Positions 1 through 64,000 of a DNA stretch of 64,000 bases are shown one piece after another. Under the pieces are notes generated by a model, which was given only the letters and a program-made list of their open reading frames with translations, did not search any database and was not told the origin of the DNA. The position numbers and the translations under genes were made by a program. The DNA is from Chryseobacterium vaccae. Its GTDB lineage: Bacteria > Bacteroidota > Bacteroidia > Flavobacteriales > Weeksellaceae. The stretch's first letter is position 1. Every line of letters begins with the position of its first letter. The stretch spans positions 2,294,001 to 2,358,000 of the forward strand of contig NZ_VSWH01000001.1 of NCBI RefSeq assembly GCF_009602705.1, read 5' to 3'.

Positions 1-186
1 TGTGGTATCAAAGGCGGTTCCATGAAAGGCCAGGTTGAAATAATCTGAAACGGAATCCACTTTTATGAGCTCCTTATTGAAATACCAAAACAAAAGCCTT
101 GCAATCTGATAAAAAACATATGCTAAGAAAATCCGGTACAAAAGGACCAGAACTTCTTGTTTTCTAAATTCTTTAAAAAATTTCAT
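1..186 (-). CDS. N-terminus of a membrane sulfatase / LTA-synthase-like protein (partial)
   Basis: An ATG read on the reverse strand at 184-186 opens a frame of 62 codons that runs off the left edge without a stop. The product starts MKFFKEFRKQEVLVLLYR and has a hydrophobic stretch at about residues 12-36, fitting the first membrane helix of an inner-membrane protein. From memory, this opening resembles flavobacterial LTA-synthase-type proteins of the alkaline phosphatase superfamily, which carry several N-terminal helices and an exported metal-dependent catalytic domain. No catalytic residue lies in the window, so the family call rests on the N-terminus alone. It diverges from pssA. Confidence 0.5.
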   Translation of the reverse strand, partial: MKFFKEFRKQEVLVLLYRIFLAYVFYQIARLLFWYFNKELIKVDSVSDYFNLAFHGTAFDTT

Positions 187-262
187 TCGGCAAATTTACA
201 TCAAAATCATATGAATGTATTTTTTCCTGCATAATATTTCAGGATAAAATTTGGAAAAACTG

Positions 263-270
263 TATTTTTG
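263..270 (+). promoter_or_regulatory. Putative -7 box of pssA
   Basis: TATTTTTG matches the Bacteroidota -7 consensus TAnnTTTG and lies only 5 bp before the pssA ATG, so the transcript would be leaderless or nearly so. No convincing -33 TTG is seen at the usual distance. Confidence 0.4.
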
Positions 271-275
271 CGGAT

Positions 276-989
276 ATGAATTTCATAAAAAATAATCTTG
301 CCAACTTACTGACGCTTGCTAATCTGCTGGCAGGCTGTATAGGGGCAATACATCTTATTCTGGGAGATTACCAGACCACTGCCATCTGCCTGATCCTCTC
401 TTCTATCTTTGATTTTTTTGATGGATTTGTAGCCAGAGCTGTAAAATCTAATTCTAATCTGGGGCTTCAACTGGATTCTCTTGCTGACATGATCAGCTTT
501 GGGCTGATTCCGGGGCTTACCATGTTTAAAGCACTGGAACCTTTCGGAAGCGAGCTTCTGGGAATGCATTTCCCTTTTGAGATTAAATACATCGGGCTTT
601 TGGTTACCGTTTTTTCATGCCTCAGACTGGCTATTTTTAATCTTGATGAAGAGCAGCGTTATTATTTTAAAGGCCTCAACACTCCTACCAATACTGTTTT
701 ATTATTTGGGTTGTATTATGCCTTCAAAGAAACAGGAAACTTCAGCTTCTTATTTGAGAACGAATTATTTTTGATAGCACTGACCATAATTACTTCATGG
801 CTTTTAATCAGTCCTATAAAAATGATGGCGATGAAATTTAAATCCAAAACATTAAAAGATAATTATCCAAAGGTAATATTACTGGCAGGCGGTATTGCTA
901 TTCTGGCTTTTTTCCAGATTGTAGGAATCCCTATGCTTGTGATTTATTATATATTGGTATCACTTATTTTTCAGGGACAGTTAAAATAA
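276..989 (+). CDS. pssA: CDP-diacylglycerol-serine O-phosphatidyltransferase
   Basis: Inner-membrane enzyme that condenses CDP-diacylglycerol with L-serine to give phosphatidylserine, the precursor of phosphatidylethanolamine. The 237-residue protein carries the CDP-alcohol phosphotransferase signature DGx2ARx8Gx3Dx3D near residues 49-71 (DGFVAR, then LGLQLDSLAD). Several hydrophobic helices follow and the length is normal for bacterial PssA. It is first in a forward run with short gaps (28 bp to the exonuclease gene). The start fits the -7 box just upstream. A phosphatidylglycerophosphate synthase is the main alternative, but the overall sequence resembles the PssA branch. Confidence 0.88.
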   Translation: MNFIKNNLANLLTLANLLAGCIGAIHLILGDYQTTAICLILSSIFDFFDGFVARAVKSNSNLGLQLDSLADMISFGLIPGLTMFKALEPFGSELLGMHFPFEIKYIGLLVTVFSCLRLAIFNLDEEQRYYFKGLNTPTNTVLLFGLYYAFKETGNFSFLFENELFLIALTIITSWLLISPIKMMAMKFKSKTLKDNYPKVILLAGGIAILAFFQIVGIPMLVIYYILVSLIFQGQLK

Positions 990-1017
990 ACACATTTTCA
1001 AATTATTAATCATCAAC

Positions 1018-1782
1018 ATGAATTTAAAACTCCATAAACCTCTTTGCATTTTTGATCTTGAAACCACAGGAACCAACATCGGAAAAGACAGAATTGTAGA
1101 AATCTGCATATTAAAAGTAAATCCTGATGCGTCCAGAGAAAGCAAAACCTGGCGTGTAAACCCTGAGATGCTTATTCCAAAAGAATCCAGTGAAATCCAC
1201 GGAATTTATGATGAAGATGTAAAAGATGCTCCAACCTTCAGAGAAATTGCTCCCAAAATTATGGAAATGCTTGCAGGAACTGACTTAGGAGGCTTTAATT
1301 CTAACCGTTTTGACGTTCCTCTTCTGGCTGAAGAGCTTTTAAGAGTGGGTATTGATTTTGATCTGAGTAAATTCAGACTGGTAGATGCCCAGACCATTTT
1401 CCACAAAAAAGAACCGAGAAATTTAGGGGCTGCCTACCAGTTCTATTGTGGCAAAACCTTGGAAAATGCACACTCTGCGGAAGCTGATGTAATGGCTACT
1501 TTTGAAGTACTGGATGCACAGGTGGGAAAATATGATGATATTCCGAATGAGATTGCTCCTTTAAGTGAATTTACATTCCACAATAAGAATGCAGATCTGG
1601 CAGGATTTATCGGATACAATGATAAAATGGTGGAAGTTTTCAACTTCGGAAAATATAAAGGACAGGGTGTAAAGGCTGTTTTCCAAAAAGATCTTGGATA
1701 TTTCGGATGGCTTCAGAATGCAGACTTTCCTCTGTATACTAAGAAAGTATTCACAAAGATTCAATTGACTGGTAAATCCTAA
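1018..1782 (+). CDS. DnaQ-like 3'-5' exonuclease (epsilon-type)
   Basis: Member of the DEDDh exonuclease family related to the proofreading epsilon subunit of DNA polymerase III. ExoI is visible as FDLETTGTN (residues about 13-21, first Asp and Glu), ExoII in the segment LGGFNSNRFDVPLL (about residues 91-104), and the ExoIII His-Asp motif as AHSAEAD (about residues 150-156). The last 90 residues are not exonuclease and hold a segment (FNFGKYKGQGVKAVF) also seen in flavobacterial exonucleases, of unknown role. At 254 residues it is about the size of epsilon. Whether it is the replicative subunit or a stand-alone nuclease cannot be told. The next gene starts 5 bp after its stop. Confidence 0.85.
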   Translation: MNLKLHKPLCIFDLETTGTNIGKDRIVEICILKVNPDASRESKTWRVNPEMLIPKESSEIHGIYDEDVKDAPTFREIAPKIMEMLAGTDLGGFNSNRFDVPLLAEELLRVGIDFDLSKFRLVDAQTIFHKKEPRNLGAAYQFYCGKTLENAHSAEADVMATFEVLDAQVGKYDDIPNEIAPLSEFTFHNKNADLAGFIGYNDKMVEVFNFGKYKGQGVKAVFQKDLGYFGWLQNADFPLYTKKVFTKIQLTGKS

Positions 1783-1787
1783 ACAAA

Positions 1788-2186
1788 ATGTCAGAACTTG
1801 TCCGTTTTAAATTCTATGAAACTGCTCTGGAAGCCAACAGGGACAAACAGATCCTTGCTGAAAACGGGGTCAACAGTTTCATTGCCAACGAGCAGCTTAT
1901 TCAGTCGGACTGGCTCCTGTCTCAGGCTGTAGGCGGCATCCAGCTTCAGGTATTTGAAGAAGATCTGGAAAAAGCAAAACAGATCCTGCAAGAGTATAAA
2001 GACAATGAAGCGTTTTCACTGGAAGCTGAACATACCATTGTAAATCCTGAATTTGATTTTGTATGCCCCAAATGTGGTTCTAACCATATTTACAGAGATG
2101 ACAGGGCAACCAGCTTTTTTGGGATCTCCATCCTGAAGAGCCAGAAATTTGTCTGCTATCATTGCGGTAACGAATTCATACACTAA
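1788..2186 (+). CDS. DUF2007 domain protein with C-terminal zinc ribbon
   Basis: Small cytosolic protein of 132 residues. The first 70 residues resemble the DUF2007 signal-transducing fold (RFKFYETALEANRDKQIL at the start, then a segment ending EDLEKAKQIL). The C-terminal third holds two paired cysteine knuckles, CPKC near residue 85 and CYHC near residue 123, which should bind one zinc ion. Its function is unknown; the family has a PII-like fold. It is 5 bp downstream of the exonuclease gene, so the two are probably translated from one message. Confidence 0.75.
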   Translation: MSELVRFKFYETALEANRDKQILAENGVNSFIANEQLIQSDWLLSQAVGGIQLQVFEEDLEKAKQILQEYKDNEAFSLEAEHTIVNPEFDFVCPKCGSNHIYRDDRATSFFGISILKSQKFVCYHCGNEFIH

Positions 2187-2231
2187 CAATTCTCAGTATA
2201 TCACTATTCTATCATTAAAATAAAAAGAATT

Positions 2232-2837
2232 ATGAAAATTATCTGTATAGGAAGAAATTACAGCGAACATGCAAAGGAACTGGGAAATGAAATTCCTGAG
2301 AAACCGGTTATTTTCATGAAGCCTGACACTGCCGTATTAAAAGGAAATGATTTTTATATTCCTGAATTTTCAGAAGATATCCATTATGAGCTGGAAGTGG
2401 TTCTGAAGGTTTCAAAAGGCGGAAAATATATCCAGAAAGATTCTGCAAACAAACATTATGAAGAAATCAGCCTTGGAATAGATTTTACGGCAAGAGATCT
2501 TCAGAACGAGCTTAAATCCAAAGGACTTCCCTGGGAACTGGCTAAAGGTTTTGACGGATCTGCTGTTGTCGGAAATTTCTTCAAAAAAGAAAACTTTGAT
2601 CTTCAGAACCTTGAGTTTTCTTTATTACAGAATAAAAGTAAAGTTCAGGATGGCAATACAAAAGATATGATGTTCAGTTTTGATGATATTATAGCTTTCG
2701 TTTCCCAGTATTTTACTTTAAGAGTAGGTGACCTGATCTTTACAGGAACACCAAAAGGAGTTGGAAAAGTGAATGAAAATGATATTCTGGAAGCGTATCT
2801 GAAAGATGATAAAATTCTTGATATCCGAATATTATAA
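2232..2837 (+). CDS. Fumarylacetoacetate hydrolase (FAH) family protein
   Basis: Soluble enzyme of 201 residues, the short single-domain form of the FAH superfamily, whose members hydrolyse or decarboxylate acylpyruvates and related beta-diketones. The start MKIICIGRNYSEHAKELG is typical, the metal ligands appear as the paired glutamates in HYELEVVL (about residues 55-62) and the aspartate in GIDFTARDLQ (about residues 88-97), and the C-terminal FTGTPKGVG loop is present. Substrate cannot be read from sequence; oxaloacetate decarboxylase or acylpyruvase activity is possible. It belongs to the same forward run as pssA, 45 bp after the DUF2007 gene. Confidence 0.85.
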   Translation: MKIICIGRNYSEHAKELGNEIPEKPVIFMKPDTAVLKGNDFYIPEFSEDIHYELEVVLKVSKGGKYIQKDSANKHYEEISLGIDFTARDLQNELKSKGLPWELAKGFDGSAVVGNFFKKENFDLQNLEFSLLQNKSKVQDGNTKDMMFSFDDIIAFVSQYFTLRVGDLIFTGTPKGVGKVNENDILEAYLKDDKILDIRIL

Positions 2838-2869
2838 CTTATTTAACATAAATTCCGACAATTTTTTCC

Positions 2870-2877
2870 TATCTTTA
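2870..2877 (+). promoter_or_regulatory. Possible -7 box before the universal stress protein
   Basis: TATCTTTA departs from TAnnTTTG only in the last base and lies 19 bp upstream of the USP start in a 59-bp gap. It could give this gene its own transcript. Confidence 0.3.
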
Positions 2878-2896
2878 GGTAACAAAATTAGAGGTC

Positions 2897-3334
2897 ATGA
2901 TAAATATTGTATTACCCGTAGATTTTGGGGATAAAACAGAACAACTTGTAGAAGGTGCCGTAAAATTTGCAAAACAGCTGAACGGCAGAATTTTCCTTAT
3001 TCACGTAGCACCGTCCGATATTGGTTTTGCCATTGGTGATATGGGATATCAATATTTTCCTGAGGTGGAGCAAAACGAGATCAGAGAAGAGCTGGTACAG
3101 CTGAATAAAATAGAACAGCGCATCATTGCTCACGATATAGACTGTGAGCACCTTTTGAAGCAGGGACTTGCCAAAGAAACAATCCTGGAATATGCTAAAG
3201 CAAAAAATGCAGATTACATTGTGATGGGATCACACGGAAGAAGCGGAATCTACGATGTATTCGTAGGAAGCCTTACAAAAGGTCTTACCAAAGATTCTCC
3301 TGTTCCGGTGCTGGTACTCCCTATTCATGACTAG
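2897..3334 (+). CDS. Universal stress protein (UspA family)
   Basis: Cytosolic single-domain USP of 145 residues. It opens with the usual beta strand and Asp (INIVLPVDFGDKTEQ) and ends with the nucleotide-binding loop G-2x-G-9x-G-[ST], visible as GSHGRSGIYDVFVGSLTKG at about residues 112-130, so it is the ATP-binding type. Such proteins aid survival in starvation or stress, without a defined reaction. It is the last gene of the forward run and is followed by a strong hairpin terminator. Confidence 0.9.
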   Translation: MINIVLPVDFGDKTEQLVEGAVKFAKQLNGRIFLIHVAPSDIGFAIGDMGYQYFPEVEQNEIREELVQLNKIEQRIIAHDIDCEHLLKQGLAKETILEYAKAKNADYIVMGSHGRSGIYDVFVGSLTKGLTKDSPVPVLVLPIHD

Positions 3335-3362
3335 AGAATACAAATAAATTTAATCGTTAATA

Positions 3363-3400
3363 AAAAAACCGATCGGAAACAATCTTCCAATCGGTTTTTT
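3363..3400 (+). terminator. Rho-independent terminator
   Basis: AAAAAACCGAT pairs with ATCGGTTTTTT, with an inner GGAA/TTCC extension and a T-run. It ends the forward run at the USP gene and could also serve the reverse-strand gene at 3418-3651. Confidence 0.8.
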
Positions 3401-3417
3401 ACTATATAACCAATTAA

Positions 3418-3651
3418 TTAACCTTCTTTTTTGTAGATTTTCGGATCGTAGTAAGGGTTCTTGCCCTCCGTTGGAGAATAGTAGTCTTTATCTTTATCGC
3501 CACCTAGTTTTGCAACCAGGACATAGCACCAATACGTGAACAATACACAGCAAACGATAAATAAAATCCAGTTCAGAACATTTCCAAATGTATCATAAAA
3601 ACCGAAAGACCATTTGAAAACTTTACTTAAGAATAACCAGAAAGACGTCAT
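3418..3651 (-). CDS. Small single-helix membrane protein (DUF6341-like)
   Basis: A 77-residue protein with one strong membrane helix at about residues 27-49 (LNWILFIVCCVLFTYWCYVL) and a charged, proline- and tyrosine-rich tail (PYYDPKIYKKEG). In Bacteroidota a small protein of this kind commonly sits beside DUF6427, and I recall it as DUF6341; some relatives carry a misleading uracil phosphoribosyltransferase label, but nothing here looks like a transferase. It diverges from the DUF6427 gene with 42 bp between starts. Function unknown. Confidence 0.65.
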   Translation of the reverse strand: MTSFWLFLSKVFKWSFGFYDTFGNVLNWILFIVCCVLFTYWCYVLVAKLGGDKDKDYYSPTEGKNPYYDPKIYKKEG

Positions 3652-3669
3652 TATTTTCCTTTTTTAAAT

Positions 3670-3677
3670 TAACTTTG
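3670..3677 (+). promoter_or_regulatory. -7 box of the DUF6427 gene
   Basis: TAACTTTG matches TAnnTTTG and lies 16 bp before the DUF6427 start. It is separated by 2 bp from an oppositely oriented box. Confidence 0.5.
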
Positions 3678-3679
3678 TA

Positions 3680-3687
3680 CAAATTTA
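3680..3687 (-). promoter_or_regulatory. -7 box of the small membrane protein gene
   Basis: CAAATTTA on the plus strand is TAAATTTG on the reverse strand, matching TAnnTTTG. A CAA (reverse TTG) at 3710-3712 is 22 bp away, an acceptable -33 spacing that lies inside the neighbouring coding region. Confidence 0.45.
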
Positions 3688-3693
3688 TAAAAA

Positions 3694-4599
3694 ATGTTTA
3701 AATTACTTTCAAAAGAAAGCAATATTTTTTCAATTCCTGTTTATATTGGTTGCCTTCTTTTAGTAGTATTAATATTTAACATACTGAATTTCAATACTTA
3801 TGAAGCTATAATTGCCGGAATTACTTTTCTGGGAATTGCTTTAGGATATTTTTGTTTTCACAGCATTGCTCTGAATTATCAAACTCATCTGCCCTTATTT
3901 TTATATACAATTTTTATTTTCGGGCTGTATCCTGGAAATCTGGACATCGGCATTGCCGTTTCATTGCTTACCAATTCATTTCTCATCCTTCTTCTGACCA
4001 GTACGGATGAAGATATCAGAAAGAAATCTTATGTTCTGGTAGGATCTATTGTTGCTTTGAACTTTATTTTCCTGCCAACCACCTGGCCTATGGCTGTTTT
4101 TGTTATTATTCATGTGATTGCTACCTCTCAAAGAATTGCACTGAATCTTTTCAGATTTCTTCTGGGAATCATCCTGATTGCATTCAGCTATTTTTCAATT
4201 ATGTTCTTTTTCCGCTTTACTTCATGGAATATCGATTATTTTCCGTTTGGAAAAATGAAACCCATGACTGACTATAGTGAGCTGATTCCGCTTCTTCCGG
4301 TTGCCCTGATGCTTATATATGCTGTATATGACCATTTTACCAACTATAATAAGAAAAGCCCGATAAGCCGCTACAAATACACTTTCCTGCTGGTTTTTTC
4401 CGTGGCTCAGCTGATCACCATTATTCTGTATATGAATAAAAGTTATGAATATCTTCTGCTGCTGGCATTTCCCTCCAGTATTATCCTGAGCAGAATGATG
4501 AGATTTTTACCTAAGTACTGGATGCAGGAAGTGAGTCTGTGGCTGATTATAATCAGCCTTATCACATTCAAAGCAGGTACATATTTTGATTTATTTTAA
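3694..4599 (+). CDS. DUF6427 polytopic membrane protein
   Basis: A 301-residue, very hydrophobic inner-membrane protein with roughly eight to nine helices spread over the whole length. It resembles DUF6427 of Flavobacteriia by its opening and by the LFLYTIFIFGLYPG segment near residues 70-83. No enzymatic motif is visible and the role is unknown. It diverges from the small membrane protein gene, and the DUF3109 gene starts 5 bp after its stop, so these two are probably co-transcribed. Confidence 0.7.
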   Translation: MFKLLSKESNIFSIPVYIGCLLLVVLIFNILNFNTYEAIIAGITFLGIALGYFCFHSIALNYQTHLPLFLYTIFIFGLYPGNLDIGIAVSLLTNSFLILLLTSTDEDIRKKSYVLVGSIVALNFIFLPTTWPMAVFVIIHVIATSQRIALNLFRFLLGIILIAFSYFSIMFFFRFTSWNIDYFPFGKMKPMTDYSELIPLLPVALMLIYAVYDHFTNYNKKSPISRYKYTFLLVFSVAQLITIILYMNKSYEYLLLLAFPSSIILSRMMRFLPKYWMQEVSLWLIIISLITFKAGTYFDLF

Positions 4600-4604
4600 A
4601 GATT

Positions 4605-5189
4605 ATGATTCAGATAGACGATAAATTGATTTCTGAGGATATTTTTTCCGAAGAATTTGTTTGCAACCTTACGAAATGTAAAGGTGCATGCTGTGTGGAA
4701 GGAGATGTAGGTGCTCCACTGGACAAAGATGAACTTGAAATTTTAGACAGCATCTTTGACAAAATCAAGCCCTATCTTACTCCGGAAGGCATTAAAGCCC
4801 TTGAAGAACAAGGTACATGGACTACTGATCCTATGGACGGAATGTATGTTACCCCAATGGTGGAAGACCGCGAATGTGCTTATGTAACCTTTGATGAAAA
4901 GGGAATTACAAAATGCGGAATTGAAAAAGCGTATGAAGACGGAGCTGTAGACTGGCAAAAGCCTATCTCATGCCACCTCTATCCAATCCGTATTACAGAA
5001 TATTCCACTTTTACGGCTCTAAACTATCACGAATGGAATGTCTGCAGCGATGCCTGTACGCTTGGAAAAGAACTTCAGGTACCTGTTTACAAATTTCTGA
5101 AAACTCCGCTGACCAGAAAATACGGTGAAGCGTTTTACGAAGTTTTAAGTGAAGCTGCCGATGAATGGAAAAAAGAATATGGTTCATAA
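4605..5189 (+). CDS. DUF3109 cysteine-rich protein
   Basis: A 194-residue soluble protein with a cysteine pattern typical of DUF3109, a relative of the YkgJ zinc/iron-chelating family: CNLTKCKGACC near residues 20-30, single cysteines near residues 90 and 105, CHLYPIR near residue 125 and CSDAC near residue 147. These probably bind a metal or iron-sulfur cluster. The reaction is unknown. It follows DUF6427 with 5 bp between the genes and ends at a terminator shared with the convergent peptidase gene. Confidence 0.8.
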   Translation: MIQIDDKLISEDIFSEEFVCNLTKCKGACCVEGDVGAPLDKDELEILDSIFDKIKPYLTPEGIKALEEQGTWTTDPMDGMYVTPMVEDRECAYVTFDEKGITKCGIEKAYEDGAVDWQKPISCHLYPIRITEYSTFTALNYHEWNVCSDACTLGKELQVPVYKFLKTPLTRKYGEAFYEVLSEAADEWKKEYGS

Positions 5190-5193
5190 AATA

Positions 5194-5220
5194 AAAAACC
5201 GCAGAGTGATCTGCGGTTTT
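5194..5220. terminator. Bidirectional terminator
   Basis: AAAACCGCAG pairs perfectly with CTGCGGTTTT across a 6-nt loop. It lies between convergent genes and has A- and T-runs on the two sides, so it can work in both directions. Confidence 0.85.
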
Positions 5221-5239
5221 CTTATATAAATAAAAGCTT

Positions 5240-8083
5240 TTAGTTGGCTGCACCTACTTTTTTAGCTTCTTCTTTTTTAGCATTTTCCCATCCGTCTTCC
5301 GGCATTAGTGTTGCTGTAATTCTTCCTTTAGAAAGATATTTTTTCGCCACATCCTGAAGATCTTTTACGGTAAGGGCTTTTACTTTGTCCTGATAGTTCA
5401 GGATGTCGTATTTATCGCTTCCGTCCAACTGATTTTTAGACAAAGCACTCATCCAGTACATATTGTCTTTAAGATCTGTCTTATTATCATTGTACTCTCC
5501 TTCTTTGTATTTGTCAAGATCTTTCTGCTCAGGACCTTTATCAATCAGTTTCTGAAGTTCTGCAATAGCACTTTTCGTTAATTTGTCAGCATTTTCAGGT
5601 CCGCAAGGAAAGCTGATACTGAAGCTGTAGGTACTGTATGGAACTTTGTTCATTCCTCCTCTGGCTCCTCCGCCGTAGATACCGCTTTCATCTTCTCTAA
5701 GCTTCTCAATTACTTTAATGGTTGCCACTTCTCCAAGAGCAGATAAAGCCAAAGCTTCTTTCTCATTGTAAGGAGCTTCTCCACTGTAAGAAATCGTTAC
5801 CATACTCTTAGGGTCTTTTCCTTTTTTGTATACTTTGGTAAAATCACCCGTCATCTGTCTGTAGCCTGTATCTTTGAATGAGGTTGTTTTTCCTGCGGAA
5901 GGAAGACTTGCAATATACTGCAATACTTCATTTTTGAATTTAGCTTCGTCAATATTTCCTACGAAATAGAACTGGAAGTTACCGGCATTAGCAAATTTCT
6001 CTTTGTAAATGTCGTATGCCTTTTTATAGTCTGTATTCGCCCATTCTTTTTCCATTGGAACCACTCCGATAAATCTAGGGTTCTTCTGATTCATGAATTT
6101 AGCATGTTCGCTTGAGAAATAGAACTGAGGATTAGACAGAAGGTTATTCAGCATGGCTGCCTGTTTTTCTTTATAAGCATTGAATGCTGCCGGGTTGAAG
6201 TTTAAATCTGTGAAATAGGCATACATAAGCTCCATTGCTGTTCCCAGATCCTTTTGTGAAGATCTTCCTGAAATCCCTTCAAAAAGAGGGGTAATCATTG
6301 GGTTTACACCAACCTGCTTTCCTGCAAGATAATTGGTAAGATCTGCTTTGGAAAGGCCTCCTACTCCTGCTTCTGATAATGCAGAGAAAGCAAATTGTGT
6401 TTTATTGAAATCAGCATCCGAAATTAAAGAGCTTCCTCCTAAACTTCTTGCTGAGAATACAATTTCGTCATCTTTGAAATCTGTTTTCTTGAAAGTCACT
6501 TTTGCACCGTTGCTTAACGTCCAGGTTGTTGTTCCCAGTTTTGCATCCGTTTCCGTTTTTGCAATTTTTCCTTCAGATTTGAAAGGTTTTACCAGATTTT
6601 TGATGGTTGCTTTCTCTTCGTAAGGTTTAAGGTCGGCCATTTTCACCGCTTCAAAGGTATTCAGTACCATTGCTTCGGTAGGCATTGTTACATTATCTTT
6701 TTTAGGACCTGTTATCACGATTACCCTGCTGTCATCCTTAACCATTTTCTTGATGACATCGTTGGTCTGTGCCAAAGTAACGGAAGGAAGGAATGATTTT
6801 GTATCTTCATATTCCCAGGCAATTCCAGGCATAGGCTCCTGCTCCAGGAAGTTTCTTACATACTCATCTACCAGCATATCACTTTCCGTTTTGTCACGGT
6901 TGTTGTAAGATCTTTCAAGGTTGGATAAAACCTGCGCCTTTGCACGGTCAAGTTCAGTTTGTGTAAACCCGAACCTTTTTGCTCTTTCCACTTCTTCCAA
7001 TAGAACTTTAAGCGCACTAAGCTGATTTCCTTCTTTCACCATAGCAAATCCCTGTAAAGCTTCTTTAGTTCTTGCGTATGTTCCTCCGTGATATACGGAA
7101 CCAAACGTGAAAGGCGGATTATTTGAGTTAATAAGCTCTCTCAATCTGTTGTTCAGCATGGTTGTAGAAAGATTTTCTATAATACTTTGATTGTACTGCT
7201 GGATCGTTACATCCGGCTTATACGCTTCAGCATCTTTCATAATAAACTGAACCATAGAATTGGTTGCATCAGGATCAGTTTCAATCGCTACCAGTGTTTC
7301 TTTATGGTTAGGAAGGTCAAATACTTTTCTTTCTCTCGGCTTGGAAGGATTTTTATATTTTCCGAAATTCTCCTTTACCTTTTTCTCCACTTCATCCACA
7401 TTGATATCTCCAACCACTACAAGAGCCATAAGATCTGGTCTGTACCAATCCTGATGGAATTTTCTGATGACATCCGGTTTAAAGTTTTCCAGCACTTCCT
7501 TTTTACCGATCGGCAGTCTGTCTGCATATTGGGATTTATATAAAAGCTTAGGAAGATATTTATCTGACATTCTTTTATCAGCGCCAAGACCTAATCTCAA
7601 TTCCTCTAAAACAACCCCTCTTTCCTTATTGATCTGCTCATCGGAAAGTGTTGCATTAAAGGCCCAGTCTTCCATTACTTTCAGACCTGCATCCAGATTT
7701 CCCGGCTTATCTAGAGGAACAGGAAGCATATAAACAGTTTCATCAAAACTAGTGTACGCATTAAGGTGCTGCCCGAACTTCACTCCTATAGACTGCAGAA
7801 AGTCCACTAATTTATTGTCCGGAAAATTTTTGGTTCCGTTGAAGTTCATGTGCTCCATAAAGTGAGCAAGACCTCTCTGGTTTTCATCTTCAAGAATAGA
7901 TCCGGCATTGATAGCCAGACGGAAATCTACTTTCTTTTCAGGTAATGTGTTTTTTTTGATGTAGTACTTCATTCCGTTGGAAAGGGTACCGATTCTTACA
8001 GAAGGATCCACAGGGATATTCTGCCCGAAAACATTTGAGGACATCAGAACGACCACCGCAAATGACGATAAAATTCTCTTCAT
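5240..8083 (-). CDS. M16 family zinc metallopeptidase (pitrilysin/insulinase type)
   Basis: A 947-residue exported peptidase with a signal peptide of about 20 residues ending at FGQ. The zinc motif HxxEH is HFMEH at residues 74-78, followed about 75 residues later by the downstream glutamate in VVLEELRLG. The length fits the two-lobe M16 form, with an active N-terminal half and an inactive C-terminal half. It probably acts in the periplasm on peptides. It reads in the same direction as the LolA-like gene, but a terminator separates the two, and a -7 box lies upstream, so it is probably its own unit. Confidence 0.88.
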   Translation of the reverse strand: MKRILSSFAVVVLMSSNVFGQNIPVDPSVRIGTLSNGMKYYIKKNTLPEKKVDFRLAINAGSILEDENQRGLAHFMEHMNFNGTKNFPDNKLVDFLQSIGVKFGQHLNAYTSFDETVYMLPVPLDKPGNLDAGLKVMEDWAFNATLSDEQINKERGVVLEELRLGLGADKRMSDKYLPKLLYKSQYADRLPIGKKEVLENFKPDVIRKFHQDWYRPDLMALVVVGDINVDEVEKKVKENFGKYKNPSKPRERKVFDLPNHKETLVAIETDPDATNSMVQFIMKDAEAYKPDVTIQQYNQSIIENLSTTMLNNRLRELINSNNPPFTFGSVYHGGTYARTKEALQGFAMVKEGNQLSALKVLLEEVERAKRFGFTQTELDRAKAQVLSNLERSYNNRDKTESDMLVDEYVRNFLEQEPMPGIAWEYEDTKSFLPSVTLAQTNDVIKKMVKDDSRVIVITGPKKDNVTMPTEAMVLNTFEAVKMADLKPYEEKATIKNLVKPFKSEGKIAKTETDAKLGTTTWTLSNGAKVTFKKTDFKDDEIVFSARSLGGSSLISDADFNKTQFAFSALSEAGVGGLSKADLTNYLAGKQVGVNPMITPLFEGISGRSSQKDLGTAMELMYAYFTDLNFNPAAFNAYKEKQAAMLNNLLSNPQFYFSSEHAKFMNQKNPRFIGVVPMEKEWANTDYKKAYDIYKEKFANAGNFQFYFVGNIDEAKFKNEVLQYIASLPSAGKTTSFKDTGYRQMTGDFTKVYKKGKDPKSMVTISYSGEAPYNEKEALALSALGEVATIKVIEKLREDESGIYGGGARGGMNKVPYSTYSFSISFPCGPENADKLTKSAIAELQKLIDKGPEQKDLDKYKEGEYNDNKTDLKDNMYWMSALSKNQLDGSDKYDILNYQDKVKALTVKDLQDVAKKYLSKGRITATLMPEDGWENAKKEEAKKVGAAN

Positions 8084-8105
8084 GTTATTTGATTTTATTT
8101 TGAGC

Positions 8106-8113
8106 CAAAAGTA
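8106..8113 (-). promoter_or_regulatory. -7 box of the M16 peptidase gene
   Basis: CAAAAGTA on the plus strand reads TACTTTTG on the reverse strand, matching TAnnTTTG, 22 bp upstream of the start codon. Confidence 0.45.
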
Positions 8114-8187
8114 TCAATTATTCACCACGTAAAGAAATGCTAAAATCCGGATTATAGTTAAATTTGAGTTAAAATTAAAAATCCAGC

Positions 8188-8213
8188 AAAAAGCCGGGTA
8201 CTTTCCCGGCTTT
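8188..8213 (-). terminator. Terminator of the LolA-like gene
   Basis: AAAGCCGGG pairs with CCCGGCTTT across a TACTTT loop, 22 bp past the stop of the reverse-strand gene. Confidence 0.8.
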
Positions 8214-8234
8214 GTTATTAAAAAAATCAATTTT

Positions 8235-8921
8235 TTATTTGAATTCACTATCATTGATTACCGGATTAAGAGTAATCTTGGTAGTTTTAATCGTTGCTTT
8301 CTGCCCGTTTCCTTCAAAGTCTACTTCTGATGGGAATTTTAATCCATCAACAGTCATATAGCTTTTAATAGTCATACCTCCCTGCTCAGATCCTACTTTA
8401 TATAAAAGTCCTGTAGAGGCATCAAAGTATGATTTTCCTTTATCAGAAACCAAAACATTATAATCTTTACCATCTAGTTTTTCTACTGAAGCTGATTTAA
8501 AATCCGCCTCTTCAAAAGCTAATGCTTCAACCGGACCTCCTTTTTTCAAAGCTGGAATCTGGTCTGCCGGAAGATCCATTTTCTGCCCCATCTGATCTAC
8601 ATATCCTTTTTCACCATCAAAAACCTGAGTCATAGACTGGCCCATTACAGACTGTACAGATTTGAATTTATTTCCTGATTTTTGGGTAGTCATTGCAATT
8701 TCCATCCCTTGGGTACTCATCGTATTTTCAATGGTAATAGACTTTACAGCTTCTAATTTATTTTTACCACCCAAAGCGTTGAAATATTTATCCAAAACAT
8801 CTTTAGGTGTTAATTGTGATTTTGCAACTTCCGTCTTAGCAGGAGCTGCACTTTTCTTTTGAGCCGCTGCCGGAACCGAAAAAAGTACGGCACAGAAAAA
8901 CGGAATGATAATCTTTTTCAT
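8235..8921 (-). CDS. Exported LolA-like / outer-membrane lipoprotein-sorting-like protein
   Basis: I chose the ATG at 8919-8921 because the product then starts with a clean signal peptide, MKKIIIPFFCAVLFSVPAAAQ; a longer frame from 8978 would put 19 hydrophobic residues before it. The mature part begins with a Lys/Ala-rich linker, then VLDKYFNALGGKNKLEAVKS and a series of predicted beta strands (about residues 60-225), the pattern of LolA/LolB-like lipid-carrier folds. Its ligand is unknown. The same gene type is often next to M16 peptidases in Flavobacteriia, so the two may act in the same envelope process (inference). Confidence 0.65.
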   Translation of the reverse strand: MKKIIIPFFCAVLFSVPAAAQKKSAAPAKTEVAKSQLTPKDVLDKYFNALGGKNKLEAVKSITIENTMSTQGMEIAMTTQKSGNKFKSVQSVMGQSMTQVFDGEKGYVDQMGQKMDLPADQIPALKKGGPVEALAFEEADFKSASVEKLDGKDYNVLVSDKGKSYFDASTGLLYKVGSEQGGMTIKSYMTVDGLKFPSEVDFEGNGQKATIKTTKITLNPVINDSEFK

Positions 8922-9124
8922 AATAATGATAATAAGTTTAAAGTGTAAATATATGAATATTGGAGAAAATAAAATCAATAAAAGAAATTATCCTCAGGGC
9001 TGAATATTGGCAAATACTTTATGGATGGGAGATTGATGCAGGAAGATGGGCCTTGTCATTAACTTCCAAATTCAGATTGTTGTTGAAATATGATTAACTA
9101 ACTTTAACAGGATGGTCTGTTTAA

Positions 9125-9153
9125 ACAAAAAAACCGCCATAACTGGCGGTTTT
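9125..9153 (-). terminator. Terminator of trigger factor gene
   Basis: AAAACCGCCA pairs with TGGCGGTTTT across a 4-nt loop, with an A-run on the left that becomes the T-run on the reverse strand, 23 bp past the tig stop. Confidence 0.8.
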
Positions 9154-9175
9154 GAAATATTTATATCAAGAAATA

Positions 9176-10510
9176 TTATTTCTTAAGTTCTTCTAAAAAC
9201 TCATCGTGAGAGATTACAGTTTCTTTTTTACCTGCTTTCTCAAGGATAACGTCTTTTAGTTTAGCCATAGCTACTTCAGAAGAAATTTGTCTTACCTGCT
9301 CCTGATCTTTCAACATTTCAACAGCATATTTCTGGATTTCTTCATCTCCTAAGTGGTGAATTCCGTAGATTGCCAGCTGATTTCTTACCAATTGCTCAGC
9401 CTGAGCCAATACATCAGCATAATCTAACTGAATTTCATTGTCAGTCATCAACTTACCTTCAATGATCTGGTATCTTAACTGGTTTTTCTCTGCTTCAAGA
9501 ATTGCTTTAGCCTGATCTTCAGACTGGATGTTCTGATTAGAGAACTGTAACCACTTTACAAGGAAAGTTTCAGGAAGTTTTACTTCTTCTTTGTCTGTAA
9601 CCTGCTCCAATACTTTATTCACAAAGTGAACGTCTGCATTCTGCTGGAAGTACTCATCCAGTTCAGATTTCACTTTTTCTTTAAGTTCTTCTTCAGACTT
9701 GATGTTTCCTTCTCCGTATACTTTATCAAAAAGTTCCTGATTAAGCTCAGCAAGGTTTAGTGAATAGAAGTCTTTTACAGTTACTTCCACTTCAGCGTGG
9801 TGTAAATGTTCTACTTCCTCTTTGCTGAATCCTAATTCTTTAGCTAATTCTTCATCTCCTGCAAGAGTTTCTTTCGTTACTTTTACAGATCCGTCCATTT
9901 TCAATCCTTTTACCAATTTGAAAGCTTCTTTGTTTTCAGCTGTAATGGTAACGTTCTTTGGATGGTGGTGGTGCTCTCCTTCTGCATCTTCTTCTACAAC
10001 CTGAGAAACTTCTAAAGCAATGTAAGAATCTTTAGTGATCTTATCCTGAGGAACCTGCTCTGCGAAACGTCTCTGCATGTTCTCGATGCTTTTGTTGATC
10101 TCTTTTTCAGAAGCTTCTACTTTGTAGTGAGGAGCTTCGTATGACGCTAAATCTATAGTGAATTCAGGCTCATATCCAACTTCAAAAGCAACTTCCAATT
10201 GATCAGCATTGTAATCGAATTCGTTTACTGGCTGAGGAACAGGCTGTCCAACTAGTCTTAATTTGTTTTCGTTAACGTAGTTGTTCAAAGCGTCAGAAAC
10301 CTGTTTGTTGATTTCTTCAAATGCAATACCTGCTTCATATTGTTTTCTAACCATACTTAAAGGCACTTTCCCTTTTCTGAAACCAGGAACTTGCGCATTT
10401 TTAGCATAATTAATCAATTGCTTTTCTACTCTTTCTTTGTAGTCAGATTTTTCCAATGTTACGGTAAGTAAAGCACTTACGTCATCATGGTTTTGTGCGG
10501 TAACCTTCAT
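9176..10510 (-). CDS. tig: Trigger factor
   Basis: Ribosome-associated chaperone that meets nascent chains at the exit tunnel. The N-terminal ribosome-binding domain carries the signature region GFRKGKVPLSMV at about residues 43-54 (family motif GFRxGKxP). The middle FKBP-like region (about residues 150-245) is divergent and includes the acidic and histidine-rich stretch EGEHHHHPKN near residue 175; the C-terminal part is helical. At 444 residues it matches the family. It is flanked by its own -7 box and terminator and seems to be transcribed alone. Confidence 0.92.
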   Translation of the reverse strand: MKVTAQNHDDVSALLTVTLEKSDYKERVEKQLINYAKNAQVPGFRKGKVPLSMVRKQYEAGIAFEEINKQVSDALNNYVNENKLRLVGQPVPQPVNEFDYNADQLEVAFEVGYEPEFTIDLASYEAPHYKVEASEKEINKSIENMQRRFAEQVPQDKITKDSYIALEVSQVVEEDAEGEHHHHPKNVTITAENKEAFKLVKGLKMDGSVKVTKETLAGDEELAKELGFSKEEVEHLHHAEVEVTVKDFYSLNLAELNQELFDKVYGEGNIKSEEELKEKVKSELDEYFQQNADVHFVNKVLEQVTDKEEVKLPETFLVKWLQFSNQNIQSEDQAKAILEAEKNQLRYQIIEGKLMTDNEIQLDYADVLAQAEQLVRNQLAIYGIHHLGDEEIQKYAVEMLKDQEQVRQISSEVAMAKLKDVILEKAGKKETVISHDEFLEELKK

Positions 10511-10532
10511 TATTGATTAAAATTTTAGGTTG

Positions 10533-10540
10533 CAAAAATA
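10533..10540 (-). promoter_or_regulatory. -7 box of tig
   Basis: CAAAAATA on the plus strand reads TATTTTTG on the reverse strand, matching TAnnTTTG, 22 bp upstream of the tig start. Confidence 0.45.
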
Positions 10541-10602
10541 TGAAATTTTTATGAAAATAACTCATTAATAATAAATTCTTAACGGTCAAATATTTATAAA
10601 TG

Positions 10603-10633
10603 AAAAACCGCTGAAAAATTCAGCGGTCGGTTA
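10603..10633 (-). terminator. Terminator of the TonB receptor/lipoprotein unit
   Basis: AACCGCTGAA pairs with TTCAGCGGT across a short A/T loop, with an outer AACCG/CGGTT extension, 20 bp past the lipoprotein stop. Confidence 0.75.
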
Positions 10634-10653
10634 CTTTAATATTAAGGTTTTTA

Positions 10654-11220
10654 TTAGTGAATATCAATTAAAGCATCTACATCACTTTCTCCTCCTACCA
10701 CACTTCCCAACTGGTTATCGGATGAAGGTGAATTTTCATTGACAGAGGTTGGTGCATGGATAAGTTTGATATTGGCTTTACCGTTGGTTGTTGTACTTAC
10801 CACAGTCCATTCTGTTTTAAGCCCTAATCTTTTCCCGTCTGTTCTTATAACATCATCTGCGGCTCTTTTCACTTTAACATCGGCTCCTGCGAAATTAAAA
10901 ATGATAAAATGTTCGTCTTTCTCTTCCAGGATCTCGTCGTTAGCGCTATGGTAATGATCATCATGCTTCACCTGAAAATCAAGTTCTACCGTATAAACAT
11001 CACCGGCATGAGCATGAATATGAGCATCTGCCACTCCTCCGATATAATTAATAGTTTGGATATCTGCCGCATCATTTTTATTCGTAAGCTTCACAACCAG
11101 CTTTTCGATTTCTTCATGTTCGTGGATATCTTCCGGAATACTGTCGTTATCATCATTTCTACAAGAGAATAACAGAACTGCAGCGAAAAGTATAAGTGTT
11201 ATATTGAATATTTTTTTCAT
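10654..11220 (-). CDS. Histidine-rich lipoprotein linked to a TonB receptor
   Basis: A 188-residue lipoprotein. The signal peptide ends in the lipobox LLFSC at residues 16-20, so Cys20 should be lipidated. The mature protein is rich in His, Asp and Glu, with clusters EDIHEHEEIEK (about residue 30), DAHIHAHAGD (about residue 69) and KHDDHYHSAND (about residue 85). This composition suggests binding of a transition metal such as zinc or copper (inference). It lies 31 bp downstream of the TonB-dependent receptor gene on the same strand and is probably co-transcribed, which suits a surface or periplasmic metal-capture partner. No named family recognised. Confidence 0.7.
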   Translation of the reverse strand: MKKIFNITLILFAAVLLFSCRNDDNDSIPEDIHEHEEIEKLVVKLTNKNDAADIQTINYIGGVADAHIHAHAGDVYTVELDFQVKHDDHYHSANDEILEEKDEHFIIFNFAGADVKVKRAADDVIRTDGKRLGLKTEWTVVSTTTNGKANIKLIHAPTSVNENSPSSDNQLGSVVGGESDVDALIDIH

Positions 11221-11251
11221 TTTGATTTAAATTTTAAGTATTAATAATAAA

Positions 11252-13636
11252 TTAGAAATTGTATTTCAGAGTAACCACGAAATTTCTTCCCGGTTCATAC
11301 ATTACTAATCTTAACCTGTTAAGATATTCTTTGTAAAGAGTGTTCGTAATGTTATTTATTCTGAAATTCAGGTTAAAGTTTTTGAAAATATCTGCCCCGA
11401 CAGATGCATTAAATGCAACATATCCCGGAGGAGGCGTGCTCATATCGATGGTTTTTGTTACAAGCGTTCCATTTTCTATAAAGGTGATATCAGGATTTCT
11501 TACCGGAAAACGTTTCTGATGTGTAACAATATCATTTTCCAAAGTTATATAAAACTTGGAAGGTTTATTGAGTTTCAACTCAACGCTGTTCCTAAGTTTA
11601 GTCGGCATCATCAGGATAAGAGGTTCATCATTCGTCAGATCATTCCCTCTCAAAGTACTGAATGCGGATCTAAAGTTCAGGTTATCAAGAATCCGAAGTT
11701 CTGCTTCTGCATCCAATCCGTACATTCTGGCTTTAATCTGCTGATACGTCCAGATTGGGAAAACCCCTCTATTGGTTGACTGTATCCCTGTTGGAACCTG
11801 ATTAATAAAGCTATCGGAGTACATAAAGTAAGGACTTGCTTCAATATGTAGCCCTTTCAGCACATCAAACTGAGCCGCCAAAGAAAGATTTACATTATAA
11901 GCCGTCTCTTTTTTGATGGTCAGGTCGCCTTTTTCCATCACTGCTGCAGAATGGTGAAGTCCGTCTGCAAACAATTCTGCAGGATTAGGAGTTCTTTCTG
12001 CTCGGGATGCATTCAGCTTCACTTCAAAATTACGGACCGGAGTATAATTCAGGCCGATATTGGCTGAAAGATTATGATAATCCAGAATCGGACGGGTTAG
12101 AATTCTGCTGTCATTTTTCTGCACAAAAAATTGTGGGAAAAGGTCGGCATATTTACTTTCCCATTCGGAAGCATCATAATATTTATAGGCATCGTATCTG
12201 CTGAAATCATACCGTACAGCAGCTTCTGCATTCAGTTTACCGTTAAATCTATATTTAAACACAGAAAACGCTCCGGCATCATAGCGATAATAATCAGGAA
12301 TCAGACGTCTTGCTTTGGTAGCCGGGTTTGGATAATTATCCTGATATCCCGCAGAAATTCCACTCTCCAGGCTCCATGCTGAGCGTTCAAGGAGGTGTGT
12401 TAAACTTGCTGTATGGGTAATCAATCTTAAATCCATGGAAGGAACAGCATTCAGCTCACCCCTTCTGATATCAAACTCTTTACGTCTGTTTAATTGAAAA
12501 CTATACTGGAAAGTCAGCTTTCCAAAATCGGCAAAACGCTTGTAAGCCATCACTTTTCCGATATGATGCTCAACTTCCTGTTTCGGGCTGTTGATATCAT
12601 AGCTGAAACCGTCGTAAAAATAGGCCTGACCAAGATTTACGGCATTGTAATAATCTATCGGTCCTCCAAGGTGAGCCCCTTTGTAAATCCCGAATTCCTG
12701 ATTGATTCCGCTATAAGCCACTTCAAATCCCTGCATAAAACTCTGCTTTCCGAAAGAAAAATTAAAAGAATTAATTTCCAGTCCGGTATTTTGCAGCGTG
12801 TGATGAGGAATGTACTGGTCTCCCAGCTTCTTGTAGCTTCCTCCGGTTTTTACAAACCAGTCATTTTTCCAGGATTTCAGAGCATTTGCAGCCAGTTCAC
12901 CGCCTTTTCCGTTAGACATTCCTGACAGTTTTATATTTCCCATCAGCGTATCTTTCTTGGGTAGCGGCGCCGGTTCCAGAATGATAGTTCCCCCGATTCC
13001 TTCGCTACCGTATTTTAATGCCGATGCTCCTTTGATTACATCGATATGTTCAAAATCATTGACGTCCACATTAGGAGCATGCTCTACTCCCCATTCCTGT
13101 TCAGCCATTTTCACTCCGCTGTTCAAAATAGAAATACGGCTTCCGTAAAGACCTCGGATAACAGGTTTTGAAATATTATTCCCTGTTTTCAATGCGGTAA
13201 CTCCGGATAATCTTGAAAGCAAATTCCCCAGATTTTCCGTTGAATTTCTTTCAATTTCAGTTTTGTCCAGCGTTTTCATAATTACGGATGCTTTCTTTTT
13301 ATGGCTTCCGTGCAGGGTAATGGTTTCGATATCACCGGAATGATGCTCTAGTATAATTGTCAGGCTAAGATCCTGGTCAACTCCTATATTTTCAGTATAA
13401 TCATTGCAATCAGGATGTTTAGCAATGAGTGTATACTTTCCCGCAGGAATCCTGGGAAGGACAAACTTACCTTTCCGGTCTGTTTTTGCCGTGAACGTCC
13501 CGATTTTCACTTCTGCATTTTCCAGCATGGTTTTATCATGAAAATCCTGAACGGTTCCTTCAATGGTGTACGTTTTTTGTGCACTTGTAAGCGCCAGTCC
13601 GCAAAAGACCAGCAGCAGGCTATATATCAATTTCAT
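11252..13636 (-). CDS. TonB-dependent receptor with carboxypeptidase-like N-terminal domain
   Basis: Outer-membrane gated channel of about 794 residues, energised by TonB-ExbBD. A signal peptide ends near LTSAQ, an N-terminal carboxypeptidase-regulatory-like beta domain covers about residues 22-105, the plug follows (STENLGNLLSRLSGV, then RGLYGSRISILNSG and the IDVIKGASALKYGSEG segment) and the rest is beta barrel ending in the terminal Phe of VVTLKYNF. I chose ATG at 13636; another ATG lies 6 bp upstream. The His-rich lipoprotein downstream suggests a metal or metallophore cargo such as zinc (ZnuD-like) rather than a glycan; no SusD partner is present. The cargo is not proven. Confidence 0.85.
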   Translation of the reverse strand: MKLIYSLLLVFCGLALTSAQKTYTIEGTVQDFHDKTMLENAEVKIGTFTAKTDRKGKFVLPRIPAGKYTLIAKHPDCNDYTENIGVDQDLSLTIILEHHSGDIETITLHGSHKKKASVIMKTLDKTEIERNSTENLGNLLSRLSGVTALKTGNNISKPVIRGLYGSRISILNSGVKMAEQEWGVEHAPNVDVNDFEHIDVIKGASALKYGSEGIGGTIILEPAPLPKKDTLMGNIKLSGMSNGKGGELAANALKSWKNDWFVKTGGSYKKLGDQYIPHHTLQNTGLEINSFNFSFGKQSFMQGFEVAYSGINQEFGIYKGAHLGGPIDYYNAVNLGQAYFYDGFSYDINSPKQEVEHHIGKVMAYKRFADFGKLTFQYSFQLNRRKEFDIRRGELNAVPSMDLRLITHTASLTHLLERSAWSLESGISAGYQDNYPNPATKARRLIPDYYRYDAGAFSVFKYRFNGKLNAEAAVRYDFSRYDAYKYYDASEWESKYADLFPQFFVQKNDSRILTRPILDYHNLSANIGLNYTPVRNFEVKLNASRAERTPNPAELFADGLHHSAAVMEKGDLTIKKETAYNVNLSLAAQFDVLKGLHIEASPYFMYSDSFINQVPTGIQSTNRGVFPIWTYQQIKARMYGLDAEAELRILDNLNFRSAFSTLRGNDLTNDEPLILMMPTKLRNSVELKLNKPSKFYITLENDIVTHQKRFPVRNPDITFIENGTLVTKTIDMSTPPPGYVAFNASVGADIFKNFNLNFRINNITNTLYKEYLNRLRLVMYEPGRNFVVTLKYNF

Positions 13637-13709
13637 TGTCAATAAATAGATTGAGTACCTTTTTTGAGGTACATTTTTTCGTAAAAATTAAGGGATGGGT
13701 TTATAATCT

Positions 13710-13750
13710 GTGTTGATGTACGATGTACAATGTATAATGTACTATGTCTT
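13710..13750. repeat. ATGTACGATGTA-type short repeat, copy 1
   Basis: The intergenic stretch holds four variants in a row of a unit close to (A/G)ATGTAYxATGTA: TGATGTACGA, TGTACAATGT, ATAATGTACT, ATGTCT. A second copy of the pattern occurs at about 24212-24245. No gene is seen in the rest of 13637-13905. Confidence 0.55.
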
Positions 13751-13905
13751 AATGATCAAAGAAAGTTATAAATCATTAAAAGCTGTATTACTGTTTCCAG
13801 CCAACAGACTATTAATTGTTTTTACTAACAATATAAGCTTTAAACGTCAAACATTGAATATTACATCTAAAACAGCATGTTTTAAACCCAAAAAGAATCT
13901 ATGAA

Positions 13906-14262
13906 TTATGAAATTGTGGGTGGACCCCGAAGCTGAAATGTGAATTTAGTCTGAGACCATATTTTTTCCTGAACAGCAATAATAAGTTCTACTTCCTGTG
14001 TATAATGTTCAAAAGTAAAACTGTATTCTTCAGGAACCAAAGTATGTCCTGTTGCCAGGAAATGACAGGCAAGACAGTCTCCGGCTTTTTCTTTCTGGGA
14101 AGACTTTGCCATGGTATTTTCTGTTTTTTTAAGATTGAAGCTCTTAAAATAGTCTACAGAATCATGGTGGTGAAAGCTTTGGGAAAACAGCGCAACGAAG
14201 TATATCCCAAACAAAAGCTTGGCGATAAAACTCTTCAGATTTCTGCTTTCCTTAAAAACCAT
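13906..14262 (-). CDS. Small membrane-anchored protein with CxxCH motif
   Basis: A 118-residue protein with one hydrophobic helix at about residues 13-29, then FHHHD, and further on the metal- or heme-type motif CLACH (about residues 71-75). It ends with the segment RGPPTIS. The layout (membrane helix, His cluster, one CxxC pair, RxPP tail) recalls small DUF2946-like proteins near copper or zinc uptake genes, but I cannot assign a family. It is upstream of the TonB receptor on the same strand, 270 bp away, which fits a metal-related locus (inference). Confidence 0.55.
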   Translation of the reverse strand: MVFKESRNLKSFIAKLLFGIYFVALFSQSFHHHDSVDYFKSFNLKKTENTMAKSSQKEKAGDCLACHFLATGHTLVPEEYSFTFEHYTQEVELIIAVQEKIWSQTKFTFQLRGPPTIS

Positions 14263-14612
14263 TTGTCAAAATTATAAAAATAATTTAATTTTTAAATTAA
14301 ACTTATATTAAAATTAAACTGAACTACTCTTATCAATAGGTAGAAAAGCAGTGCTCTTTGTTACAAAAGAACAGGATTAAAATAACTCAATATAGCTTAA
14401 TACACTGATTTAAAAATCTTTGGAAAAGAATTTTAAAGATGGAGCAGTTTTTTATTAATCGCAATAGCAGATAAATCGAAGTGTTTTTAAGATAAACAAA
14501 GGCGTAAACTTAGCAAAGTCATACAATGTTTTGCAAACTCTGATTAATGTGCGCCTTTGTTTAATTTATTATTCTATTTTGGGAAAAACTCTCTGCTCTT
14601 CTTATTTCAAAA
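14263..14612. other. Intergenic region with a dispersed repeat
   Basis: No open frame here has a convincing start or family resemblance. The left part is plain AT-rich DNA upstream of the CLACH protein gene. The right part (14456-14566) holds a structured repeat listed separately, which lies 47 bp past the stop of the ABC-F gene. Confidence 0.6.
14456..14566. repeat. Structured intergenic repeat, copy 1
   Basis: Contains TCGCAATAGCAGA, then TGTTTTTAAGATAAACAA, then a large inverted repeat in which ATAAACAAAGGCG (14492-14504) pairs with CGCCTTTGTTTAAT (14552-14565). The same order of blocks recurs at 16706-16834. It lies just past the stop of a reverse-strand gene and may help end transcription. 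Confidence 0.65.
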
Positions 14613-16544
14613 TTAATCCAGCTGAGAACCTAAATATTCCCACTCCTGTAAAGCAAGTTCAAGTTCTCCCTTGGTTTTATTATATTTTTCCAGGGTTTCC
14701 TCTGAAGGATTTTCCTGAGCAAAAGAGGCCTCCATTTTTTCAATTTCGGTTTCCAGTTCTGAAATTTTCTCTTCTACCTTTTTCAGCTTGTTCTGGATGT
14801 TTTTTTGCTCTTTACTAACCATAACAGATGACTGGCTGCTTGGTGTAGCAGGCTTCACTTCTGCTTTTTTAGGCTCCGGCTTTACTTCTTCATTGTGCAG
14901 CTTTGCTTTTTCTGCAGAAATTTCTCTAAGGGTTTCTTTTTGTCTGTATTCAAGGTATTCTCCTACACTTCCCAGGAATTCTTTCATTCTTCCGTCACGG
15001 AATTCATAGATTTTATCACAAAGTCCATCCAGGAATTCTCTGTCGTGGGAAATTACGATCAATGTTCCCTGAAAATTCTGTAGAGCCAGTTTGATAATCT
15101 CCTTAGACTGAATATCCAGGTGATTGGTAGGCTCATCCATAATCAGAGTATTGAAAGGACGAAGCAACAATTTACAAAGCGCCAGACGGTTTCTTTCTCC
15201 CCCGGAAAGCACTTTTGTTTTTTTGGTTACCGCTTCTCCCTGAAAAAGGAAAGACCCTAAAAGGTCTCTCACTCTTGGTCTTGTTTCTTCCGTTGCGGCA
15301 TCTTCAGCTTCTTCCAGTACTGTTTTATTGGGTGTCAGTACTTCTTCCTGATTTTGGGCGAAGTATCCGATGTTTACATTATGTCCTAAATTCCAGGTTC
15401 CAGTATAATCTTTGATGTCTCCGGCAAGAATTTTGGCTAGTGTTGTTTTTCCCTGTCCGTTTTGTCCTAAAAGGGCAATTCTGTCTCCTCTCTGAACAAT
15501 AAAGTCTACATCATCAAAAATCTGTTTTGTTCCGTAAGCTTTTCCTAAATGTTCAGCCTCGAAAATAACTTTTCCGGGTACCACAGACTGTACGAAACGG
15601 ATATTGAATTTGGAAACGTCTTCGGTATCTACTTCAATACGTTCAATTTTATCCAGTTTCTTAATAAGGGACTGTGCAAAAGATGCTTTGGTAGCACTTG
15701 CACGGAACTTATTGATGTTATCTTCCATCTGCTTGATCTCCGCGTCCTGATTCTTTTTAGCCTGAATCAGTTTTTCACGGCGTTCTTCACGCATTACAAG
15801 ATATTTTGAATAATTGGCTTTATAGTCATCAACTTTTTTGTTATTAATGTCAAATGTTCTGTTGCACACCGCCGTCATAAACTGTTTATCGTGGCTTACC
15901 AGAACAATGGCTCCAGGATATTCTTTCAGGAAGTTTTCCAGCCAGATAATAGACTCCATATCAAGGTGATTGGTGGGCTCATCGAGAAGCATGATATCAT
16001 TCTTTTGAAGCAGCAGCTTTGCCAGCTCGATTCTCATTCTCCAACCTCCGGAAAATTCATCGGTAATTTTATGAAAATCATCTGCTTTGAAACCTAAACC
16101 AAACAATATTTTCTCCATATCACCTTCAAGATTGTAGGCATCATGGTTCATCAAAAGATCATTAAGTTCAGTCATCTTATTGATCAGATCAGTATAGGCA
16201 TCACTTTCGTAATCGGTTCTGGTAGCCAGCTGGTGGTTAACTTCTTCCAGCGCTTCTTTCCAGGCATTAATCTGTTCGAAGGCCTGCATGGTTTCATTCC
16301 ATACCGTTCTTCCTTTAACGAAATCAAGATCCTGCTTCAGGAAACCAATGGTTATATTCCCTTCAGGAACTACATTTCCTTCGTAGAAATTAATTTCTCC
16401 CGACAGCATTTTCAACAGGGTAGATTTCCCTGCTCCGTTTTTTCCTACCAAACCAACTTTATCATCTTTTTTGATGGTAAAATTTACGTTTTGAAACAGA
16501 TAATTTCCCGAATGATGTAATCCTAAACCTTGAACCGAAAGCAT
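14613..16544 (-). CDS. ABC-F family ATPase
   Basis: Soluble protein of 643 residues with two ATP-binding cassettes and no membrane part. Walker A motifs are GKNGAGKST (about residues 38-46) and GQNGQGKTT (about residue 360); signature motifs are FSGGW and LSGGE; both Walker B segments end in DEPTNHLD. A charged linker near residues 235-300 and a C-terminal coiled coil (about residues 560-640) are typical of ABC-F proteins that work on the ribosome. Uup or EttA-like roles are possible; antibiotic protection cannot be deduced. It has its own upstream -7 box. Confidence 0.9.
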   Translation of the reverse strand: MLSVQGLGLHHSGNYLFQNVNFTIKKDDKVGLVGKNGAGKSTLLKMLSGEINFYEGNVVPEGNITIGFLKQDLDFVKGRTVWNETMQAFEQINAWKEALEEVNHQLATRTDYESDAYTDLINKMTELNDLLMNHDAYNLEGDMEKILFGLGFKADDFHKITDEFSGGWRMRIELAKLLLQKNDIMLLDEPTNHLDMESIIWLENFLKEYPGAIVLVSHDKQFMTAVCNRTFDINNKKVDDYKANYSKYLVMREERREKLIQAKKNQDAEIKQMEDNINKFRASATKASFAQSLIKKLDKIERIEVDTEDVSKFNIRFVQSVVPGKVIFEAEHLGKAYGTKQIFDDVDFIVQRGDRIALLGQNGQGKTTLAKILAGDIKDYTGTWNLGHNVNIGYFAQNQEEVLTPNKTVLEEAEDAATEETRPRVRDLLGSFLFQGEAVTKKTKVLSGGERNRLALCKLLLRPFNTLIMDEPTNHLDIQSKEIIKLALQNFQGTLIVISHDREFLDGLCDKIYEFRDGRMKEFLGSVGEYLEYRQKETLREISAEKAKLHNEEVKPEPKKAEVKPATPSSQSSVMVSKEQKNIQNKLKKVEEKISELETEIEKMEASFAQENPSEETLEKYNKTKGELELALQEWEYLGSQLD

Positions 16545-16588
16545 TTCTTTTAATTAATAATTAGTTATGAATAATGAATTTTCGGGTG

Positions 16589-16596
16589 CAAAAGTA
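16589..16596 (-). promoter_or_regulatory. -7 box of the ABC-F gene
   Basis: CAAAAGTA on the plus strand reads TACTTTTG on the reverse strand, matching TAnnTTTG, 44 bp upstream of the start. Confidence 0.45.
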
Positions 16597-16619
16597 CGGA
16601 AAAAGAAATGAATAGGCCA

Positions 16620-16690
16620 GAAATAAAAAGAGGGAAGCCGGAAGAGGGAGGATGGAAGTTCACCGCTGCCTCAGACTTTAGGAGGTTTTC
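16620..16690. repeat. GGAAG-rich intergenic repeat, copy 1
   Basis: Runs of GGAAG/GGATGGAAG followed by TTCACCGCTG and an AGACTTTAGGAGG stretch. It resembles the purine-rich left parts of the copies near 21321 and 45535 but lacks their conserved middle. Confidence 0.4.
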
Positions 16691-16705
16691 TGAAACTGAT
16701 TTTTG

Positions 16706-16834
16706 TTTTTATCGCAACGGCAGACAAAAAAAAATTAAATTCCTGATGTTTTTAAGATAAACAAGGCCGCTTCGCTTATTTTTGAAATACAAGAGTTTTA
16801 AAGATAGAAGTTTACGAAGCGGCCCATTGTTTTT
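16706..16834. repeat. Structured intergenic repeat, copy 2
   Basis: TCGCAACGGCAGA, then TGTTTTTAAGATAAACAA, then a long inverted repeat: ACAAGGCCGCTTCG (16761-16774) pairs with CGAAGCGGCC-ATTGT (16815-16830). The loop contains CTTATTTTTGAAATA, which recurs near 39613. It lies 29 bp past the stop of the DUF2235 gene. Confidence 0.65.
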
Positions 16835-16862
16835 TTATAACAAAATGCGTTGCTTTCAGGTC

Positions 16863-18239
16863 TTAATGGTTCCCTTCTTCCAGCTTCCAGCTTTCTCCAT
16901 TCATTTTATTCATTCTCATCTCGATGGTACGGCTCCAGATATCGTTGTTTGGGACATTGGTTCCATAGAGAAAATCAGGGATAAAGCTGTCTTCGGGAAG
17001 ATGAAGTTCCATGATAACCTTAGTATGGCTTTCATGATCCAGAGAGCTGCTGCTGGGTACATTAAGGCCATTATTAATCAATTCTGCACTAATATCTTTT
17101 GTGGATCTTTTTAATACTTCATCGCTGTACAGCCCGAAGTTGGCAGAAATATGGGTATACTCTGCAAAGCGGCTATAATCATATACAGGCTGGAGTTCCG
17201 GCTGCATATTTTTAACGTAAGCTTCTGCACGGATATAAAAGTCTACAAGAAACGGGTGTTTTTCCGGATCTATCTCAAAATCATCTTCTTTAAAATCTGT
17301 ACTGAAGATCTGTGATGTTACCCTGTTGGTTTCGTCCAACATCAGTCTGCCATATACTTTTGAAAGATCCTGATAAACTTTGTCTCTGGAAACATAAGCT
17401 TGCGCAAGAATCACCCCTTTTTCAATCTGAAATTCTGCAAGCAGCGAATCCCATATTTTATTTCCAGCCCTATCTGTTTTGGCATTTCGTATATCTGATA
17501 CATAATCCTGCAAGTCCTGGGTATTGAGAAAATCTGTAGAAATATAGACGGACTGGGGACCTTCCAGATAGCCACCTCCAATATCTGCATGAGCCCCGGG
17601 AACAAAGACCTCCTTCCATACAGAATTCCAGGTTTCCGTTTTTGTATCCCGCCTACTTTTGGAAGTCTCAAAAAAACCGGCAAGAGGAAAAAAGTACCTG
17701 CATTCATTCACGGCACACAGATGAAGGGCATTCTCTGTTTCCTGCGGCAAATTGATTGTGTAGGTATTAAAAGGTTTGGATTCTACGGTGTCAAAAACAC
17801 CCAGAAATTTTATTTTAATGGAGACTGAAGGATACTGTAAGAGAATCTGATTGCTGAAATGTCTTGCCAGCATACTTCCTCTGCTGAATCCATAGATATA
17901 AAAATAGTATATTTTGTTGGTATTATTTATTGTATGCTCTACGAAATCATAGGCTTTCTGAAGTTTGTCATCCGAAGAATATCCTTTTTCTCCAGGAGGA
18001 TTGCTACAGGTCGCCATTGCAAAATTACTATCTTCCCCACCATTTAGGGTACCAATTCCTTCAACATATAATTTGTGGTTTCCGTTAAATAAACTGAACA
18101 GTTTGTAAATATTAGTCGCTGCTCCCTGATAACTTTCATTATTCCTGGCCGGCATATTCGCTGAAGCAGCATTAACTCCGTTGTTTCCGGTTCCGTCAAA
18201 AAAAATTCCGACTGATATTATTCCATCGTTTTTCATCAT
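16863..18239 (-). CDS. DUF2235 hydrolase, Tle1-like phospholipase fold
   Basis: A 458-residue alpha/beta hydrolase of the DUF2235 group, which includes the type VI secretion phospholipase effectors Tle1. It opens with IFFDGTGNN (residues 12-20), typical of the family, has the nucleophile motif GFSRG with Ser119, an Asp in FLGVFDTVES (Asp150) and a His in PGAHADIGGGY, giving a Ser-Asp-His set. No signal peptide is seen. The flanking genes are not type VI components, so it is either a solitary effector or a housekeeping esterase. No immunity-like partner is adjacent. A second Met one codon in could be the start. Confidence 0.75.
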   Translation of the reverse strand: MMKNDGIISVGIFFDGTGNNGVNAASANMPARNNESYQGAATNIYKLFSLFNGNHKLYVEGIGTLNGGEDSNFAMATCSNPPGEKGYSSDDKLQKAYDFVEHTINNTNKIYYFYIYGFSRGSMLARHFSNQILLQYPSVSIKIKFLGVFDTVESKPFNTYTINLPQETENALHLCAVNECRYFFPLAGFFETSKSRRDTKTETWNSVWKEVFVPGAHADIGGGYLEGPQSVYISTDFLNTQDLQDYVSDIRNAKTDRAGNKIWDSLLAEFQIEKGVILAQAYVSRDKVYQDLSKVYGRLMLDETNRVTSQIFSTDFKEDDFEIDPEKHPFLVDFYIRAEAYVKNMQPELQPVYDYSRFAEYTHISANFGLYSDEVLKRSTKDISAELINNGLNVPSSSSLDHESHTKVIMELHLPEDSFIPDFLYGTNVPNNDIWSRTIEMRMNKMNGESWKLEEGNH

Positions 18240-18394
18240 TGTGTTTCTACGTTGTAACTGACTATCTCCGGCGTATTTTAATGAACTACAATTATTTACA
18301 TCCGGACTAAACTTATAGTGTCAAATTAACGAAAGATACAACAAGTGTACAAGCGTGAAATCACCAAATAAAAAAATTCCGTATTTCTACGGAA

Positions 18395-19072
18395 TCATAT
18401 TTTTTCAAGGGTATAAATGTTATTAATGATGGCATAGATCACAATGCCTACTGTATTTTTGGCTCCAATCTTTTCAAGAATCCGCTGCCTGTGGCTTTCT
18501 ACTGTTCTTGGACTGATGAACAGCTTTTCTCCGATCTCATTGTTGGTATACTCCTGGCAGATCAGCTTTACCACATCTTTTTCTCTTTCGGAAAGTTCAT
18601 CTTCCATTTCAAAAAGAGATTTTTTCTTCGTCGAACTGTTCATATAAGTAAACAGCATCTGATGATCTTCAGCGGTAAAGAAAACGCCATTTTTATAAAC
18701 CATTGTGATGGCATCAATAAATGTTTTTCTATCTGAATTTTTAGGAAGAAATGCAGAAACTCCCAGTTTAACCATATATCCCAGGATAGATGTTTTATAG
18801 TGGGAAGAAAGAATGATAATCTTCAATTCAGGGTATTTTTCTTTTAAAATCTCCACGAGTTCAAAGCCATTCATGGGCTGCATCTGCACATCTACGAGAG
18901 CAATATCCGGAAAGCCTTCATTGGAAAGTTCTTCCAGTTTTTCAATAAAATCAGGTCCGTTACCGGAAGTCAGCGATACGGAGATATTTTTTTCATTGGA
19001 CAACAGCATTTTTACTCCTTCCAGGATCAGCTGTTCATCATCAATCAGTGCTATTTTGATTTGCGGGTTCAT
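18395..19072 (-). CDS. NarL/FixJ-type response regulator
   Basis: A 225-residue DNA-binding regulator. Receiver domain about residues 5-125 with the acidic pair DDE near residue 11, phospho-acceptor Asp61 in LVDVQM and the conserved Lys in FLPKNS (about residue 115). A LuxR-type helix-turn-helix fills the C-terminus (LSEREKDVVKLICQ, then FISPRTVESHRQRILEKIG). Its start overlaps the 3' end of the histidine kinase gene by 32 bp, so kinase and regulator are almost certainly translated together. Signal and targets are unknown. Confidence 0.9.
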   Translation of the reverse strand: MNPQIKIALIDDEQLILEGVKMLLSNEKNISVSLTSGNGPDFIEKLEELSNEGFPDIALVDVQMQPMNGFELVEILKEKYPELKIIILSSHYKTSILGYMVKLGVSAFLPKNSDRKTFIDAITMVYKNGVFFTAEDHQMLFTYMNSSTKKKSLFEMEDELSEREKDVVKLICQEYTNNEIGEKLFISPRTVESHRQRILEKIGAKNTVGIVIYAIINNIYTLEKI

Positions 19073-19859
19073 GGTTTGTTGGAATTATAATAATTAAACG
19101 GCTTCCTTTTTTCAGGGTACTTTTCCACTTATGGACAGCATTCATTGATTTCATCCGGGATTCTATATTTTTGAGTCCCATTCCTTTTTTTACCTGGTCA
19201 TAATCAAATCCCTGCCCGTTATCTGATATGACCACCGCCATATACAAAGGATAATCTTTGATATAAATCCAGAGATCTGTTGCCTGGGAATGTTTGATTA
19301 CATTGGTTGTAAATTCCTGAATAATCCTATACAGCTGCACTTCTGTAAAAATCTCTTTTTTCCTGTACCCGGGCATTACCTGCAGAGAAATATTGATTTT
19401 ATGAGACAGATTCGCAATCAATTCTTCCACATATAAAACCAATCCTACTGATTCAAGATTTACAGGATATAATGAATGTGAAATGCTTCTTGCCGCATCA
19501 ATCAATGATGACATCTGGCCGTAAATATTCTTTTTAATCACCTCATCTCCTTTGGTATCCAGATTATTCAGCCATAATGATAAAATATTAAGCCTGTTTC
19601 CGATATCATCATGAATCATAACGGCTATCCTTTTTCTTTCTTCTTCCTGAGCTTTAATGTTTTCAAGTACCAGACTTTTCTGGTGAAGAACTTCTGCCTC
19701 ATGCTGGGCATTTTTTTCTTTAATAATCCGGCTGATGAAAGAGCGGTAAGCAAGGAGTATAAAGGATACTATAACTGTTATGGTAACAATTATAAGAACC
19801 AAAAGACTGATATTTAAAGTTACTTCTTTAATTTGATAAAAGTGTATATAAATGAACAA
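19041..19859 (-). CDS. Sensor histidine kinase (HisKA_3/NarX-like)
   Basis: A 272-residue membrane kinase with one helix at about residues 16-37, a coiled linker, a HisKA_3 dimerisation domain with phospho-acceptor His83 in VMIHDDIGNRLN, and an HATPase_c domain (ISDNGQGFDYD, then KGMGLKNIESRM). There is no extracytoplasmic sensor domain, so sensing may occur in the membrane or through the overlapping upstream membrane-protein gene (40 bp overlap). It overlaps its response regulator gene by 32 bp. A short Bacteroidota type often seen in such three-gene units. Confidence 0.9.
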   Translation of the reverse strand: MFIYIHFYQIKEVTLNISLLVLIIVTITVIVSFILLAYRSFISRIIKEKNAQHEAEVLHQKSLVLENIKAQEEERKRIAVMIHDDIGNRLNILSLWLNNLDTKGDEVIKKNIYGQMSSLIDAARSISHSLYPVNLESVGLVLYVEELIANLSHKINISLQVMPGYRKKEIFTEVQLYRIIQEFTTNVIKHSQATDLWIYIKDYPLYMAVVISDNGQGFDYDQVKKGMGLKNIESRMKSMNAVHKWKSTLKKGSRLIIIIPTNHEPANQNSTD

Positions 19860-20443
19860 TATAAGATACTCAGCAAGATATTATTAATGCTCAGCATAAA
19901 GTAAAAATCATCATCAGAAAGATTGGCAAGCTGATGCTGAATAATAAAAAAAAATACTGACACGGAATAATAGAAGAAAATACTGGCATCTACCAAAAGA
20001 AAACGGTTCTTTGCAGAAGCTCCATTAATTTCCCGGATGAGCGTGAATCCCGAAAGACAGACAATGATAATATTGGATACTACCTTCACAATATCACTGT
20101 TGGAGGGATAATCAAAGGCATATTTTGCGACCATAAAACCAATAGCCAGTACTCCTGCCAGCCCGAGAAAATATTTTGATACGTCCAATTTTCTGATGAA
20201 TAGAGCACTCAGCAGAAAAAATTCTCCGGCAATATAAAACGGATAGATAAATGAAGTATCATTCAGTTTAAAAACATAAGGCAGGATCAGGTTCAGGAGT
20301 TCAATAAAAAAAAGAAAAGCAATACAATAAAAATACTGCTTTTCCTTATGATTGAGTATACGATATCTGGCTGCTCCCAAAATAATCACACAAAGAAGCA
20401 GGCCATAATTCAGAAATAAAATTGTCTTAAAAAATTCTGTCAT
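19820..20443 (-). CDS. Polytopic membrane protein in a two-component operon
   Basis: A 207-residue protein made almost wholly of hydrophobic helices, about seven, with short loops. I do not recognise a family; the plan recalls seven-helix sensor modules (7TM-type) that feed histidine kinases. Its 3' end overlaps the start of the kinase gene by 40 bp, tying the two tightly. A role as the missing sensor part of the kinase is a reasonable guess, without direct evidence. Confidence 0.6.
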   Translation of the reverse strand: MTEFFKTILFLNYGLLLCVIILGAARYRILNHKEKQYFYCIAFLFFIELLNLILPYVFKLNDTSFIYPFYIAGEFFLLSALFIRKLDVSKYFLGLAGVLAIGFMVAKYAFDYPSNSDIVKVVSNIIIVCLSGFTLIREINGASAKNRFLLVDASIFFYYSVSVFFFIIQHQLANLSDDDFYFMLSINNILLSILYCSFIYTFIKLKK

Positions 20444-20470
20444 TCCTTTTTCGTCCAGACATTTAAGATC

Positions 20471-21208
20471 TTAATTTGGGAATCCGGGAATACGGCATAC
20501 CGGCGGACATGGTTTTGCCCAGTCATAGGTATTGGAAATAGAGGATGTAGTTCCTCCATTCTGCAGCAGTTCATGGTAAGAAATAAAGATCAGGGTTACC
20601 AGCATTCTTTGATAAATATCATTGTAACGAAGTCCGAATGAGCATACGATTCTGGTAACTTCAGGGATCGGATGGCAAAGGTCTTCCATAGGAACGTAGA
20701 ATTTTCTGAAGATTCTTGCCCCTCCGAATTCTGAACATTCATGATAGAACCATTCCATTCCTTCGTCTCTCCAGCGCTCAATGGCTTCTACCGCTTTATC
20801 CTGCTCAAAAACAGGAGCTTCTGATACTGGAAAATACATATCCGTATTGCTGCCTATTTTTTGAAGGTCGTTAGAAAGTAATGCATTTTTTACGATTTTA
20901 AACTCTTTAGTCTCCTGTAGGACAAGATCGTATTTCTGAGGCTCAAGAGTAGTGTACTGGTACTCTGTTACAGCACTGTTTATCACTCCTTTTTCAGTTA
21001 ACGGAACAAAAATCAGGACAAGACTTCCTTCAACTACTCCAACTTCTGCGCAGATATATTCGTAGGAATTGTAGTCTTTGATTTTATCAATTTGATCTTT
21101 AGATAGTTTAAAAGTGTAATTGGTGCGAATCCACTCAGCAATTGAGTGATAATCAGAAACCCCGTTACCCCATTGGGCAATTGCCAGGGCGTATTCTTCT
21201 CTGTTCAT
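20471..21208 (-). CDS. Hypothetical cytosolic protein
   Basis: About 245 residues, no signal peptide and no membrane helix. I chose ATG 21206-21208 (MNREEYALAIAQWGNG); in-frame ATGs at 21232 and 21262 would add 8 or 18 residues of poorer composition. The C-terminus has CPPVCRIPGFPN, with two cysteines that could pair or bind metal, and a second half with aromatic and charged segments such as EWFYHECSEFGGARI. No family recognised. It ends 27 bp before the membrane-protein gene on the same strand and may head that operon. Confidence 0.55.
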   Translation of the reverse strand: MNREEYALAIAQWGNGVSDYHSIAEWIRTNYTFKLSKDQIDKIKDYNSYEYICAEVGVVEGSLVLIFVPLTEKGVINSAVTEYQYTTLEPQKYDLVLQETKEFKIVKNALLSNDLQKIGSNTDMYFPVSEAPVFEQDKAVEAIERWRDEGMEWFYHECSEFGGARIFRKFYVPMEDLCHPIPEVTRIVCSFGLRYNDIYQRMLVTLIFISYHELLQNGGTTSSISNTYDWAKPCPPVCRIPGFPN

Positions 21209-21320
21209 AGATGTGGCTTGTTTAGTTTGCATAAAAATATACAAACTAAATGTGCTGTGCAAATAATCACTAAAATTTGAATTTTAATTAACCTGGGTTA
21301 AGAAATTTTAAATATAAAAG

Positions 21321-21475
21321 GTTGGAAGATGGAAGAAGGAGGCTGGAAGTCACTGTTGGTTATAGATACTGAAACCTCTGTAAAATCAAATGAGATAAAA
21401 ATATATCAACACTTATTTTTAATGACCTTCATAACTTTCCTTCTTCCAGCTTTAAGCCTGTCTAAATAAAACATT
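21321..21475. repeat. GGAAG-type intergenic repeat, copy 2
   Basis: GGTTGGAAGATGGAAGAAGG on the left is partly complementary to the right arm CTTTCCTTCTTCCAGC. The middle carries TTATAGATACTGAAACC and TGTAAAATCAAAT, which recur in altered form near 45580. Confidence 0.55.
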
Positions 21476-21529
21476 TTATCCCGGACTGAGATTATAATTG
21501 TTTTCAAATTTTGTTCATATTAAAGCTAT

Positions 21530-21731
21530 ATCAGAACAACATATGAATCAATATAATTATCAGGTCGCTCCTACGGAGCTCACTTTAGATCATGTATTAA
21601 ATTCTATGAACAGAGTACTCCTACGGAGCACTTAAAAAACTCAAATAATATCATATTTTTTACAAAAATTTATAAATTGATCATCAGTTATAACACTTAA
21701 TATAAGTCTGATTTTTTATTCCGGACTGAGG
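21530..21731. repeat. 0.2-kb direct repeat, copy 1
   Basis: About 200 bp that recurs nearly base for base at 21819-22021. It contains two palindromic hairpins, GCTCC-TAC-GGAGC near 21567 and CTCC-TAC-GGAG near 21619, and ends with TTATTCCGGACTGAGG. Confidence 0.85.
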
Positions 21732-21818
21732 TTAAGGTAAGTATAAAAGAATGGATAAGGAAGACTCGAAATTATTTTTGGTTGCACCCTAAACAGCCAC
21801 CATAAAATTAAAAAACTC

Positions 21819-22021
21819 TATCAGAACATCATATGATCAATATAATTATCAGGTCGCTCCTACGGAGCTCACCTTAGATCATGTATTAAATTCTATGAAC
21901 AGAGTACTCCTACGGAGCACTTAAAAAACTCAAATAATATCATATTTTTTTACAAAAATTTATAAATTGATCATCAGTTATAACACTTAATATAAGTCTG
22001 ATTTTTTATTCCGGACTGAGG
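21819..22021. repeat. 0.2-kb direct repeat, copy 2
   Basis: Same content as copy 1 with only a few small indels and substitutions, for example a change in CTCAC(T/C)TTAG and one extra T in a T-run. It ends 5 bp before the stop codon of the DUF5715 gene. Confidence 0.85.
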
Positions 22022-22025
22022 CTAA

Positions 22026-22646
22026 TTAATAATTCCTAACAGTAACATGATAACAGCTCTGCTGTTTTTCTTTGATATAGTAAATTCGGCCCGCGTCTGC
22101 ATAGTATTTCAGGACTTTCTCCAAAGCGAGCTCCATTTTGGGATTATATTTGAGTACATTATTGAAACGCACATAAGAAATATCGAAAGAGTTTCCGTAA
22201 TTGTGAGAACTGATCCCTAGAGAGGCATTGGAGTTCACTTTTCTAAGCCGGCATTGGTCTTCAAGGGTTCTTGTTATTGACGAAACCGTAAAGGTATGAC
22301 CTTTTGTCTCTTTACTGAATTTTGATGCGATCTTCTCTAATGTTGTTTTGGCTTTGGATACCATAAAAGCCCTGCTGTAATCCAGTCTCTGAACACGGTA
22401 CCCTTTTCCTGTTTTTTTTACCGCGTGAAATTTACCGCTATTAACGTACTTCTGTACCGTTTTAGAGTCTTTAAGCAGTTTAACCCCAAAACTCTTTGAG
22501 GCATCCAGATGAGACTTATAAAGAGGAGTAGGTTCTACTTTTAAAACCTGTGACAAATCATAGCAGGGAAGACTCTTTTTAGCTCCCTGTGAATAATAAA
22601 GACTGTATAGGAAAGGCACAAAAACCACACAAAAAAACTTTCTCAT
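22026..22646 (-). CDS. DUF5715 exported peptidase-M15-like protein
   Basis: A 206-residue protein with an N-terminal signal peptide (first ~19 residues ending YYSQ). The second half shows an M15/VanY-like layout: SSITRTLEDQCRLRK, then SSHNYGNSFDISYV (His and Asp ligands, about residues 148-161) and a C-terminal His in CYHVTVRNY. These suit a zinc carboxypeptidase or endopeptidase acting on peptidoglycan, as proposed for DUF5715 relatives. It diverges from the aquaporin gene. Activity is inferred from motif spacing. Confidence 0.7.
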   Translation of the reverse strand: MRKFFCVVFVPFLYSLYYSQGAKKSLPCYDLSQVLKVEPTPLYKSHLDASKSFGVKLLKDSKTVQKYVNSGKFHAVKKTGKGYRVQRLDYSRAFMVSKAKTTLEKIASKFSKETKGHTFTVSSITRTLEDQCRLRKVNSNASLGISSHNYGNSFDISYVRFNNVLKYNPKMELALEKVLKYYADAGRIYYIKEKQQSCYHVTVRNY

Positions 22647-22832
22647 TAACCATGCTTTAAAATTACTAACGAAAGATAAACATTTATGTTATATCAATCA
22701 ATCCGGAGCGTTATGCTCTTTCAACAGAATCCCCAACAAACATTAAACCAAATTAATAAATCCTCAATTTTTTCGTTCTCCAATATTTGAAATATTTTTA
22801 AGATTTATCTTTCTATTTTGAGATTTAAATTC

Positions 22833-22840
22833 TACATTTG
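22833..22840 (+). promoter_or_regulatory. -7 box of aqpZ
   Basis: TACATTTG matches TAnnTTTG, 23 bp upstream of the aqpZ start. An AT-rich stretch with TATTTTG lies about 20 bp further up. Confidence 0.5.
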
Positions 22841-22863
22841 AGATACATTTAAAAATAAACAAC

Positions 22864-23583
22864 ATGATAAAAAAACTTTTTGCTGAATTTTTCGGCACGT
22901 TTTGGCTTGTTTTCGGAGGCTGCGGAAGTGCGGTTTTTGCAGCCGGAGTTCCCGACATCGGAATTGGTCTTTTAGGCGTTGCTCTAGCTTTTGGTCTTAC
23001 AGTGCTTACAATGGCATATGCTGTGGGCCACATCTCCGGAGGTCATTTTAATCCGGCCGTTACTTTCGGGCTTATGGCAGGAGGCAGATTTCCTGCAAAA
23101 GACCTTATCCCGTACATTGTTGCCCAGTGTCTTGGAGCGCTTGTTGCTGCGGGATGCCTGTATGTTATCCTTAATGGCGCCGGAACCGTAGATTTTTCCC
23201 AACCCGGAGCGTTTGCCACCAACTTCTATGGGGAAGCGGTATATAACGGCAAAGCATTCAGCATGGGAGCCGCATTTCTTGCGGAATTCTTACTGACAGC
23301 ATTTTTCCTCATTGTTATTATGGGAGCAACGGATAAATGGGCGAACGGAAAGTTTGCTGGTATTGCTATCGGTCTGGCTTTAACACTGATTCACTTAATT
23401 TCAATTCCTATCACCAATACTTCGGTAAACCCTGCGAGATCTCTTTCACAGGCTGTTTTTGCAGGAGGACTTGCGATGTCTCAGCTCTGGTTATTCTGGG
23501 CAGCTCCTATTTTAGGAGGGATTGTAGGAGGGTTGATTTATAAGTTCCTTCTTCAGAGAGATTCGACGGAAGTTGAAGCTTAA
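22864..23583 (+). CDS. aqpZ: Aquaporin Z
   Basis: Inner-membrane water channel of 239 residues with six helices and the two NPA half-helix motifs, HFNPAVTFG (about residues 61-69) and SVNPARSL (about residues 185-192). The selectivity-filter Arg follows the second NPA, and the His expected in water-specific channels appears in [10 protein letters not shown]. Length and motifs fit AqpZ rather than a glycerol facilitator (no Asp after the second NPA). Single gene with its own -7 box and terminator. Confidence 0.93.
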
Positions 23584-23607
23584 TTATATTCAACATTTCA
23601 TTATCAT

Positions 23608-23648
23608 AAATAACAAATCCTGTCATCTGACAGGATTTGTTATTTTTT
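23608..23648. terminator. Terminator between aqpZ and the convergent gene
   Basis: AACAAATCCTGTC pairs with GACAGGATTTGTT across ATCT, followed by a T-run. It overlaps the last codons of the convergent gene at 23640. Confidence 0.85.
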
Positions 23649-24185
23649 CTTCTTTATATCAAAAGGATTTTTAAAGATCAATTCTTCGTGTTTTCCTTTG
23701 ATCTCCATCTTCCTGTGCAGGAGATTCAACGCCATTTTACGTATAAAAAGATCTTTATCATTCAGTTTCCAGTAAGAATCTTCATGTACATTTTTAGGCT
23801 TACGTATCAGATAGAATTCCGTTTCCCAGCTGTCTTCATTATGGTAAAACTCAATGATGCCACAGTGTTCCGGAACATCTTTATGCTCGATCATTCCCAT
23901 CGGAAGCAGAAAACTGAATGCGTTGCAGACATAATCTCCACAAGAAACCTTGTCATGCTTCAGAAATTTTTCTCCCGTATCTTTGTTGAGATATGATTTT
24001 TTGAAATCGTTTTTAAAGTCACTTTTCGATAGTTTGATCTCAATTTCATGACTGAACCCTTCGGCATCAATGATCAGTATATCAGCCTCCCAATCTGCCT
24101 GAAAGTGATTTGTCATCACAATTTCCTTCTCAAAATCACAGTGAGAGTGGATGTAGGCATGAACAAGCTCGTCTATTTTGATCAT
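23640..24185 (-). CDS. Putative PD-(D/E)xK nuclease-like protein (MmcB-like)
   Basis: A 181-residue cytosolic protein. The segment WEADILIIDAEGFSHEIEIK (about residues 32-51) gives an Asp, then Glu-x-Lys on an adjacent strand, the core of PD-(D/E)xK nucleases; a Cys pair (SCGDYVC) and a Lys-rich tail follow. I recall this from MmcB-type DNA-repair-associated proteins, but the match is loose. It converges on aqpZ and shares the terminator. Could also be a non-catalytic member. Confidence 0.5.
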   Translation of the reverse strand: MIKIDELVHAYIHSHCDFEKEIVMTNHFQADWEADILIIDAEGFSHEIEIKLSKSDFKNDFKKSYLNKDTGEKFLKHDKVSCGDYVCNAFSFLLPMGMIEHKDVPEHCGIIEFYHNEDSWETEFYLIRKPKNVHEDSYWKLNDKDLFIRKMALNLLHRKMEIKGKHEELIFKNPFDIKKKK

Positions 24186-24211
24186 TGTTTGGAAAGTGTG
24201 TTATCTGCTTT

Positions 24212-24245
24212 GTATAATGTACGATGTATAGTTTACGATGTAAAA
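24212..24245. repeat. ATGTACGATGTA-type short repeat, copy 2
   Basis: TGTATAATGTACGATGTATA followed by GTTTACGATGTA, the same unit as at 13710-13750. It lies between two reverse-strand genes. Confidence 0.5.
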
Positions 24246-24280
24246 GTATCGGACTAATTTTCAGTTCAAACCGCCCTCTA

Positions 24281-25261
24281 TTAACTTACCAACAGGCTGC
24301 AACCGCGGATATCGGAATGGTCTATTCTTCCAAGCACCTGAAACTGATCTCCGGTTATTTTCCCCAAATCCTGGGTAGCAATAAAAGAACAGGAATGAAT
24401 ATTGGCAAGATCTATAATATTGACCGCTCCGGTTCTCCCCTCTTTTTCATAGGCAAAAGGGTCTTCTGCATTTCTGATCATCACTCTCATCCATTTTGGG
24501 CATGTATATTCATTTTTTCCGAGAGAATAAGCCTGGGAAAGCAGTTCTGTCATCGAATATTCGGAGTAGATTTTTTCGGTTTTAAATCCGTTTTGTAAAA
24601 TGGCCAGAAGTTCGTCTTTGGTCATTTCTTCCTTTCTGCCTTTCATTCCTCCAGTTTCAATTACGGTCAGGTTGAGGGATTCTGAGATCGATAGATTTTG
24701 AGATTTCAATGTATCTAAAAAATCCAGCAGAGCGAAGGAAACTCCGAAAAGAATAACTTTTTTATCCTTTATTGTTATCAGCAGATCAAAAAGTTCGGTA
24801 TGATTGTAAAGAAAATATCCGTTCTCCGGTTTGCCTGATTTTTTCATAAGATAATCCACCATATAAATCAGGGAAGAGTTCTGTTTTTCCAGGTAACTAG
24901 GAAGAAGCCCCAGGAAAATAAAGTCTTCCGGTTTTCCGATAAACTGTTGAAAACTTTTATAGATGCTCTCCTCATATTTTCGAGGATCTGCAATATAATG
25001 TTTTGAAAGATTCATCTGCGTGGTTCCTGAGCTTTGAAAAAAAAGATCAGCTTTGGCATTTTTATCCAGAATCTGATGATTTTTAAACATTTCTATGGGC
25101 AGAAACGGAATTTTCTCCAGACTGTTGATCTTTTCAACATCTGTCTTCAGAAAGTCTACAAACTTCCTGTATATTTCAACGTTTTCATACTGATATCGAA
25201 AAGTTTTCAATGCTGCGTTCAGGAAATCCTGTTCTGTCTGAATGTTGAATATATTTTCCAA
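24281..25261 (-). CDS. LuxE-like acyl-protein synthetase / ANL ligase
   Basis: A 326-residue protein of the adenylate-forming (ANL) superfamily close to LuxE acyl-protein synthetases. Motifs include the phosphate-binding loop FFQSSGTTQ (about residues 73-81), the adenylation motif YSMTELLSQAY (about residues 235-245) and a C-terminal strand GRIDHSDIRGCS. It is shorter than full acyl-CoA ligases and lacks their C-terminal lid, as LuxE does. No lux genes or acyl carrier are nearby. In Bacteroidota such proteins may activate a fatty acid or other carboxylate for an unknown acceptor. Confidence 0.7.
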   Translation of the reverse strand: MENIFNIQTEQDFLNAALKTFRYQYENVEIYRKFVDFLKTDVEKINSLEKIPFLPIEMFKNHQILDKNAKADLFFQSSGTTQMNLSKHYIADPRKYEESIYKSFQQFIGKPEDFIFLGLLPSYLEKQNSSLIYMVDYLMKKSGKPENGYFLYNHTELFDLLITIKDKKVILFGVSFALLDFLDTLKSQNLSISESLNLTVIETGGMKGRKEEMTKDELLAILQNGFKTEKIYSEYSMTELLSQAYSLGKNEYTCPKWMRVMIRNAEDPFAYEKEGRTGAVNIIDLANIHSCSFIATQDLGKITGDQFQVLGRIDHSDIRGCSLLVS

Positions 25262-25401
25262 TTCTAATAAAACTATTTTAAACTCCCCCGCTTTACCCTA
25301 AGTTTTTACAGGGAAAAAGATATTTTTTAATATTTTTTTCAGAAGATTTACACTTTGGTAAACTTCTTGCAATTACCTATTCGGAATATGGATTAAAAAC
25401 A

Positions 25402-25420
25402 AGAGTGGACTTCGGTCCAT
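25402..25420 (-). terminator. Probable terminator of lpxH
   Basis: GTGGACTTCGGTCCA on the plus strand folds as TGGAC-CGAA-GTCCA on the reverse strand and is followed there by CTCTTGTTTTT, 17-35 bp past the lpxH stop. A second weak stem (AATTACC/GGTAATT) overlaps the stop codon. Confidence 0.6.
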
Positions 25421-25436
25421 TCGGAAATTACCTCTT

Positions 25437-26228
25437 TTAGGGGTAATTTTTTTTTGTTCCGTCCTTATAGGTTTTCAATTCAAAATTCTTCTCAAAAACC
25501 CCGTAAGTGTAATATGAAATCCAGTCACCGAGGTTAATATATTCAGCCTTTCCACTCAGGTTCAGAACCATCGGAAGGTGGCGGTGTCCGTAAATAAAGT
25601 AGTCTATTTTCTGGGTTTTCAGTTTCTCTTTTGAATAGATGATCAAAAATTCTTTATCTTCTCCCAGGAATGCCTTATCTTCTTCTCCGGAAATCATTTT
25701 ATTTTTCTGGGAAAGGTATAAGGCTACTTTCATTGCAATATCGGGATGAAGCCATTTGAAAAACCACTGGGCAACAGGATTGGTAAACAGCTTTTTCATT
25801 CTTTTATATCCTTTATCGCCAGGCCCTAATCCGTCTCCATGAGCTAGCAAAAACTGTTTTCCGCCCATTTCAAAATACTGCTTCTGATAGAATACAGTAC
25901 AGCCGATTTCTTCTTCAAGATAATCTTTCATCCAAAGATCATGGTTCCCGACAAAGAAATAGATGTGAATTCCCCTGTCTTTCAATTCTGCTATTTTACC
26001 GAGAACACGTACGTATCCTTTTGGAATTACGTGTTTCCATTCGTGCCAGAAATCGAAAAGGTCACCCATTAAAAACAGGACCTGGGCATCTTCCTTAATT
26101 TCATCCATCCAGCGTATGAATTTCTCTTCACGCATCTTGCTTTCCTTAGGAGTGGGTGCTCCGAAATGCTGATCTGAAGCGAAATATACCTTTTTGCCAG
26201 GTTCGAGATTAATGATCGTTTTTAACAC
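25437..26228 (-). CDS. lpxH: UDP-2,3-diacylglucosamine diphosphatase
   Basis: Peripheral membrane metallophosphoesterase of 263 residues that cleaves UDP-2,3-diacylglucosamine to lipid X and UMP in lipid A synthesis. Calcineurin-type metal motifs appear in order: DQHFG (residues about 19-23), GDLFDFW (about 55-61), GNHD (about 94-97), HGDG (about 130-133) and GHRH (about 215-218). The protein is slightly longer than the E. coli enzyme, as usual in Bacteroidota. It is 24 bp downstream of queD on the same strand and probably shares its transcript. Confidence 0.85.
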   Translation of the reverse strand: MLKTIINLEPGKKVYFASDQHFGAPTPKESKMREEKFIRWMDEIKEDAQVLFLMGDLFDFWHEWKHVIPKGYVRVLGKIAELKDRGIHIYFFVGNHDLWMKDYLEEEIGCTVFYQKQYFEMGGKQFLLAHGDGLGPGDKGYKRMKKLFTNPVAQWFFKWLHPDIAMKVALYLSQKNKMISGEEDKAFLGEDKEFLIIYSKEKLKTQKIDYFIYGHRHLPMVLNLSGKAEYINLGDWISYYTYGVFEKNFELKTYKDGTKKNYP

Positions 26229-26252
26229 CGTCTTGAGTTTTTATCTGTCAGA

Positions 26253-26699
26253 TTACTTATTATCTTCTGCGAACCATTCTCCGTAAGAGTTTTCGGTTTC
26301 ATGAAGTTTAAGGTAGGCCAGAGAAACCTCAGCCGGAAGTTTTGATTTTATTTTTGCAGCGATGGCATACAGCATATTTTCACAGGTAGGCTGAAAACTG
26401 CAGTAGATCACTTTATGACCTTTCTGCTCCAGATCTTCGCCCAATTCTTTATGCGGAGACAGGGCATTCACCAAAACAGCATGGTCCCATACATCTACAA
26501 TTTCAGATTTTACGATACTTTTGATATCCCCAAAATCTACTACCATCCCGTTTTTGGGATCTTCCAAGTCATTGATGGGCCTCCCTTTCACCGTTACAAA
26601 CAGCTTATAGGAATGTCCGTGCATATTTTTACATTTCCCGTCATAGTTGTACAGCACATGAGCGGTTTCGAATGTAAAAATTTTCGTAATACGTATCAT
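26253..26699 (-). CDS. queD: 6-carboxy-5,6,7,8-tetrahydropterin synthase (QueD/PTPS family)
   Basis: A 148-residue enzyme that converts dihydroneopterin triphosphate in queuosine (or pterin) synthesis. Zinc ligands are His14 in FETAHVLY and the pair HGH at residues 28-30, with the catalytic Cys in DGKCKNMHG as in the family. Later conserved points include FGDIKS, WDHAVL and HETENSYGEW near the C-terminus. Length is normal. Relatives can be 6-pyruvoyl-tetrahydropterin synthases. First gene of the queD-lpxH pair. Confidence 0.85.
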   Translation of the reverse strand: MIRITKIFTFETAHVLYNYDGKCKNMHGHSYKLFVTVKGRPINDLEDPKNGMVVDFGDIKSIVKSEIVDVWDHAVLVNALSPHKELGEDLEQKGHKVIYCSFQPTCENMLYAIAAKIKSKLPAEVSLAYLKLHETENSYGEWFAEDNK

Positions 26700-27008
26700 A
26701 ATAAGTCTTTCAATTTTAATTTACTGGTTTTTATATTTTTTTAACTGCAAAAAATACAGCAGAACTGAATATCGTTCATGAAATAAAAACCAGTAAAATG
26801 AATTTACAAATTTAAGATAAAAAGAGGAACAAATAAAATGCCTGAAAGATTGGGGAGAAATTATTATTTTGTATTTGGGGAACAGAACGTTTTTATTTTT
26901 ATCAGCCATACGAAAGGAATCGTGCGAGAGCGGGGGCTACTCAGAAACGAAACATACAAAGAAAAGAAGCTAACTTTTAAGAGTTGGTTTTATTATTATA
27001 CTCAAAGT
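26700..27008. other. Intergenic edge of the first RHS array
   Basis: No gene. The left half is the AT-rich upstream region of queD. The right half holds the outermost array boundary hairpin (26899-26936) followed by about 70 bp with no feature up to the stop of the first immunity-like gene. Confidence 0.6.
26899..26936. repeat. Cassette-boundary hairpin (outer edge of array 1)
   Basis: TTATCAGCCA, then the stem-loop ACGA-AAGGAA-TCGT, then GCGAGAGCGGGGG. The left part and G-rich right part match the boundary at 28571-28609, whose stem differs. Confidence 0.6.
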
Positions 27009-27467
27009 CTAATCGAACCTCATTGAAGAAGGAGATTTAATAATGACATAGTATTTATCATTTTTAGCAATTTTTGAAAATCTTTTTCTATATTTTTTTT
27101 TATCTAAATTAAATATGTTAATGATAACATATTCTTGGTTTAAATAAACTTTGGGCAAGTTGACAAGATATTTTGAAACAAATACTTTATTAGGTATAAT
27201 CGCTTCAAAACCTATATTTATATTTTGCGATGAAGTATTTAATAAACTTGTATAAAAATTGTCGCTTATATCAACTGATCCAACAGTATATTTAAATTCA
27301 ATCTTTTCTGTAGATGGAGGAATGTTTATATAAAAATTATTTACCGTTAAACATGGTTCTTCATCAATCATGATTAATATATTTAATTTTTTACATTGAG
27401 AATAATATGTCGTCAATATAAAGGAGCAAGCTAAAATTAATACTTTTTTTACTATACTATTTTGCAT
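27009..27467 (-). CDS. Putative exported immunity protein, cassette 1
   Basis: A 152-residue protein with an N-terminal signal peptide (about residues 1-23, ending TTYYSQ). The mature part is beta-rich and has no recognised domain. It overlaps the 3' end of the preceding RHS tip frame by 11 bp, the placing and close coupling expected of a polymorphic toxin's immunity gene. The export signal suggests that the toxin would be blocked in the periplasm or at the envelope. Immunity function is inferred from position only. Confidence 0.55.
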
Positions 27468-28464
27468 TTCTATTCAATATGTTTTTTATTACGGGAACAG
27501 TCAATTTCATTCTAAAAGATCCATCTCTATTATATACTGCCGCACCAACAGATCTGTTATCTTTATAGCTCCCATCACTATTTTTTGTAATATTTGATGA
27601 ATTACCAATCTCTAATCTACCAGCAATTATATTTGTTTGATAAGTTGAAAATGCTACATCATCAACACCTCGAGTTGGAGTTAAAGCATTTAAAGGATAA
27701 AAAGTTCCGCCTGTACCTTCAATAATACCTGTACTATGAGAATGTATACTTGTTGTCGGAACGCCTTGCAAAAGACTATTAAACTTAATATTTGTACTTG
27801 CCGTAGCCATTGCTCCATCTGCGGAGATTGTTGGCGCTGGTCCTGTAGGAGATCTTAAAATATATCCAGTACTCCCAATAGTAGAAGCTTCTTCACTTAA
27901 ACCACCATTATCAGTTTCTCTCTTTATAACGTCTAGTGTTTCAGTAAGCTCATTGTCAAACGGAACAATCATATTAGAATTTAATTCACTTAATTTTTCA
28001 GTAGAAATATGTTCCCCTTTTTTTTCTGCTGCTTTTATTGCTTTTTGATCATCTCTATTAGTTATCATTAATGTTCCTTGTACATCAGTTCCGTCAGTCC
28101 CAATTTTTTTTCCATTTTCATTAACATAGTCAATTGGATCTCTTCCATCTGGATCAATAAATCTAATCGGATTATTAAACGCATAATTATAAGGACTATG
28201 ACGAGTCATCTTCTCCGCCAGCGGATCCACAACACCCCATCTTCCCAAATCCGGCATATACATCCTCGCTCCGTAGTCATACATTCCGGTCTCTTGAAGC
28301 TCTTTCCCGTTGTACTTATACTGATAAGCATTCTGTGTGGTTGCTGTATAATTATGCAGCAATCCAAAAGGATAATAATTATTCACTTCCACAATCTCTC
28401 CCGGTTTCCAACCATCAATACAATTGGGTGGATTTAAAGGGTTCCAAGGTCCGTCACATTGCAC
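27457..28464 (-). CDS. Orphan RHS C-terminal cassette 1 (core fragment plus JAMM-like tip)
   Basis: Promoterless 3' fragment of an RHS gene. Homology to the full-length gene at 30784-34230 begins upstream of the nominal start, at about 28560 ([16 protein letters not shown]), and covers the core end. No normal start codon exists; the frame stays open back through the boundary hairpin, and the nominal first codon is GTG. The hinge reads [24 protein letters not shown] and FIDPDGR. The variable tip (about 230 residues) has HSHS near residue 240 and [10 protein letters not shown] about 25 residues later, a JAMM-like HxH-x(n)-D pattern. Probably silent unless recombined into the active gene. Confidence 0.75.
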
Positions 28465-28570
28465 CCAACGGTATTGTCTTGGCTGAATGAATCCGTCCTT
28501 ATTGGTATCCGTGTAGCTTAATCTTACATTTCCAAGATGATCAGTGTAATTATAGATATAGTGAGTTAAC

Positions 28571-28609
28571 TTTATCAGCCAGACGAAAGGATTCGTATGG
28601 GAGTTGGGA
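28571..28609. repeat. Cassette-boundary hairpin 2
   Basis: TTATCAGCC, stem-loop ACGAA-AGGA-TTCGT (28583-28596), then ATGGGAGTTGGGA, directly abutting the stop codon of the next immunity gene at 28611. The core copy of cassette 1 begins immediately on the left. Confidence 0.7.
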
Positions 28610-28610
28610 A

Positions 28611-29060
28611 TTATTTTAAAGAATCAATAAAAATTAATTTATCTCCTTCTATTTTATACTTATAAACAGGATAAATTATATCAATATGTGGAGGCGTTCC
28701 TTCCAAAATATATGACTTAATGCTATCTTTTTTATAAATTTTCATGAATCTATTACTTAGATTTTGACTATCAATTATATAAGATGGCTTAGTAACCTTA
28801 TCTCTGTAAATACCATAGCTGTTTTTTGAACGAATACCTGTTGGACTAACTGTAATTGTAAGCAATGTATCCCTTGTCTTTGAAAACGAAACTTCATAAA
28901 TGAATAGTTTATACAAGCTTTTATTTGGAATTGGATTTTTTTTCTGATAATTTAATATTTCATTATATAGATTATCATTAAAAAAAACGTCTTCTTTCTT
29001 TGCATTATTACAGCTTATTAATAACCCAAAAACAAATAAATATAAAAGATTTATTTTCAT
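28611..29060 (-). CDS. Putative lipoprotein immunity protein, cassette 2
   Basis: A 149-residue lipoprotein: the signal peptide ends in the lipobox GLLISC at residues 12-17. The mature part has no recognised domain and is rich in Lys and Ile. Its ATG overlaps the stop of the preceding tip frame (29057-29060, ATGA-type overlap), a tight toxin/immunity coupling. It ends exactly at boundary hairpin 2. Immunity role inferred from position. Confidence 0.6.
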
Positions 29061-29757
29061 TTTTTAAAATTTTTGCTATCGTTATTAATTTTCTTTATCA
29101 AATAAACACCAGTTTTAGTTACATTATAAAGATTTGTAGATTTTGGAAAAAATACATAATTAGGATAATTAACATTATAATCTACAGTGTTTCTATAATC
29201 TCCTCCAGGACCATAATATACTCCGTTTCCCCTAGATCCCATAGAGTTCAGTTCCGTGTAATCTTCTTCGTACTTTGTTTTAAAAGGGTGATTATGATAT
29301 TCAGCGTTAGTGCTAACATCTTTTCCTATCTGACCCGACCCTGGTGAAAAACCAGAATCATTATAAGTCTGTAAAGCCAAATATCTCTTTTTTTCCAAAT
29401 TAAAATCTATAAGTGAGAACTCAACATTTTTAGCATTATTGGCTGTATAATGAAATAAATTAAACATATCGTCTTCCACTTGAGAAGTATATTCTTTTAT
29501 AGATTGATGATATGCTTGATATTGATCATCTTTGTTACCATCTCTATAAAACCTTAATTGACCTACTAAACCCTTAGCCTTTATTCTTATTCCATCTTTA
29601 TCAACAAATTTTATAGGATTATTTAAAACATAATTATAACCTGTAAAATCAAAGAATTTCTCCGCGAGCGGATCAATCACACCCCACCTGCATAAGTCAG
29701 GCATATACATTCTGGCTCCATAGTTATACATACTGTCTCTTGTAATTCCTTTCCGTC
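29057..29757 (-). pseudogene. Orphan RHS cassette 2, core remnant frameshifted
   Basis: The open part (29057-29731) encodes [23 protein letters not shown] and the tip. On its 5' side 26 bp of core remain in another frame (KYDGKELQET, 29732-29757), so one base has been lost near 29733 compared with intact copies. Gly to Cys in PDLCRWG is another sign of decay. The tip has HNHP followed about 25 residues later by YYGPGGDYRN, again an HxH...D pattern. The core remnant is only about 90 codons, much shorter than in the other orphans. Confidence 0.7.
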
Positions 29758-29799
29758 ATACTTAAGTAACCTTATAAATACGAGGCTACTTATTTTCTC

Positions 29800-29831
29800 C
29801 CGCACGATTGTATCGTGTAGGAGCAGGGAGA
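29800..29831. repeat. Cassette-boundary hairpin 3
   Basis: Stem-loop CACGAT-TGT-ATCGTG (29803-29817) followed by TAGGAGCAGGGAG. It is preceded by GGCTACTTATTTTC, a spacer sequence also found in array 2 near 57228 and 60658. Confidence 0.65.
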
Positions 29832-29949
29832 ATTTTCATTAATCAAATTTCATAGAATTTAGAGTGTAAGCTACCCAATTTTGTTTCCTACAACTTTTTA
29901 CCATTGTACTTGTAATTATAAATAACCTGATAATATAAAGTAACTTATT
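29832..29949 (-). pseudogene. Vestige of a deleted RHS cassette
   Basis: On the reverse strand, ATTACAAGTACAATGGTAAA and the following bases read YKYNGKKL-stop-ET, matching the core motif [11 protein letters not shown] with one missense change and one nonsense change. No tip or immunity gene accompanies it. Lying between two boundary hairpins, it looks like a cassette whose toxin and immunity parts were lost. Confidence 0.55.
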
Positions 29950-29974
29950 ATTTATCGTGCGTAAGCAGGGGAGA
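29950..29974. repeat. Eroded cassette-boundary hairpin 4
   Basis: TTATCGTGCGTAAGCAGGGG-AGA sits directly against the stop codon of the active immunity gene at 29975. One arm of the stem is missing, while the G-rich flank AGCAGGGG is kept. Confidence 0.6.
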
Positions 29975-30769
29975 TTACCATTCTAAGTTGTCAATTAGTT
30001 TGTCTTTTTCCAAATTTAAAATAGCAATATTATTTATTTTTCCTACTACATTAAATAAAACAAAATAATTAAATTCTTTCAATGGATAATCTTCAGCTAA
30101 TTCATTTGCGTCACTAAAAGATATGAATTTTAGATCCCCCTTTAAATTTTTATAATAAAACTCGTGATTGTTAATAAAGATTAAAGGTCTTGAATATGCT
30201 ATTGTTTTAAATAGATAAACAGAAGGACTATTAAACAATAGTTCTTTAGTTGTTTTTTTATAAATGTAATATTGATTGTTTTGAATATAATAAGAAAAAT
30301 CAGAAGTATTTTCTAATTGCTTAACTATGTTTGGTCGTTCAATTAACAACATTAATACATCATCTATTTGATTAGAGTTTGAACTTTTTAATATTTTGTT
30401 AAAATCTATTTTACTATTAATTTTCTTTCTATTTAGAATAGCAAATTCTATTAGCTTAAGGTTTTCTAATAAGTTAAACTTATTAGATTGCACATGTAAA
30501 AAAATATTTTTTTTAGGAAGAAAAAAATATTCGGTTTGCTTGCTTGGTATCATTTCAAGAAAGATTTCAATAGAATCTGTATAGTTATACTTTTGTGATA
30601 ACTCTTTTACATATTCACCAATTATAATTCCGTTATTAATCTCTTCTCTGTAAGAAAAGCAGGCTATATGGACAGTTATATTTTTAGTAGTATGTTTTAC
30701 AGTAACGCTTTTTCCATAAACATTTATGAAAAAAAAGCTTATCAATAATATTATAATTTGCTTTTTCAT
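29975..30769 (-). CDS. Putative exported immunity protein of the full-length RHS gene
   Basis: A 264-residue protein with a signal peptide (about residues 1-19, ending INVYG) and no recognised domain; it is Lys/Asn/Ile-rich and more AT-rich than its neighbours. It starts 14 bp after the RHS stop codon and is thus probably the last gene of that operon. Its stop codon abuts an eroded boundary hairpin. Role as immunity factor is inferred from placing; an export signal implies protection outside the cytosol. Confidence 0.6.
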   Translation of the reverse strand: MKKQIIILLISFFFINVYGKSVTVKHTTKNITVHIACFSYREEINNGIIIGEYVKELSQKYNYTDSIEIFLEMIPSKQTEYFFLPKKNIFLHVQSNKFNLLENLKLIEFAILNRKKINSKIDFNKILKSSNSNQIDDVLMLLIERPNIVKQLENTSDFSYYIQNNQYYIYKKTTKELLFNSPSVYLFKTIAYSRPLIFINNHEFYYKNLKGDLKFISFSDANELAEDYPLKEFNYFVLFNVVGKINNIAILNLEKDKLIDNLEW

Positions 30770-30783
30770 TTTTGGAAATACTT

Positions 30784-33700
30784 TTATTTTAGGTTGTCCT
30801 GAATATAATTATCTTCTGTTTCTCCTGTTGGAAGCACTTGAGGAGTTATTCTTTCAGTATTTTTATTTGTTGGATTCTTTTTTGAGTTTGGGTCTTTTGG
30901 CATGCTAGTAGAATCCGGTTTCATTTTTCTATCATTAGTTCCATTTTGGGTTCCGGGTCCATATATAAACAAGTAACCTCCAGGAGTTGTAACCATATCT
31001 CCTTCAAAATTTGGATTTTCTTTGGAAGCCTTTACAGACTCTGCAATATCTCCCATTTGGGGTCCGTAATTTGAAGGAGCATCTTGACCAATACCATATT
31101 CTATTTCATCTGCTCTACCATGTGTGTGGCTTATTCCAACCTGAACTGTACCCTTTGGTGGATCTTCTGCAAGATTAGAGTTTACAGCACCTGAATTTGG
31201 GCCTGCTGATATTGGCGTAGTATATGAATAGTAAGTAGTTCCATCAGAATTTACACCTTTATAAAATCTAGTTCCAATTTCACCATTCATTCTGATAGAC
31301 ATATTATTATATTGCTTTCCAAAGTTTTCTCCAGCTTCTTTATATGATTTATGTATAGAATGTGGCTCTAATCCTTCAAGCTCCCTTGCGTCGATTACTC
31401 TATTTCCACTAAAAACATAAGGAGCCCAAGTTGGGTATTTTTCTGCTAGTGGATCAATATTAAAGAAACGCGCTACATCGGGCATATAATTCCTCCACTT
31501 AAAACTATAAAAACCAGTCTCCTGCAACTCTTGTCCTTGAAACTTGTATTGGTAAGCATTCTGTGTGGTTACGGTGTAATTATGCAGCAATCCAAAAGGA
31601 TAATAATTATTCACTTCCACAATCTCTCCCGGTTTCCAACCATCAATACAATTGGGTGGATTTAAAGGGTTCCAAGGTCCGTCACATTGCACCCAACGGT
31701 ATTGTCTTGGCTGAATGAATCCGTCCTTGTTGGTATCCGTGTAGCTTAATCTTACATTTCCTAAATGATCGGTATAATTATAAATGTACTGGCCGTTAAG
31801 TGCATCATAATAACCTTCTGAGGTAGGAATGATTCTGAGTTTCATCTCCGCAACTTCATTTGGATCAGGTAATATAATTCCACCTGTTCCTGCTTCTGAT
31901 GGCTTGGTACTTTTATACTGGAATCCATCCAGATAATTGGTTTCTATATCTCCAAAGAACTTCTTTACTTTTACTCCATCTGCCCTGTAGGTGTAGTTGG
32001 TTACTTTGGTATTCTGGGTAATCTGCTTAGGTAAATTTAAATAATTATACTGAATTGAAGAAATTCCCTTATCCGGATGGCTGGTCATATTCCCATTGCC
32101 GCTGCCATTATCATTGTCATATCCTATTGTACCAGGGCTGGCAAGGTATGGATAGCCTGATGGATTCTGCTGCAAATCGGTTATTTTAGTCAGCTTATTG
32201 CCTGTATAATCATATCTTAAATCATCAATCACAACAGCAGCTGTATTTCCTGTTTGGAGGGCAGCTGATCTTTTCAGCTTTGTGATATTTCCATTCAGGT
32301 CGTACTCTGGCATTTCAAAATATTCATTGGCTGTCTCATTGCCTTGTTTCTGGTAAAATCCTGCTAAAAGACGGTTTAATGGATCATAAACATAACCGTA
32401 TCTTTTTAACGGTTCATTTTCTTCCGTTAAAGTTTTCCAAGATACTTCCGTAATATTTCCGTTGAATTTAGGTCTTACTTTTAAGGTGCTATAGTTACTG
32501 TTCGGGGTTTCCATTCCTTCAACTTGGTTGTAATTGATTTTATAACCAAACAGATCATTTCCCAAATTCGCAGGATCGTTAATTTGTGTCATCCAGCCCC
32601 TGATGTTATACTGATAGTTGATGGTTTGTAATGGTGATCCCACACTGGTTCCTCCAACCTTCTTGGTTTCCAATTGGGAGAGTTCATTGTAGCTGTTTTG
32701 CGACAGAATCTCTTCCGGATTACTGTCTACTTGATGCTTATGAACGAGCTGTCTGTTCTGGTGGTCATACGTAAAGGTTTCAGTAACCACTCTCTCGGTA
32801 TCTGTACTCAGTCTTTTATGCTTTGTCACAGCTTTCTGTACAGCTCCTGCGAAATCAAGTTTGGATTCATTGTGAGTATAACCTCCCAAATGATTGATGG
32901 AATGAGTGCTAATTACTCTTCCTTTGGTATCATAATAAGAGTAGCTTTTGGTCCAGTTATCGTCTTCAATGTTCTTAACCAGGCTCATTACGGCAAGGCC
33001 TTTCGTGCTTCTTCCCTCTGTAGAAGGGGTATCTGTTAAGACTGTTTCCCCTTCAATGCTTGATGGGAAAGAAGGATTGAAGCTATACTGGGGATAAGTA
33101 TCATAATAATTGATACTTAACACAGTCTGTGTGTCAGATGGGAAATAATTATTGGAATAGTAAACAGACATCCCACTTTTAACATAACCTGCTGTACTTC
33201 GGGATTCTGTAATTATTAAATCTTTGATCAGATTTTGAAGGGCTGGTCTTTCTCCTGCTGCAATTATTCCAGTAAGAATAGTTCTTCCAAACTGGTCATA
33301 TTTAGTCATCAACCATTTACCTTGCGTTCTCATCCCTGCATCCTGGGTAAGAATCAAACGGTCTGACTTGTCATACACCATATATTCCCAATCTTTTCCC
33401 GGAAGTTTCTTCTCAACCAAACGGTTTCTACCGTCATAACGGTACTGATAGCAAAGATTTTTGAGCGTGGCTTCATCCAGCGATGCCGCTCCGGAAGCTA
33501 ATGGTGGAAGAACAAAAGCCAACTGATCATATTCATTATAAACATAGTAAGTGTCTGTATTTTTGATTTTGTTGAGCATTTTTCTGACTAAAATGGTCTG
33601 GCCTTTTCCATTCTTGAATTCGATGGTCTTATTGCCGTCTTCATCAATAATTGTGTTTTTATACAACTGTGCAGCACCATAGCTTTCTACAGAACTGAAC

Positions 33701-34230
33701 TCTGATTGGGTAGCTCCGTTTACCCAGGTTGTGGTGACGGTATATTTCCTTACCTCTCCGTCTTCAGAAGCATCATACTCAAATTTCACAGGTTTTCCTG
33801 CCCATGCTGTTCCTACCTGCTTCTGTTCAAGAATACGGTCTAAAGGTGAGTTTTCCAGGACTTTCTCAGCATAGATCTTTTCTGAGCCATAAGGTGTACT
33901 TGAAGCATTAGCCAGTGGATTGGGAACAATAGCACCGTTTAAGGTTCCTGCCTGGGGAATGGGAAGGTATTCTTTAATCTGCCTTCCAAACTCATCATAC
34001 GTGATATGGGTAACCACATCTCTTCCCAGAGGAGAAGCTTTTACATTAACAACCTGTTTGGGCCTTCCAAGACCATCAACATACTGAACGGTTTCTAATG
34101 TTTTGGAAGGCTGGGTTCCGTTATAATCAAGGTAGGTCTTGGACTGGACGTAATTTTCTGTATCGGTAAGCTGGCCATGGGCTAAGCCAGAGAGCAGCAG
34201 GGTACCTATCGGGATAATGTATTTTTTCAT
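30784..34230 (-). CDS. Full-length RHS/YD-repeat protein with DUF6443 and variable C-terminal tip
   Basis: A 1148-residue exported protein with a signal peptide ending GLAHGQ (about residue 20). The N-terminal part matches DUF6443 (LETVQYVDGLGRPKQVV at about residues 45-61); YD/RHS repeats fill about residues 200-800; the RHS-associated core ends with DHLGN at 821-825, YPFG, then the hinge GFYSFKWRNYMPDVARF and DPLAEKYPTWAPYVF. The tip (from about residue 950) has HTHG near 1034 and PQMGD near 1057, a JAMM-like pattern. The RHS shell probably encloses the tip until delivery. It follows the partner gene by 5 bp and precedes the immunity gene by 14 bp. Confidence 0.85.
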   Translation of the reverse strand: MKKYIIPIGTLLLSGLAHGQLTDTENYVQSKTYLDYNGTQPSKTLETVQYVDGLGRPKQVVNVKASPLGRDVVTHITYDEFGRQIKEYLPIPQAGTLNGAIVPNPLANASSTPYGSEKIYAEKVLENSPLDRILEQKQVGTAWAGKPVKFEYDASEDGEVRKYTVTTTWVNGATQSEFSSVESYGAAQLYKNTIIDEDGNKTIEFKNGKGQTILVRKMLNKIKNTDTYYVYNEYDQLAFVLPPLASGAASLDEATLKNLCYQYRYDGRNRLVEKKLPGKDWEYMVYDKSDRLILTQDAGMRTQGKWLMTKYDQFGRTILTGIIAAGERPALQNLIKDLIITESRSTAGYVKSGMSVYYSNNYFPSDTQTVLSINYYDTYPQYSFNPSFPSSIEGETVLTDTPSTEGRSTKGLAVMSLVKNIEDDNWTKSYSYYDTKGRVISTHSINHLGGYTHNESKLDFAGAVQKAVTKHKRLSTDTERVVTETFTYDHQNRQLVHKHQVDSNPEEILSQNSYNELSQLETKKVGGTSVGSPLQTINYQYNIRGWMTQINDPANLGNDLFGYKINYNQVEGMETPNSNYSTLKVRPKFNGNITEVSWKTLTEENEPLKRYGYVYDPLNRLLAGFYQKQGNETANEYFEMPEYDLNGNITKLKRSAALQTGNTAAVVIDDLRYDYTGNKLTKITDLQQNPSGYPYLASPGTIGYDNDNGSGNGNMTSHPDKGISSIQYNYLNLPKQITQNTKVTNYTYRADGVKVKKFFGDIETNYLDGFQYKSTKPSEAGTGGIILPDPNEVAEMKLRIIPTSEGYYDALNGQYIYNYTDHLGNVRLSYTDTNKDGFIQPRQYRWVQCDGPWNPLNPPNCIDGWKPGEIVEVNNYYPFGLLHNYTVTTQNAYQYKFQGQELQETGFYSFKWRNYMPDVARFFNIDPLAEKYPTWAPYVFSGNRVIDARELEGLEPHSIHKSYKEAGENFGKQYNNMSIRMNGEIGTRFYKGVNSDGTTYYSYTTPISAGPNSGAVNSNLAEDPPKGTVQVGISHTHGRADEIEYGIGQDAPSNYGPQMGDIAESVKASKENPNFEGDMVTTPGGYLFIYGPGTQNGTNDRKMKPDSTSMPKDPNSKKNPTNKNTERITPQVLPTGETEDNYIQDNLK

Positions 34231-34235
34231 CGTTC

Positions 34236-37200
34236 TTAGTTTTTATAGTGGTATTGGTATTCTTTGATGATTCTCCCGCCCGGGCTGTGTTCTCTTACTT
34301 CTTTCAGCCTGTTCGCCGCATCATACAGGTATACTTCCCGGATTCCTGACGGTGGCGTAATGCTTTTCACCCCGATTAATGGATCGTAGCTGTAAGTGGT
34401 GATCTGATAGCCGGTTAATGAAGCATGATTCCTGAAACTGTCCAGTGCCGCCAAGAGATTCAGCTCAGCCTGTTCTGCCGATACGCCCTGAGGGGGAATA
34501 TTGTCATTGTCTGACGCGGTGATGATACCGGTCACTAAAGAGGATGGAATATCGGTGTATTTAATGCCTTCTATTTTAGCGATCGGCTGGGTACTGTTGT
34601 ATCCCCAAATGATGGCGGTGGAAATGCCGTCTTTGGTGGTATACTGCAGAATATTTCCTTTGCTGTCGTATCGGTCATAGGTAACTTCTGTATGTGCTGC
34701 TGACGGGTTCTGTATATCATAAGACTGAAGTGACAATGGCAGCACAAGGTTTCCGGCTACCGCATGCGGCAACGATGAAGGATAAATGGTTTCTGTCTTA
34801 GACAATGTTTTGGTCATTCCATTTATAGTCTGCTTTACAGTAGTTTCCAAGGGAATGCCTATCATATTTTTTTCAATCATCAGCTGGTTTCCTTTTTCAT
34901 GGGCATAGCTGTAAATGGTCTCAATAGGTTCATTATGAGTGAGAATATTGATTTGCTTCAAAAGATTAATTGGTTTTTGAATATCATTTATAGAGTACTC
35001 ATTATTTACTTTTGAAGTGAGGATCTTTCCATTAATATAATCTTTTGTAGTGACTTCATCTAATAAAAACTTCCCTGATTCTATAGGGTAATGTGCCAGT
35101 ATTTTTGTTGTATACCATGCAGTCTGTATAGTAGGCCCACCTTTCCACATTAGGTATATTCCCATGATCGTAGAAGGGATCACCTGTCCCCCATTGCCAG
35201 ATGAATAATTACTTGACAATGCATTTTTAAAATAAGTCGGAGTATAGCTGTAAATCACCTCTCTTAACGGGTTGTTTGCATTCAGGCTATAGCTGGTTTC
35301 ACTGAGAAGGCTGGTATTACTCAGCTTATAAGGATTAAATCCATTGCCGTCAAGACTGGTAATATCCATAGGATTATCGGTATAGCTATATTTGAATAAT
35401 TTTTTTCCTTTTCCCAATGTATGTTCGGTGACATATTCATAATTTACCACATCTTTTCCCGATAAGCTTGAATTAATTGCCTGATCTGCGCTGAGTACAT
35501 AAGGATTACAGAGAATATCATGATCATATCCCGTATTTCGGATCACTTTATAGGTACCTTTCACAAATTCTAAAGGAGACGCAAAATAGGCGGAAGATCT
35601 TTTCCCTGAAAGATTAGGATTGTAATATTCAAACTGTCGTTTTGTATAGGTTATTGAGCCGTCAAAATCTTCAACACTTTTTATTCTCACTCCTCCAACA
35701 GGATTATTCTGGTTATTGTTTTTAATATTTTTCACTTTATAAAACCGTAATGCAACAGAACAATTCCCATTTCTGACCGTTCTGATCCTTTTAGGAGCTT
35801 GCGGATGGAGAAAAAAATTTGGATCTGTTAATTGTGCCTCGCCATCCTGACCGCTGAACGTAGCCACTGTTTTCCATTGATTATTTATCAACTCGTCTAA
35901 ATAAGCAAACCCGGAACTGCTTCCATTTTCAGGAATTTGATTGGGAATCTCGTTTGAACATGAATTTCTGAACTCACACCAAAGTTCCTCAGAATTACTT
36001 GAAGGATCTACATCGAAATAAAAATACTCGTTTGAAGGAGTTATTTTTGTAATTATGTCATACTCATTCTGAGTATTGTCATAATAATTGTTGATCGTTC
36101 CGTATTCGACAGCCTGTCTTTGCGGAATCACCAGCTTATCCCATATCGTATTATTTTCATAAGTAAATGACGATGAGCCGCCTGTAGGATATAGAACCTT
36201 CTTTAAAATGAAAGCCTGTGAATAATCCGAATATACGCCTCTGTCCCCTCCCTTGATATAATTGATATTGAAATAGCGAAGATTGGGGATAAGCCCTCTA
36301 TTTGTATCATTTCCGTTATAATACCCCCAAATGTCCTGTGCAAAGCTTTCAATAGCAGGCTTATATGCTTCATTGTACTCAAAGATATGCTTGCTATTTT
36401 CCAAAATATTATCTATTCTGGTTAGTTTCAGTCTGTAGTTTCTGTAATCCGTGCCAATTCCAGAACCAAAATAAGTGTGGTTAAATTTGTAGTTCCCAAT
36501 GGTATTTCCAGCCGAATTGTTAATGAGTATCTGATCTATTGCAAAAGTATTCTCTGGATTTGCCCCATTAACATCTTTTCTTCCCAGTACCCCGTCAATC
36601 GTATTTTTATAATTAAACTTTACAGTCTCATTGCCATATTTTATTTCCGTCAGCAAAATATCCCTATATTGGTTAATAGTTGTTGCATGAGTATCTTCTA
36701 CCGCGCCCCGGCAGGAAATTTCATATCCCTCTATGGGAGCATATACATCCTGATAGCTATGTGTGGTAGTCTGATAAGTCATTCGTTTTTCATATTTGAA
36801 AGAAATTTCCTCGTTGGTTGGAAGTTTAATATTTTCAAGGAAAAAAGAAGATACTGAGGAGTCTACAGACGGCCCCGTTGTTGACGACAGAGTGTTCCCA
36901 CGTCCTAAAGTATAAATAATTCCCTTTGGATCTGTTATTTGGAATCTTTTATCAGTGTCTGAATAAGAAATTTTTATATTGTCATAAGGGATTGTATGAA
37001 AACCTCCGTTGGAATCCATGATAAAAGAACCTGAAATTGTAGGCAGGTTATAATGGAAAATATCAGGCTGCATATCCTGAAGACCGTCATATAGATTATA
37101 AAGCTTTGTACGGACGTCAACCGGCAGAGATTCTAAGTTGATATCTGTATATACATGGTCAAAAGGATTTGCTGGAAACCATTTGGTATAATTCATTACA

Positions 37201-37580
37201 TCACTTCTCCCATGCTGCTCCACTGAAATACTGTTGGGAATGGCTAAAGTCCACCCTAAACCAACTGTACCAGAGGTTTCATCTACTTTTATCCCTCCTG
37301 TATTATAGGTTAAATGAATAGGGATTGATAATCCACTGGTATTAATACTGTAAATAGGAATGGATATATTGAGCTTCCCTGTCCTGTAATCAACCGGAAA
37401 GTCTCCAGCTTTAAAAATGCTGTAAGTCTCAGGAGTAGAGGGAATAATTTTGTCAAGGTTGTTATTGCTGCCCAGCGATTGTTGTCCGCAAAGGTTCGTT
37501 GAAATCATAAAAAAGAAAACCGCACCTTTTAACCGTTTTGTTCCATGGTGTTTATTTTGAATCTGCAAATATTTTTTCAT
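34236..37580 (-). CDS. Large RHS-family partner protein
   Basis: A 1114-residue exported protein; the signal region covers about residues 1-33 (after a basic start, ending STNLCGQ). The N-terminal third (FPVDYRTGKLNISIPIYSI, then HLTYNTGGIKVDETSG and VGLGWTL) is typical of Bacteroidota proteins that precede RHS genes and recalls SpvB/TcaC-type starts. YD-type repeats appear near the C-terminus (YDRYDSKGNILQYT, VYLYDAANRLKEV). It has no hinge, tip or PxxG core end, so it carries no toxin. It lies between the T9SS protein and the tip-bearing RHS gene with 5-bp gaps on both sides. A scaffold or secretion partner is likely. Confidence 0.75.
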   Translation of the reverse strand: MKKYLQIQNKHHGTKRLKGAVFFFMISTNLCGQQSLGSNNNLDKIIPSTPETYSIFKAGDFPVDYRTGKLNISIPIYSINTSGLSIPIHLTYNTGGIKVDETSGTVGLGWTLAIPNSISVEQHGRSDVMNYTKWFPANPFDHVYTDINLESLPVDVRTKLYNLYDGLQDMQPDIFHYNLPTISGSFIMDSNGGFHTIPYDNIKISYSDTDKRFQITDPKGIIYTLGRGNTLSSTTGPSVDSSVSSFFLENIKLPTNEEISFKYEKRMTYQTTTHSYQDVYAPIEGYEISCRGAVEDTHATTINQYRDILLTEIKYGNETVKFNYKNTIDGVLGRKDVNGANPENTFAIDQILINNSAGNTIGNYKFNHTYFGSGIGTDYRNYRLKLTRIDNILENSKHIFEYNEAYKPAIESFAQDIWGYYNGNDTNRGLIPNLRYFNINYIKGGDRGVYSDYSQAFILKKVLYPTGGSSSFTYENNTIWDKLVIPQRQAVEYGTINNYYDNTQNEYDIITKITPSNEYFYFDVDPSSNSEELWCEFRNSCSNEIPNQIPENGSSSGFAYLDELINNQWKTVATFSGQDGEAQLTDPNFFLHPQAPKRIRTVRNGNCSVALRFYKVKNIKNNNQNNPVGGVRIKSVEDFDGSITYTKRQFEYYNPNLSGKRSSAYFASPLEFVKGTYKVIRNTGYDHDILCNPYVLSADQAINSSLSGKDVVNYEYVTEHTLGKGKKLFKYSYTDNPMDITSLDGNGFNPYKLSNTSLLSETSYSLNANNPLREVIYSYTPTYFKNALSSNYSSGNGGQVIPSTIMGIYLMWKGGPTIQTAWYTTKILAHYPIESGKFLLDEVTTKDYINGKILTSKVNNEYSINDIQKPINLLKQINILTHNEPIETIYSYAHEKGNQLMIEKNMIGIPLETTVKQTINGMTKTLSKTETIYPSSLPHAVAGNLVLPLSLQSYDIQNPSAAHTEVTYDRYDSKGNILQYTTKDGISTAIIWGYNSTQPIAKIEGIKYTDIPSSLVTGIITASDNDNIPPQGVSAEQAELNLLAALDSFRNHASLTGYQITTYSYDPLIGVKSITPPSGIREVYLYDAANRLKEVREHSPGGRIIKEYQYHYKN

Positions 37581-37585
37581 TTGTA

Positions 37586-39130
37586 TTATTTCTTTATCTG
37601 TTTTGCATTTGCTGTTTTATTGGTATCTGTTTTGATCACCACCAGGTAAGCCCCCTGAACCAGTGGCTGAGTATTAATCTTGGTGACTTTATTCTTCGTC
37701 TTCACGCTCTGAAGCTGTCTTCCGCCCATGTCATACACCAGAATATCGGATTCTGAAAAATCAACACCTATTTCTACGTAAGCATAATCCGAGACAGGGT
37801 TTGGATAAATTTTGATATCCTGCTTCTGGATCAGCTTATCGATCTGGCTGTCTCCAAGCTTCACAATCTTCCAGTTCTCTTTTCCGAGTTCTTCAGCACT
37901 GGTGCCGGCAAGAATAATGGAACCGTCTCTGTTCAGTTTAATATCTGAAAGTCTTTCTTCTTTCTTCCGGTTCTCTCCCGTGATGTGTTTTCTCCACTGT
38001 TCATTACCCTGCTGATCCAGATACAGCATCCAGAACGTTTCATCATCTTTTTCTATTCTTCCTTCTGCCTGGGTGTAACCACCAAGCAAAATTCCTTTGG
38101 ACGTTTTATCATCCGCGGAATGAATCACACTCATTCCCATCAGGATATCACGGTTTTTGAAGTTGTAGGATTTCTGCCACTGTTCTTCTCCTCTTTCATT
38201 TAAAGCTAAAAGCCATAAATCGGTTCCGTCTTCTATTCCTACGGTTTTGTTTCCTGATCTCTCGGATCGTGATTCTCCACCGATAAGATAGCCGGTGGAT
38301 GTTAAAGCCAATGTTCTTAAATGATCATCACCTTTTCCTCCGTAGTTCTTTTCCCATTCTACTTTTCCGTTTTTATCCAGCTTTACAATCCAGTAATCGC
38401 CTTCTCCTGAGTTTTCGGTTTTCTTCGAGCCTCCGATTGAACTTCTTGAATAAATCCCTAACAAAGCGCCTCCATCCTTTGTGGGGATCATTTTCTCTAC
38501 TTCATCCAGTCCTTTTCCGCCTAAGATTACTTGCGAAAGTTCCTTCCCATTTTTATCCAGTCTGATGATCCAGGCATCTTTAGAGCCATAACCTTTGGAA
38601 GAGTTCTGAACATTACCTGCCACAAAGAATCCTAAGTCTGTAGTCTGAACGACTGCTCTGGCTTCTTCATCGGAAGCGGTTCCTAATGTTTTCTGCCATA
38701 ATTCATCCCCGAATTCATTCAATCTTACCAGCCAGAGGTCGGATCCGCCTTTGGATTCTTCTTTTTTATCCAGTCCTTTTCCCGAATACGAAGTTCCGGC
38801 AATAAGGAAACCGCCTTCCTGGGTAGAAACAGAAGCGGAAAGATAGTCGTGATTTTGTCCTGAAAGGTATTTTTCCCAGACCTGTTCACCCTGCTGGTTC
38901 AGTTTAACCAAATGGAAATCGTAGCCGTTGTTTTGCTTGTTAGCAGCTGGCTGTTGGCTTTTTGTCTGGATGGAACTTCCGGTAATCAGATACTGCTGAT
39001 CAATAGTGGGGGTAATCTGGCTTAGGAAATCCTGAGTGGAGGATTTGAGGTATTTCTGCCAGAGAATTTCCTGGGCTGATATACTCAGGACCGTGCATAT
39101 CATTAATGCACTCATGTAGAGTTTTCTCAT
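37586..39130 (-). CDS. T9SS-sorted repeat protein at the head of the RHS operon
   Basis: A 514-residue exported protein with a signal peptide ending SISAQ (about residue 20). About seven repeats of roughly 50 residues (pattern GGSDLWLVRLNEFGDELWQK, then a GG...GD turn) suggest a beta propeller. The C-terminus (about residues 430-514) is a type A sorting domain: IYPNPVSDYAYVEIG, then DILVYDMGGRQL and a closing LVQGAYLVVIKTD. It should pass the outer membrane through the type IX system and be anchored or released. It is the first gene of the RHS operon, 5 bp from the next, so may present the RHS proteins at the cell surface (inference). Confidence 0.85.
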   Translation of the reverse strand: MRKLYMSALMICTVLSISAQEILWQKYLKSSTQDFLSQITPTIDQQYLITGSSIQTKSQQPAANKQNNGYDFHLVKLNQQGEQVWEKYLSGQNHDYLSASVSTQEGGFLIAGTSYSGKGLDKKEESKGGSDLWLVRLNEFGDELWQKTLGTASDEEARAVVQTTDLGFFVAGNVQNSSKGYGSKDAWIIRLDKNGKELSQVILGGKGLDEVEKMIPTKDGGALLGIYSRSSIGGSKKTENSGEGDYWIVKLDKNGKVEWEKNYGGKGDDHLRTLALTSTGYLIGGESRSERSGNKTVGIEDGTDLWLLALNERGEEQWQKSYNFKNRDILMGMSVIHSADDKTSKGILLGGYTQAEGRIEKDDETFWMLYLDQQGNEQWRKHITGENRKKEERLSDIKLNRDGSIILAGTSAEELGKENWKIVKLGDSQIDKLIQKQDIKIYPNPVSDYAYVEIGVDFSESDILVYDMGGRQLQSVKTKNKVTKINTQPLVQGAYLVVIKTDTNKTANAKQIKK

Positions 39131-39159
39131 TTGCGTTTGTTTTTATTATGAAATATTTA

Positions 39160-39167
39160 CAAAATTA
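39160..39167 (-). promoter_or_regulatory. -7 box of the RHS operon
   Basis: CAAAATTA on the plus strand reads TAATTTTG on the reverse strand, matching TAnnTTTG, 29 bp upstream of the T9SS protein start. No clear -33 TTG. Confidence 0.45.
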
Positions 39168-39396
39168 ACATTTATTAGTATAAATTAATTCCTCACTAAA
39201 GAGAGTTATTGTAAATTTTATCACTTTAAAGTGTTTTTTATACGAATGTAAGTATTTGTATTGAAAATATATTTCTATACATCAACAAAAATAATCGTAT
39301 TTTTTTCGAAAGAATTATTTTTTAATTGATAATGATATAGAAATTAGTGATATAAGTAAAAATCGATAAAATTTAAATTTTGCACCAAATTTTAGC

Positions 39397-39430
39397 AAAA
39401 AAACTGCTTCAGAAATGAAACAGTTTTTTT
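39397..39430. terminator. Terminator upstream of the RHS operon
   Basis: AAAAAACTGCTTCA pairs with TGAAACAGTTTTTT across a GAAA loop, with T-runs on both strands. It would stop reverse-strand reads from 39654 before they reach the RHS operon. Confidence 0.75.
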
Positions 39431-39653
39431 TCTTTGGCCTATAAAGTTAGCTCTAGAGAATCTCTTCCACTCAAAGCTTTATCGTTTATACCGCTAATTT
39501 TAGGGAGCAAAGGATAGAATCAACTTTGTTGATTCGAAGAAGCAGCCTCCATAAAGATTCAGTTTGATTTCAATTTGTTTGTTACCCCCCAAGGTCTGCG
39601 ATGGACATTACTTATTTTTGAAATATAAAGTTTCGAAATACATGGTAGATCGC

Positions 39654-40388
39654 CTACCCTTTCAGATTAGTCAGCCTTGATAAATCATCAAACTCTCCGA
39701 TTACAGAATTTCCGTTTTGCGTTCCTTCTACAGAATTTTCATTTTCGGTTACCTGATATCCTTTAAAGACCAGATAGTTCTTGAAGGTATTTTTATGGTT
39801 CACTTCAAACTGTGAGATCAGTTGCGGGAAAGCAGTAAAGATCCGGAGATGATCACTGGTTCGGGCCTGGTTTATTGTATCACTTTTCACAGTTACCACC
39901 ATGGCACCCTGGCCGTAATCTGCAATATAATAACCGCTCGCATCAAACATTCCCGATGCAGTCATGCCTATAAGGTGCAGTTCCTCTGTTGAAAAATCAA
40001 AGGTATCAGTGCTCAGAAGGTCAATTCCGTTCTCTTCACCATATTTTTTAAGCTGAAGAGACTGCCTGATTATATTTTCAGGAAGATTGGATTGTGTATT
40101 CGCCCATGCCCAAAGCCAGGTTTGCGATGAATGGGAAAAAGTTCCAAGTATTTGCATCGGAAAAGTAAGATCTTCACCAAAACTGATGATTCCCTGACCA
40201 ATGTCCACATTCCAGTTATTATCTCCGATTACTTCTCCAAAATCCATCTGTTTATCAAAGGCTATTGCTCCATAACGTTCAAGAAGCTCCTGCTCTGTTT
40301 TGCAAGCAGCCTGTTCTGGCTGTACTCCTTGAGAGCTATCAGAATTTTGGTTGTCCGGCTGTCCGAAAATGTTGTTAAATAATCCCAT
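39654..40388 (-). CDS. DUF6882-like protein
   Basis: A 244-residue cytosolic protein that resembles DUF6882: an LLERYGAIAFDKQ helix near residue 35, an FSHSSQTWLWAWAN segment near residue 85 that I associate with that family, and a LIGMTASGMFDASGYYIADY stretch near residue 140. Families of this kind are frequent beside immunity-like genes, but the function is unknown. It is the last of several reverse-strand small genes with 4-18 bp gaps. Confidence 0.6.
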   Translation of the reverse strand: MGLFNNIFGQPDNQNSDSSQGVQPEQAACKTEQELLERYGAIAFDKQMDFGEVIGDNNWNVDIGQGIISFGEDLTFPMQILGTFSHSSQTWLWAWANTQSNLPENIIRQSLQLKKYGEENGIDLLSTDTFDFSTEELHLIGMTASGMFDASGYYIADYGQGAMVVTVKSDTINQARTSDHLRIFTAFPQLISQFEVNHKNTFKNYLVFKGYQVTENENSVEGTQNGNSVIGEFDDLSRLTNLKG

Positions 40389-40394
40389 ATTATA

Positions 40395-40982
40395 TTATTT
40401 GAATTGATTATCTGTTTCTGTAAGCAAATTAATAATTTCTTTGGCGGTGTCTATTTCTGTTTGATCAGTAAACTTTGTCAAGATAAATGAATGCGCTTTT
40501 GCTATTTCGAAAATATATTTCAGCCAATAATAATGTTCATCCCCATACTCAAATTCTTCCCAATGCATTTCATCCTGATCTTCACTTTCAAATTCCGGCC
40601 AGATATACTGTTCATCAAGCAATTCATGAATATGACTGATTTTATTTTCTATTTCCTGACCTTCATAATATTCAGTCTGGAATTTTGCTGCTTTCACAAC
40701 TGCCAGAATAGTTTTTAAAATCTGCTTTTTATCTGTTTGGTCAAACGCAAGAAGTCTGAACAGGAACAACAGCGCAAATGGTGTTGCCATCATAATTCCA
40801 TCCTGATGTTCAATATTCATTTCAATTTTTCCAATCGCCGCTTTTTGTTTTTCAGGATCATCCGAAAGCATATCATGGAAACAGGCAGGAAAATCGGTGG
40901 AACGGCCGTACCAGTTGACCAGTCTTCCCCATGGAATATCATAAAGTCCGGCTGAAAAATAGAATTCTTTATCTGTCTGCAT
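40395..40982 (-). CDS. Acidic hypothetical protein
   Basis: A 195-residue cytosolic protein, strongly acidic, with a helical pattern (AATPFALLFLFRLL-type segments) that could be a HEAT-like or immunity fold. The C-terminal half has EFESEDQDEMHWEEFEYGDE. I recognise no family. It lies 6 bp before the DUF6882-like gene and 4 bp after the next acidic gene, so the three are probably co-transcribed. Confidence 0.55.
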   Translation of the reverse strand: MQTDKEFYFSAGLYDIPWGRLVNWYGRSTDFPACFHDMLSDDPEKQKAAIGKIEMNIEHQDGIMMATPFALLFLFRLLAFDQTDKKQILKTILAVVKAAKFQTEYYEGQEIENKISHIHELLDEQYIWPEFESEDQDEMHWEEFEYGDEHYYWLKYIFEIAKAHSFILTKFTDQTEIDTAKEIINLLTETDNQFK

Positions 40983-40986
40983 CGAT

Positions 40987-41538
40987 TTATAGTTTATGTT
41001 TTTCCATTATTTCGCCATACCTTTTATGATATACCGAAGGATCAATTTTTTCTTGAGCAGTAATTTCGGACAGAATTTCATTTTGAAAATTAACTTCTTT
41101 TTCCAATACATCATTCCAAAATTCAGGTTCATCTAAAAAATTTTCAAAGTAATCCAGCGCATCAATCACTCCGATAAACAATCCGACAATGTTCTCTGTA
41201 CTGTTAATATCACAAACAGCATTGCCCAATGCATCTAATATAAAGATTTCAACGGGTTCCGGTTCTTCATAATCATCAGCATATTCATCCAACCCGTCCA
41301 GACTTTTCTCATTTGCTTCCTGATATTGTTTGACCTTCTCATTTCTAATATCAGAAATCAACTGTTTTTTATCAATTTCAAGGTAGATATATTTAGCTGT
41401 AACCTCTTCAAAATCATCCAGCAGAAAATAGAAATTCAATAAAGCAATGATCAGGTTTTTCCTTTGTTCAATTGAGGAACTGATAAGACCTTTCTGTAAA
41501 TTCCCCGTATGCTCTTTGATGTGCTTTACGATGTCCAT
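40987..41538 (-). CDS. Acidic hypothetical protein
   Basis: A 183-residue all-helical cytosolic protein, acidic in the middle (LDEYADDYEEPEPVE at about residues 82-96). The start MDIVKHIKEHTGNLQKGL and helix-rich layout recall small immunity proteins, but I cannot name a family. Short gaps join it to both neighbours (17 bp to the exported gene upstream, 4 bp to the acidic gene downstream). Confidence 0.55.
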   Translation of the reverse strand: MDIVKHIKEHTGNLQKGLISSSIEQRKNLIIALLNFYFLLDDFEEVTAKYIYLEIDKKQLISDIRNEKVKQYQEANEKSLDGLDEYADDYEEPEPVEIFILDALGNAVCDINSTENIVGLFIGVIDALDYFENFLDEPEFWNDVLEKEVNFQNEILSEITAQEKIDPSVYHKRYGEIMEKHKL

Positions 41539-41555
41539 TTTAATTTATTTTGAAA

Positions 41556-42728
41556 TTATCTTGTTGCTTCAAATCTGCTGATCACCTTATATTCCCTGTT
41601 CATTATTATAATATCATAATTTCCTTTATCCAGTATCAAAAACCGGCTGTCTTTTGAATTGTTAAGTTCGATAATATCCGCGGGAATCCCTTTTTTCTCA
41701 AATTCTCCTTTTCTGTAAGCCAGAACCAATACCGGAAATTGTGTGACTTTAGACTTTGGAATTTTATAGAACCTGCGGTTTCCGTCCAGCATCCAGCCAG
41801 GTCTTCCTTTTATGTATTTTGTAACCGGATGAATGATTTTAATATCTGTATACAGCTCTTTGTCTTCTCCGTTGTAAGGTGTCTGGTTTTCATCTTTCAG
41901 AACAACAGGAATTTTTTTGTTAACGATTCTGATAAGCGGCTCATTGTATTTCGGATCGCTTTTTTCTGAAAACTGGGTTTGGTCAATGGTAAAAGGGTTT
42001 AAAGAGGTCAGGTCAGAAAGCCTTCCTGCCATCGTTTTCTCCCAGGCTTTATGAACTCCTTCATAAGCATGCTGATAACCGCAGTAGATCAGGTATTTCC
42101 CGTCTTTATTGTTCTGCATGAAATTATAAATATTCTCTGCTTCGCCTATCTCCCTTTCTTTACCATTCTTTCCTTTGGTATCATAAGGAAACAGCTTAAA
42201 TCCGATTTTCAGGGCCTGATAAATAAAGTTCCCGAATTCCGGTTCCTGGGAATACATTCCGCTTTCCTGCGTAGCAAACTTCCCGATATGGAAAGGGCCG
42301 TCATTATTCAGGGTTTCAACACCCAAATATCGATATCCTTTATCATATAATCCCTGAAGCAGAGAGGAAGCAAAAGTTCTGTGGCTGGCATTATGATGTG
42401 CTTCGTTAATGATAATTACTTTTTCATTCGCCGCCCTGTTCAGAATATAATCTTTTGCATTGACGGGAGTCATTTTTGTGAACTTCAGACTGTCGGCACT
42501 GCTGATTTTTTTAGGTCTTCCAAACATTTTATCCCAATTGACAAGCGCCAATTTATAGTTTCCGCTTATTGAATAATAGGTAGCACCCATCTGGCTTGTC
42601 CAGGATTTATCTTTTGTGGAATCCTTCACAATTGTCTTTTCAATATCATCCGAAAACCAGTAGAGATTCTCCTGGCCGTGCGCCGCAAGGCTGAGCAGTA
42701 ATACAATTACTGAATAATGAATTTTCAT
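41556..42728 (-). CDS. Exported EreA/ChaN-like protein
   Basis: A 390-residue exported protein with a signal peptide ending SLAAHGQ (about residue 19). The segment VIIINEAHHNASHRTFASSL (about residues 101-120) followed by YLGVETL has the Glu-x-His...Glu spacing of the erythromycin-esterase/ChaN/TIKI group, and GYQHAYEGVHKAW may supply a further His. Substrate unknown; antibiotic resistance should not be assumed. The gene heads a reverse-strand group of small acidic proteins. A second EreA-like exported protein is 1.4 kb away. Confidence 0.55.
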   Translation of the reverse strand: MKIHYSVIVLLLSLAAHGQENLYWFSDDIEKTIVKDSTKDKSWTSQMGATYYSISGNYKLALVNWDKMFGRPKKISSADSLKFTKMTPVNAKDYILNRAANEKVIIINEAHHNASHRTFASSLLQGLYDKGYRYLGVETLNNDGPFHIGKFATQESGMYSQEPEFGNFIYQALKIGFKLFPYDTKGKNGKEREIGEAENIYNFMQNNKDGKYLIYCGYQHAYEGVHKAWEKTMAGRLSDLTSLNPFTIDQTQFSEKSDPKYNEPLIRIVNKKIPVVLKDENQTPYNGEDKELYTDIKIIHPVTKYIKGRPGWMLDGNRRFYKIPKSKVTQFPVLVLAYRKGEFEKKGIPADIIELNNSKDSRFLILDKGNYDIIIMNREYKVISRFEATR

Positions 42729-42876
42729 GTTCTATAGTTTTTATAATAGCCTGTACGGCATCCAATAAAGTTTTTCACACTTCATTTTTAGAGTTGTCAA
42801 TATAATATTTTTAACCGAAAAAAGCCGGGATTTCAGGATTTAACCTCTAAATTAATAACAAAATTCAGACTGTGGT

Positions 42877-43473
42877 TTATGAATATCTGAACCAAATCGT
42901 TTTTGTTCCCTTTGACCTGGCATAATCCACAAAATTTTTGAAATTATTCAAATCTGTGTAAAAGTTATCACCTCCGTTATTTTCTTTTTTGAAATAAACT
43001 GAGCTGTTCAGCGAATCAAACGAAGTGAATGACAATAAACGATACAGGTCTTCTTTTTCTTTCAGTTTTTCTACAAGTTCAGTTATTTTTGAGGACACCT
43101 CATCCAGATTATTTTCAATTTTGCTCCTCTGAATTTCATATTCCACTTTTTGCTCCTCATAATATTCAGGATCATATTCTAAAATCTCTTCGAGTTCGCC
43201 CAGATCAGGAATTTCGTCTAAATGACTAATTGATGACAAATCAATCCCCGTAATTTGGGAAATCTGATCCAGCTCTGTTTTTTCATTCTCAGGAATAACA
43301 TTCTTTCTACTCATCAAGTTAGCGAAAGTACGGGTCAGCTCATGATGTCTTTTCAGTTCATCATCGGTAATATATTCAAAGGTGAAAATCTCGTCGTCGT
43401 TGTCAACATTATAGAAAATATCCAGTCCCATCTGTTTATAAATTTTAGTTATTCTCTGCTTTAAGTCCGGCAA
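42877..43473 (-). CDS. Hypothetical acidic protein with coiled coil
   Basis: A 198-residue cytosolic protein rich in Glu and Asp. A long helix with heptad character (about residues 105-148, EEQKVEYEIQRSKIENNLDE region) suggests a coiled coil. The last third (YFKKENNGGDNFYTDLNNFK) may form a small beta unit. No family recognised. Its start overlaps the 3' end of the DUF4259 gene by 29 bp, so these two are coupled. Confidence 0.55.
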   Translation of the reverse strand: MPDLKQRITKIYKQMGLDIFYNVDNDDEIFTFEYITDDELKRHHELTRTFANLMSRKNVIPENEKTELDQISQITGIDLSSISHLDEIPDLGELEEILEYDPEYYEEQKVEYEIQRSKIENNLDEVSSKITELVEKLKEKEDLYRLLSFTSFDSLNSSVYFKKENNGGDNFYTDLNNFKNFVDYARSKGTKTIWFRYS

Positions 43474-43930
43474 TTAAACCGGTTAAATTTTCTTCCCATT
43501 CATTGTATACATCAGAATCTTTCCAGAGTTCTACAATTTCCCGTTCTCCGTCTTCATCAGGGACTCCATTTTTAATATCAGTCAGATACCCAAGCAGAAA
43601 ATCAAAGGATGCGGTGTCTCCAGTAAATGATTGAATTCGTTTTTTAAGATCCCGTGTTTCATTTTCTTCATCCGGATAGTCCAACTCTCCTGTTTCTTTA
43701 AACATAAGGTATAATTCTGCAAGTGCCATCGCTGAATGATCATAAAAAAAGTCTATTTCAGCCCATGTTTTTCCAAAGAAATCAGCTTCTTTCAAAGCAT
43801 TGATCACTTCTGAAAGTTTCAGATCGATCTGAACATTCCCCGGATATTTTGTTTCGGCATAGTCTCTGATAAAATCAACAACATCCAGTCCTTCATCGCT
43901 TTCCAGTGCTTTATATCCCCATGCTCCCAT
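43445..43930 (-). CDS. DUF4259 protein
   Basis: A 161-residue acidic cytosolic protein with the family's opening MGAWGYKALESDEGLDVVDF and helical body. DUF4259 proteins are often found near polymorphic-toxin immunity genes; a protective role is possible but not shown. The next gene overlaps its end by 29 bp. Confidence 0.75.
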   Translation of the reverse strand: MGAWGYKALESDEGLDVVDFIRDYAETKYPGNVQIDLKLSEVINALKEADFFGKTWAEIDFFYDHSAMALAELYLMFKETGELDYPDEENETRDLKKRIQSFTGDTASFDFLLGYLTDIKNGVPDEDGEREIVELWKDSDVYNEWEENLTGLIAGLKAENN

Positions 43931-44049
43931 AGTAATTATTATATTTTGATTGGTTTATATTAATGCAGCCTTACCGCTGATAACCAAATATACTTCATTG
44001 TGTCTATACTATATCTATAATTTCCCGAAATTAACGTTCAAAAAATATA

Positions 44050-44077
44050 AAAAACAACCCGGCTTAAAAAGCCGGGC
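44050..44077 (-). terminator. Terminator of the erythromycin-esterase-like gene
   Basis: CCCGGCTT pairs with AAGCCGGG across AAA, with A-runs on the left that form the reverse-strand T-run, 31 bp past the stop. Confidence 0.8.
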
Positions 44078-44107
44078 CATCAAGAGATTGATTATAAATG
44101 TCTGGCA

Positions 44108-45370
44108 TTAACTGCCGGTTAAGTGTTCTGCTGCATTCGTATTTTTAATAAAGATAAGTCCGTCAAAACATTCATTCAGTTTTAAGGGTTCTGTAATGGT
44201 AAACTTTTCTGTTTCCGGTGTGATTGGACCATATCCTACAAACCTTGCTTTGAAAGATTTTCCATAAAATCCTGTGTTATCTTTTTGAAAATCTGTAAAA
44301 TAATTTCCTGCATTTTTCTGTCTCAGTTTTTCTTCCCAACTGTCTTCCAGTAATTTTGGAAGAGGATAAGAAGTGTATTTATTATTTTTCACAGCACGGG
44401 GGTCTGTTGTTGCGCTGTAAGTTCCGGATGCCGTAAATGTGCCCAGCGCATAATATTCTTTTCCATATTTCTTTTTTATATATCCTCCCATTCCGTCTAC
44501 CAGAATCGGTTTCAATGCGACATGAGCGTTATGGGCAAAAAGGATCATTTTTTTATGATATACTGATTGAATTTTACCGATCATATCGGCCATAATCCGG
44601 TCCCTGGAGACATCATAGTTCTTTTTACCGGCTTCATAGGGAATTTCAAAGCCAAGCTGAAGGTTATAAAGAGCAAGTTCAGCATCTCTTCCTATTTTAC
44701 CGCCATAAATACTGTCTATTTTCTTTGCCAGCATATACCCTTCTGTTCCGTTCTTAATCACGGCCTTCATATCCAGTTTGAAAGAGGGATCATTTTGTTT
44801 TTCCCACATTTCATCCTGAAATACAGCTTTCTTTTTAAGCTCATCTGCAATTTCGGAATATTGTTTTTCTTTAACTTCAGATTTTTCGAGCATTCTGGCG
44901 CTGTTTTCCAAAGAATTGGTATCGAACCCTGAAATAATGACTTTATCTTTATGGTTTTTGTTGTAAACTCTTATCCAGCCCAGTAGATTTTCGATTTCTT
45001 TTGTCTGCCAGATGGAGGTTATATAATTTTTTAATACATCTTTCAAATCGGTATCTGAGTTAAGAGCATCATTCAGAAAAGCAGCATCACCATAGGCACT
45101 TTCAAATGCAACGATTTTAAAATCATTTTTATCAATAAGGTTTTTTGAAATTTCACTTCTGATCTCATTAAATTCTTTTGTTCCGTGGGTTCCTTCTCCC
45201 AACCCGACAATGGTGTAGTCTTTAAGACTCCCGCTGATATTTTTTACTGCTTTATTCAGGCTTCTGCTGTCTGTTAGCTGTGACGGAATCTGTATTTCTG
45301 ATTTCTTGTCTTGTGAAAAACCCAATGCAGAGACCAGCATCAGATTGAGTAACAAATATTTTTTTAACAT
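44108..45370 (-). CDS. Erythromycin esterase family protein, exported
   Basis: A 420-residue protein with a signal peptide ending LGFSQ (about residue 20). Catalytic-type features of the EreA fold: GLGEGTHGTKEFNEIR (about residues 55-70, Glu and His), FESAYGDA (about residues 90-97) and a later His in LFAHNAHVAL (about residues 270-279). Members hydrolyse esters or other bonds; only a few act on macrolides. It is transcribed on its own, with a terminator after it. Confidence 0.75.
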   Translation of the reverse strand: MLKKYLLLNLMLVSALGFSQDKKSEIQIPSQLTDSRSLNKAVKNISGSLKDYTIVGLGEGTHGTKEFNEIRSEISKNLIDKNDFKIVAFESAYGDAAFLNDALNSDTDLKDVLKNYITSIWQTKEIENLLGWIRVYNKNHKDKVIISGFDTNSLENSARMLEKSEVKEKQYSEIADELKKKAVFQDEMWEKQNDPSFKLDMKAVIKNGTEGYMLAKKIDSIYGGKIGRDAELALYNLQLGFEIPYEAGKKNYDVSRDRIMADMIGKIQSVYHKKMILFAHNAHVALKPILVDGMGGYIKKKYGKEYYALGTFTASGTYSATTDPRAVKNNKYTSYPLPKLLEDSWEEKLRQKNAGNYFTDFQKDNTGFYGKSFKARFVGYGPITPETEKFTITEPLKLNECFDGLIFIKNTNAAEHLTGS

Positions 45371-45534
45371 AGCAATTATCTTAATCCGAAGGCCTTTTTC
45401 TTTTGCATATTCTGTGAGGGCCTTCTATCAGGGGTAAATTTACATAAATAAATTATAGAAACCCTTCTCTTTAAATCCCGTTAACCTATCATTAACCTAA
45501 CCAATACTTGAGTTCGGGTTAAGCAGGTTAAGAT

Positions 45535-45625
45535 TAATAACCGGAAGAGGAAACAAGGAAACTGGAAGTTACTTTTAGCTATAGATATTAAAGACCACTG
45601 TACAATCAAATTACTTAAAATTACC
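45535..45625. repeat. GGAAG-type intergenic repeat, copy 3
   Basis: CCGGAAGAGGAAACAAGGAA, then CTGGAAGTTACTTTTAGC, TATAGATATTAAAGACC and TACAATCAAATTAC parallel the copy at 21321-21475 block by block with scattered substitutions. No gene is seen in the rest of 45371-45633. Confidence 0.6.
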
Positions 45626-45633
45626 TTCAGTTA

Positions 45634-46020
45634 TTAGGATAGTTGTTCAAGCCAGTCGCTTTCCAGTCTTCTGATCTTTTGTGTTTCTTTATCAAATAAC
45701 ACCCACAGCGTATGGGAATCTACCACCAGCTGATCATTGCAGTAGAATTCAACTTTTCTGGGCTGCCGGATCCCTTCCGGATCTTTTGGATATGTTTTTA
45801 CAGTGATGGCATCTCCTAAATAAACCTGTTTTTTGTATTGTATATGGTGGTCAACCAGCATCCAGACATCATTCGCGTATTCTGTCTTATCTTTCAGAAG
45901 CTCCCAATGTTCTGCGGCTACATCTTCTACCCAATGAACATACTGTACATTGTTAACATGATTATTCTGATCAATATGGGCTTCTGTTACTTTTATCTGC
46001 TTTTCATAGACTAGATTCAT
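45634..46020 (-). CDS. Acyl-CoA thioesterase (hot-dog fold)
   Basis: A 128-residue cytosolic thioesterase of the 4-hydroxybenzoyl-CoA/YbgC type. The active-site region is visible as HIDQNNHVNNVQYVHWVED (about residues 15-33), with the catalytic Asp and conserved His, followed by a beta-rich second half. Single hot-dog domain, expected to work as a dimer or tetramer. Substrate unknown. Isolated gene. Confidence 0.8.
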   Translation of the reverse strand: MNLVYEKQIKVTEAHIDQNNHVNNVQYVHWVEDVAAEHWELLKDKTEYANDVWMLVDHHIQYKKQVYLGDAITVKTYPKDPEGIRQPRKVEFYCNDQLVVDSHTLWVLFDKETQKIRRLESDWLEQLS

Positions 46021-46081
46021 TTCTAAAAAATTTATTCAAATGTATAAAACATCTGAATAAATCCGTACCAACAGAAGGAAT

Positions 46082-46118
46082 AAAAAAACGGAATCAGATA
46101 GTCATCCGATTCCGTTTT
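46082..46118 (-). terminator. Terminator of the OmpH-like gene
   Basis: AAAACGGAATC pairs with GATTCCGTTTT, 20 bp past the stop; A-run on the left gives the reverse-strand T-run. Confidence 0.8.
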
Positions 46119-46137
46119 CAATATTAATTTAAAAACA

Positions 46138-46707
46138 TTATTTTTTTGCAGCCGGCTTAGCAGTCGTTGCTGAAGCTCCCAGTTTAGTTTTTACGATAGA
46201 TGTGATATCTTCGCTTCCATCTGTATAAATAAGATTGTTTGCTCCTTGTGCAGCAACATCAAATACATAACTCAGATTTCTTTCTTTAGCCACAGTAAAG
46301 ATTGCTGTCTTTACCTTTTGCTGTATTGGATTAACCAGTTCATTTTGTTTAGCAGCAATATCTTTAGCAGCCTGTGCTCTGGTTTCCTCTATCTTTTTAC
46401 CTAAAGTTTCAAGTTCCGTTTGCGCAGCCATCAGTTCTTTAGTCACTGTTTCTTTATTAGCCTCACTTAATGTTTTCTCTTTATCCTGTGCTGCCTTTAG
46501 TTTTGTCTGGTATTGGCTGATCAATTTTTCAATCTCAGCCTGCTTAGTCTTAGACAGGGTCTCAATAGTTGTATTGGCTGTTTTCACTTCAGTTAAACTT
46601 TCAAATACATCATTAGTGTCTACACTTCCTATTTTCTGTTGAGCATTCGCAGCATTGGCAGTCAGCATTAATCCTGCAGCAATAAAAAATCCTTTAATTA
46701 GTTTCAT
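46138..46707 (-). CDS. OmpH/Skp-like periplasmic chaperone
   Basis: About 189 residues. I chose ATG at 46705-46707 because the product then begins with a classic signal peptide (MKLIKGFFIAAGLMLTANA, ending NAQQ); a Met 7 codons upstream adds a charged extension. The mature part is IGSVDTNDVFESL, then a long Lys/Glu/Ala-rich coiled coil (about residues 50-130), as in Skp trimers that guard unfolded outer-membrane proteins. The tail is Ala/Lys-rich. Skp-like proteins normally sit next to bamA; here the gene is alone. Confidence 0.8.
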   Translation of the reverse strand: MKLIKGFFIAAGLMLTANAANAQQKIGSVDTNDVFESLTEVKTANTTIETLSKTKQAEIEKLISQYQTKLKAAQDKEKTLSEANKETVTKELMAAQTELETLGKKIEETRAQAAKDIAAKQNELVNPIQQKVKTAIFTVAKERNLSYVFDVAAQGANNLIYTDGSEDITSIVKTKLGASATTAKPAAKK

Positions 46708-46841
46708 TTTTTTTATAGTTTTTTCCAAAAAAATCCGTTTTTTTTCGCGTTCAAATATAATACATATTTTTAATAGTTATTACCTGGTTTTCATTCTCAT
46801 TCAGGAACGAATATAAATTACTGAAAATCAAATTAAAAAAC

Positions 46842-46870
46842 TCAAAAAACCTTCTCAAAACGAGAAGGCT
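46842..46870 (-). terminator. Terminator of aceBA
   Basis: CCTTCTC pairs with GAGAAGG across AAAAC, with an A-run on the left, 27 bp past the aceA stop. Confidence 0.8.
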
Positions 46871-46896
46871 TACATCAGAAAAATATGGAAAAATGA

Positions 46897-48177
46897 TTAA
46901 TGAAATTGTGCAGTTTCTGTAGAATCTTTCATGGCTACTGTTGCAGAGGAGCCGTTGGTCACCACATTCTGAATTTCGTCAAAATATCCCGTTCCCACGA
47001 ATGATTGGTGTTTTACCGCCCTGAATCCTTTCTGCTGAAGGGCAAACTCACGCTCCTGAAGCTCTGAATATCCGGCCATTCCCTTTTCTTTATAGGCTAA
47101 AGCCAGCTCAAACATAGATGTGTTCAGCGCATGGAAACCAGCCAGTGTAATGAACTGGAATTTGTAGCCCATTTTGGCCAGCTCTTCACGGAAACTGCCC
47201 ATTTCTTCAACACTCAGTTTTGCGGCCCAGTTGAATGATGGTGAGCAGTTGTAAGCTAACATTTTCCCCGGAAACTGCGCATGAATTCCTTCTGCAAATT
47301 TTCTGGCCTGTTCCAGATCCGGATTAGAAGTCTCCATCCAGATAAGATCTGCGTAAGGGGCATAAGAAAGACCGCGGTCTATTCCCTGCTCTACTCCGTT
47401 TCTTACGACATAAAAACCTTCGGAGGTTCTTTCGCCTGTTACAAATTTTTTATCTCTGTCATCTATATCTGAAGTCAGAAGATCTGCTGCATCTGCGTCT
47501 GTTCTTGCCACAATTACACTTGGCACTCCTAATACATCTGCGGCAAGACGGGCTGCCACCAGTTTATTTATGGCTTCCTGAGTAGGAACCAGAACTTTTC
47601 CGCCCAGATGTCCGCATTTTTTAGCAGAAGAAAGCTGGTCTTCAAAGTGTACTCCGGCTGCTCCGGCTTCAATCATCTGTTTCATCAGTTCAAAAGCATT
47701 GAGATTTCCTCCGAACCCGGCCTCTGCATCGGCAACAATCGGAACAAGGTATTCCCTGTCTCCGCTTCCGTTGACAGACTGGATCTGATCTGCTCTCAAT
47801 AAAGCATTATTGATCTTTTTCACTACAGAAGGTACTGAGTTGGCTGGATACAATGACTGATCCGGATACATTTCTCCGGAAAGATTGGCATCTGCTGCCA
47901 CCTGCCATCCGGAAAGATAGATAGCTTCAAGACCTGCATCAACTTCCTGAACGGCCTGATTTCCTGTAAGAGCACCAAGCCCTGCTACATAATCCTGGTT
48001 ATTTAATTTATCCCAAAGCTTTGCAGACATTTCTGTCGCAATGGTATAATCAATTTTATAAGAGCCACGAAGTTTAAGCACTTCTTCAGCCGTATAGGTT
48101 CTTTTTACCCCGTTCCAGCGTGGATTGTTCAACCAATCCTGCTCTAATGCGTGGATTTGTTCTTGTTTTGTTTTCAT
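46897..48177 (-). CDS. aceA: Isocitrate lyase
   Basis: Glyoxylate-shunt enzyme of 426 residues that splits isocitrate into succinate and glyoxylate. The catalytic loop KKCGHLGGK is at about residues 187-195, preceded by metal-binding acidic residues in [10 protein letters not shown] (about residues 149-158). The C-terminal SPSFNW segment is also conserved. Normal length. It is the second gene of the reverse-strand aceB-aceA operon (63 bp gap) and presumably controlled by the divergent regulator beyond aceB. Confidence 0.95.
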
Positions 48178-48240
48178 AATATTTGGATTTTTAGATTAAG
48201 AGGAATGAGTTTGAGGATTGTTTCAAACTTTGTTTGGGGT

Positions 48241-49818
48241 TCAGTCAATAAAAGGATATGCTTTCAGGGTCAGAAATTCTTCAAATTTTTCAGAGAAAAC
48301 GAGTTCATTGAAAAGTTCTTTGGCCAGATTGAATTTCCCGTTTTTAAATCGGTTTTCTCCGATATATTTTTCGATATGGCCTATTTCTTCTGCTTCCCAC
48401 TGGAGAATCATTTCACGGGTAACGATTCTACCATCGCTTAGTTCTGCTTCATTTTTCAGCCATTGCCACAGCTGGGTTCTGGAGATCTCAGCAGTGGCAG
48501 CATCTTCCATCAGATTATAAATGGCGGCAGCTCCTGCTCCCATTAGCCAGCTTTCCAGGTAAAGGATTCCTATATTGATATTTTTCCTGACTCCTTTTTC
48601 GGTAATTTCACCCTGAGGAACTTCCAGCAGATCATTTTCTTTGATATGGTATTCAAATTTTTCATCAATCTGATTGGCTTCGGGCATATATTGATCAAAC
48701 ACTTCCATGGCAACCTGCACCAAAGCAGGATGGGCTACCCAGGTTCCGTCATGACCGTTTTTTACTTCACGCTCTTTGTCACCTCTCACTTTTTCGAAAG
48801 CAATTGTATTGGCTTCCTCATCATCTTTTACGGGAATCTGTGCCGCCATCCCTCCTACTGCATGAACATTTCTTTTATGGCAGATCTCAATAACTCTTTT
48901 GGAATAAGCACTCATAAATGGTGATGCCATGGTTACCTGATCCCTGTCAGGCACCATAAATCCGGGCAGGTTTCTGAATTTTTTAATATAGGAGAAAATA
49001 TAATCCCACCGTCCGCAGTTGAGTCCGGAACTGTGATCTTTCAATTCGTACAGAATTTCATCAATCTGAAATGAAGCGGTAATGGTTTCTATTAAAACTG
49101 TCGCTTTAATGGTTCCGTTGGCAATTCCTAAATAATTCTGGGCAAAAACAAATACATCATTCCACCAGCGTGCTTCTTTATAATGTTCCAATTTAGGCAG
49201 GTAAAAGTATGGTCCGCTTCCATTTTTCAAAAGCTGTTGTGAATTATTGAAGAAATACATTCCAAAATCGATCAGTGAGCCTGAAGCTTCTTCTCCACCA
49301 ATTTCAACATGTTTTTCCGGAAGATGTAATCCTCTCGGACGTACGAGAAGTACGGCTGTTTTCTCATTAAGCTTATACGATTTTCCATTTTCAGCTGTAA
49401 AATCAATATTTCTTCTTACCGCATCGGCCAGATTGATCTGTCCCTGAATGCAGTTTTCCCAAGTTGGCGAGCTGCTGTCTTCAAAATCTGCCATAAAGGT
49501 TTTTGCTCCTGAATTCAGTGCATTGATGATCATCTTTCGGTCTACAGGTCCTGTGATTTCTACTCTTCTGTCCAGTAGATCTTCCGGAAGAGGCGCACAG
49601 GTCCAGTCTGCATTTCGGATGCCTTCTGTTTCAGATAAAAATTCCGGCATTTTCCCCTGATCCAATTCTGACTGTGTTTTTTTTCTGTCTTCTAAAAGTT
49701 CCAGCCTTCTTTCATTAAAATTCTGATGTAAGGCAATCAGAAAATCGGTAAGATCAGGAGTAAAAACTGCTTCAAACTGCTTCTGAGCCTTTATTTTGAA
49801 TTGTGTTTTGGTTTCCAT
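48241..49818 (-). CDS. aceB: Malate synthase A
   Basis: Condenses glyoxylate with acetyl-CoA to malate. About 525 residues, the A form. I chose ATG at 49816-49818 (METKTQFKIKAQ); a longer frame from 49869 adds 17 residues that overlap the promoter region. Conserved parts include RPRGLHLPEKH (about residues 163-173), ETITASFQIDEILYEL (about 250-265), NCGRWDYIFSYIK (about 270-282) and the catalytic Asp region near MEDAATAEISR. First gene of the operon with aceA. Confidence 0.93.
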   Translation of the reverse strand: METKTQFKIKAQKQFEAVFTPDLTDFLIALHQNFNERRLELLEDRKKTQSELDQGKMPEFLSETEGIRNADWTCAPLPEDLLDRRVEITGPVDRKMIINALNSGAKTFMADFEDSSSPTWENCIQGQINLADAVRRNIDFTAENGKSYKLNEKTAVLLVRPRGLHLPEKHVEIGGEEASGSLIDFGMYFFNNSQQLLKNGSGPYFYLPKLEHYKEARWWNDVFVFAQNYLGIANGTIKATVLIETITASFQIDEILYELKDHSSGLNCGRWDYIFSYIKKFRNLPGFMVPDRDQVTMASPFMSAYSKRVIEICHKRNVHAVGGMAAQIPVKDDEEANTIAFEKVRGDKEREVKNGHDGTWVAHPALVQVAMEVFDQYMPEANQIDEKFEYHIKENDLLEVPQGEITEKGVRKNINIGILYLESWLMGAGAAAIYNLMEDAATAEISRTQLWQWLKNEAELSDGRIVTREMILQWEAEEIGHIEKYIGENRFKNGKFNLAKELFNELVFSEKFEEFLTLKAYPFID

Positions 49819-49846
49819 ATTATGCTGATTTTGTGTTTTGACATTA

Positions 49847-49854
49847 CAAACATA
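49847..49854 (-). promoter_or_regulatory. -7 box of aceBA
   Basis: CAAACATA on the plus strand reads TATGTTTG on the reverse strand, matching TAnnTTTG, 28 bp upstream of the aceB start. The palindrome at 49873-49888 lies at the expected -33 side. Confidence 0.5.
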
Positions 49855-49872
49855 AATAAAAATTTTCACAAA

Positions 49873-49888
49873 TAGCGAACGTTCGCTA
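49873..49888. promoter_or_regulatory. Perfect 16-bp palindrome, putative operator
   Basis: TAGCGAACGTTCGCTA is a perfect palindrome between aceB and the divergent regulator. It overlaps or flanks the -33 region of aceBA. Related half-sites GCGAATAACCGC follow at about 49911-49922, near the regulator's own promoter. Binding by that regulator is inference. Confidence 0.65.
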
Positions 49889-49931
49889 AATATTTTAAAA
49901 ATTTATTATGCGAATAACCGCAATCATTATT

Positions 49932-49939
49932 TATATTTG
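49932..49939 (+). promoter_or_regulatory. -7 box of the RamB-like regulator
   Basis: TATATTTG matches TAnnTTTG and ends 3 bp before the ATG at 49943, which implies a leaderless transcript. Confidence 0.5.
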
Positions 49940-49942
49940 AAC

Positions 49943-51421
49943 ATGAATTCAGAAAGTGATTATATCAAAACGGTTTTCGGACTGAAGCTGAAACAGCTGA
50001 GACAAAAGAAAAACTGGTCTCTTCAGGATCTTGCAGTAAAAACAGGATTATCTAAATCTTATCTCAACGAGATCGAGAATGGAAAAAAATATCCGAAACA
50101 TGACAAAATCATCCAGCTTTCAGAATCACTGAACTGTACTTTTGATGATCTGGTTTCTACCAAACTGGACAAAAGCCTGGCTCCTTTTAATGAAATCCTC
50201 CAGTCTGATTTTTTTAAGGAAATTCCGCTGGAACTCTTTGGTATTAATAAAAACAACCTCATCAGTATCATCAGTGATGCGCCTAAAAAGGTAACCGCTT
50301 TTATTAATGCACTGATTGAGATCTCCCAGAATTATAATTTAGGAAAGGAACGTTTTTATTTTGCCGTACTGCGATCTTTCCAGGAGTTATATGACAATTA
50401 TTTTCCTGAAATTGAAGAAAAAGCAACAGAATTTGCCCAGAAAAATGAGCTGGATATCAGCAAAGATCTTCGGGATTCTGTTCTGGAGCATATCCTTACT
50501 GAAAAATTCAGATACAGCATCCGTTCTGAAGATTTTGAACAATTCGGGACACTGGGAAACCTCCGTTCTCTGTTCATTCCTGAAAAAAAATTGCTTTTAC
50601 TCAATCGAAAACTGGAAAAGGATCAAAGAACATTTATTCTGGCCAAAGAGATCGGGTTCAATGTTCTGGAATTAAAAATCCGTCCTAATACTTACTCTTG
50701 GCTGGATTTTGGAAGCTTTGAGGAAATTCTCAACAATTTTTACGCCTCCTATTTTGCGGGTGCTTTACTTATTTCTAAAAAGAAAGTAACTGAAAAGGTT
50801 TCTGACTTTTTCCTGCAGCACGAATGGACCTCCGGAAATTTTGAAAAGCTCATCCAGGACTTTACGGATTCTCCTGAGACTTTTTATTACAGGCTCACCA
50901 ATATCCTTTCTTCCGAACTTGGGATTAAAGACCTGTTTTACCTCTGTCTGGTTAAGAAAAAAGATTCGGATAAAATCCAGATCCTGAAAGAACTTCATCT
51001 GAATCATCAGCAGGCCCCTCATGCCAATGCGACCAACGAACATTACTGCCGAAGATGGATTGCCGTTAAAAACCTACATCTTTTAAAGGAAAATGAAACG
51101 CTTACAGATGCTCAGATCTCGCATTACAAAGATCAGGGGGTAAGTTATCTGGTGATTTCCACTTCGCAGAAAAACCCGTTTTCGGATGGCAGCAACCGAA
51201 GCTACTGTCTGGGTATTTTACTGAATTCTCAAACGATTAAAAAAATCAGTTTTATAAAGTCGCCGTCATTAAAAACCGTAAATGTAGGAGTCACCTGTGA
51301 ATCCTGCAGCATAGCCGATTGTGAAGTAAGACAGGCTCCTCCGGTACGGCTGGAAAAGGAACATTTTAACCGGAACATGAAAAATGCAATTGAGAGAATC
51401 AGGAAAACTATTGAAGAATAA
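49943..51421 (+). CDS. XRE-family regulator, RamB/ScfR-like
   Basis: A 492-residue DNA-binding protein. The N-terminal XRE helix-turn-helix is clear (LKLKQLRQKKNWSLQDLAVK, then SKSYLNEIENG, about residues 9-50). A long middle region follows that resembles the IrrE-like (ImmA/DUF955) domain, and a C-terminal segment with CESCSIADCEVR (four cysteines near residue 460) fits the DUF2083 type. This architecture is that of RamB, which controls the glyoxylate cycle genes in Corynebacterium. Placed divergently from aceB, it is the likely regulator of aceBA. The ATG at 49943 is preferred to a TTG two codons earlier. Confidence 0.85.
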   Translation: MNSESDYIKTVFGLKLKQLRQKKNWSLQDLAVKTGLSKSYLNEIENGKKYPKHDKIIQLSESLNCTFDDLVSTKLDKSLAPFNEILQSDFFKEIPLELFGINKNNLISIISDAPKKVTAFINALIEISQNYNLGKERFYFAVLRSFQELYDNYFPEIEEKATEFAQKNELDISKDLRDSVLEHILTEKFRYSIRSEDFEQFGTLGNLRSLFIPEKKLLLLNRKLEKDQRTFILAKEIGFNVLELKIRPNTYSWLDFGSFEEILNNFYASYFAGALLISKKKVTEKVSDFFLQHEWTSGNFEKLIQDFTDSPETFYYRLTNILSSELGIKDLFYLCLVKKKDSDKIQILKELHLNHQQAPHANATNEHYCRRWIAVKNLHLLKENETLTDAQISHYKDQGVSYLVISTSQKNPFSDGSNRSYCLGILLNSQTIKKISFIKSPSLKTVNVGVTCESCSIADCEVRQAPPVRLEKEHFNRNMKNAIERIRKTIEE

Positions 51422-51498
51422 GAAAGCTTAATCGTTTAAAGGCAACAGGTTGCGAATGTTATCACTAATTATTAACTTCCAGTTTCTAAAAAACACCA

Positions 51499-52152
51499 AT
51501 GATACTAGATTTATTTTTCCCGAACCGGTGCATCAACTGCAACCGGATCATTGAAGCAGATCTTCTGGTCTGTGATCTGTGTTTTGCGCAGATTAATTTT
51601 ACTCATTCTGATTACTTTGGAGAAAACAGCATTAAAGAACAATGCAGACTTTTATTTCCTGCTGAGAATACGTATGGCCTGATGCAGTTTGAAAAAGAAG
51701 GATTAAGCCGGAAGATTATTCATGAACTGAAATATAAAGGCAGGGAAAACGCAGGAAAAGTTATTGCTTCATGGACTATAGAACGCCTGGATTTTAAAGG
51801 AGAAAAACCTGACCTTCTGGCTCCTGTTCCACTTCACCAGAAAAAGCTCAGAGAAAGAGGTTACAACCAGCTTCATTTATATACCAGGACCTTGTCAGAA
51901 TTTTATAATATTCCTTATGATTTCAGTCTGGTTAAGAGAAACTATTATTCAAAGGCACAGGCTTTAAAGGATAAAAAACACCGGCTGGAAACAGCGGCGG
52001 CTTTTTCTCTCACGAAAGAAATTACCGGGAAGCACATCCTTCTGATTGACGATGTTTTCACCACAGGAAATACAGTTTCATCCATTGCCTGGGAGTTCCT
52101 GAATGCAGGAGATAATAAAGTGAGCGTTCTGGTAATGGCTGTAGATGTGTAG
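51499..52152 (+). CDS. ComF family protein (phosphoribosyltransferase-like)
   Basis: A 217-residue cytosolic protein of the ComF family linked to DNA uptake or use of DNA. N-terminal zinc knuckle CINCNRIIEADLLVCDLC (residues about 11-28) and a C-terminal type I phosphoribosyltransferase domain with PRPP loop LLIDDVFTTGNTVSS (about residues 176-190). Length is typical. The actual step it performs is unknown. No competence genes are near it. Confidence 0.88.
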   Translation: MILDLFFPNRCINCNRIIEADLLVCDLCFAQINFTHSDYFGENSIKEQCRLLFPAENTYGLMQFEKEGLSRKIIHELKYKGRENAGKVIASWTIERLDFKGEKPDLLAPVPLHQKKLRERGYNQLHLYTRTLSEFYNIPYDFSLVKRNYYSKAQALKDKKHRLETAAAFSLTKEITGKHILLIDDVFTTGNTVSSIAWEFLNAGDNKVSVLVMAVDV

Positions 52153-52284
52153 ATCAGGAGGCAGGTAATAGCTTGCAGGCTGTAAATAGCATCCATTTTT
52201 CAGGCTTTTATTTCTTTCAAAATGATTCATTTTCCTTTTTTTCTCTTCCGATTCTTTTTCCTAATTTCGGGCAAACTCATGATC

Positions 52285-52974
52285 ATGAAAAATCTACTGT
52301 TACTGCATGGTGCTTTGGGGCACACCGACCTGTTCAATCCTTATCTGGAACAGATGTCAAAACACTTTACTATCCATACTTTTTTATTCTCAGGACACGG
52401 TAAAACGGAACTGCCTGAAAATGGCATCACCGTAGAGAAATATACTGAAGAGCTGATGAATTATCTGGCACAGAATCAACTGGAAAATGTTGATATTTTA
52501 GGCCACAGTATGGGCGGTTATGTTGCTCTGTGCGGAGCCCTGCAATATCCCGGAAAAATTAATTCTGTAATAACTTTGGGAACAAAATTCAACTGGACGG
52601 AGGAACAGGCTTTACAGGAAAGTAAAATGCTTGACCCTGAAGTTATTCTTTCAAAAATTCCGAAATATGCGGAACAATTAGAAAGCCAGCATGGTACGGC
52701 ATGGAAACAGCTTCTTCCTTCTATTGCCGGCATGATGATTTCTCTTGGTAAAAATCCTCCCCTGAATGAAAAGAGCCTTTCTTCGATTGATATTCCGGTA
52801 CAGATTATGACGGGAGATCAGGATCAGATGGTGAGTATAGAGGAAAGTGTAAATGCTTCCCGTTCTATTCCTAATGCAAAATTGGCCATACTTCCGGATA
52901 CCAAGCATCCTATGGAAAGAGTACGGCCAAATTTATTATTGGGTCTGATGAAAGATTTCTGGAATCTTTCTTAA
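52285..52974 (+). CDS. Alpha/beta hydrolase
   Basis: A 229-residue hydrolase of the abhydrolase superfamily. Start chosen at ATG 52285 (MKNLLLLHGALGHTD); an ATG 6 bp upstream and a frame from 52222 with a hydrophobic N-terminus are alternatives. Nucleophile motif GHSMGG (Ser at about residue 74), an Asp in MTGDQDQM (about residue 177), and His in DTKHPME (about residue 206) complete a Ser-Asp-His set. Substrate unknown. It converges with upp, and the two stops are 5 bp apart. Confidence 0.8.
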   Translation: MKNLLLLHGALGHTDLFNPYLEQMSKHFTIHTFLFSGHGKTELPENGITVEKYTEELMNYLAQNQLENVDILGHSMGGYVALCGALQYPGKINSVITLGTKFNWTEEQALQESKMLDPEVILSKIPKYAEQLESQHGTAWKQLLPSIAGMMISLGKNPPLNEKSLSSIDIPVQIMTGDQDQMVSIEESVNASRSIPNAKLAILPDTKHPMERVRPNLLLGLMKDFWNLS

Positions 52975-52979
52975 GTTTT

Positions 52980-53630
52980 TTATCGTTGAAGTTTTTCGCC
53001 GTAGCTTAAATCTCCTGCATCTCCAAGTCCGGGGGTGATATATCCTTTGGAGGTAAGGTTTTCATCAATAGCACCTACCCAAATTTTAGCATCCGGATAA
53101 GCTTTTTCAATCGTTTCTACTCCCTGTCTGGAAGCAATTGCAGCAACAATATGCAGCTGTGTAGGCGTTCCGTTAGTCAGGAGGTCTTTGATGGCTTCAA
53201 TAAGAGAGGCACCTGTAGCCAGCATCGGATCTGCAACGATGAGTGGTCTTCCTTCAATATTCGGACAGGTAAGATAGTCCTGCTTGATAGAAAAATAATC
53301 GTTGGCATCGTGTTTTCTGTAGGCAGCTACGAAGCCACAGTCGGCTCTGTCCAGATAATTTAAAATTCCTTCAAACAAAGGCACTCCTGCTCTCAAAATC
53401 GTAGTAATTACAGGCTGAACTGCTATTTCCTGAACTTTTATGGTGTCTAAGGGAGTCTGAATTTCCACTTCTTTCTGTTCAAGACTTTTACTGATCTCGA
53501 ATGCAGCAATTTCACCGATACGCTCCATATTTCTGCGGAACCTCATCCGGTCATGCTGAATATCAACGTTTCGAAGTTCATTGATCCAGGAGTTCACTAA
53601 GGAGAATTGTTTTGAAAGTTCTACTGTCAT
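52980..53630 (-). CDS. upp: Uracil phosphoribosyltransferase
   Basis: Cytosolic salvage enzyme of 216 residues making UMP from uracil and PRPP. The PRPP loop is ADPMLATGASLIEAI (about residues 131-145), and GYITPGLGDAGDLSYG near the C-terminus is the uracil-binding stretch. Normal length. It is preceded by a strong terminator from der and is probably monocistronic. Confidence 0.93.
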   Translation of the reverse strand: MTVELSKQFSLVNSWINELRNVDIQHDRMRFRRNMERIGEIAAFEISKSLEQKEVEIQTPLDTIKVQEIAVQPVITTILRAGVPLFEGILNYLDRADCGFVAAYRKHDANDYFSIKQDYLTCPNIEGRPLIVADPMLATGASLIEAIKDLLTNGTPTQLHIVAAIASRQGVETIEKAYPDAKIWVGAIDENLTSKGYITPGLGDAGDLSYGEKLQR

Positions 53631-53659
53631 AACTTTTTAATGAAAAAATTTGAAAACGA

Positions 53660-53705
53660 AAAATGAGATCATGTTTCTCGGTTGAAAATCATGATCTCAT
53701 TTTTA
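53660..53705 (-). terminator. Terminator of der
   Basis: AAATGAGATCATG pairs perfectly with CATGATCTCATTT across a 16-nt loop, with A/T-runs on both sides, 8 bp past the der stop. Confidence 0.8.
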
Positions 53706-53712
53706 AACTAGT

Positions 53713-55023
53713 TTATTTTTGTCTGAAATACACTTCGATCGGAACTCCGGTAAATCCGAATTCTTTTCTCAGCTGATTTTCAGTAAATCTCTTATAAGGC
53801 TCTTTTACGTACTGTGGCAGGTTGCAGAAGAATACAAACTGAGGTGATGGGGTCGGCAGCTGTACACAGTATTTAATTTTGATATATTTTCCTTTGTTGG
53901 CAGGAGGCGGAGTCTGTTCGAAAATAGGAAGCATTACTTCGTTCAGTTTTGAAGTTTTGATTTTTTTCTTACGATCCTCGTATACTTCCATGGCCACTTC
54001 AACCGCTTTCAGAATTCTTTGTTTCGTTAAAGCTGAAACGAACAGGATTGGAACATCATGAAACTGACCTATCTTATCTTTGATCACTTTCTCGAAATCA
54101 CGCATGGTGTTGGTCTGCTTGTCTTCGATAAGATCCCATTTATTAACCAGGATTACAATTCCTTTTCTGTTTTTCTGTGCCAGTCCGAAGATATTCATAT
54201 CCTGAGATTCCCATCCCTGTGTAGCGTCTACCATGATGATCACAACATCAGAAAATTCGATGGAACGGATGGATCTCATTACGGAATAAAATTCCAGGTC
54301 TTCATTTACTTTGGACTTTCTTCTCATTCCCGCTGTATCCACCAGCACAAATTCATGACCGAATTTATTGTAAAGGGTCTGAATACTGTCTCTTGTAGTT
54401 CCTGCAATATCTGTTACAATATTTCTTTCAACATCCAGAAGGGCATTTGTTAAGGTAGATTTACCTACGTTAGGACGTCCTGCGATGGTGATCTTAGGTA
54501 ATCCTTCAAACGGATCTTTGTAATCCGTAGTCGGGAAATCTCTTACAATATCATCCAGAAGTTCTCCTGTTCCGGAACCTGTAGCTGAAGAAAGAGTGTA
54601 GTATTTATCAATTCCCAACTGGTAAAATTCAGTAGCAGGAAGTTCTTCTTTTGCGGAATCCACCTTGTTGATTACAATATAGACCGGTTTGTTTGATCTT
54701 CTTAAAAGTCGGTAGATTTCATAATCAGTATCGGTAAGTCCTTCTTCTACGTTCATCATAAAAATGATAGAAGTAGCTTCATCTACCGCCAGTTGTACCT
54801 GCTTACGAATCTCCTCTTCAAAAATATCATCCGTTCCTACATCGTAACCGCCGGTATCAATAACTGTAAAATCTACCCCGTTCCAGTCGGATTTCCCGTA
54901 ATGACGGTCTCTGGTAACGCCAGCCGTAGAATCTACGATGGCTTCCCTTCTTTCAAGTAAACGGTTAAAAAGCGTGGATTTTCCTACGTTGGGACGCCCA
55001 ACGATTGCGACAATATTCGACAT
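53713..55023 (-). CDS. der: Ribosome-assembly GTPase Der (EngA)
   Basis: Two GTPase domains in tandem act in 50S maturation. Domain 1 has GRPNVGKSTLFN (residues 8-19), DTGGYDVG and NKVD; domain 2 has GRPNVGKSTLTN (about residue 181), DTAGMRRKSK and NKWDLIE. A C-terminal KH-like domain follows (about residues 355-436). 436 residues, normal. A -7 box is upstream at 55086. Single gene. Confidence 0.95.
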   Translation of the reverse strand: MSNIVAIVGRPNVGKSTLFNRLLERREAIVDSTAGVTRDRHYGKSDWNGVDFTVIDTGGYDVGTDDIFEEEIRKQVQLAVDEATSIIFMMNVEEGLTDTDYEIYRLLRRSNKPVYIVINKVDSAKEELPATEFYQLGIDKYYTLSSATGSGTGELLDDIVRDFPTTDYKDPFEGLPKITIAGRPNVGKSTLTNALLDVERNIVTDIAGTTRDSIQTLYNKFGHEFVLVDTAGMRRKSKVNEDLEFYSVMRSIRSIEFSDVVIIMVDATQGWESQDMNIFGLAQKNRKGIVILVNKWDLIEDKQTNTMRDFEKVIKDKIGQFHDVPILFVSALTKQRILKAVEVAMEVYEDRKKKIKTSKLNEVMLPIFEQTPPPANKGKYIKIKYCVQLPTPSPQFVFFCNLPQYVKEPYKRFTENQLRKEFGFTGVPIEVYFRQK

Positions 55024-55085
55024 AAAAATGTTTAATAAATTAAATTATTAATGGGTTTCTCCAACTTTTGGAGCCCAATTTTTTG

Positions 55086-55093
55086 CAAAGATA
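55086..55093 (-). promoter_or_regulatory. -7 box of der
   Basis: CAAAGATA on the plus strand reads TATCTTTG on the reverse strand, matching TAnnTTTG, 62 bp upstream of the start. Confidence 0.45.
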
Positions 55094-55255
55094 AGGTTTT
55101 ATTATTTAGTGAGTGGAAAATCCGGCTTGCCTCTATTATTTTTCAGTAATTTTTTTATATCATTTATTCAATTCATAATCATCCCATTACGCTGAATACA
55201 CCATTATTTTGTACTTGAATTTTCAAAAAATATTTTTTTAATAGAATATTTTTTA

Positions 55256-55263
55256 TAATTTTG
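55256..55263 (+). promoter_or_regulatory. -7 box of tRNA-Gln
   Basis: TAATTTTG matches TAnnTTTG and lies 16 bp before the mature tRNA 5' end. Confidence 0.55.
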
Positions 55264-55279
55264 CGCCACTAAAAAACAG

Positions 55280-55350
55280 AGACTCATGGTGTAGCGGTAA
55301 CACTACTGATTTTGGTTCAGTCATCTGGGGTTCGAATCCCTGTGAGTCTA
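55280..55350 (+). tRNA. tRNA-Gln (anticodon TTG)
   Basis: 71-nt cloverleaf without encoded CCA. Acceptor AGACTCA pairs with TGAGTCT, discriminator A. D arm GGTGTAGCGGTAACAC; anticodon arm ACTGA-TTTTGGT-TCAGT with TTG at the anticodon; T arm CTGGGGTTCGAATCCCTG region. TTG reads CAA glutamine codons. The second RHS array begins about 110 bp downstream. Confidence 0.92.
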
Positions 55351-55362
55351 CAGTTTAAGATT

Positions 55363-55398
55363 AAACAGCTCCTGATATCAGGAGCTGTTTTTGTTTTG
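55363..55398 (+). terminator. Terminator of tRNA-Gln
   Basis: AAACAGCTCCTGA pairs with TCAGGAGCTGTTT with a minimal loop and then TTGTTTT, 12 bp after the tRNA. Confidence 0.85.
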
Positions 55399-55463
55399 GC
55401 TGTATATTGAGTTCTACCCTTTATTTTTTAAGATAATGAAGGCAAAAATAGAAAATCACTTAT

Positions 55464-55495
55464 CAGCTCAAAGTCAGGAGACTTTGCCAGCGGGG
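55464..55495. repeat. Cassette-boundary hairpin, outer edge of array 2
   Basis: CAGCTC, stem-loop AAAGTC-AGGA-GACTTT (55470-55485), then GCCAGCGGGG. It is joined directly to the core remnant at GTGGTCTCTATAC, within the codons of the DHLGN motif. Confidence 0.65.
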
Positions 55496-55541
55496 TGGTC
55501 TCTATACCGGTAAATATAGCGGTTTTCCTAAACCTGTATAT
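55496..55541 (-). pseudogene. Truncated RHS core end
   Basis: On the reverse strand it reads ENRYIYRYRDH and stops being core-like at the boundary hairpin. It is the same stretch that opens the orphans at 57103, 59065, 60546 and 63860, so this is the cut-off start of another cassette. Confidence 0.6.
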
Positions 55542-55569
55542 AAAAACCACTACAGATGCAGTGGTTTTT
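55542..55569. terminator. Conserved terminator-like hairpin, copy 1
   Basis: AAAAACCACT pairs with AGTGGTTTTT across ACAGATGC; A- and T-runs on both strands. The same hairpin lies 40-60 bp before the DHLGN codons of all class-B orphans. Confidence 0.75.
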
Positions 55570-55578
55570 ATTTTTATT

Positions 55579-55610
55579 AGCTCAAAATCAGGAGACTTTG
55601 CGCAGTTTGG
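55579..55610. repeat. Cassette-boundary hairpin, array 2, position 2
   Basis: AGCTCAAAATCAGGAGACTTTGCGCAGTTTGG: near relative of the hairpin at 55464 with one arm decayed (AAATC). It abuts the stop codon of the lipoprotein gene at 55611. Confidence 0.65.
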
Positions 55611-56150
55611 TTATTCTTGACAGTCTTCCAATTTACTATTAAAGCCTAGTAATTGTTTTATTTCCCGTGTCTTGTTCCCCATACAAATAAAATAAATTTT
55701 CCCATTCTCATCAAATCTGATCCCTAAATGAGGTGGAGAATCATATATTATATTTTTATTAAAGGGTTTTGAATTAAATGGTTTAGATGGTTTAGTATTT
55801 TTAAAATATTTATATAGAAGGTCTTTATTTTCAATATTATCCGTAATTGTTACAACTTTGTATCCTTTATATTGAATAACAGAATCATTGTCTGTGATAA
55901 CGCCGTCGCATTCAAAACAATTATATGAAAGACTAAGAATTTTATTTTTGGGATTTTCACTTTCAGATGATAAACCCATTAACAAATATGTTTTTGTTGG
56001 ATTAAATATTTTACCTTTTGATGTATTGTAATCTATATAAGTATCAACAATATTATTTATATTAATTTTCTGAGCTGAACAGCTACAGACAAATATTATA
56101 ATAAATAATAATGAAAAAAAATTATTCAAAACTTGTGCTTTTACTATCAT
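55611..56150 (-). CDS. Putative lipoprotein immunity protein, array 2 cassette A
   Basis: A 179-residue lipoprotein; hydrophobic segment at about residues 8-22 and a lipobox-like VCSCS at about 21-25. The mature part has two cysteines in YNCFECDG and one in FICMGN. No known domain. Its start overlaps the 3' end of the tip frame by 29 bp, the coupling typical of toxin/immunity pairs, and its stop abuts a boundary hairpin. Function inferred from position. Confidence 0.55.
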   Translation of the reverse strand: MIVKAQVLNNFFSLLFIIIFVCSCSAQKININNIVDTYIDYNTSKGKIFNPTKTYLLMGLSSESENPKNKILSLSYNCFECDGVITDNDSVIQYKGYKVVTITDNIENKDLLYKYFKNTKPSKPFNSKPFNKNIIYDSPPHLGIRFDENGKIYFICMGNKTREIKQLLGFNSKLEDCQE

Positions 56151-57150
56151 AATTCATATACTTTTTTAACTGAGGAATATAAACTCTTAATTTTACATTA
56201 GGATTACTTTTTGCTACATTTATATCACAACCTCCTAGTAGACAACGGACATCACCACTAGGTCTAAATCCTTTTGAATACGACTCAAATTCACTTGCTG
56301 GATTCCATATAGGCCCATCGTCAGGATGATTATGATCCTGTGCAAATAATGTACTTGGGTAAAAATAATCACCATTAACAGAAAAATTAGACATACCCAA
56401 GCTTTTTGCATCAAAAGGTGATGCTGTAGGCAGATGAAAAGTACCAACTACCGAAAAAATACCTTTAGAACCTTTAAATGAAGCATTTGATGATTCTACA
56501 ATCGTATTATTATACATATTCTGCAACTTCTTGAGCTTTAGCTTCATTATTATAGAAACTTAGGGTTGTCATCTTATCCGAAAAATTACCTTCTGAATCT
56601 TTTATAGGAGTCTTTAATTTAACTTCTTGCTTATTTGCAACAATGTATCCTTTTTCCCCAACTTCAACACCTCTGTCATTATTTTCTTTTAGATTTCCAG
56701 AACTATCAAAATTATTCTCCGAATAAATCACATCTGTTTTAGATTCAGCCATCCAAGTAAGATTACCCAGCTTATCTAATTTATAAATATCTGTAGCTTC
56801 TCTACCATCAGGATCAATAAACCTGACAGGACTATTAAAAGCATAGTTATAAGGACTATGTCTTTTCATCTTCTCTGCAAGCGGATCCACCACACCCCAT
56901 CTTCCCAAATCCGGCATATACATCCTGGCTCCATAATCATACATTCCTGTTTCCTGCAGCTCCTTACCGTTGTACTTATAACTAAGATAGCTTCCTAACT
57001 TCCCTTTGGAGATCTGACCGTCAATATGGTTCAGACCAAAAGGATAATAATTGTTCACATCCGTTATTTCAAGAGCGCCATCGCTGTTTTTGACATAGCT
57101 CACCCTTGCATTGCCCAGATGGTCTGTGTACTGGTAAATATAGCGGTTTT
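56122..57150 (-). pseudogene. Orphan RHS cassette A with frameshifted JAMM-like tip
   Basis: The core fragment (from about 57150, YENRYIYQYTDHLGNARVSY) and the hinge [18 protein letters not shown], then FIDPDGREATDIY, run to a stop at 56510. The rest of the tip lies in another frame (56122-56547), beginning NNTIVESS. Comparison with cassette B (EYISNNVDAEF) shows that one base was lost near 56505-56520. The second frame carries DHNHPDDG and, about 20 residues on, RPSGDVRC, matching HxHP...D of JAMM peptidases. Probably inactive unless repaired by recombination. Confidence 0.7.
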
Positions 57151-57165
57151 CTTAAACCTAATTAT

Positions 57166-57193
57166 AAAAACCACTACAGATGCAGTGGTTTTT
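57166..57193. terminator. Conserved terminator-like hairpin, copy 2
   Basis: AAAAACCACT/AGTGGTTTTT as at 55542, at the 5' side of orphan cassette A. Confidence 0.75.
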
Positions 57194-57202
57194 ATTGTTA
57201 AA

Positions 57203-57274
57203 AGTTTTGAGACTTTGTGCAGCTTTCGCTACTTATTTATGTTACTCCGAAGTTGCAAACTTCGGAGAGAGGTG
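57203..57274. repeat. Spacer with two boundary-hairpin scars
   Basis: AAAGTTTTGAGACTTTGTGC, then GCTACTTATTTATGTTACTC and a CCGAAGTT-GCA-AACTTCGG stem followed by AGAGAGGTGAG. The same order recurs at 60630-60708. These look like ends of cassettes that are no longer present. Confidence 0.6.
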
Positions 57275-57320
57275 AGAAACTAGGCTGTCTTTTGCAAAGA
57301 GAGCCTGATTATTTTTTATT

Positions 57321-57354
57321 GGCTCAAAATCAGAGACCTGCATAGCAGGGGAAT
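57321..57354. repeat. Cassette-boundary hairpin, array 2, position 3
   Basis: GGCTCAAAATCAGAGA, then CCTGC-ATA-GCAGG and GGGAAT, 16 bp before the stop of the fused cassette at 57371. Confidence 0.6.
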
Positions 57355-57370
57355 ATATTCTAAATTCCTA

Positions 57371-59010
57371 TTACTTTTTAACCTTTATTATTTCTCCGTT
57401 CTCACGAAATTGATACAATTTTAAGGATGAAAACTTGCTTAGAAACCTCTTGTATTTTTGTGGTTTAGCTACTTCAGATTCAATAAAACCTCCATTAATA
57501 TTATCAATTACACCATCATTATTAATTCCTATTAGCCATACTTTTCCTTTATAATCCAAAATAAAAGAATTAGCTTCTTCATCTAATAATTTTATTGATG
57601 AATTAACTTTTTGGAAATTAATTCTATTAAAAAAATCATTACATTTTCCATTTTCAAAAAAACCACAAAAAATTAGAATATTAGCCCTACCGTATTTAAA
57701 CCAATTATACCTTGATGTTTTTTTATAAATTTCAAAGTTTTCAGGAAAAACTTCTATTGCCAACCAAGTTGTTGAAGTTGTGACATTTGTTGAATCACTA
57801 TATATATGAACTCCAACAATTCCATTATAGTTTACATAATCATCAACGTACATTTTAATTAATTTTTCAGTAATAATTGAAATTTTATCTGATTTTTGAG
57901 CAGAAATCATAACGTTTCCAAATATGAAAATTATCAATATATAATTTTTCATTTTATTTATTTTTTTATAATATCCATTTCTGATAGATTTTATTCCTTT
58001 TCCATCATATGTTGATGTTTTTGGACCAGAAGTATAATTAGGATTGTACATAAATAATGTTGCAGTTTCCGGGAAGGCTTTGCTGGAAATATAATCTCCA
58101 TTAGTCAAATCTTTCCCTACACTAATATTTTTAAATTCATTTGACTTACTATTTAGTAGTAAAATCTGATATCCGCTAGGTCCAATTTCATATACATTAT
58201 CAGGATGATTATGTCCAAACAAAGTAATTGAATTGCTACCAAAATAATTTATAAAAGGGTATATTGACACTGCCCCCGAAGTTGCTGGCTTATCCAATGC
58301 CCCATCTTTTCCTATTATTGATTTTTGACTGCCATCTTTTAAGCCTGTTGCTACTATAAATTCTGCATCTACGTTATTAGAAATATACTCATGTACTCCT
58401 AAGGCTTTGTCCTCATTATCAAAATCAATTAAGCTATATGTCTGGTTACTTCCATTAGAGTATTCTACATTTCCTGTTGTTGTATGCTTAGCAATATAAC
58501 CTTGCTCTCCAACATCTACGCCTTCATCATTTTTCGCCTTAAGATTTCCACTACTATCAAAGTTTTCTGAAGCATAAATAACATCTCTATCTGATTCCTT
58601 CTTCCATATTAGGCTACCATTCCTATTTAACTCATATATATCTTTAGATTCCCTTCCATCTGGATCAATAAATCTAACAGGATTATTAAATGCATAATTA
58701 TAAGGTGACCAACGTCTGGAGGTTTCCGCCAGCGGATCTACAACACCCCATCTTCCCAAATCCGGCATATACATCCTCGCCCCATAATCATACATTCCTG
58801 TTTCCTGTAATTCTTTTCCGTTGTACTTATAACTAAGATAACCTCCTAATTTTCCTTTGGAAATCTGTCCTTCAATATGGTTGAGACCAAAAGGATGATA
58901 GTTGTTCACATCGGTTATTTCAAGAACACCTGCGCTGTTTTTGGTATAGCTCACCCTTACATTGCCAAGATGATCTCTGTATTGGTAAATATAGCGGTTT
59001 TCGTAAACCT
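57371..59010 (-). CDS. Orphan RHS cassette B: tip fused in frame to its exported partner
   Basis: One frame carries the core fragment (YENRYIYQYRDHLGNVRVSY), hinge [18 protein letters not shown], the linker FIDPDGRESKDIYELNRNGS, a tip with GHNHPDNVYEIGPSGYQ, and then, at about 57952, a signal peptide (MKNYILIIFIFGNVMISAQ) and a 193-residue exported protein. In the tip, Gln replaces the Asp expected in PSxxD-like motifs. A run of seven A on the reverse strand (57961-57967) follows the codons YYKK; with six A the tip would stop there (AAA TAA). So tip and immunity were probably separate genes joined by a +1 slip. Confidence 0.75.
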
Positions 59011-59016
59011 GTATAT

Positions 59017-59045
59017 AAAAAACCACTACAAATGCAGTGGTTTTT
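59017..59045. terminator. Conserved terminator-like hairpin, copy 3
   Basis: AAAAACCACT/AGTGGTTTTT with loop ACAAATGC, at the 5' side of cassette B. Confidence 0.75.
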
Positions 59046-59055
59046 GTGTTTCCAT

Positions 59056-59088
59056 CATGGCACAAGCGTGACGCTTGCGCCAGCTGGT
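59056..59088. repeat. Cassette-boundary hairpin, array 2, position 4
   Basis: CATGGCA, stem-loop CAAGCG-TGA-CGCTTG (59063-59077 region), then CGCCAGCTGG, 10 bp before the stop of the SUKH gene. A second copy is at 60746-60780. Confidence 0.7.
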
Positions 59089-59098
59089 GAAAGAATAT

Positions 59099-59578
59099 TT
59101 ATATGAATATTTCTTCAGGATTATTAAGGTATATATCTATAAAATCATCAAAACTATTAGCAATAACTTTATACTCTTCTCCACAAAAAATGAAAATCCG
59201 GTTTGTAGAAGACCATGTATTAAATAACTCTATTCCAAAAGAATAAAAATTAAATTCATAGTTTCCAAAAATAAAAACATTTTCAAATTTTTGAAAATCT
59301 AACTTACTATAATCTGGCACTCCGTCCCAATCTTTAAATTCATTAAATATTCTACTGACCCTATCAATACTATAAAATTCATATAGATTATCTAATGGAA
59401 TATCATTACTGCCATTTATTAGTATAAAATATTGTTTAAGATCTGAAGGAATTAATACTGCATTATTATTTTGAAATTGATGTATTTTTAAATCATCAAC
59501 GGTTGTAAAATTATTTACACCTTCATTTACAAAATGTTTTTTTAATAAAGTTGATTGGTTTTGTTCTTTATCCTCCAT
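59099..59578 (-). CDS. SUKH/SMI1-KNR4-like immunity protein, cassette C
   Basis: A 159-residue cytosolic protein resembling the SUKH superfamily, common immunity proteins of bacterial polymorphic toxins: a helix with LIPSDLKQYFILINGS (about residues 57-72), the strand turn FIFGNYEFNFYSFGIEL (about residues 98-114), and a C-terminal IANSFDDFIDIYLNNPEEIF. No signal peptide, unlike most other partners here, so its toxin should act in the cytosol. It starts 3 bp after the tip stop. Confidence 0.7.
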   Translation of the reverse strand: MEDKEQNQSTLLKKHFVNEGVNNFTTVDDLKIHQFQNNNAVLIPSDLKQYFILINGSNDIPLDNLYEFYSIDRVSRIFNEFKDWDGVPDYSKLDFQKFENVFIFGNYEFNFYSFGIELFNTWSSTNRIFIFCGEEYKVIANSFDDFIDIYLNNPEEIFI

Positions 59579-59581
59579 AGT

Positions 59582-60585
59582 TTATTTTAAAGCTTTATTA
59601 ATCATTTCTAGTCTTTGAGTTTGAATTTTAAGAGCTGTTTCAGTAGCTTTACCTGCGGGAGCACCTCCAGTCCCATTAACAATTCTTGTAGCTAGTTCCT
59701 TATAGGTTTGTAGAGCTTTTTTACTTACAATTTCTTTACCTCCAGATTTGAAGAAAGCATTCATTTCAGTAGAATAGCCTTTTACTGTAACTTGTAATTC
59801 TTTAAAACCTATTTTTTTTAGGTTATTTATGAACATTTTCTCACTGAAAATTCTTACTCCTGCTTTTCCTCCTACACCTCCAATAAAATAAGAGCCTACT
59901 TCTACTCCAGTTTTAAGTTCTTTATCCAATACTGGGTCATACTCTTTATGTTCTACAAAATAATCGTCGTCACCACCAAAAAATGAATTAATAGCATTTC
60001 CAATCTCGGCTCCTAAATTCCCTGTATTTTATGATATTTTTTTCCATCAATAGTAACTATTTCTTTTAAGGAATCTTCTTCAGACATTCCTTTACTAGAT
60101 CCTGCTTTTCGATCATTTTTCTTTTTAGGATCATCTTCGCCACCGTCAAATGTTCCATTCCCATTATTAGTCCAAGTACTAGAGCCTGAAGTATTATCCC
60201 ACATTTCTTGTAAAGAACTGACAGAAAGCATCCCATCAGGGTCGATAAACATTATGGGATTATTGTAAGCGTAATTATAAGGATTCCATCTTTTAGAAAC
60301 TTCCGCCAATGGATCTATAACACCCCATCTTCCCAAATCCGGCATATACATCCTCGCTCCATAGTCATACATACCTGTCTCTTGCAACTCTTTACCGTTG
60401 TACTTATAACTAAGATAGCCTCCTAATTTTCCTTTGGAAATCTGCCCGTCAATATGGTTCAGACCAAAAGGATAATAATTGTTCACATCCGTTATTTCAA
60501 GAGCGCCATCGCTGTTTTTGGCATAGCTCACCCTTGCGTTGCCCAAGTGGGCTCTATACTGGTAAATATAATGGTTTTCGTAAAC
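59582..60585 (-). pseudogene. Orphan RHS cassette C, frameshifted tip
   Basis: The 5' frame (from about 60585; core DHLGN changed to AHLGN, then ARVSYAKNSDG, hinge [26 protein letters not shown]) stops at 60013 after KYHKIQGI. The next frame reads on as NLGAEIGNAINSFFGG and, without a normal start codon, continues into the tip to 59582. One missing base near 60018 restores a single frame. The tip lacks the HxH motif of the others and is Lys/Thr/Ala-rich, so it is a different toxin type; SUKH partner follows. Confidence 0.7.
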
Positions 60586-60594
60586 CTGTATATA

Positions 60595-60620
60595 AAACCA
60601 CTACAAATGCAGTGGTTTTT
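60595..60620. terminator. Conserved terminator-like hairpin, copy 4
   Basis: AAAACCACT/AGTGGTTTTT with loop ACAAATGC, at the 5' side of cassette C. Confidence 0.7.
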
Positions 60621-60629
60621 GTGTTTATT

Positions 60630-60708
60630 GGCGCAAAGTCAGGATAATTTACAACTTTGGCTACTTATTTATCTTACTCCGAAGTTTGAAACTTCGGAGA
60701 GCAAGGGA
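60630..60708. repeat. Spacer with two boundary-hairpin scars
   Basis: GCGCAAAGTCAGGATAATTT, GGCTACTTATTTATCTTACT and CCGAAGTTTGAAACTTCGG followed by AGAGCAAGGGA. Parallel to 57203-57274. A decayed AACCACT-type hairpin (CACCAC...GTGG) follows at about 60712-60734. Confidence 0.6.
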
Positions 60709-60745
60709 AAAATCACCACATTTGCAGTGGCTTTATTATTGTCAT

Positions 60746-60780
60746 CATGGCACAAGCGTGACGCTTGCGCCAGCTGGGGG
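60746..60780. repeat. Cassette-boundary hairpin, array 2, position 5
   Basis: CATGGCA, stem CAAGCG-TGA-CGCTTG, CGCCAGCTGGGGG; directly against the stop of the membrane immunity gene at 60782 with one base between. Same stem as at 59056. Confidence 0.7.
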
Positions 60781-60781
60781 A

Positions 60782-61117
60782 TTATATATATTCAGAAGTT
60801 AAAAATCCATAAACCAATCTAATGAAAATATATAAATAATATATAGTTATAAAACAAATAGGAATTAATGAAATCTTAATATTTCTTTTATTGTTACAAC
60901 TTTTACTGATACTAAAATTAAATATTGAAATACCTAAGAAAACGGCTGTTCCCGGTATAAAGCAAAATAGATTAAATGTTGTTTTAATTTTTTTATAAAA
61001 ATATTCATTGGATTGAAAAAATTCATATCCTATATAATTTACAGATATAAATATTACAATAAATATTATAAAAAAGATTAAAATATAGTTAGGGCTAAGC
61101 ATTTTTTTTATATTCAT
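60782..61117 (-). CDS. Putative membrane immunity protein, cassette D
   Basis: A 111-residue protein with three membrane helices (about residues 11-30, 47-66 and 82-104). No known domain. It ends at a boundary hairpin and starts 22 bp from the end of the IS3-family element that replaced or interrupted its toxin tip. A membrane-sited partner is consistent with protection at the inner membrane; the function is inferred from position only. Confidence 0.5.
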   Translation of the reverse strand: MNIKKMLSPNYILIFFIIFIVIFISVNYIGYEFFQSNEYFYKKIKTTFNLFCFIPGTAVFLGISIFNFSISKSCNNKRNIKISLIPICFITIYYLYIFIRLVYGFLTSEYI

Positions 61118-61208
61118 AATTTTTATTTTCCGGTCATTATGTAAACTTCCCTAAAAATGTGTCCATTTAAAGATAGAGTTTTTGGCTTAAAAAACTTTAA
61201 ATTTAAAT

Positions 61209-61475
61209 ATGAAAAAGAGTAAGTATTCAGAGAGTCAGGTTTTTGGAATTTTGAAAGAACAGGAACTTGGTAAAAGTGTAATAGAGATATGCCGTAATCA
61301 TGGCATTACGCAAGGTACTTTCTATCGTTGGAAGAGTAAATATTCAGGTATGGAAAGTTCGGATATTCAAAAGATGCGAGATCTGGAGTCCGAAAATTCT
61401 AAGCTTAAGAAACTTTATGCCGAACGATGTTTAGAGATTGAAGCTTTAAAAGATGTTTTGTCAAAAAAGTGGTAA
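61209..61475 (+). CDS. IS3-family OrfA
   Basis: An 88-residue DNA-binding protein: KYSESQVFGILKEQELGKSV and GITQGTFYRWKSKYSG form the helix-turn-helix, followed by a leucine-zipper-like helix (LESENSKLKKLYAERCLE). It ends 6 bp into orfB. The run AAAAAAG at 61463-61469 is placed in frame as A-AAA-AAG, a standard -1 slippery heptamer, so an OrfAB fusion transposase should be made by programmed frameshifting. Confidence 0.85.
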   Translation: MKKSKYSESQVFGILKEQELGKSVIEICRNHGITQGTFYRWKSKYSGMESSDIQKMRDLESENSKLKKLYAERCLEIEALKDVLSKKW

Positions 61476-62290
61476 AGCCTTCTGTACAGCGTGAAATTGT
61501 CAACTTTATTTGTAAGAAATACCATTTAAGTGAGCGTAGAAGTTGTTTGACAATAGGTATCAGTAGGCGAAGTTACCGTTACACAAGCATTAAAAATGAC
61601 GATGAATTAATTGAAGTTTTGACACAACTTTCACAAGATCATCCAGGTTATGGTTTTTGGAAGCTCTATCATAAGCTTCGGGATTTGGGATATATTTGGA
61701 ATCACAAACGGGTTCATAGAGTCTATGTAGCTTTAAATATGAGTATTCGCAGAAGGGTAAGAAAAAGGCTTCCCACCAGAGTCAAAGAAAGTATTAATAT
61801 TCCTTTAGAACCTGATGAATGCTGGAGTATGGATTTTATGAGCGATAGTTGGTATGATGGGAGAAGATTCAGAATATTAAATATTGCTGATGATTATAAC
61901 CGGGAATTACTGTCCATGGAAATTGATACAAGTATCTGCTCTGCAAGAGTAGTAAGGGTTTTAAATAGTTTAAAACAACAAGGACGCAAGCCTAATGATA
62001 ATGGACCTGAATTTATATCTAAAAATCTTCAGCTATGGGCTCAGGAAAATAAAATAGAAATTCATTATATACAGCCTGGAAAACCAACACAAAATAGCCT
62101 TATTGAAAGACTGAACAAAAGCTGCAGAAATGAACTTCTCAATATGTATGTCTTTAAAAGTTTACAAGACGCAGAAGAAAAAGCAAATCAATGGTGGATA
62201 GAATATAACTATAATAGCCCCCACGAAGCATTAGGGAACATAAGTCCTAAAAAATATAAACAAAAAATGAAAGAAGAATCTATCATTTAG
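61469..62290 (+). CDS. IS3-family OrfB (DDE transposase domain)
   Basis: A 273-residue integrase-type domain in the -1 frame from orfA; its first codon is the GTG just after the slippery run, so it is mainly the fusion partner. HTH_21 near the start (LSERRSCLTIGISRRSYRY), then rve domain: Asp in WSMDFMSD, Asp in NDNGPEF, Glu in NSLIERLN, giving D-D-E. The segment GRKPNDNGPEF is shorter than the usual run before DNGPEF, where several residues such as xxIRxDNGPEF are expected, so a small in-frame deletion is possible. Confidence 0.82.
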   Translation: MVKPSVQREIVNFICKKYHLSERRSCLTIGISRRSYRYTSIKNDDELIEVLTQLSQDHPGYGFWKLYHKLRDLGYIWNHKRVHRVYVALNMSIRRRVRKRLPTRVKESINIPLEPDECWSMDFMSDSWYDGRRFRILNIADDYNRELLSMEIDTSICSARVVRVLNSLKQQGRKPNDNGPEFISKNLQLWAQENKIEIHYIQPGKPTQNSLIERLNKSCRNELLNMYVFKSLQDAEEKANQWWIEYNYNSPHEALGNISPKKYKQKMKEESII

Positions 62291-62336
62291 AATGGAAACA
62301 AAATTGGGGAGCTTACATGTAATAGCCACGACTTTA

Positions 62337-63502
62337 TCTGACAGTTAGGGGTTAAAAATAATTGTCAGTTATCCAATATTATCCTTACTTCCAAAAGTAA
62401 GGATTTTTTGTTCCTCTGCAAGAGTTTCCAATAATTTCTCTTTTGCAATAGTTTTACTATCTAGAAACGTCTGCATCGGTGTTTTACCGTAACAATGTTT
62501 TCCTGTATGCGTTCTTTCATTGTTGTAATACGACAACCAGCTGTTCAGGTCTAATTGCAGTTCTTCAATACTTCTGTAAATTTTCTTTCTGAAAGCTATG
62601 GCATAAAACTCGTCCTGTATCGTCCTGTGAAAACGTTCACAAATACCATTGGTCTGAGGGCTTTTAGCCTTGGTCTTCGTATGATCGATATCTTCAATGG
62701 CCAAATAGAGCTGGTATTCATGCTGTTCTCTTATTCCACAGTATTCCGTTCCTCGGTCTGTTAAAATTCTGAGTAAACGAAGTTCCTGCTGCTCAAAGAA
62801 AGGGACTACCTGATCATTAAGCATGTCAGCAGCAATAAGAGCATTTTTACGGTCATATAGCTTTGCAAATACTACCTTTGAATATGTATCAATAAAAGTT
62901 TGTTGATAAATATGTCCAACTCCTTTGATATTGCCTACGTAATAAGTGTCTTGAGCTCCTAAATATCCAGGATGATGAGTTTCAATTTCTCCATGAGCTT
63001 TTTTCTCTTCCTTAGCCCTTTCTAGTGCTGAAAGTTGAGATTCAGTAAGGACTACACCATCTTGAGCAGATTTGGCTTCTAGGGCTTTCAATCTTAGTTT
63101 AAACGTATGTAGATCGTGTCTTAACCAAATACTTCTGACTCCACCTGGTGATACAATGAAACCTTTCTTTTTAAGTTCATTACTTACTCTAAGCTGCCCC
63201 AAAGCAGGGTTTTCAATAGCTATATCAACAACAGCTTTTTCAATGACTTCATCTACACGATTCTTTAATACTGGCTTTCTTCTGGAGATTTCCTGTAATG
63301 CTAATTCACCTCCTTGCTCATACAATTCTTTAAATCTATAAAAACTGTCTCGGGAATAGCCCATCACCTTACAGGCTTTGGATACGTTTCCTAAATGTTG
63401 TGCTAATTCAAGTACGCCTAACTTGTTTTTGATAATCTTTTGTTGTGTTGTCATAATACTTAATCTGTTTTAAAGTTATTTAATTTGATTATAACTGTCA
63501 GA
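62337..63502 (-). mobile_element. IS481-like insertion sequence
   Basis: TCTGACAGTTA at 62337-62347 is repeated inverted at 63492-63502. The flanking triplet TTA is present on both sides (62334-62336 and 63503-63505), a possible 3-bp target duplication. It encodes one transposase and has interrupted an RHS orphan shortly after the FIDPDGRE hinge. Confidence 0.75.
62369..63454 (-). CDS. IS481-family transposase
   Basis: A 361-residue DDE transposase. N-terminal helix-turn-helix (KNKLGVLELAQHLGNVSKAC, then MGYSRDSFYRFKELY), helical linker, and rve domain with Asp in QTFIDTYSKVVF, Asp in LTDRGTEYCG and Glu in NGICERFHRTIQ. Single complete frame, so the element may still be able to move. The length is typical for the family. 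Confidence 0.88.
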   Translation of the reverse strand: MTTQQKIIKNKLGVLELAQHLGNVSKACKVMGYSRDSFYRFKELYEQGGELALQEISRRKPVLKNRVDEVIEKAVVDIAIENPALGQLRVSNELKKKGFIVSPGGVRSIWLRHDLHTFKLRLKALEAKSAQDGVVLTESQLSALERAKEEKKAHGEIETHHPGYLGAQDTYYVGNIKGVGHIYQQTFIDTYSKVVFAKLYDRKNALIAADMLNDQVVPFFEQQELRLLRILTDRGTEYCGIREQHEYQLYLAIEDIDHTKTKAKSPQTNGICERFHRTIQDEFYAIAFRKKIYRSIEELQLDLNSWLSYYNNERTHTGKHCYGKTPMQTFLDSKTIAKEKLLETLAEEQKILTFGSKDNIG

Positions 63503-63518
63503 TTAAGTATTGACTAAT

Positions 63519-63895
63519 TCAGCTTACAATATGTGTTCCTTCTCTTCCATCCGGATCAATAAACATGATAGGATTATCAAATGTATAATTATAAGGACTA
63601 TGCCTCGTCATCTTTTCCGCCAGCGGATCCACCACACCCCATCTTCCCAAATCCGGCATATACATCCTCGCTCCATAGTCATACATACCTGTCTCTTGCA
63701 ACTCTTTACCGTTGTACTTATAACTAAGATAGCCTCCTAATTTTCCTTTGGAAATCTGCCCGTCAATATGGTTCAGACCAAAAGGATAATAATTGTTCAC
63801 ATCCGTTATTTCAAGAGCGCCATCGCTGTTTTTGGCATAGCTCACCCTTGCGTTGCCCAAGTGGTCTCTATACTGGTAAATATAATGGTTTTCGT
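63519..63895 (-). pseudogene. Orphan RHS cassette D, tip lost to insertion sequences
   Basis: Core fragment from about 63895 (YENHYIYQYRDHLGNARVSY), hinge [18 protein letters not shown], and FIDPDGREGTHIVS, then stop, where sequence from the insertion-sequence flank begins. The remaining tip is absent; the membrane protein at 60782-61117 is its likely former partner, on the far side of both insertion sequences. The core part is almost identical to that of cassette C (60360-60595). Confidence 0.7.
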
Positions 63896-63906
63896 AAACC
63901 TGTACA

Positions 63907-63935
63907 TAAAAACCACTACAGATGCAGTGGTTTTT
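63907..63935. terminator. Conserved terminator-like hairpin, copy 5
   Basis: AAAAACCACT/AGTGGTTTTT with loop ACAGATGC, at the 5' side of cassette D. Confidence 0.75.
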
Positions 63936-63942
63936 ATGTTTA

Positions 63943-63965
63943 TTAGCGCAAAGTCAGGAGACTCA
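63943..63965. repeat. Partial cassette-boundary hairpin at window edge
   Basis: TTAGCGCAAAGTCAGGAGAC resembles the hairpins at 55464 and 60630, but the right arm is changed (GACTCA). It should mark the end of a further cassette lying beyond the window. Confidence 0.5.
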
Positions 63966-64000
63966 TCACTAATTTTGATACAGTACAATTATTTTCTTTT

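Follow-up and report, generated by a model that had tools for sequence, protein, structure and literature searches.

The window, that is, the whole stretch of 64,000 nucleotides of the Chryseobacterium vaccae genome analysed here, holds a long RHS gene, further matches to the RHS core and a series of short hairpins that often lie close to stop codons. With a threshold of E up to 10, a covariance model of the hairpin, R1, trained on copies from RHS loci, locates nine places in the window, all on the minus strand; in three further R1 rows these palindromes are read on the plus strand. The RHS core copies were located by phmmer with the RHS core P0001, and the terminator-like hairpins of the list are, as a whole set, perfect inverted repeats of 9–14 bp.

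26897–26938, minus: putative REP hairpin, ACGA-type stem; R1 29.0 bits; 70 bp past the stop of ORF 27009–27467
28153–28563, minus: RHS core match
28571–28611, minus: putative REP hairpin, ACGA type with decayed head; weak (R1 19.5 bits, E 0.42); abuts the stop of ORF 28611–29060 and the RHS core copy 28153–28563
29600–29743: truncated RHS core match
29791–29831, minus: putative REP hairpin, ACGAT type; R1 38.0 bits; 48 bp from the truncated RHS core
30784–34230, minus: long RHS gene (DUF6443, Pfam PF20041), 1148 aa, with ORF 29975–30769 downstream
31405–31788: RHS core match within the long RHS gene
55458–55498, minus: putative REP hairpin, AAAGTC type; R1 27.3 bits; nearest minus-strand stop 112 bp off
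55540–55571, no strand: bidirectional terminator-like hairpin, AAAACCACT...AGTGGTTTT
55572–55613, minus: putative REP hairpin, AAAGTC type, head decayed; R1 26.8 bits; at the stop of ORF 55611–56150
56813–57142: RHS core match
57164–57195: terminator-like hairpin
57314–57353, minus: putative decayed REP, AAAGTC type; weak (R1 17.9 bits, E 0.83); 17 bp past the stop of ORF 57371–59065
58664–58993: RHS core match
59018–59045: terminator-like hairpin
59051–59091, minus: putative REP hairpin, CAAGCG stem; R1 35.7 bits; 7 bp past the stop of ORF 59099–59578
59099–59578: ORF for a SUKH-1-like putative immunity protein (Pfam PF09346)
60241–60573: RHS core match
60594–60619: terminator-like hairpin
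60669–60709, minus: hairpin with CCGAAGTTT stem and CCCTTGCT head; R1 29.1 bits
60741–60781, minus: putative REP hairpin, CAAGCG stem; R1 44.9 bits; immediately follows the stop of small ORF 60782–61117
63555–63887: RHS core match
63904–63939: terminator-like hairpin

The initial annotation of this DNA had described variable-stem hairpins with an AGCnGGGG-like flank at RHS cassette ends, an observation that is real and partly misread. The hairpins are indeed present, at the nine places found by R1, and a stop codon within 25 bp, which had been reported at eight positions, is found at five of the nine (gaps of −3, −1, 0, 7 and 17 bp against mechanical ORF calls; the other four measure 70–143 bp). 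One of the stems originally listed, CCTGC-ATA-GCAGG, arises where the head happens to pair with the decayed AAAGTC-type copy at 57314–57353. The CCGAAGTTT hairpin adds another stem type, with no RAYT found to match it, and an Rfam scan of the window returned one tRNA and nothing else.

Architecture and distribution of the hairpin element

Read in the direction of the RHS genes, the element consists of a C-rich head ending in CGCT, a 10-bp stem and a loop of 3–4 nt, a single-hairpin fold like that of REP sequences. The last three head positions are G in 99%, C in 94% and T in 100% of the 102 full-length R1 matches at RAYT loci. The GT[AG]G tetranucleotide is absent from the foot of the hairpin, where the C-rich stretch and GCT are found instead.

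The pairing exceeds chance. When CCCC.GCT heads were chosen without regard to pairing in 68 related RHS loci, a stem followed 23 of the 48 on the RHS-sense strand, compared with 0/23 on the opposite strand of the same loci, 1/48 in the shuffled control and 0/23 in 540 kb of control DNA. The compensatory stem changes noted initially are likewise borne out by two alignments. In A2 (38 sequences), 92.6% of the cells are paired and the covariation is 0.684 versus 0.216 after shuffling, figures that are biased upward because the rows were chosen for possessing a stem; two of five measures, those that count pairs altered at both positions and additional pair types, are no better than in the shuffles. 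In A6, an alignment of RAYT-locus copies fitted to the covariance model, the pairing amounts to 97.1% and the covariation to 0.429 versus 0.147. The flank by itself does not mark the hairpin: the genome contains the motif AGCNGGGG 250 times (59 for a reversed-pattern control), and in a regular 400-kb sample counted by eye only 2 of its 22 occurrences lie at such a hairpin. After these counts, AGCNGGGG alone was dropped as a candidate dispersed repeat.

The proposal that the hairpins mark cassette ends as such is not supported. A search of the own genome (5.1 Mb) with R1 yields 21 places at E up to 10, of which 13 have an RHS core no more than 1.4 kb away and eight have none within the surrounding 14–20 kb. 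In relatives (locus set, the best 80 of 405; the related genomes counted are not independent of each other), 92 hairpins stand against 192 RHS core copies and hairpins occur in 39 of 68 RHS loci, so many cassettes lack one, and copies also adjoin RAYT genes and other genes. The hairpins are enriched near RHS cores, and they are not equally frequent after ordinary genes, the outcome named at the outset as one that would speak against the idea: 200 kb of control DNA gave no R1 match at E up to 1. An RHS core lies within 3 kb of 35 of 69 sampled clusters, a share that is not free of bias since the clusters (29 best-per-genome loci plus 40 further ones) were hand-picked among the matches listed in a search of 59 genus genomes, and 29 of the 69 had a flank of only 1.5 kb; an RHS core is present in 1/20 control windows. 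By crude ORF calls, 63 of the 69 copies lie outside ORFs of at least 80 aa.

RAYT genes flanked by the hairpins

The reading of hairpin clusters in relatives brought out a link to RAYT genes, whose ends carry the same hairpin. Among 50 RAYT loci, comprising the 30 best of a genus-wide RAYT search and 20 picked among its matches listed, the hairpin is present on both sides of the gene, inverted and with the head outward, in 42, on one side in five and on neither in three; two weak rows were omitted from this count and do not affect the 42/50. The three RAYTs scanned, from clades ACGA and CGAGC only, all match NF047646 (REP_Tyr_transpos) with 82.2–86.7 bits at a cut-off of 80. At L192 and L204, inverted hairpin pairs enclose RAYT remnants in a REPIN-like manner. 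The search for a REP-associated tyrosine transposase that the initial annotation had suggested thus succeeds in relatives, whereas the own genome yielded no intact RAYT of this kind, the one trace being an N-terminal fossil close to decayed hairpins.

The stem type follows the RAYT clade. In a tree of 47 of the 50 proteins, three interrupted RAYTs being left out, the stem types are ACGA (24), CGAGC (15), AAAGTC (5) and other (3), and each is set apart by a well supported branch. The stem labels require three changes on the tree, which is the minimum; shuffled labels require 20 on average, and none of 200 shuffles came as low. This explains the variability of the stem, with a single RAYT clade behind each stem type.

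The RAYT proteins appear, by their sequence motifs, to be close to the published consensus of subclass 2.6, although not identical with it; Quentin et al. (2018, PMC6006769) equate this subclass with Bertels group 5. Their text gives the HuH motif NH[LIV]H, the Y motif YIH[QN]NP, the W motif WQ, SS in the tail and a median HuH–Y spacing of 82 for the subclass, and terms its Bacteroidetes REPs atypical, with no GT[AG]G. Here, the HuH–Y spacing is 81–83 in 39/47 RAYTs (both motifs found), the Y motif reads Y[IV]HQNP in 33, YIHLNP in five and YVHENP in one (pattern not found in eight), SS is present in the tail of 38/47, and HxH is preceded by S in 29 and by N in 18. The W motif pattern matched other FW places in some RAYTs, and R or Q comes after the tryptophan in the four proteins that were aligned. 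The likeness to the subclass as described there thus extends to the Bacteroidetes host, the HuH–Y spacing, the Y motif, the foot without GT[AG]G, and the hairpins that flank the gene with further copies elsewhere in the genome. The CGCT head, the match of stem with clade and the placement after immunity-type genes appear to be additional to that text, although the C-rich CGCT head may already be contained in its Table S1 of atypical structures.

The element also resembles the GTAG- and CGTC-tagged palindromes described in the text of PMC3733652, of which the GTAG-tagged ones are tied to RAYTs: both are short, their stems are family-specific and one end carries a constant tag. The head of the present element, however, is neither GTAG nor CGTC, nor apparently the GGGGWSAS motif of the TIR elements treated there. 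Likewise, the proteobacterial RAYTs listed in PMC2817692 are paired with their own REP sequences, as here, most of those given starting with GTAG or GTGG; the head, the host phylum and the genomic niche differ.

Taken together, the hairpins are most probably REP sequences of Bacteroidetes subclass 2.6 RAYTs that hitch-hike with toxin-immunity cassettes (probability roughly 0.85). A RAYT (TnpA-REP) would recognise, copy and rejoin short single-stranded REP hairpins, with the C-rich CGCT-ending head occupying the position of GTAG in proteobacterial REPs. The stem would be the family-specific recognition part, hence a stem of its own for each RAYT clade, and its pairing would be kept because only paired copies are mobilised. 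The copies of the own genome would be leftovers, no intact RAYT of the kind having been found there. The REPs would owe their position behind immunity genes to RAYTs that placed them in accessory toxin-immunity cassettes; REP, terminator and the next RHS core would then be inherited as a block upon cassette duplication, recombination or transfer. Of the roles initially considered for the hairpin, the transposition signal is therefore right in kind, given the flanking of RAYT genes, and the original interpretation is partly supported.

Some observations speak against the REP/RAYT account. The copy number, 21 places in the own genome and 0–38 per genome in 59 genus genomes (E up to 0.1, stricter filters), is low and departs from the high-copy character of REPs, and the head differs from GTAG. 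In the own genome, no R1 hairpin adjoins either of the canonical Y1_Tnp genes (PF01797, at 498638 and 5020263), and one of the two has another palindrome; another palindrome also accompanies three RAYTs of the same protein group as the hairpin-flanked ones. The single control window with an RHS core contains no hairpin. Finally, at E up to 1e-10 the RAYT alignment has a match in 89 of 169 genus genomes and none in the other 80, while hairpins were found in 56 of 59.

As a sequence-level description, these data concern the REPs of Bacteroidetes RAYTs, the class called atypical in the text of PMC6006769. Since the stem type tracks the transposase clade, recognition of the stem can be tested by swapping.

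Placement and orientation relative to immunity-type genes

Many of the hairpins lie directly after immunity-type genes and are mostly co-oriented with them, which is unusual. In the RHS loci 85 of 92 hairpins point the same way, and in the genus sample the upstream gene runs toward the head in 52 of 62 non-RAYT cases (33/35 near RHS and 19/27 elsewhere). This placement, after immunity-type genes near RHS and mostly in gene sense behind the stop codon, appears to be new; no link between REP/RAYT and Rhs or immunity cassettes was found in the literature covered, mainly non-subscription and largely at the level of title and abstract. Passive hitch-hiking alone leaves the orientation bias (85/92; 52/62) unexplained, and replication direction is a possible cause.

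One explanation of the bias would be a function in RNA, in which the hairpin folds in the 3′ UTR of the immunity transcript, blocks exonucleases or read-through there and is for that reason kept, in the sense direction, in the gap that separates stop codon and terminator. The sense orientation is consistent with such a role, as is the arrangement seen in a folding scan, where a terminator-like hairpin lies within 80 nt downstream in 20/35 RHS-near cases versus 2/27 others and 41/146 control stop codons, and in the 80 nt upstream in 4/62 (a stricter simple scan gives 15/62 and 2/62). The G–U pair near the foot of the stem is also on the sense strand, but its bearing on an RNA function is weakened because the RAYT-locus copies share the G–T mismatch (GU in 80 of 83 distinct rows of A6), which therefore appears to be a property of the REP itself. 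Some copies of the own genome moreover have decayed heads or stems, and an RNA role seems unlikely. An ordinary intrinsic terminator, another of the roles initially considered, would fit the stop codons within 25 bp at five of the nine window places; in the sampled copies, however, the sequence after the stem is by eye mostly A-rich with no T-run, a separate terminator-like hairpin often lies beyond, and the inverted copies flanking RAYT genes contradict it, making this very improbable. The units of gene and hairpin, with variable stem and constant flank, also recall integron-like attachment sites (attC) of gene cassettes, but hairpins that form the inverted ends of RAYT genes leave hardly any room for that idea.

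Alternatively, the REP at the cassette end might be active in cassette turnover, through single-strand cleavage by a RAYT or homologous recombination across REP-terminator blocks. Among 55 like-REP pairs, the 30 nt preceding the model are 30% identical and the 30 nt following it 62%, and at least 70% identity over 30 nt is found in 0/55 on the gene side versus 21/55 on the other, so similarity towards the gene ends with the head, whereas it continues on the opposite side. Consistent with turnover are also the share of clusters near RHS cores relative to the control windows and the small ORFs, immunity-like by eye only, that alternate with hairpin pairs at L192 and L194. Against it, many cassettes do without a hairpin, no cassette was demonstrated with an outward-facing REP pair as its bounds, and a mobile unit would require inverted ends whereas the RHS-locus copies are co-oriented; an active part in turnover is accordingly rather doubtful. 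The same doubt attaches to the more specific proposal that, in RHS cassette arrays, REPs from three or more RAYT clades converge, oriented, between immunity stop and terminator as the 3′ joint of cassette exchange, driven by the RAYT system or by the REP-terminator block. With a probably transposase-made repeat linked to polymorphic toxin cassettes, exchange at the 3′ side of the cassette would become testable.

A Pfam tally of the genes before the hairpins, omitting six of the 62 upstream ORFs, gave 34 families for 56 genes compared with 78 families for 60 control genes, which suggests no more than that the genes preceding the hairpins are poorly known.

Hairpin anatomy and stem pairing

Along the direction of RHS transcription units, a C-rich head that ends in CGCT comes first and is followed by a 10-bp stem closed by 3-4 loop nucleotides, the stem types including GGCGCGAGCG, GGCGCAAGCG, GCCGCACGAA, CCGCACGAT, GCGCAAAGTC and CTCCGAAGTTT. 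The initial annotation held that the stem letters vary while pairing is kept, and this is upheld, with 92.6% pairing vs 66.3% in shuffled stems for 38 sequences whose rows were chosen for having a stem; for these sequences, two of five measures did not beat the shuffles. Because the alignment rows had been chosen for a stem, the test was repeated with sites picked by the head only. A stem is present at 23 of 48 RHS-sense CCCC.GCT heads, and at 0/23 antisense, 1/48 shuffled and 0/23 control DNA heads. For the looser head CCC..GCT, the corresponding fractions are 38/116, 2/70, 5/116 and 0/93.

The probable transposase partners

The suggested search for a REP-associated tyrosine transposase (RAYT) was rewarded: RAYT genes lie inside the hairpin clusters of relatives, three of the proteins exceeding the cut-off of NF047646 (REP-associated tyrosine transposase), and the hairpins are a real feature of a kind explained by a known system. 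A query of four aligned RAYTs, of which two are identical, hit 89 of 169 genus genomes with E no higher than 1e-10. The C. vaccae genome gave no hit at this level; its sole RAYT remnant is an N-terminal fossil at 1397683, near decayed hairpins. Among 50 RAYT loci, 42 are flanked on either side by the hairpin, its head facing outward; five have it on one side and three on neither, and these three carry a different palindrome by eye.

In a tree of 47 RAYTs, every stem type (ACGA 24, CGAGC 15, AAAGTC 5, other 3) falls on one side of one branch, and the stem label changes three times, the minimum possible, vs an average of 20 when shuffled; the program warned that the AAAGTC and 'other' clades are joined by long branches. 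Pairing is likewise kept in RAYT-locus copies (97.1%). The variable stem is accordingly a set of families, each going with its own transposase, and the head is their common part. Judged by stem type, the window copies fall into no fewer than three RAYT families, those with ACGA, AAAGTC and GAGC/AAGC stems, and one further copy has a fourth stem type, CCGAAGTTT.

The CCGAAGTTT type, with a similar C-rich head, occurs at window positions 60669-60709 and in two further fetched stretches (L153 and L147); no RAYT for it was found. At two other loci (L244, L266), the two hairpins around a single RAYT are not identical: their innermost pairs show compensated changes (ACGAT/ACGAA, GAGCT/GAGCA), which may mark left vs right ends. 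Three loci (L287, L290, L292) represent a RAYT clade that belongs to the same protein group but has a palindrome like GTCGCGGATTTGCAATCCGTGAC beside the gene and no CGCT head, which is a head switch inside the group.

In Quentin et al. 2018 (PMC6006769), subclass 2.6 RAYTs are mostly from Bacteroidetes, have a median HuH-Y distance of 82 and the Y motif YIH[QN]NP, and are flanked by secondary structures that are atypical, lack GT[AG]G and have copies elsewhere in the genome. The RAYTs found here have a HuH-Y spacing of 81-83 where both motifs were found, and their Y motif is mostly Y[IV]HQNP or YIHLNP; just ahead of HxH, S often stands in place of N. On this likeness, the hairpins are best filed as new members of the subclass 2.6-type structures.

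Placement, orientation and possible origin

Searched with a covariance model trained on RHS copies, the 5.1 Mb genome (window: 2294001-2358000) yields 24 matches with E no higher than 10, three of which are reverse readings of palindromes already counted, leaving 21 places. Of these, 13 have an RHS core match at most 1.4 kb away; for the other eight, the 14-20 kb fetched around each contain no RHS core match.

Hairpin places and window features
Genome, 13 places near an RHS core: window (seven), just outside the window (three), around 2.10 Mb (two), 3.67 Mb (one)
Genome, eight places without RHS core: 227248, 540950, 1413158, 1415585, 1416372, 1421754, 2596522, 2606845
Window, minus strand: RHS genes with DUF6443
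Window, minus strand: seven RHS core matches, one inside a long RHS gene
Window, minus strand: small putative immunity ORFs; hairpins and terminator-like hairpins lie between these, RHS genes and cores
Window, between RHS/immunity ORFs: recurrent bidirectional terminator-like hairpin AAAACCACT..AGTGGTTTT
Window 55280-55350, plus strand: tRNA gene (Rfam) adjoining the RHS cassette row
Window 61209-62290, plus strand: transposase-like gene resembling an IS3-type pair, by eye only
Window 62369-63454, minus strand: transposase-like gene matching integrase core domains

The two transposase-like genes separate the 60.7 kb cassette from the 63.5 kb RHS core. tRNA genes are a usual place for island integration.

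Of 69 sampled genus clusters, 35 have an RHS core no more than 3 kb away and seven adjoin a RAYT; one of 20 control windows has an RHS core, that one without a hairpin (Fisher p 1.7e-4). No earlier report of this niche was found in the literature searched. The gene upstream of the head points towards it in 52 of 62 non-RAYT cases (p 5.7e-8), namely 33/35 near RHS and 19/27 elsewhere by hand count. A search with the window's partial RHS core (best 80 of 405 matches) gave 68 loci, titled as 67 Chryseobacterium and one Sphingobacterium MAG, with 192 core copies and at least one hairpin in 39 loci; 85 of their 92 hairpins follow the RHS direction. The next 80 nt contain a terminator-like hairpin in 20/35 RHS-near cases, 2/27 others and 41/146 control stop codons. 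In 55 pairs of like REPs, identity is 30% in the 30 nt before the model, which are unrelated, vs 62% in the 30 nt after; the REP and the sequence downstream thus often make up one common block, and what lies on the gene side is unique.

At the sequence level, the identity with RAYT ends, the stem-clade match and the oriented placement are evident, as are the low copy number in C. vaccae and the lack of an intact RAYT found there. By analogy with published RAYT work, the transposase would copy and join the hairpin as single-stranded DNA. REPs would have entered accessory cassettes during RAYT activity, either in this lineage or in donor lineages, and then spread along with the cassettes. Such a passive account is weakest on the orientation bias, which leaves room for a role of the hairpin in RNA or in recombination.

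Distribution across genomes

Matches at E up to 0.1 occur in 56 of the 59 genus genomes, at 0-38 per genome. When genomes were drawn from the whole order, the own genus among them, 64/196 genomes and 18/60 genera had a match at E up to 0.01. Control DNA from the same genomes, 200 kb in all, gave zero matches at E up to 1. In 464 kb of C. vaccae, made up of the window and a 400-kb regular sample, hits with E no higher than 0.1 are confined to the window and the sample stretches L020, L021 and L022, with two weaker ones in L031 (E 1.7) and L029 (E 5.6). RHS cores occur in two of the 20 regular-sample stretches, L020 and L021, the latter deliberately placed adjoining the window.

Two canonical Y1_Tnp genes of C. 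vaccae, at C1:498638-498982 and 5020263-5020601 (stretches L010 and L009), are without the modelled hairpin; another palindrome (GGAGCTCCGTAGGAGCG...) lies beside the former by eye. Around 1.41 Mb (L158, 1403001-1423000), a row of genes that are immunity-like by eye, several of one family, has hairpins between the genes and no RHS core, and is possibly an orphan immunity array.
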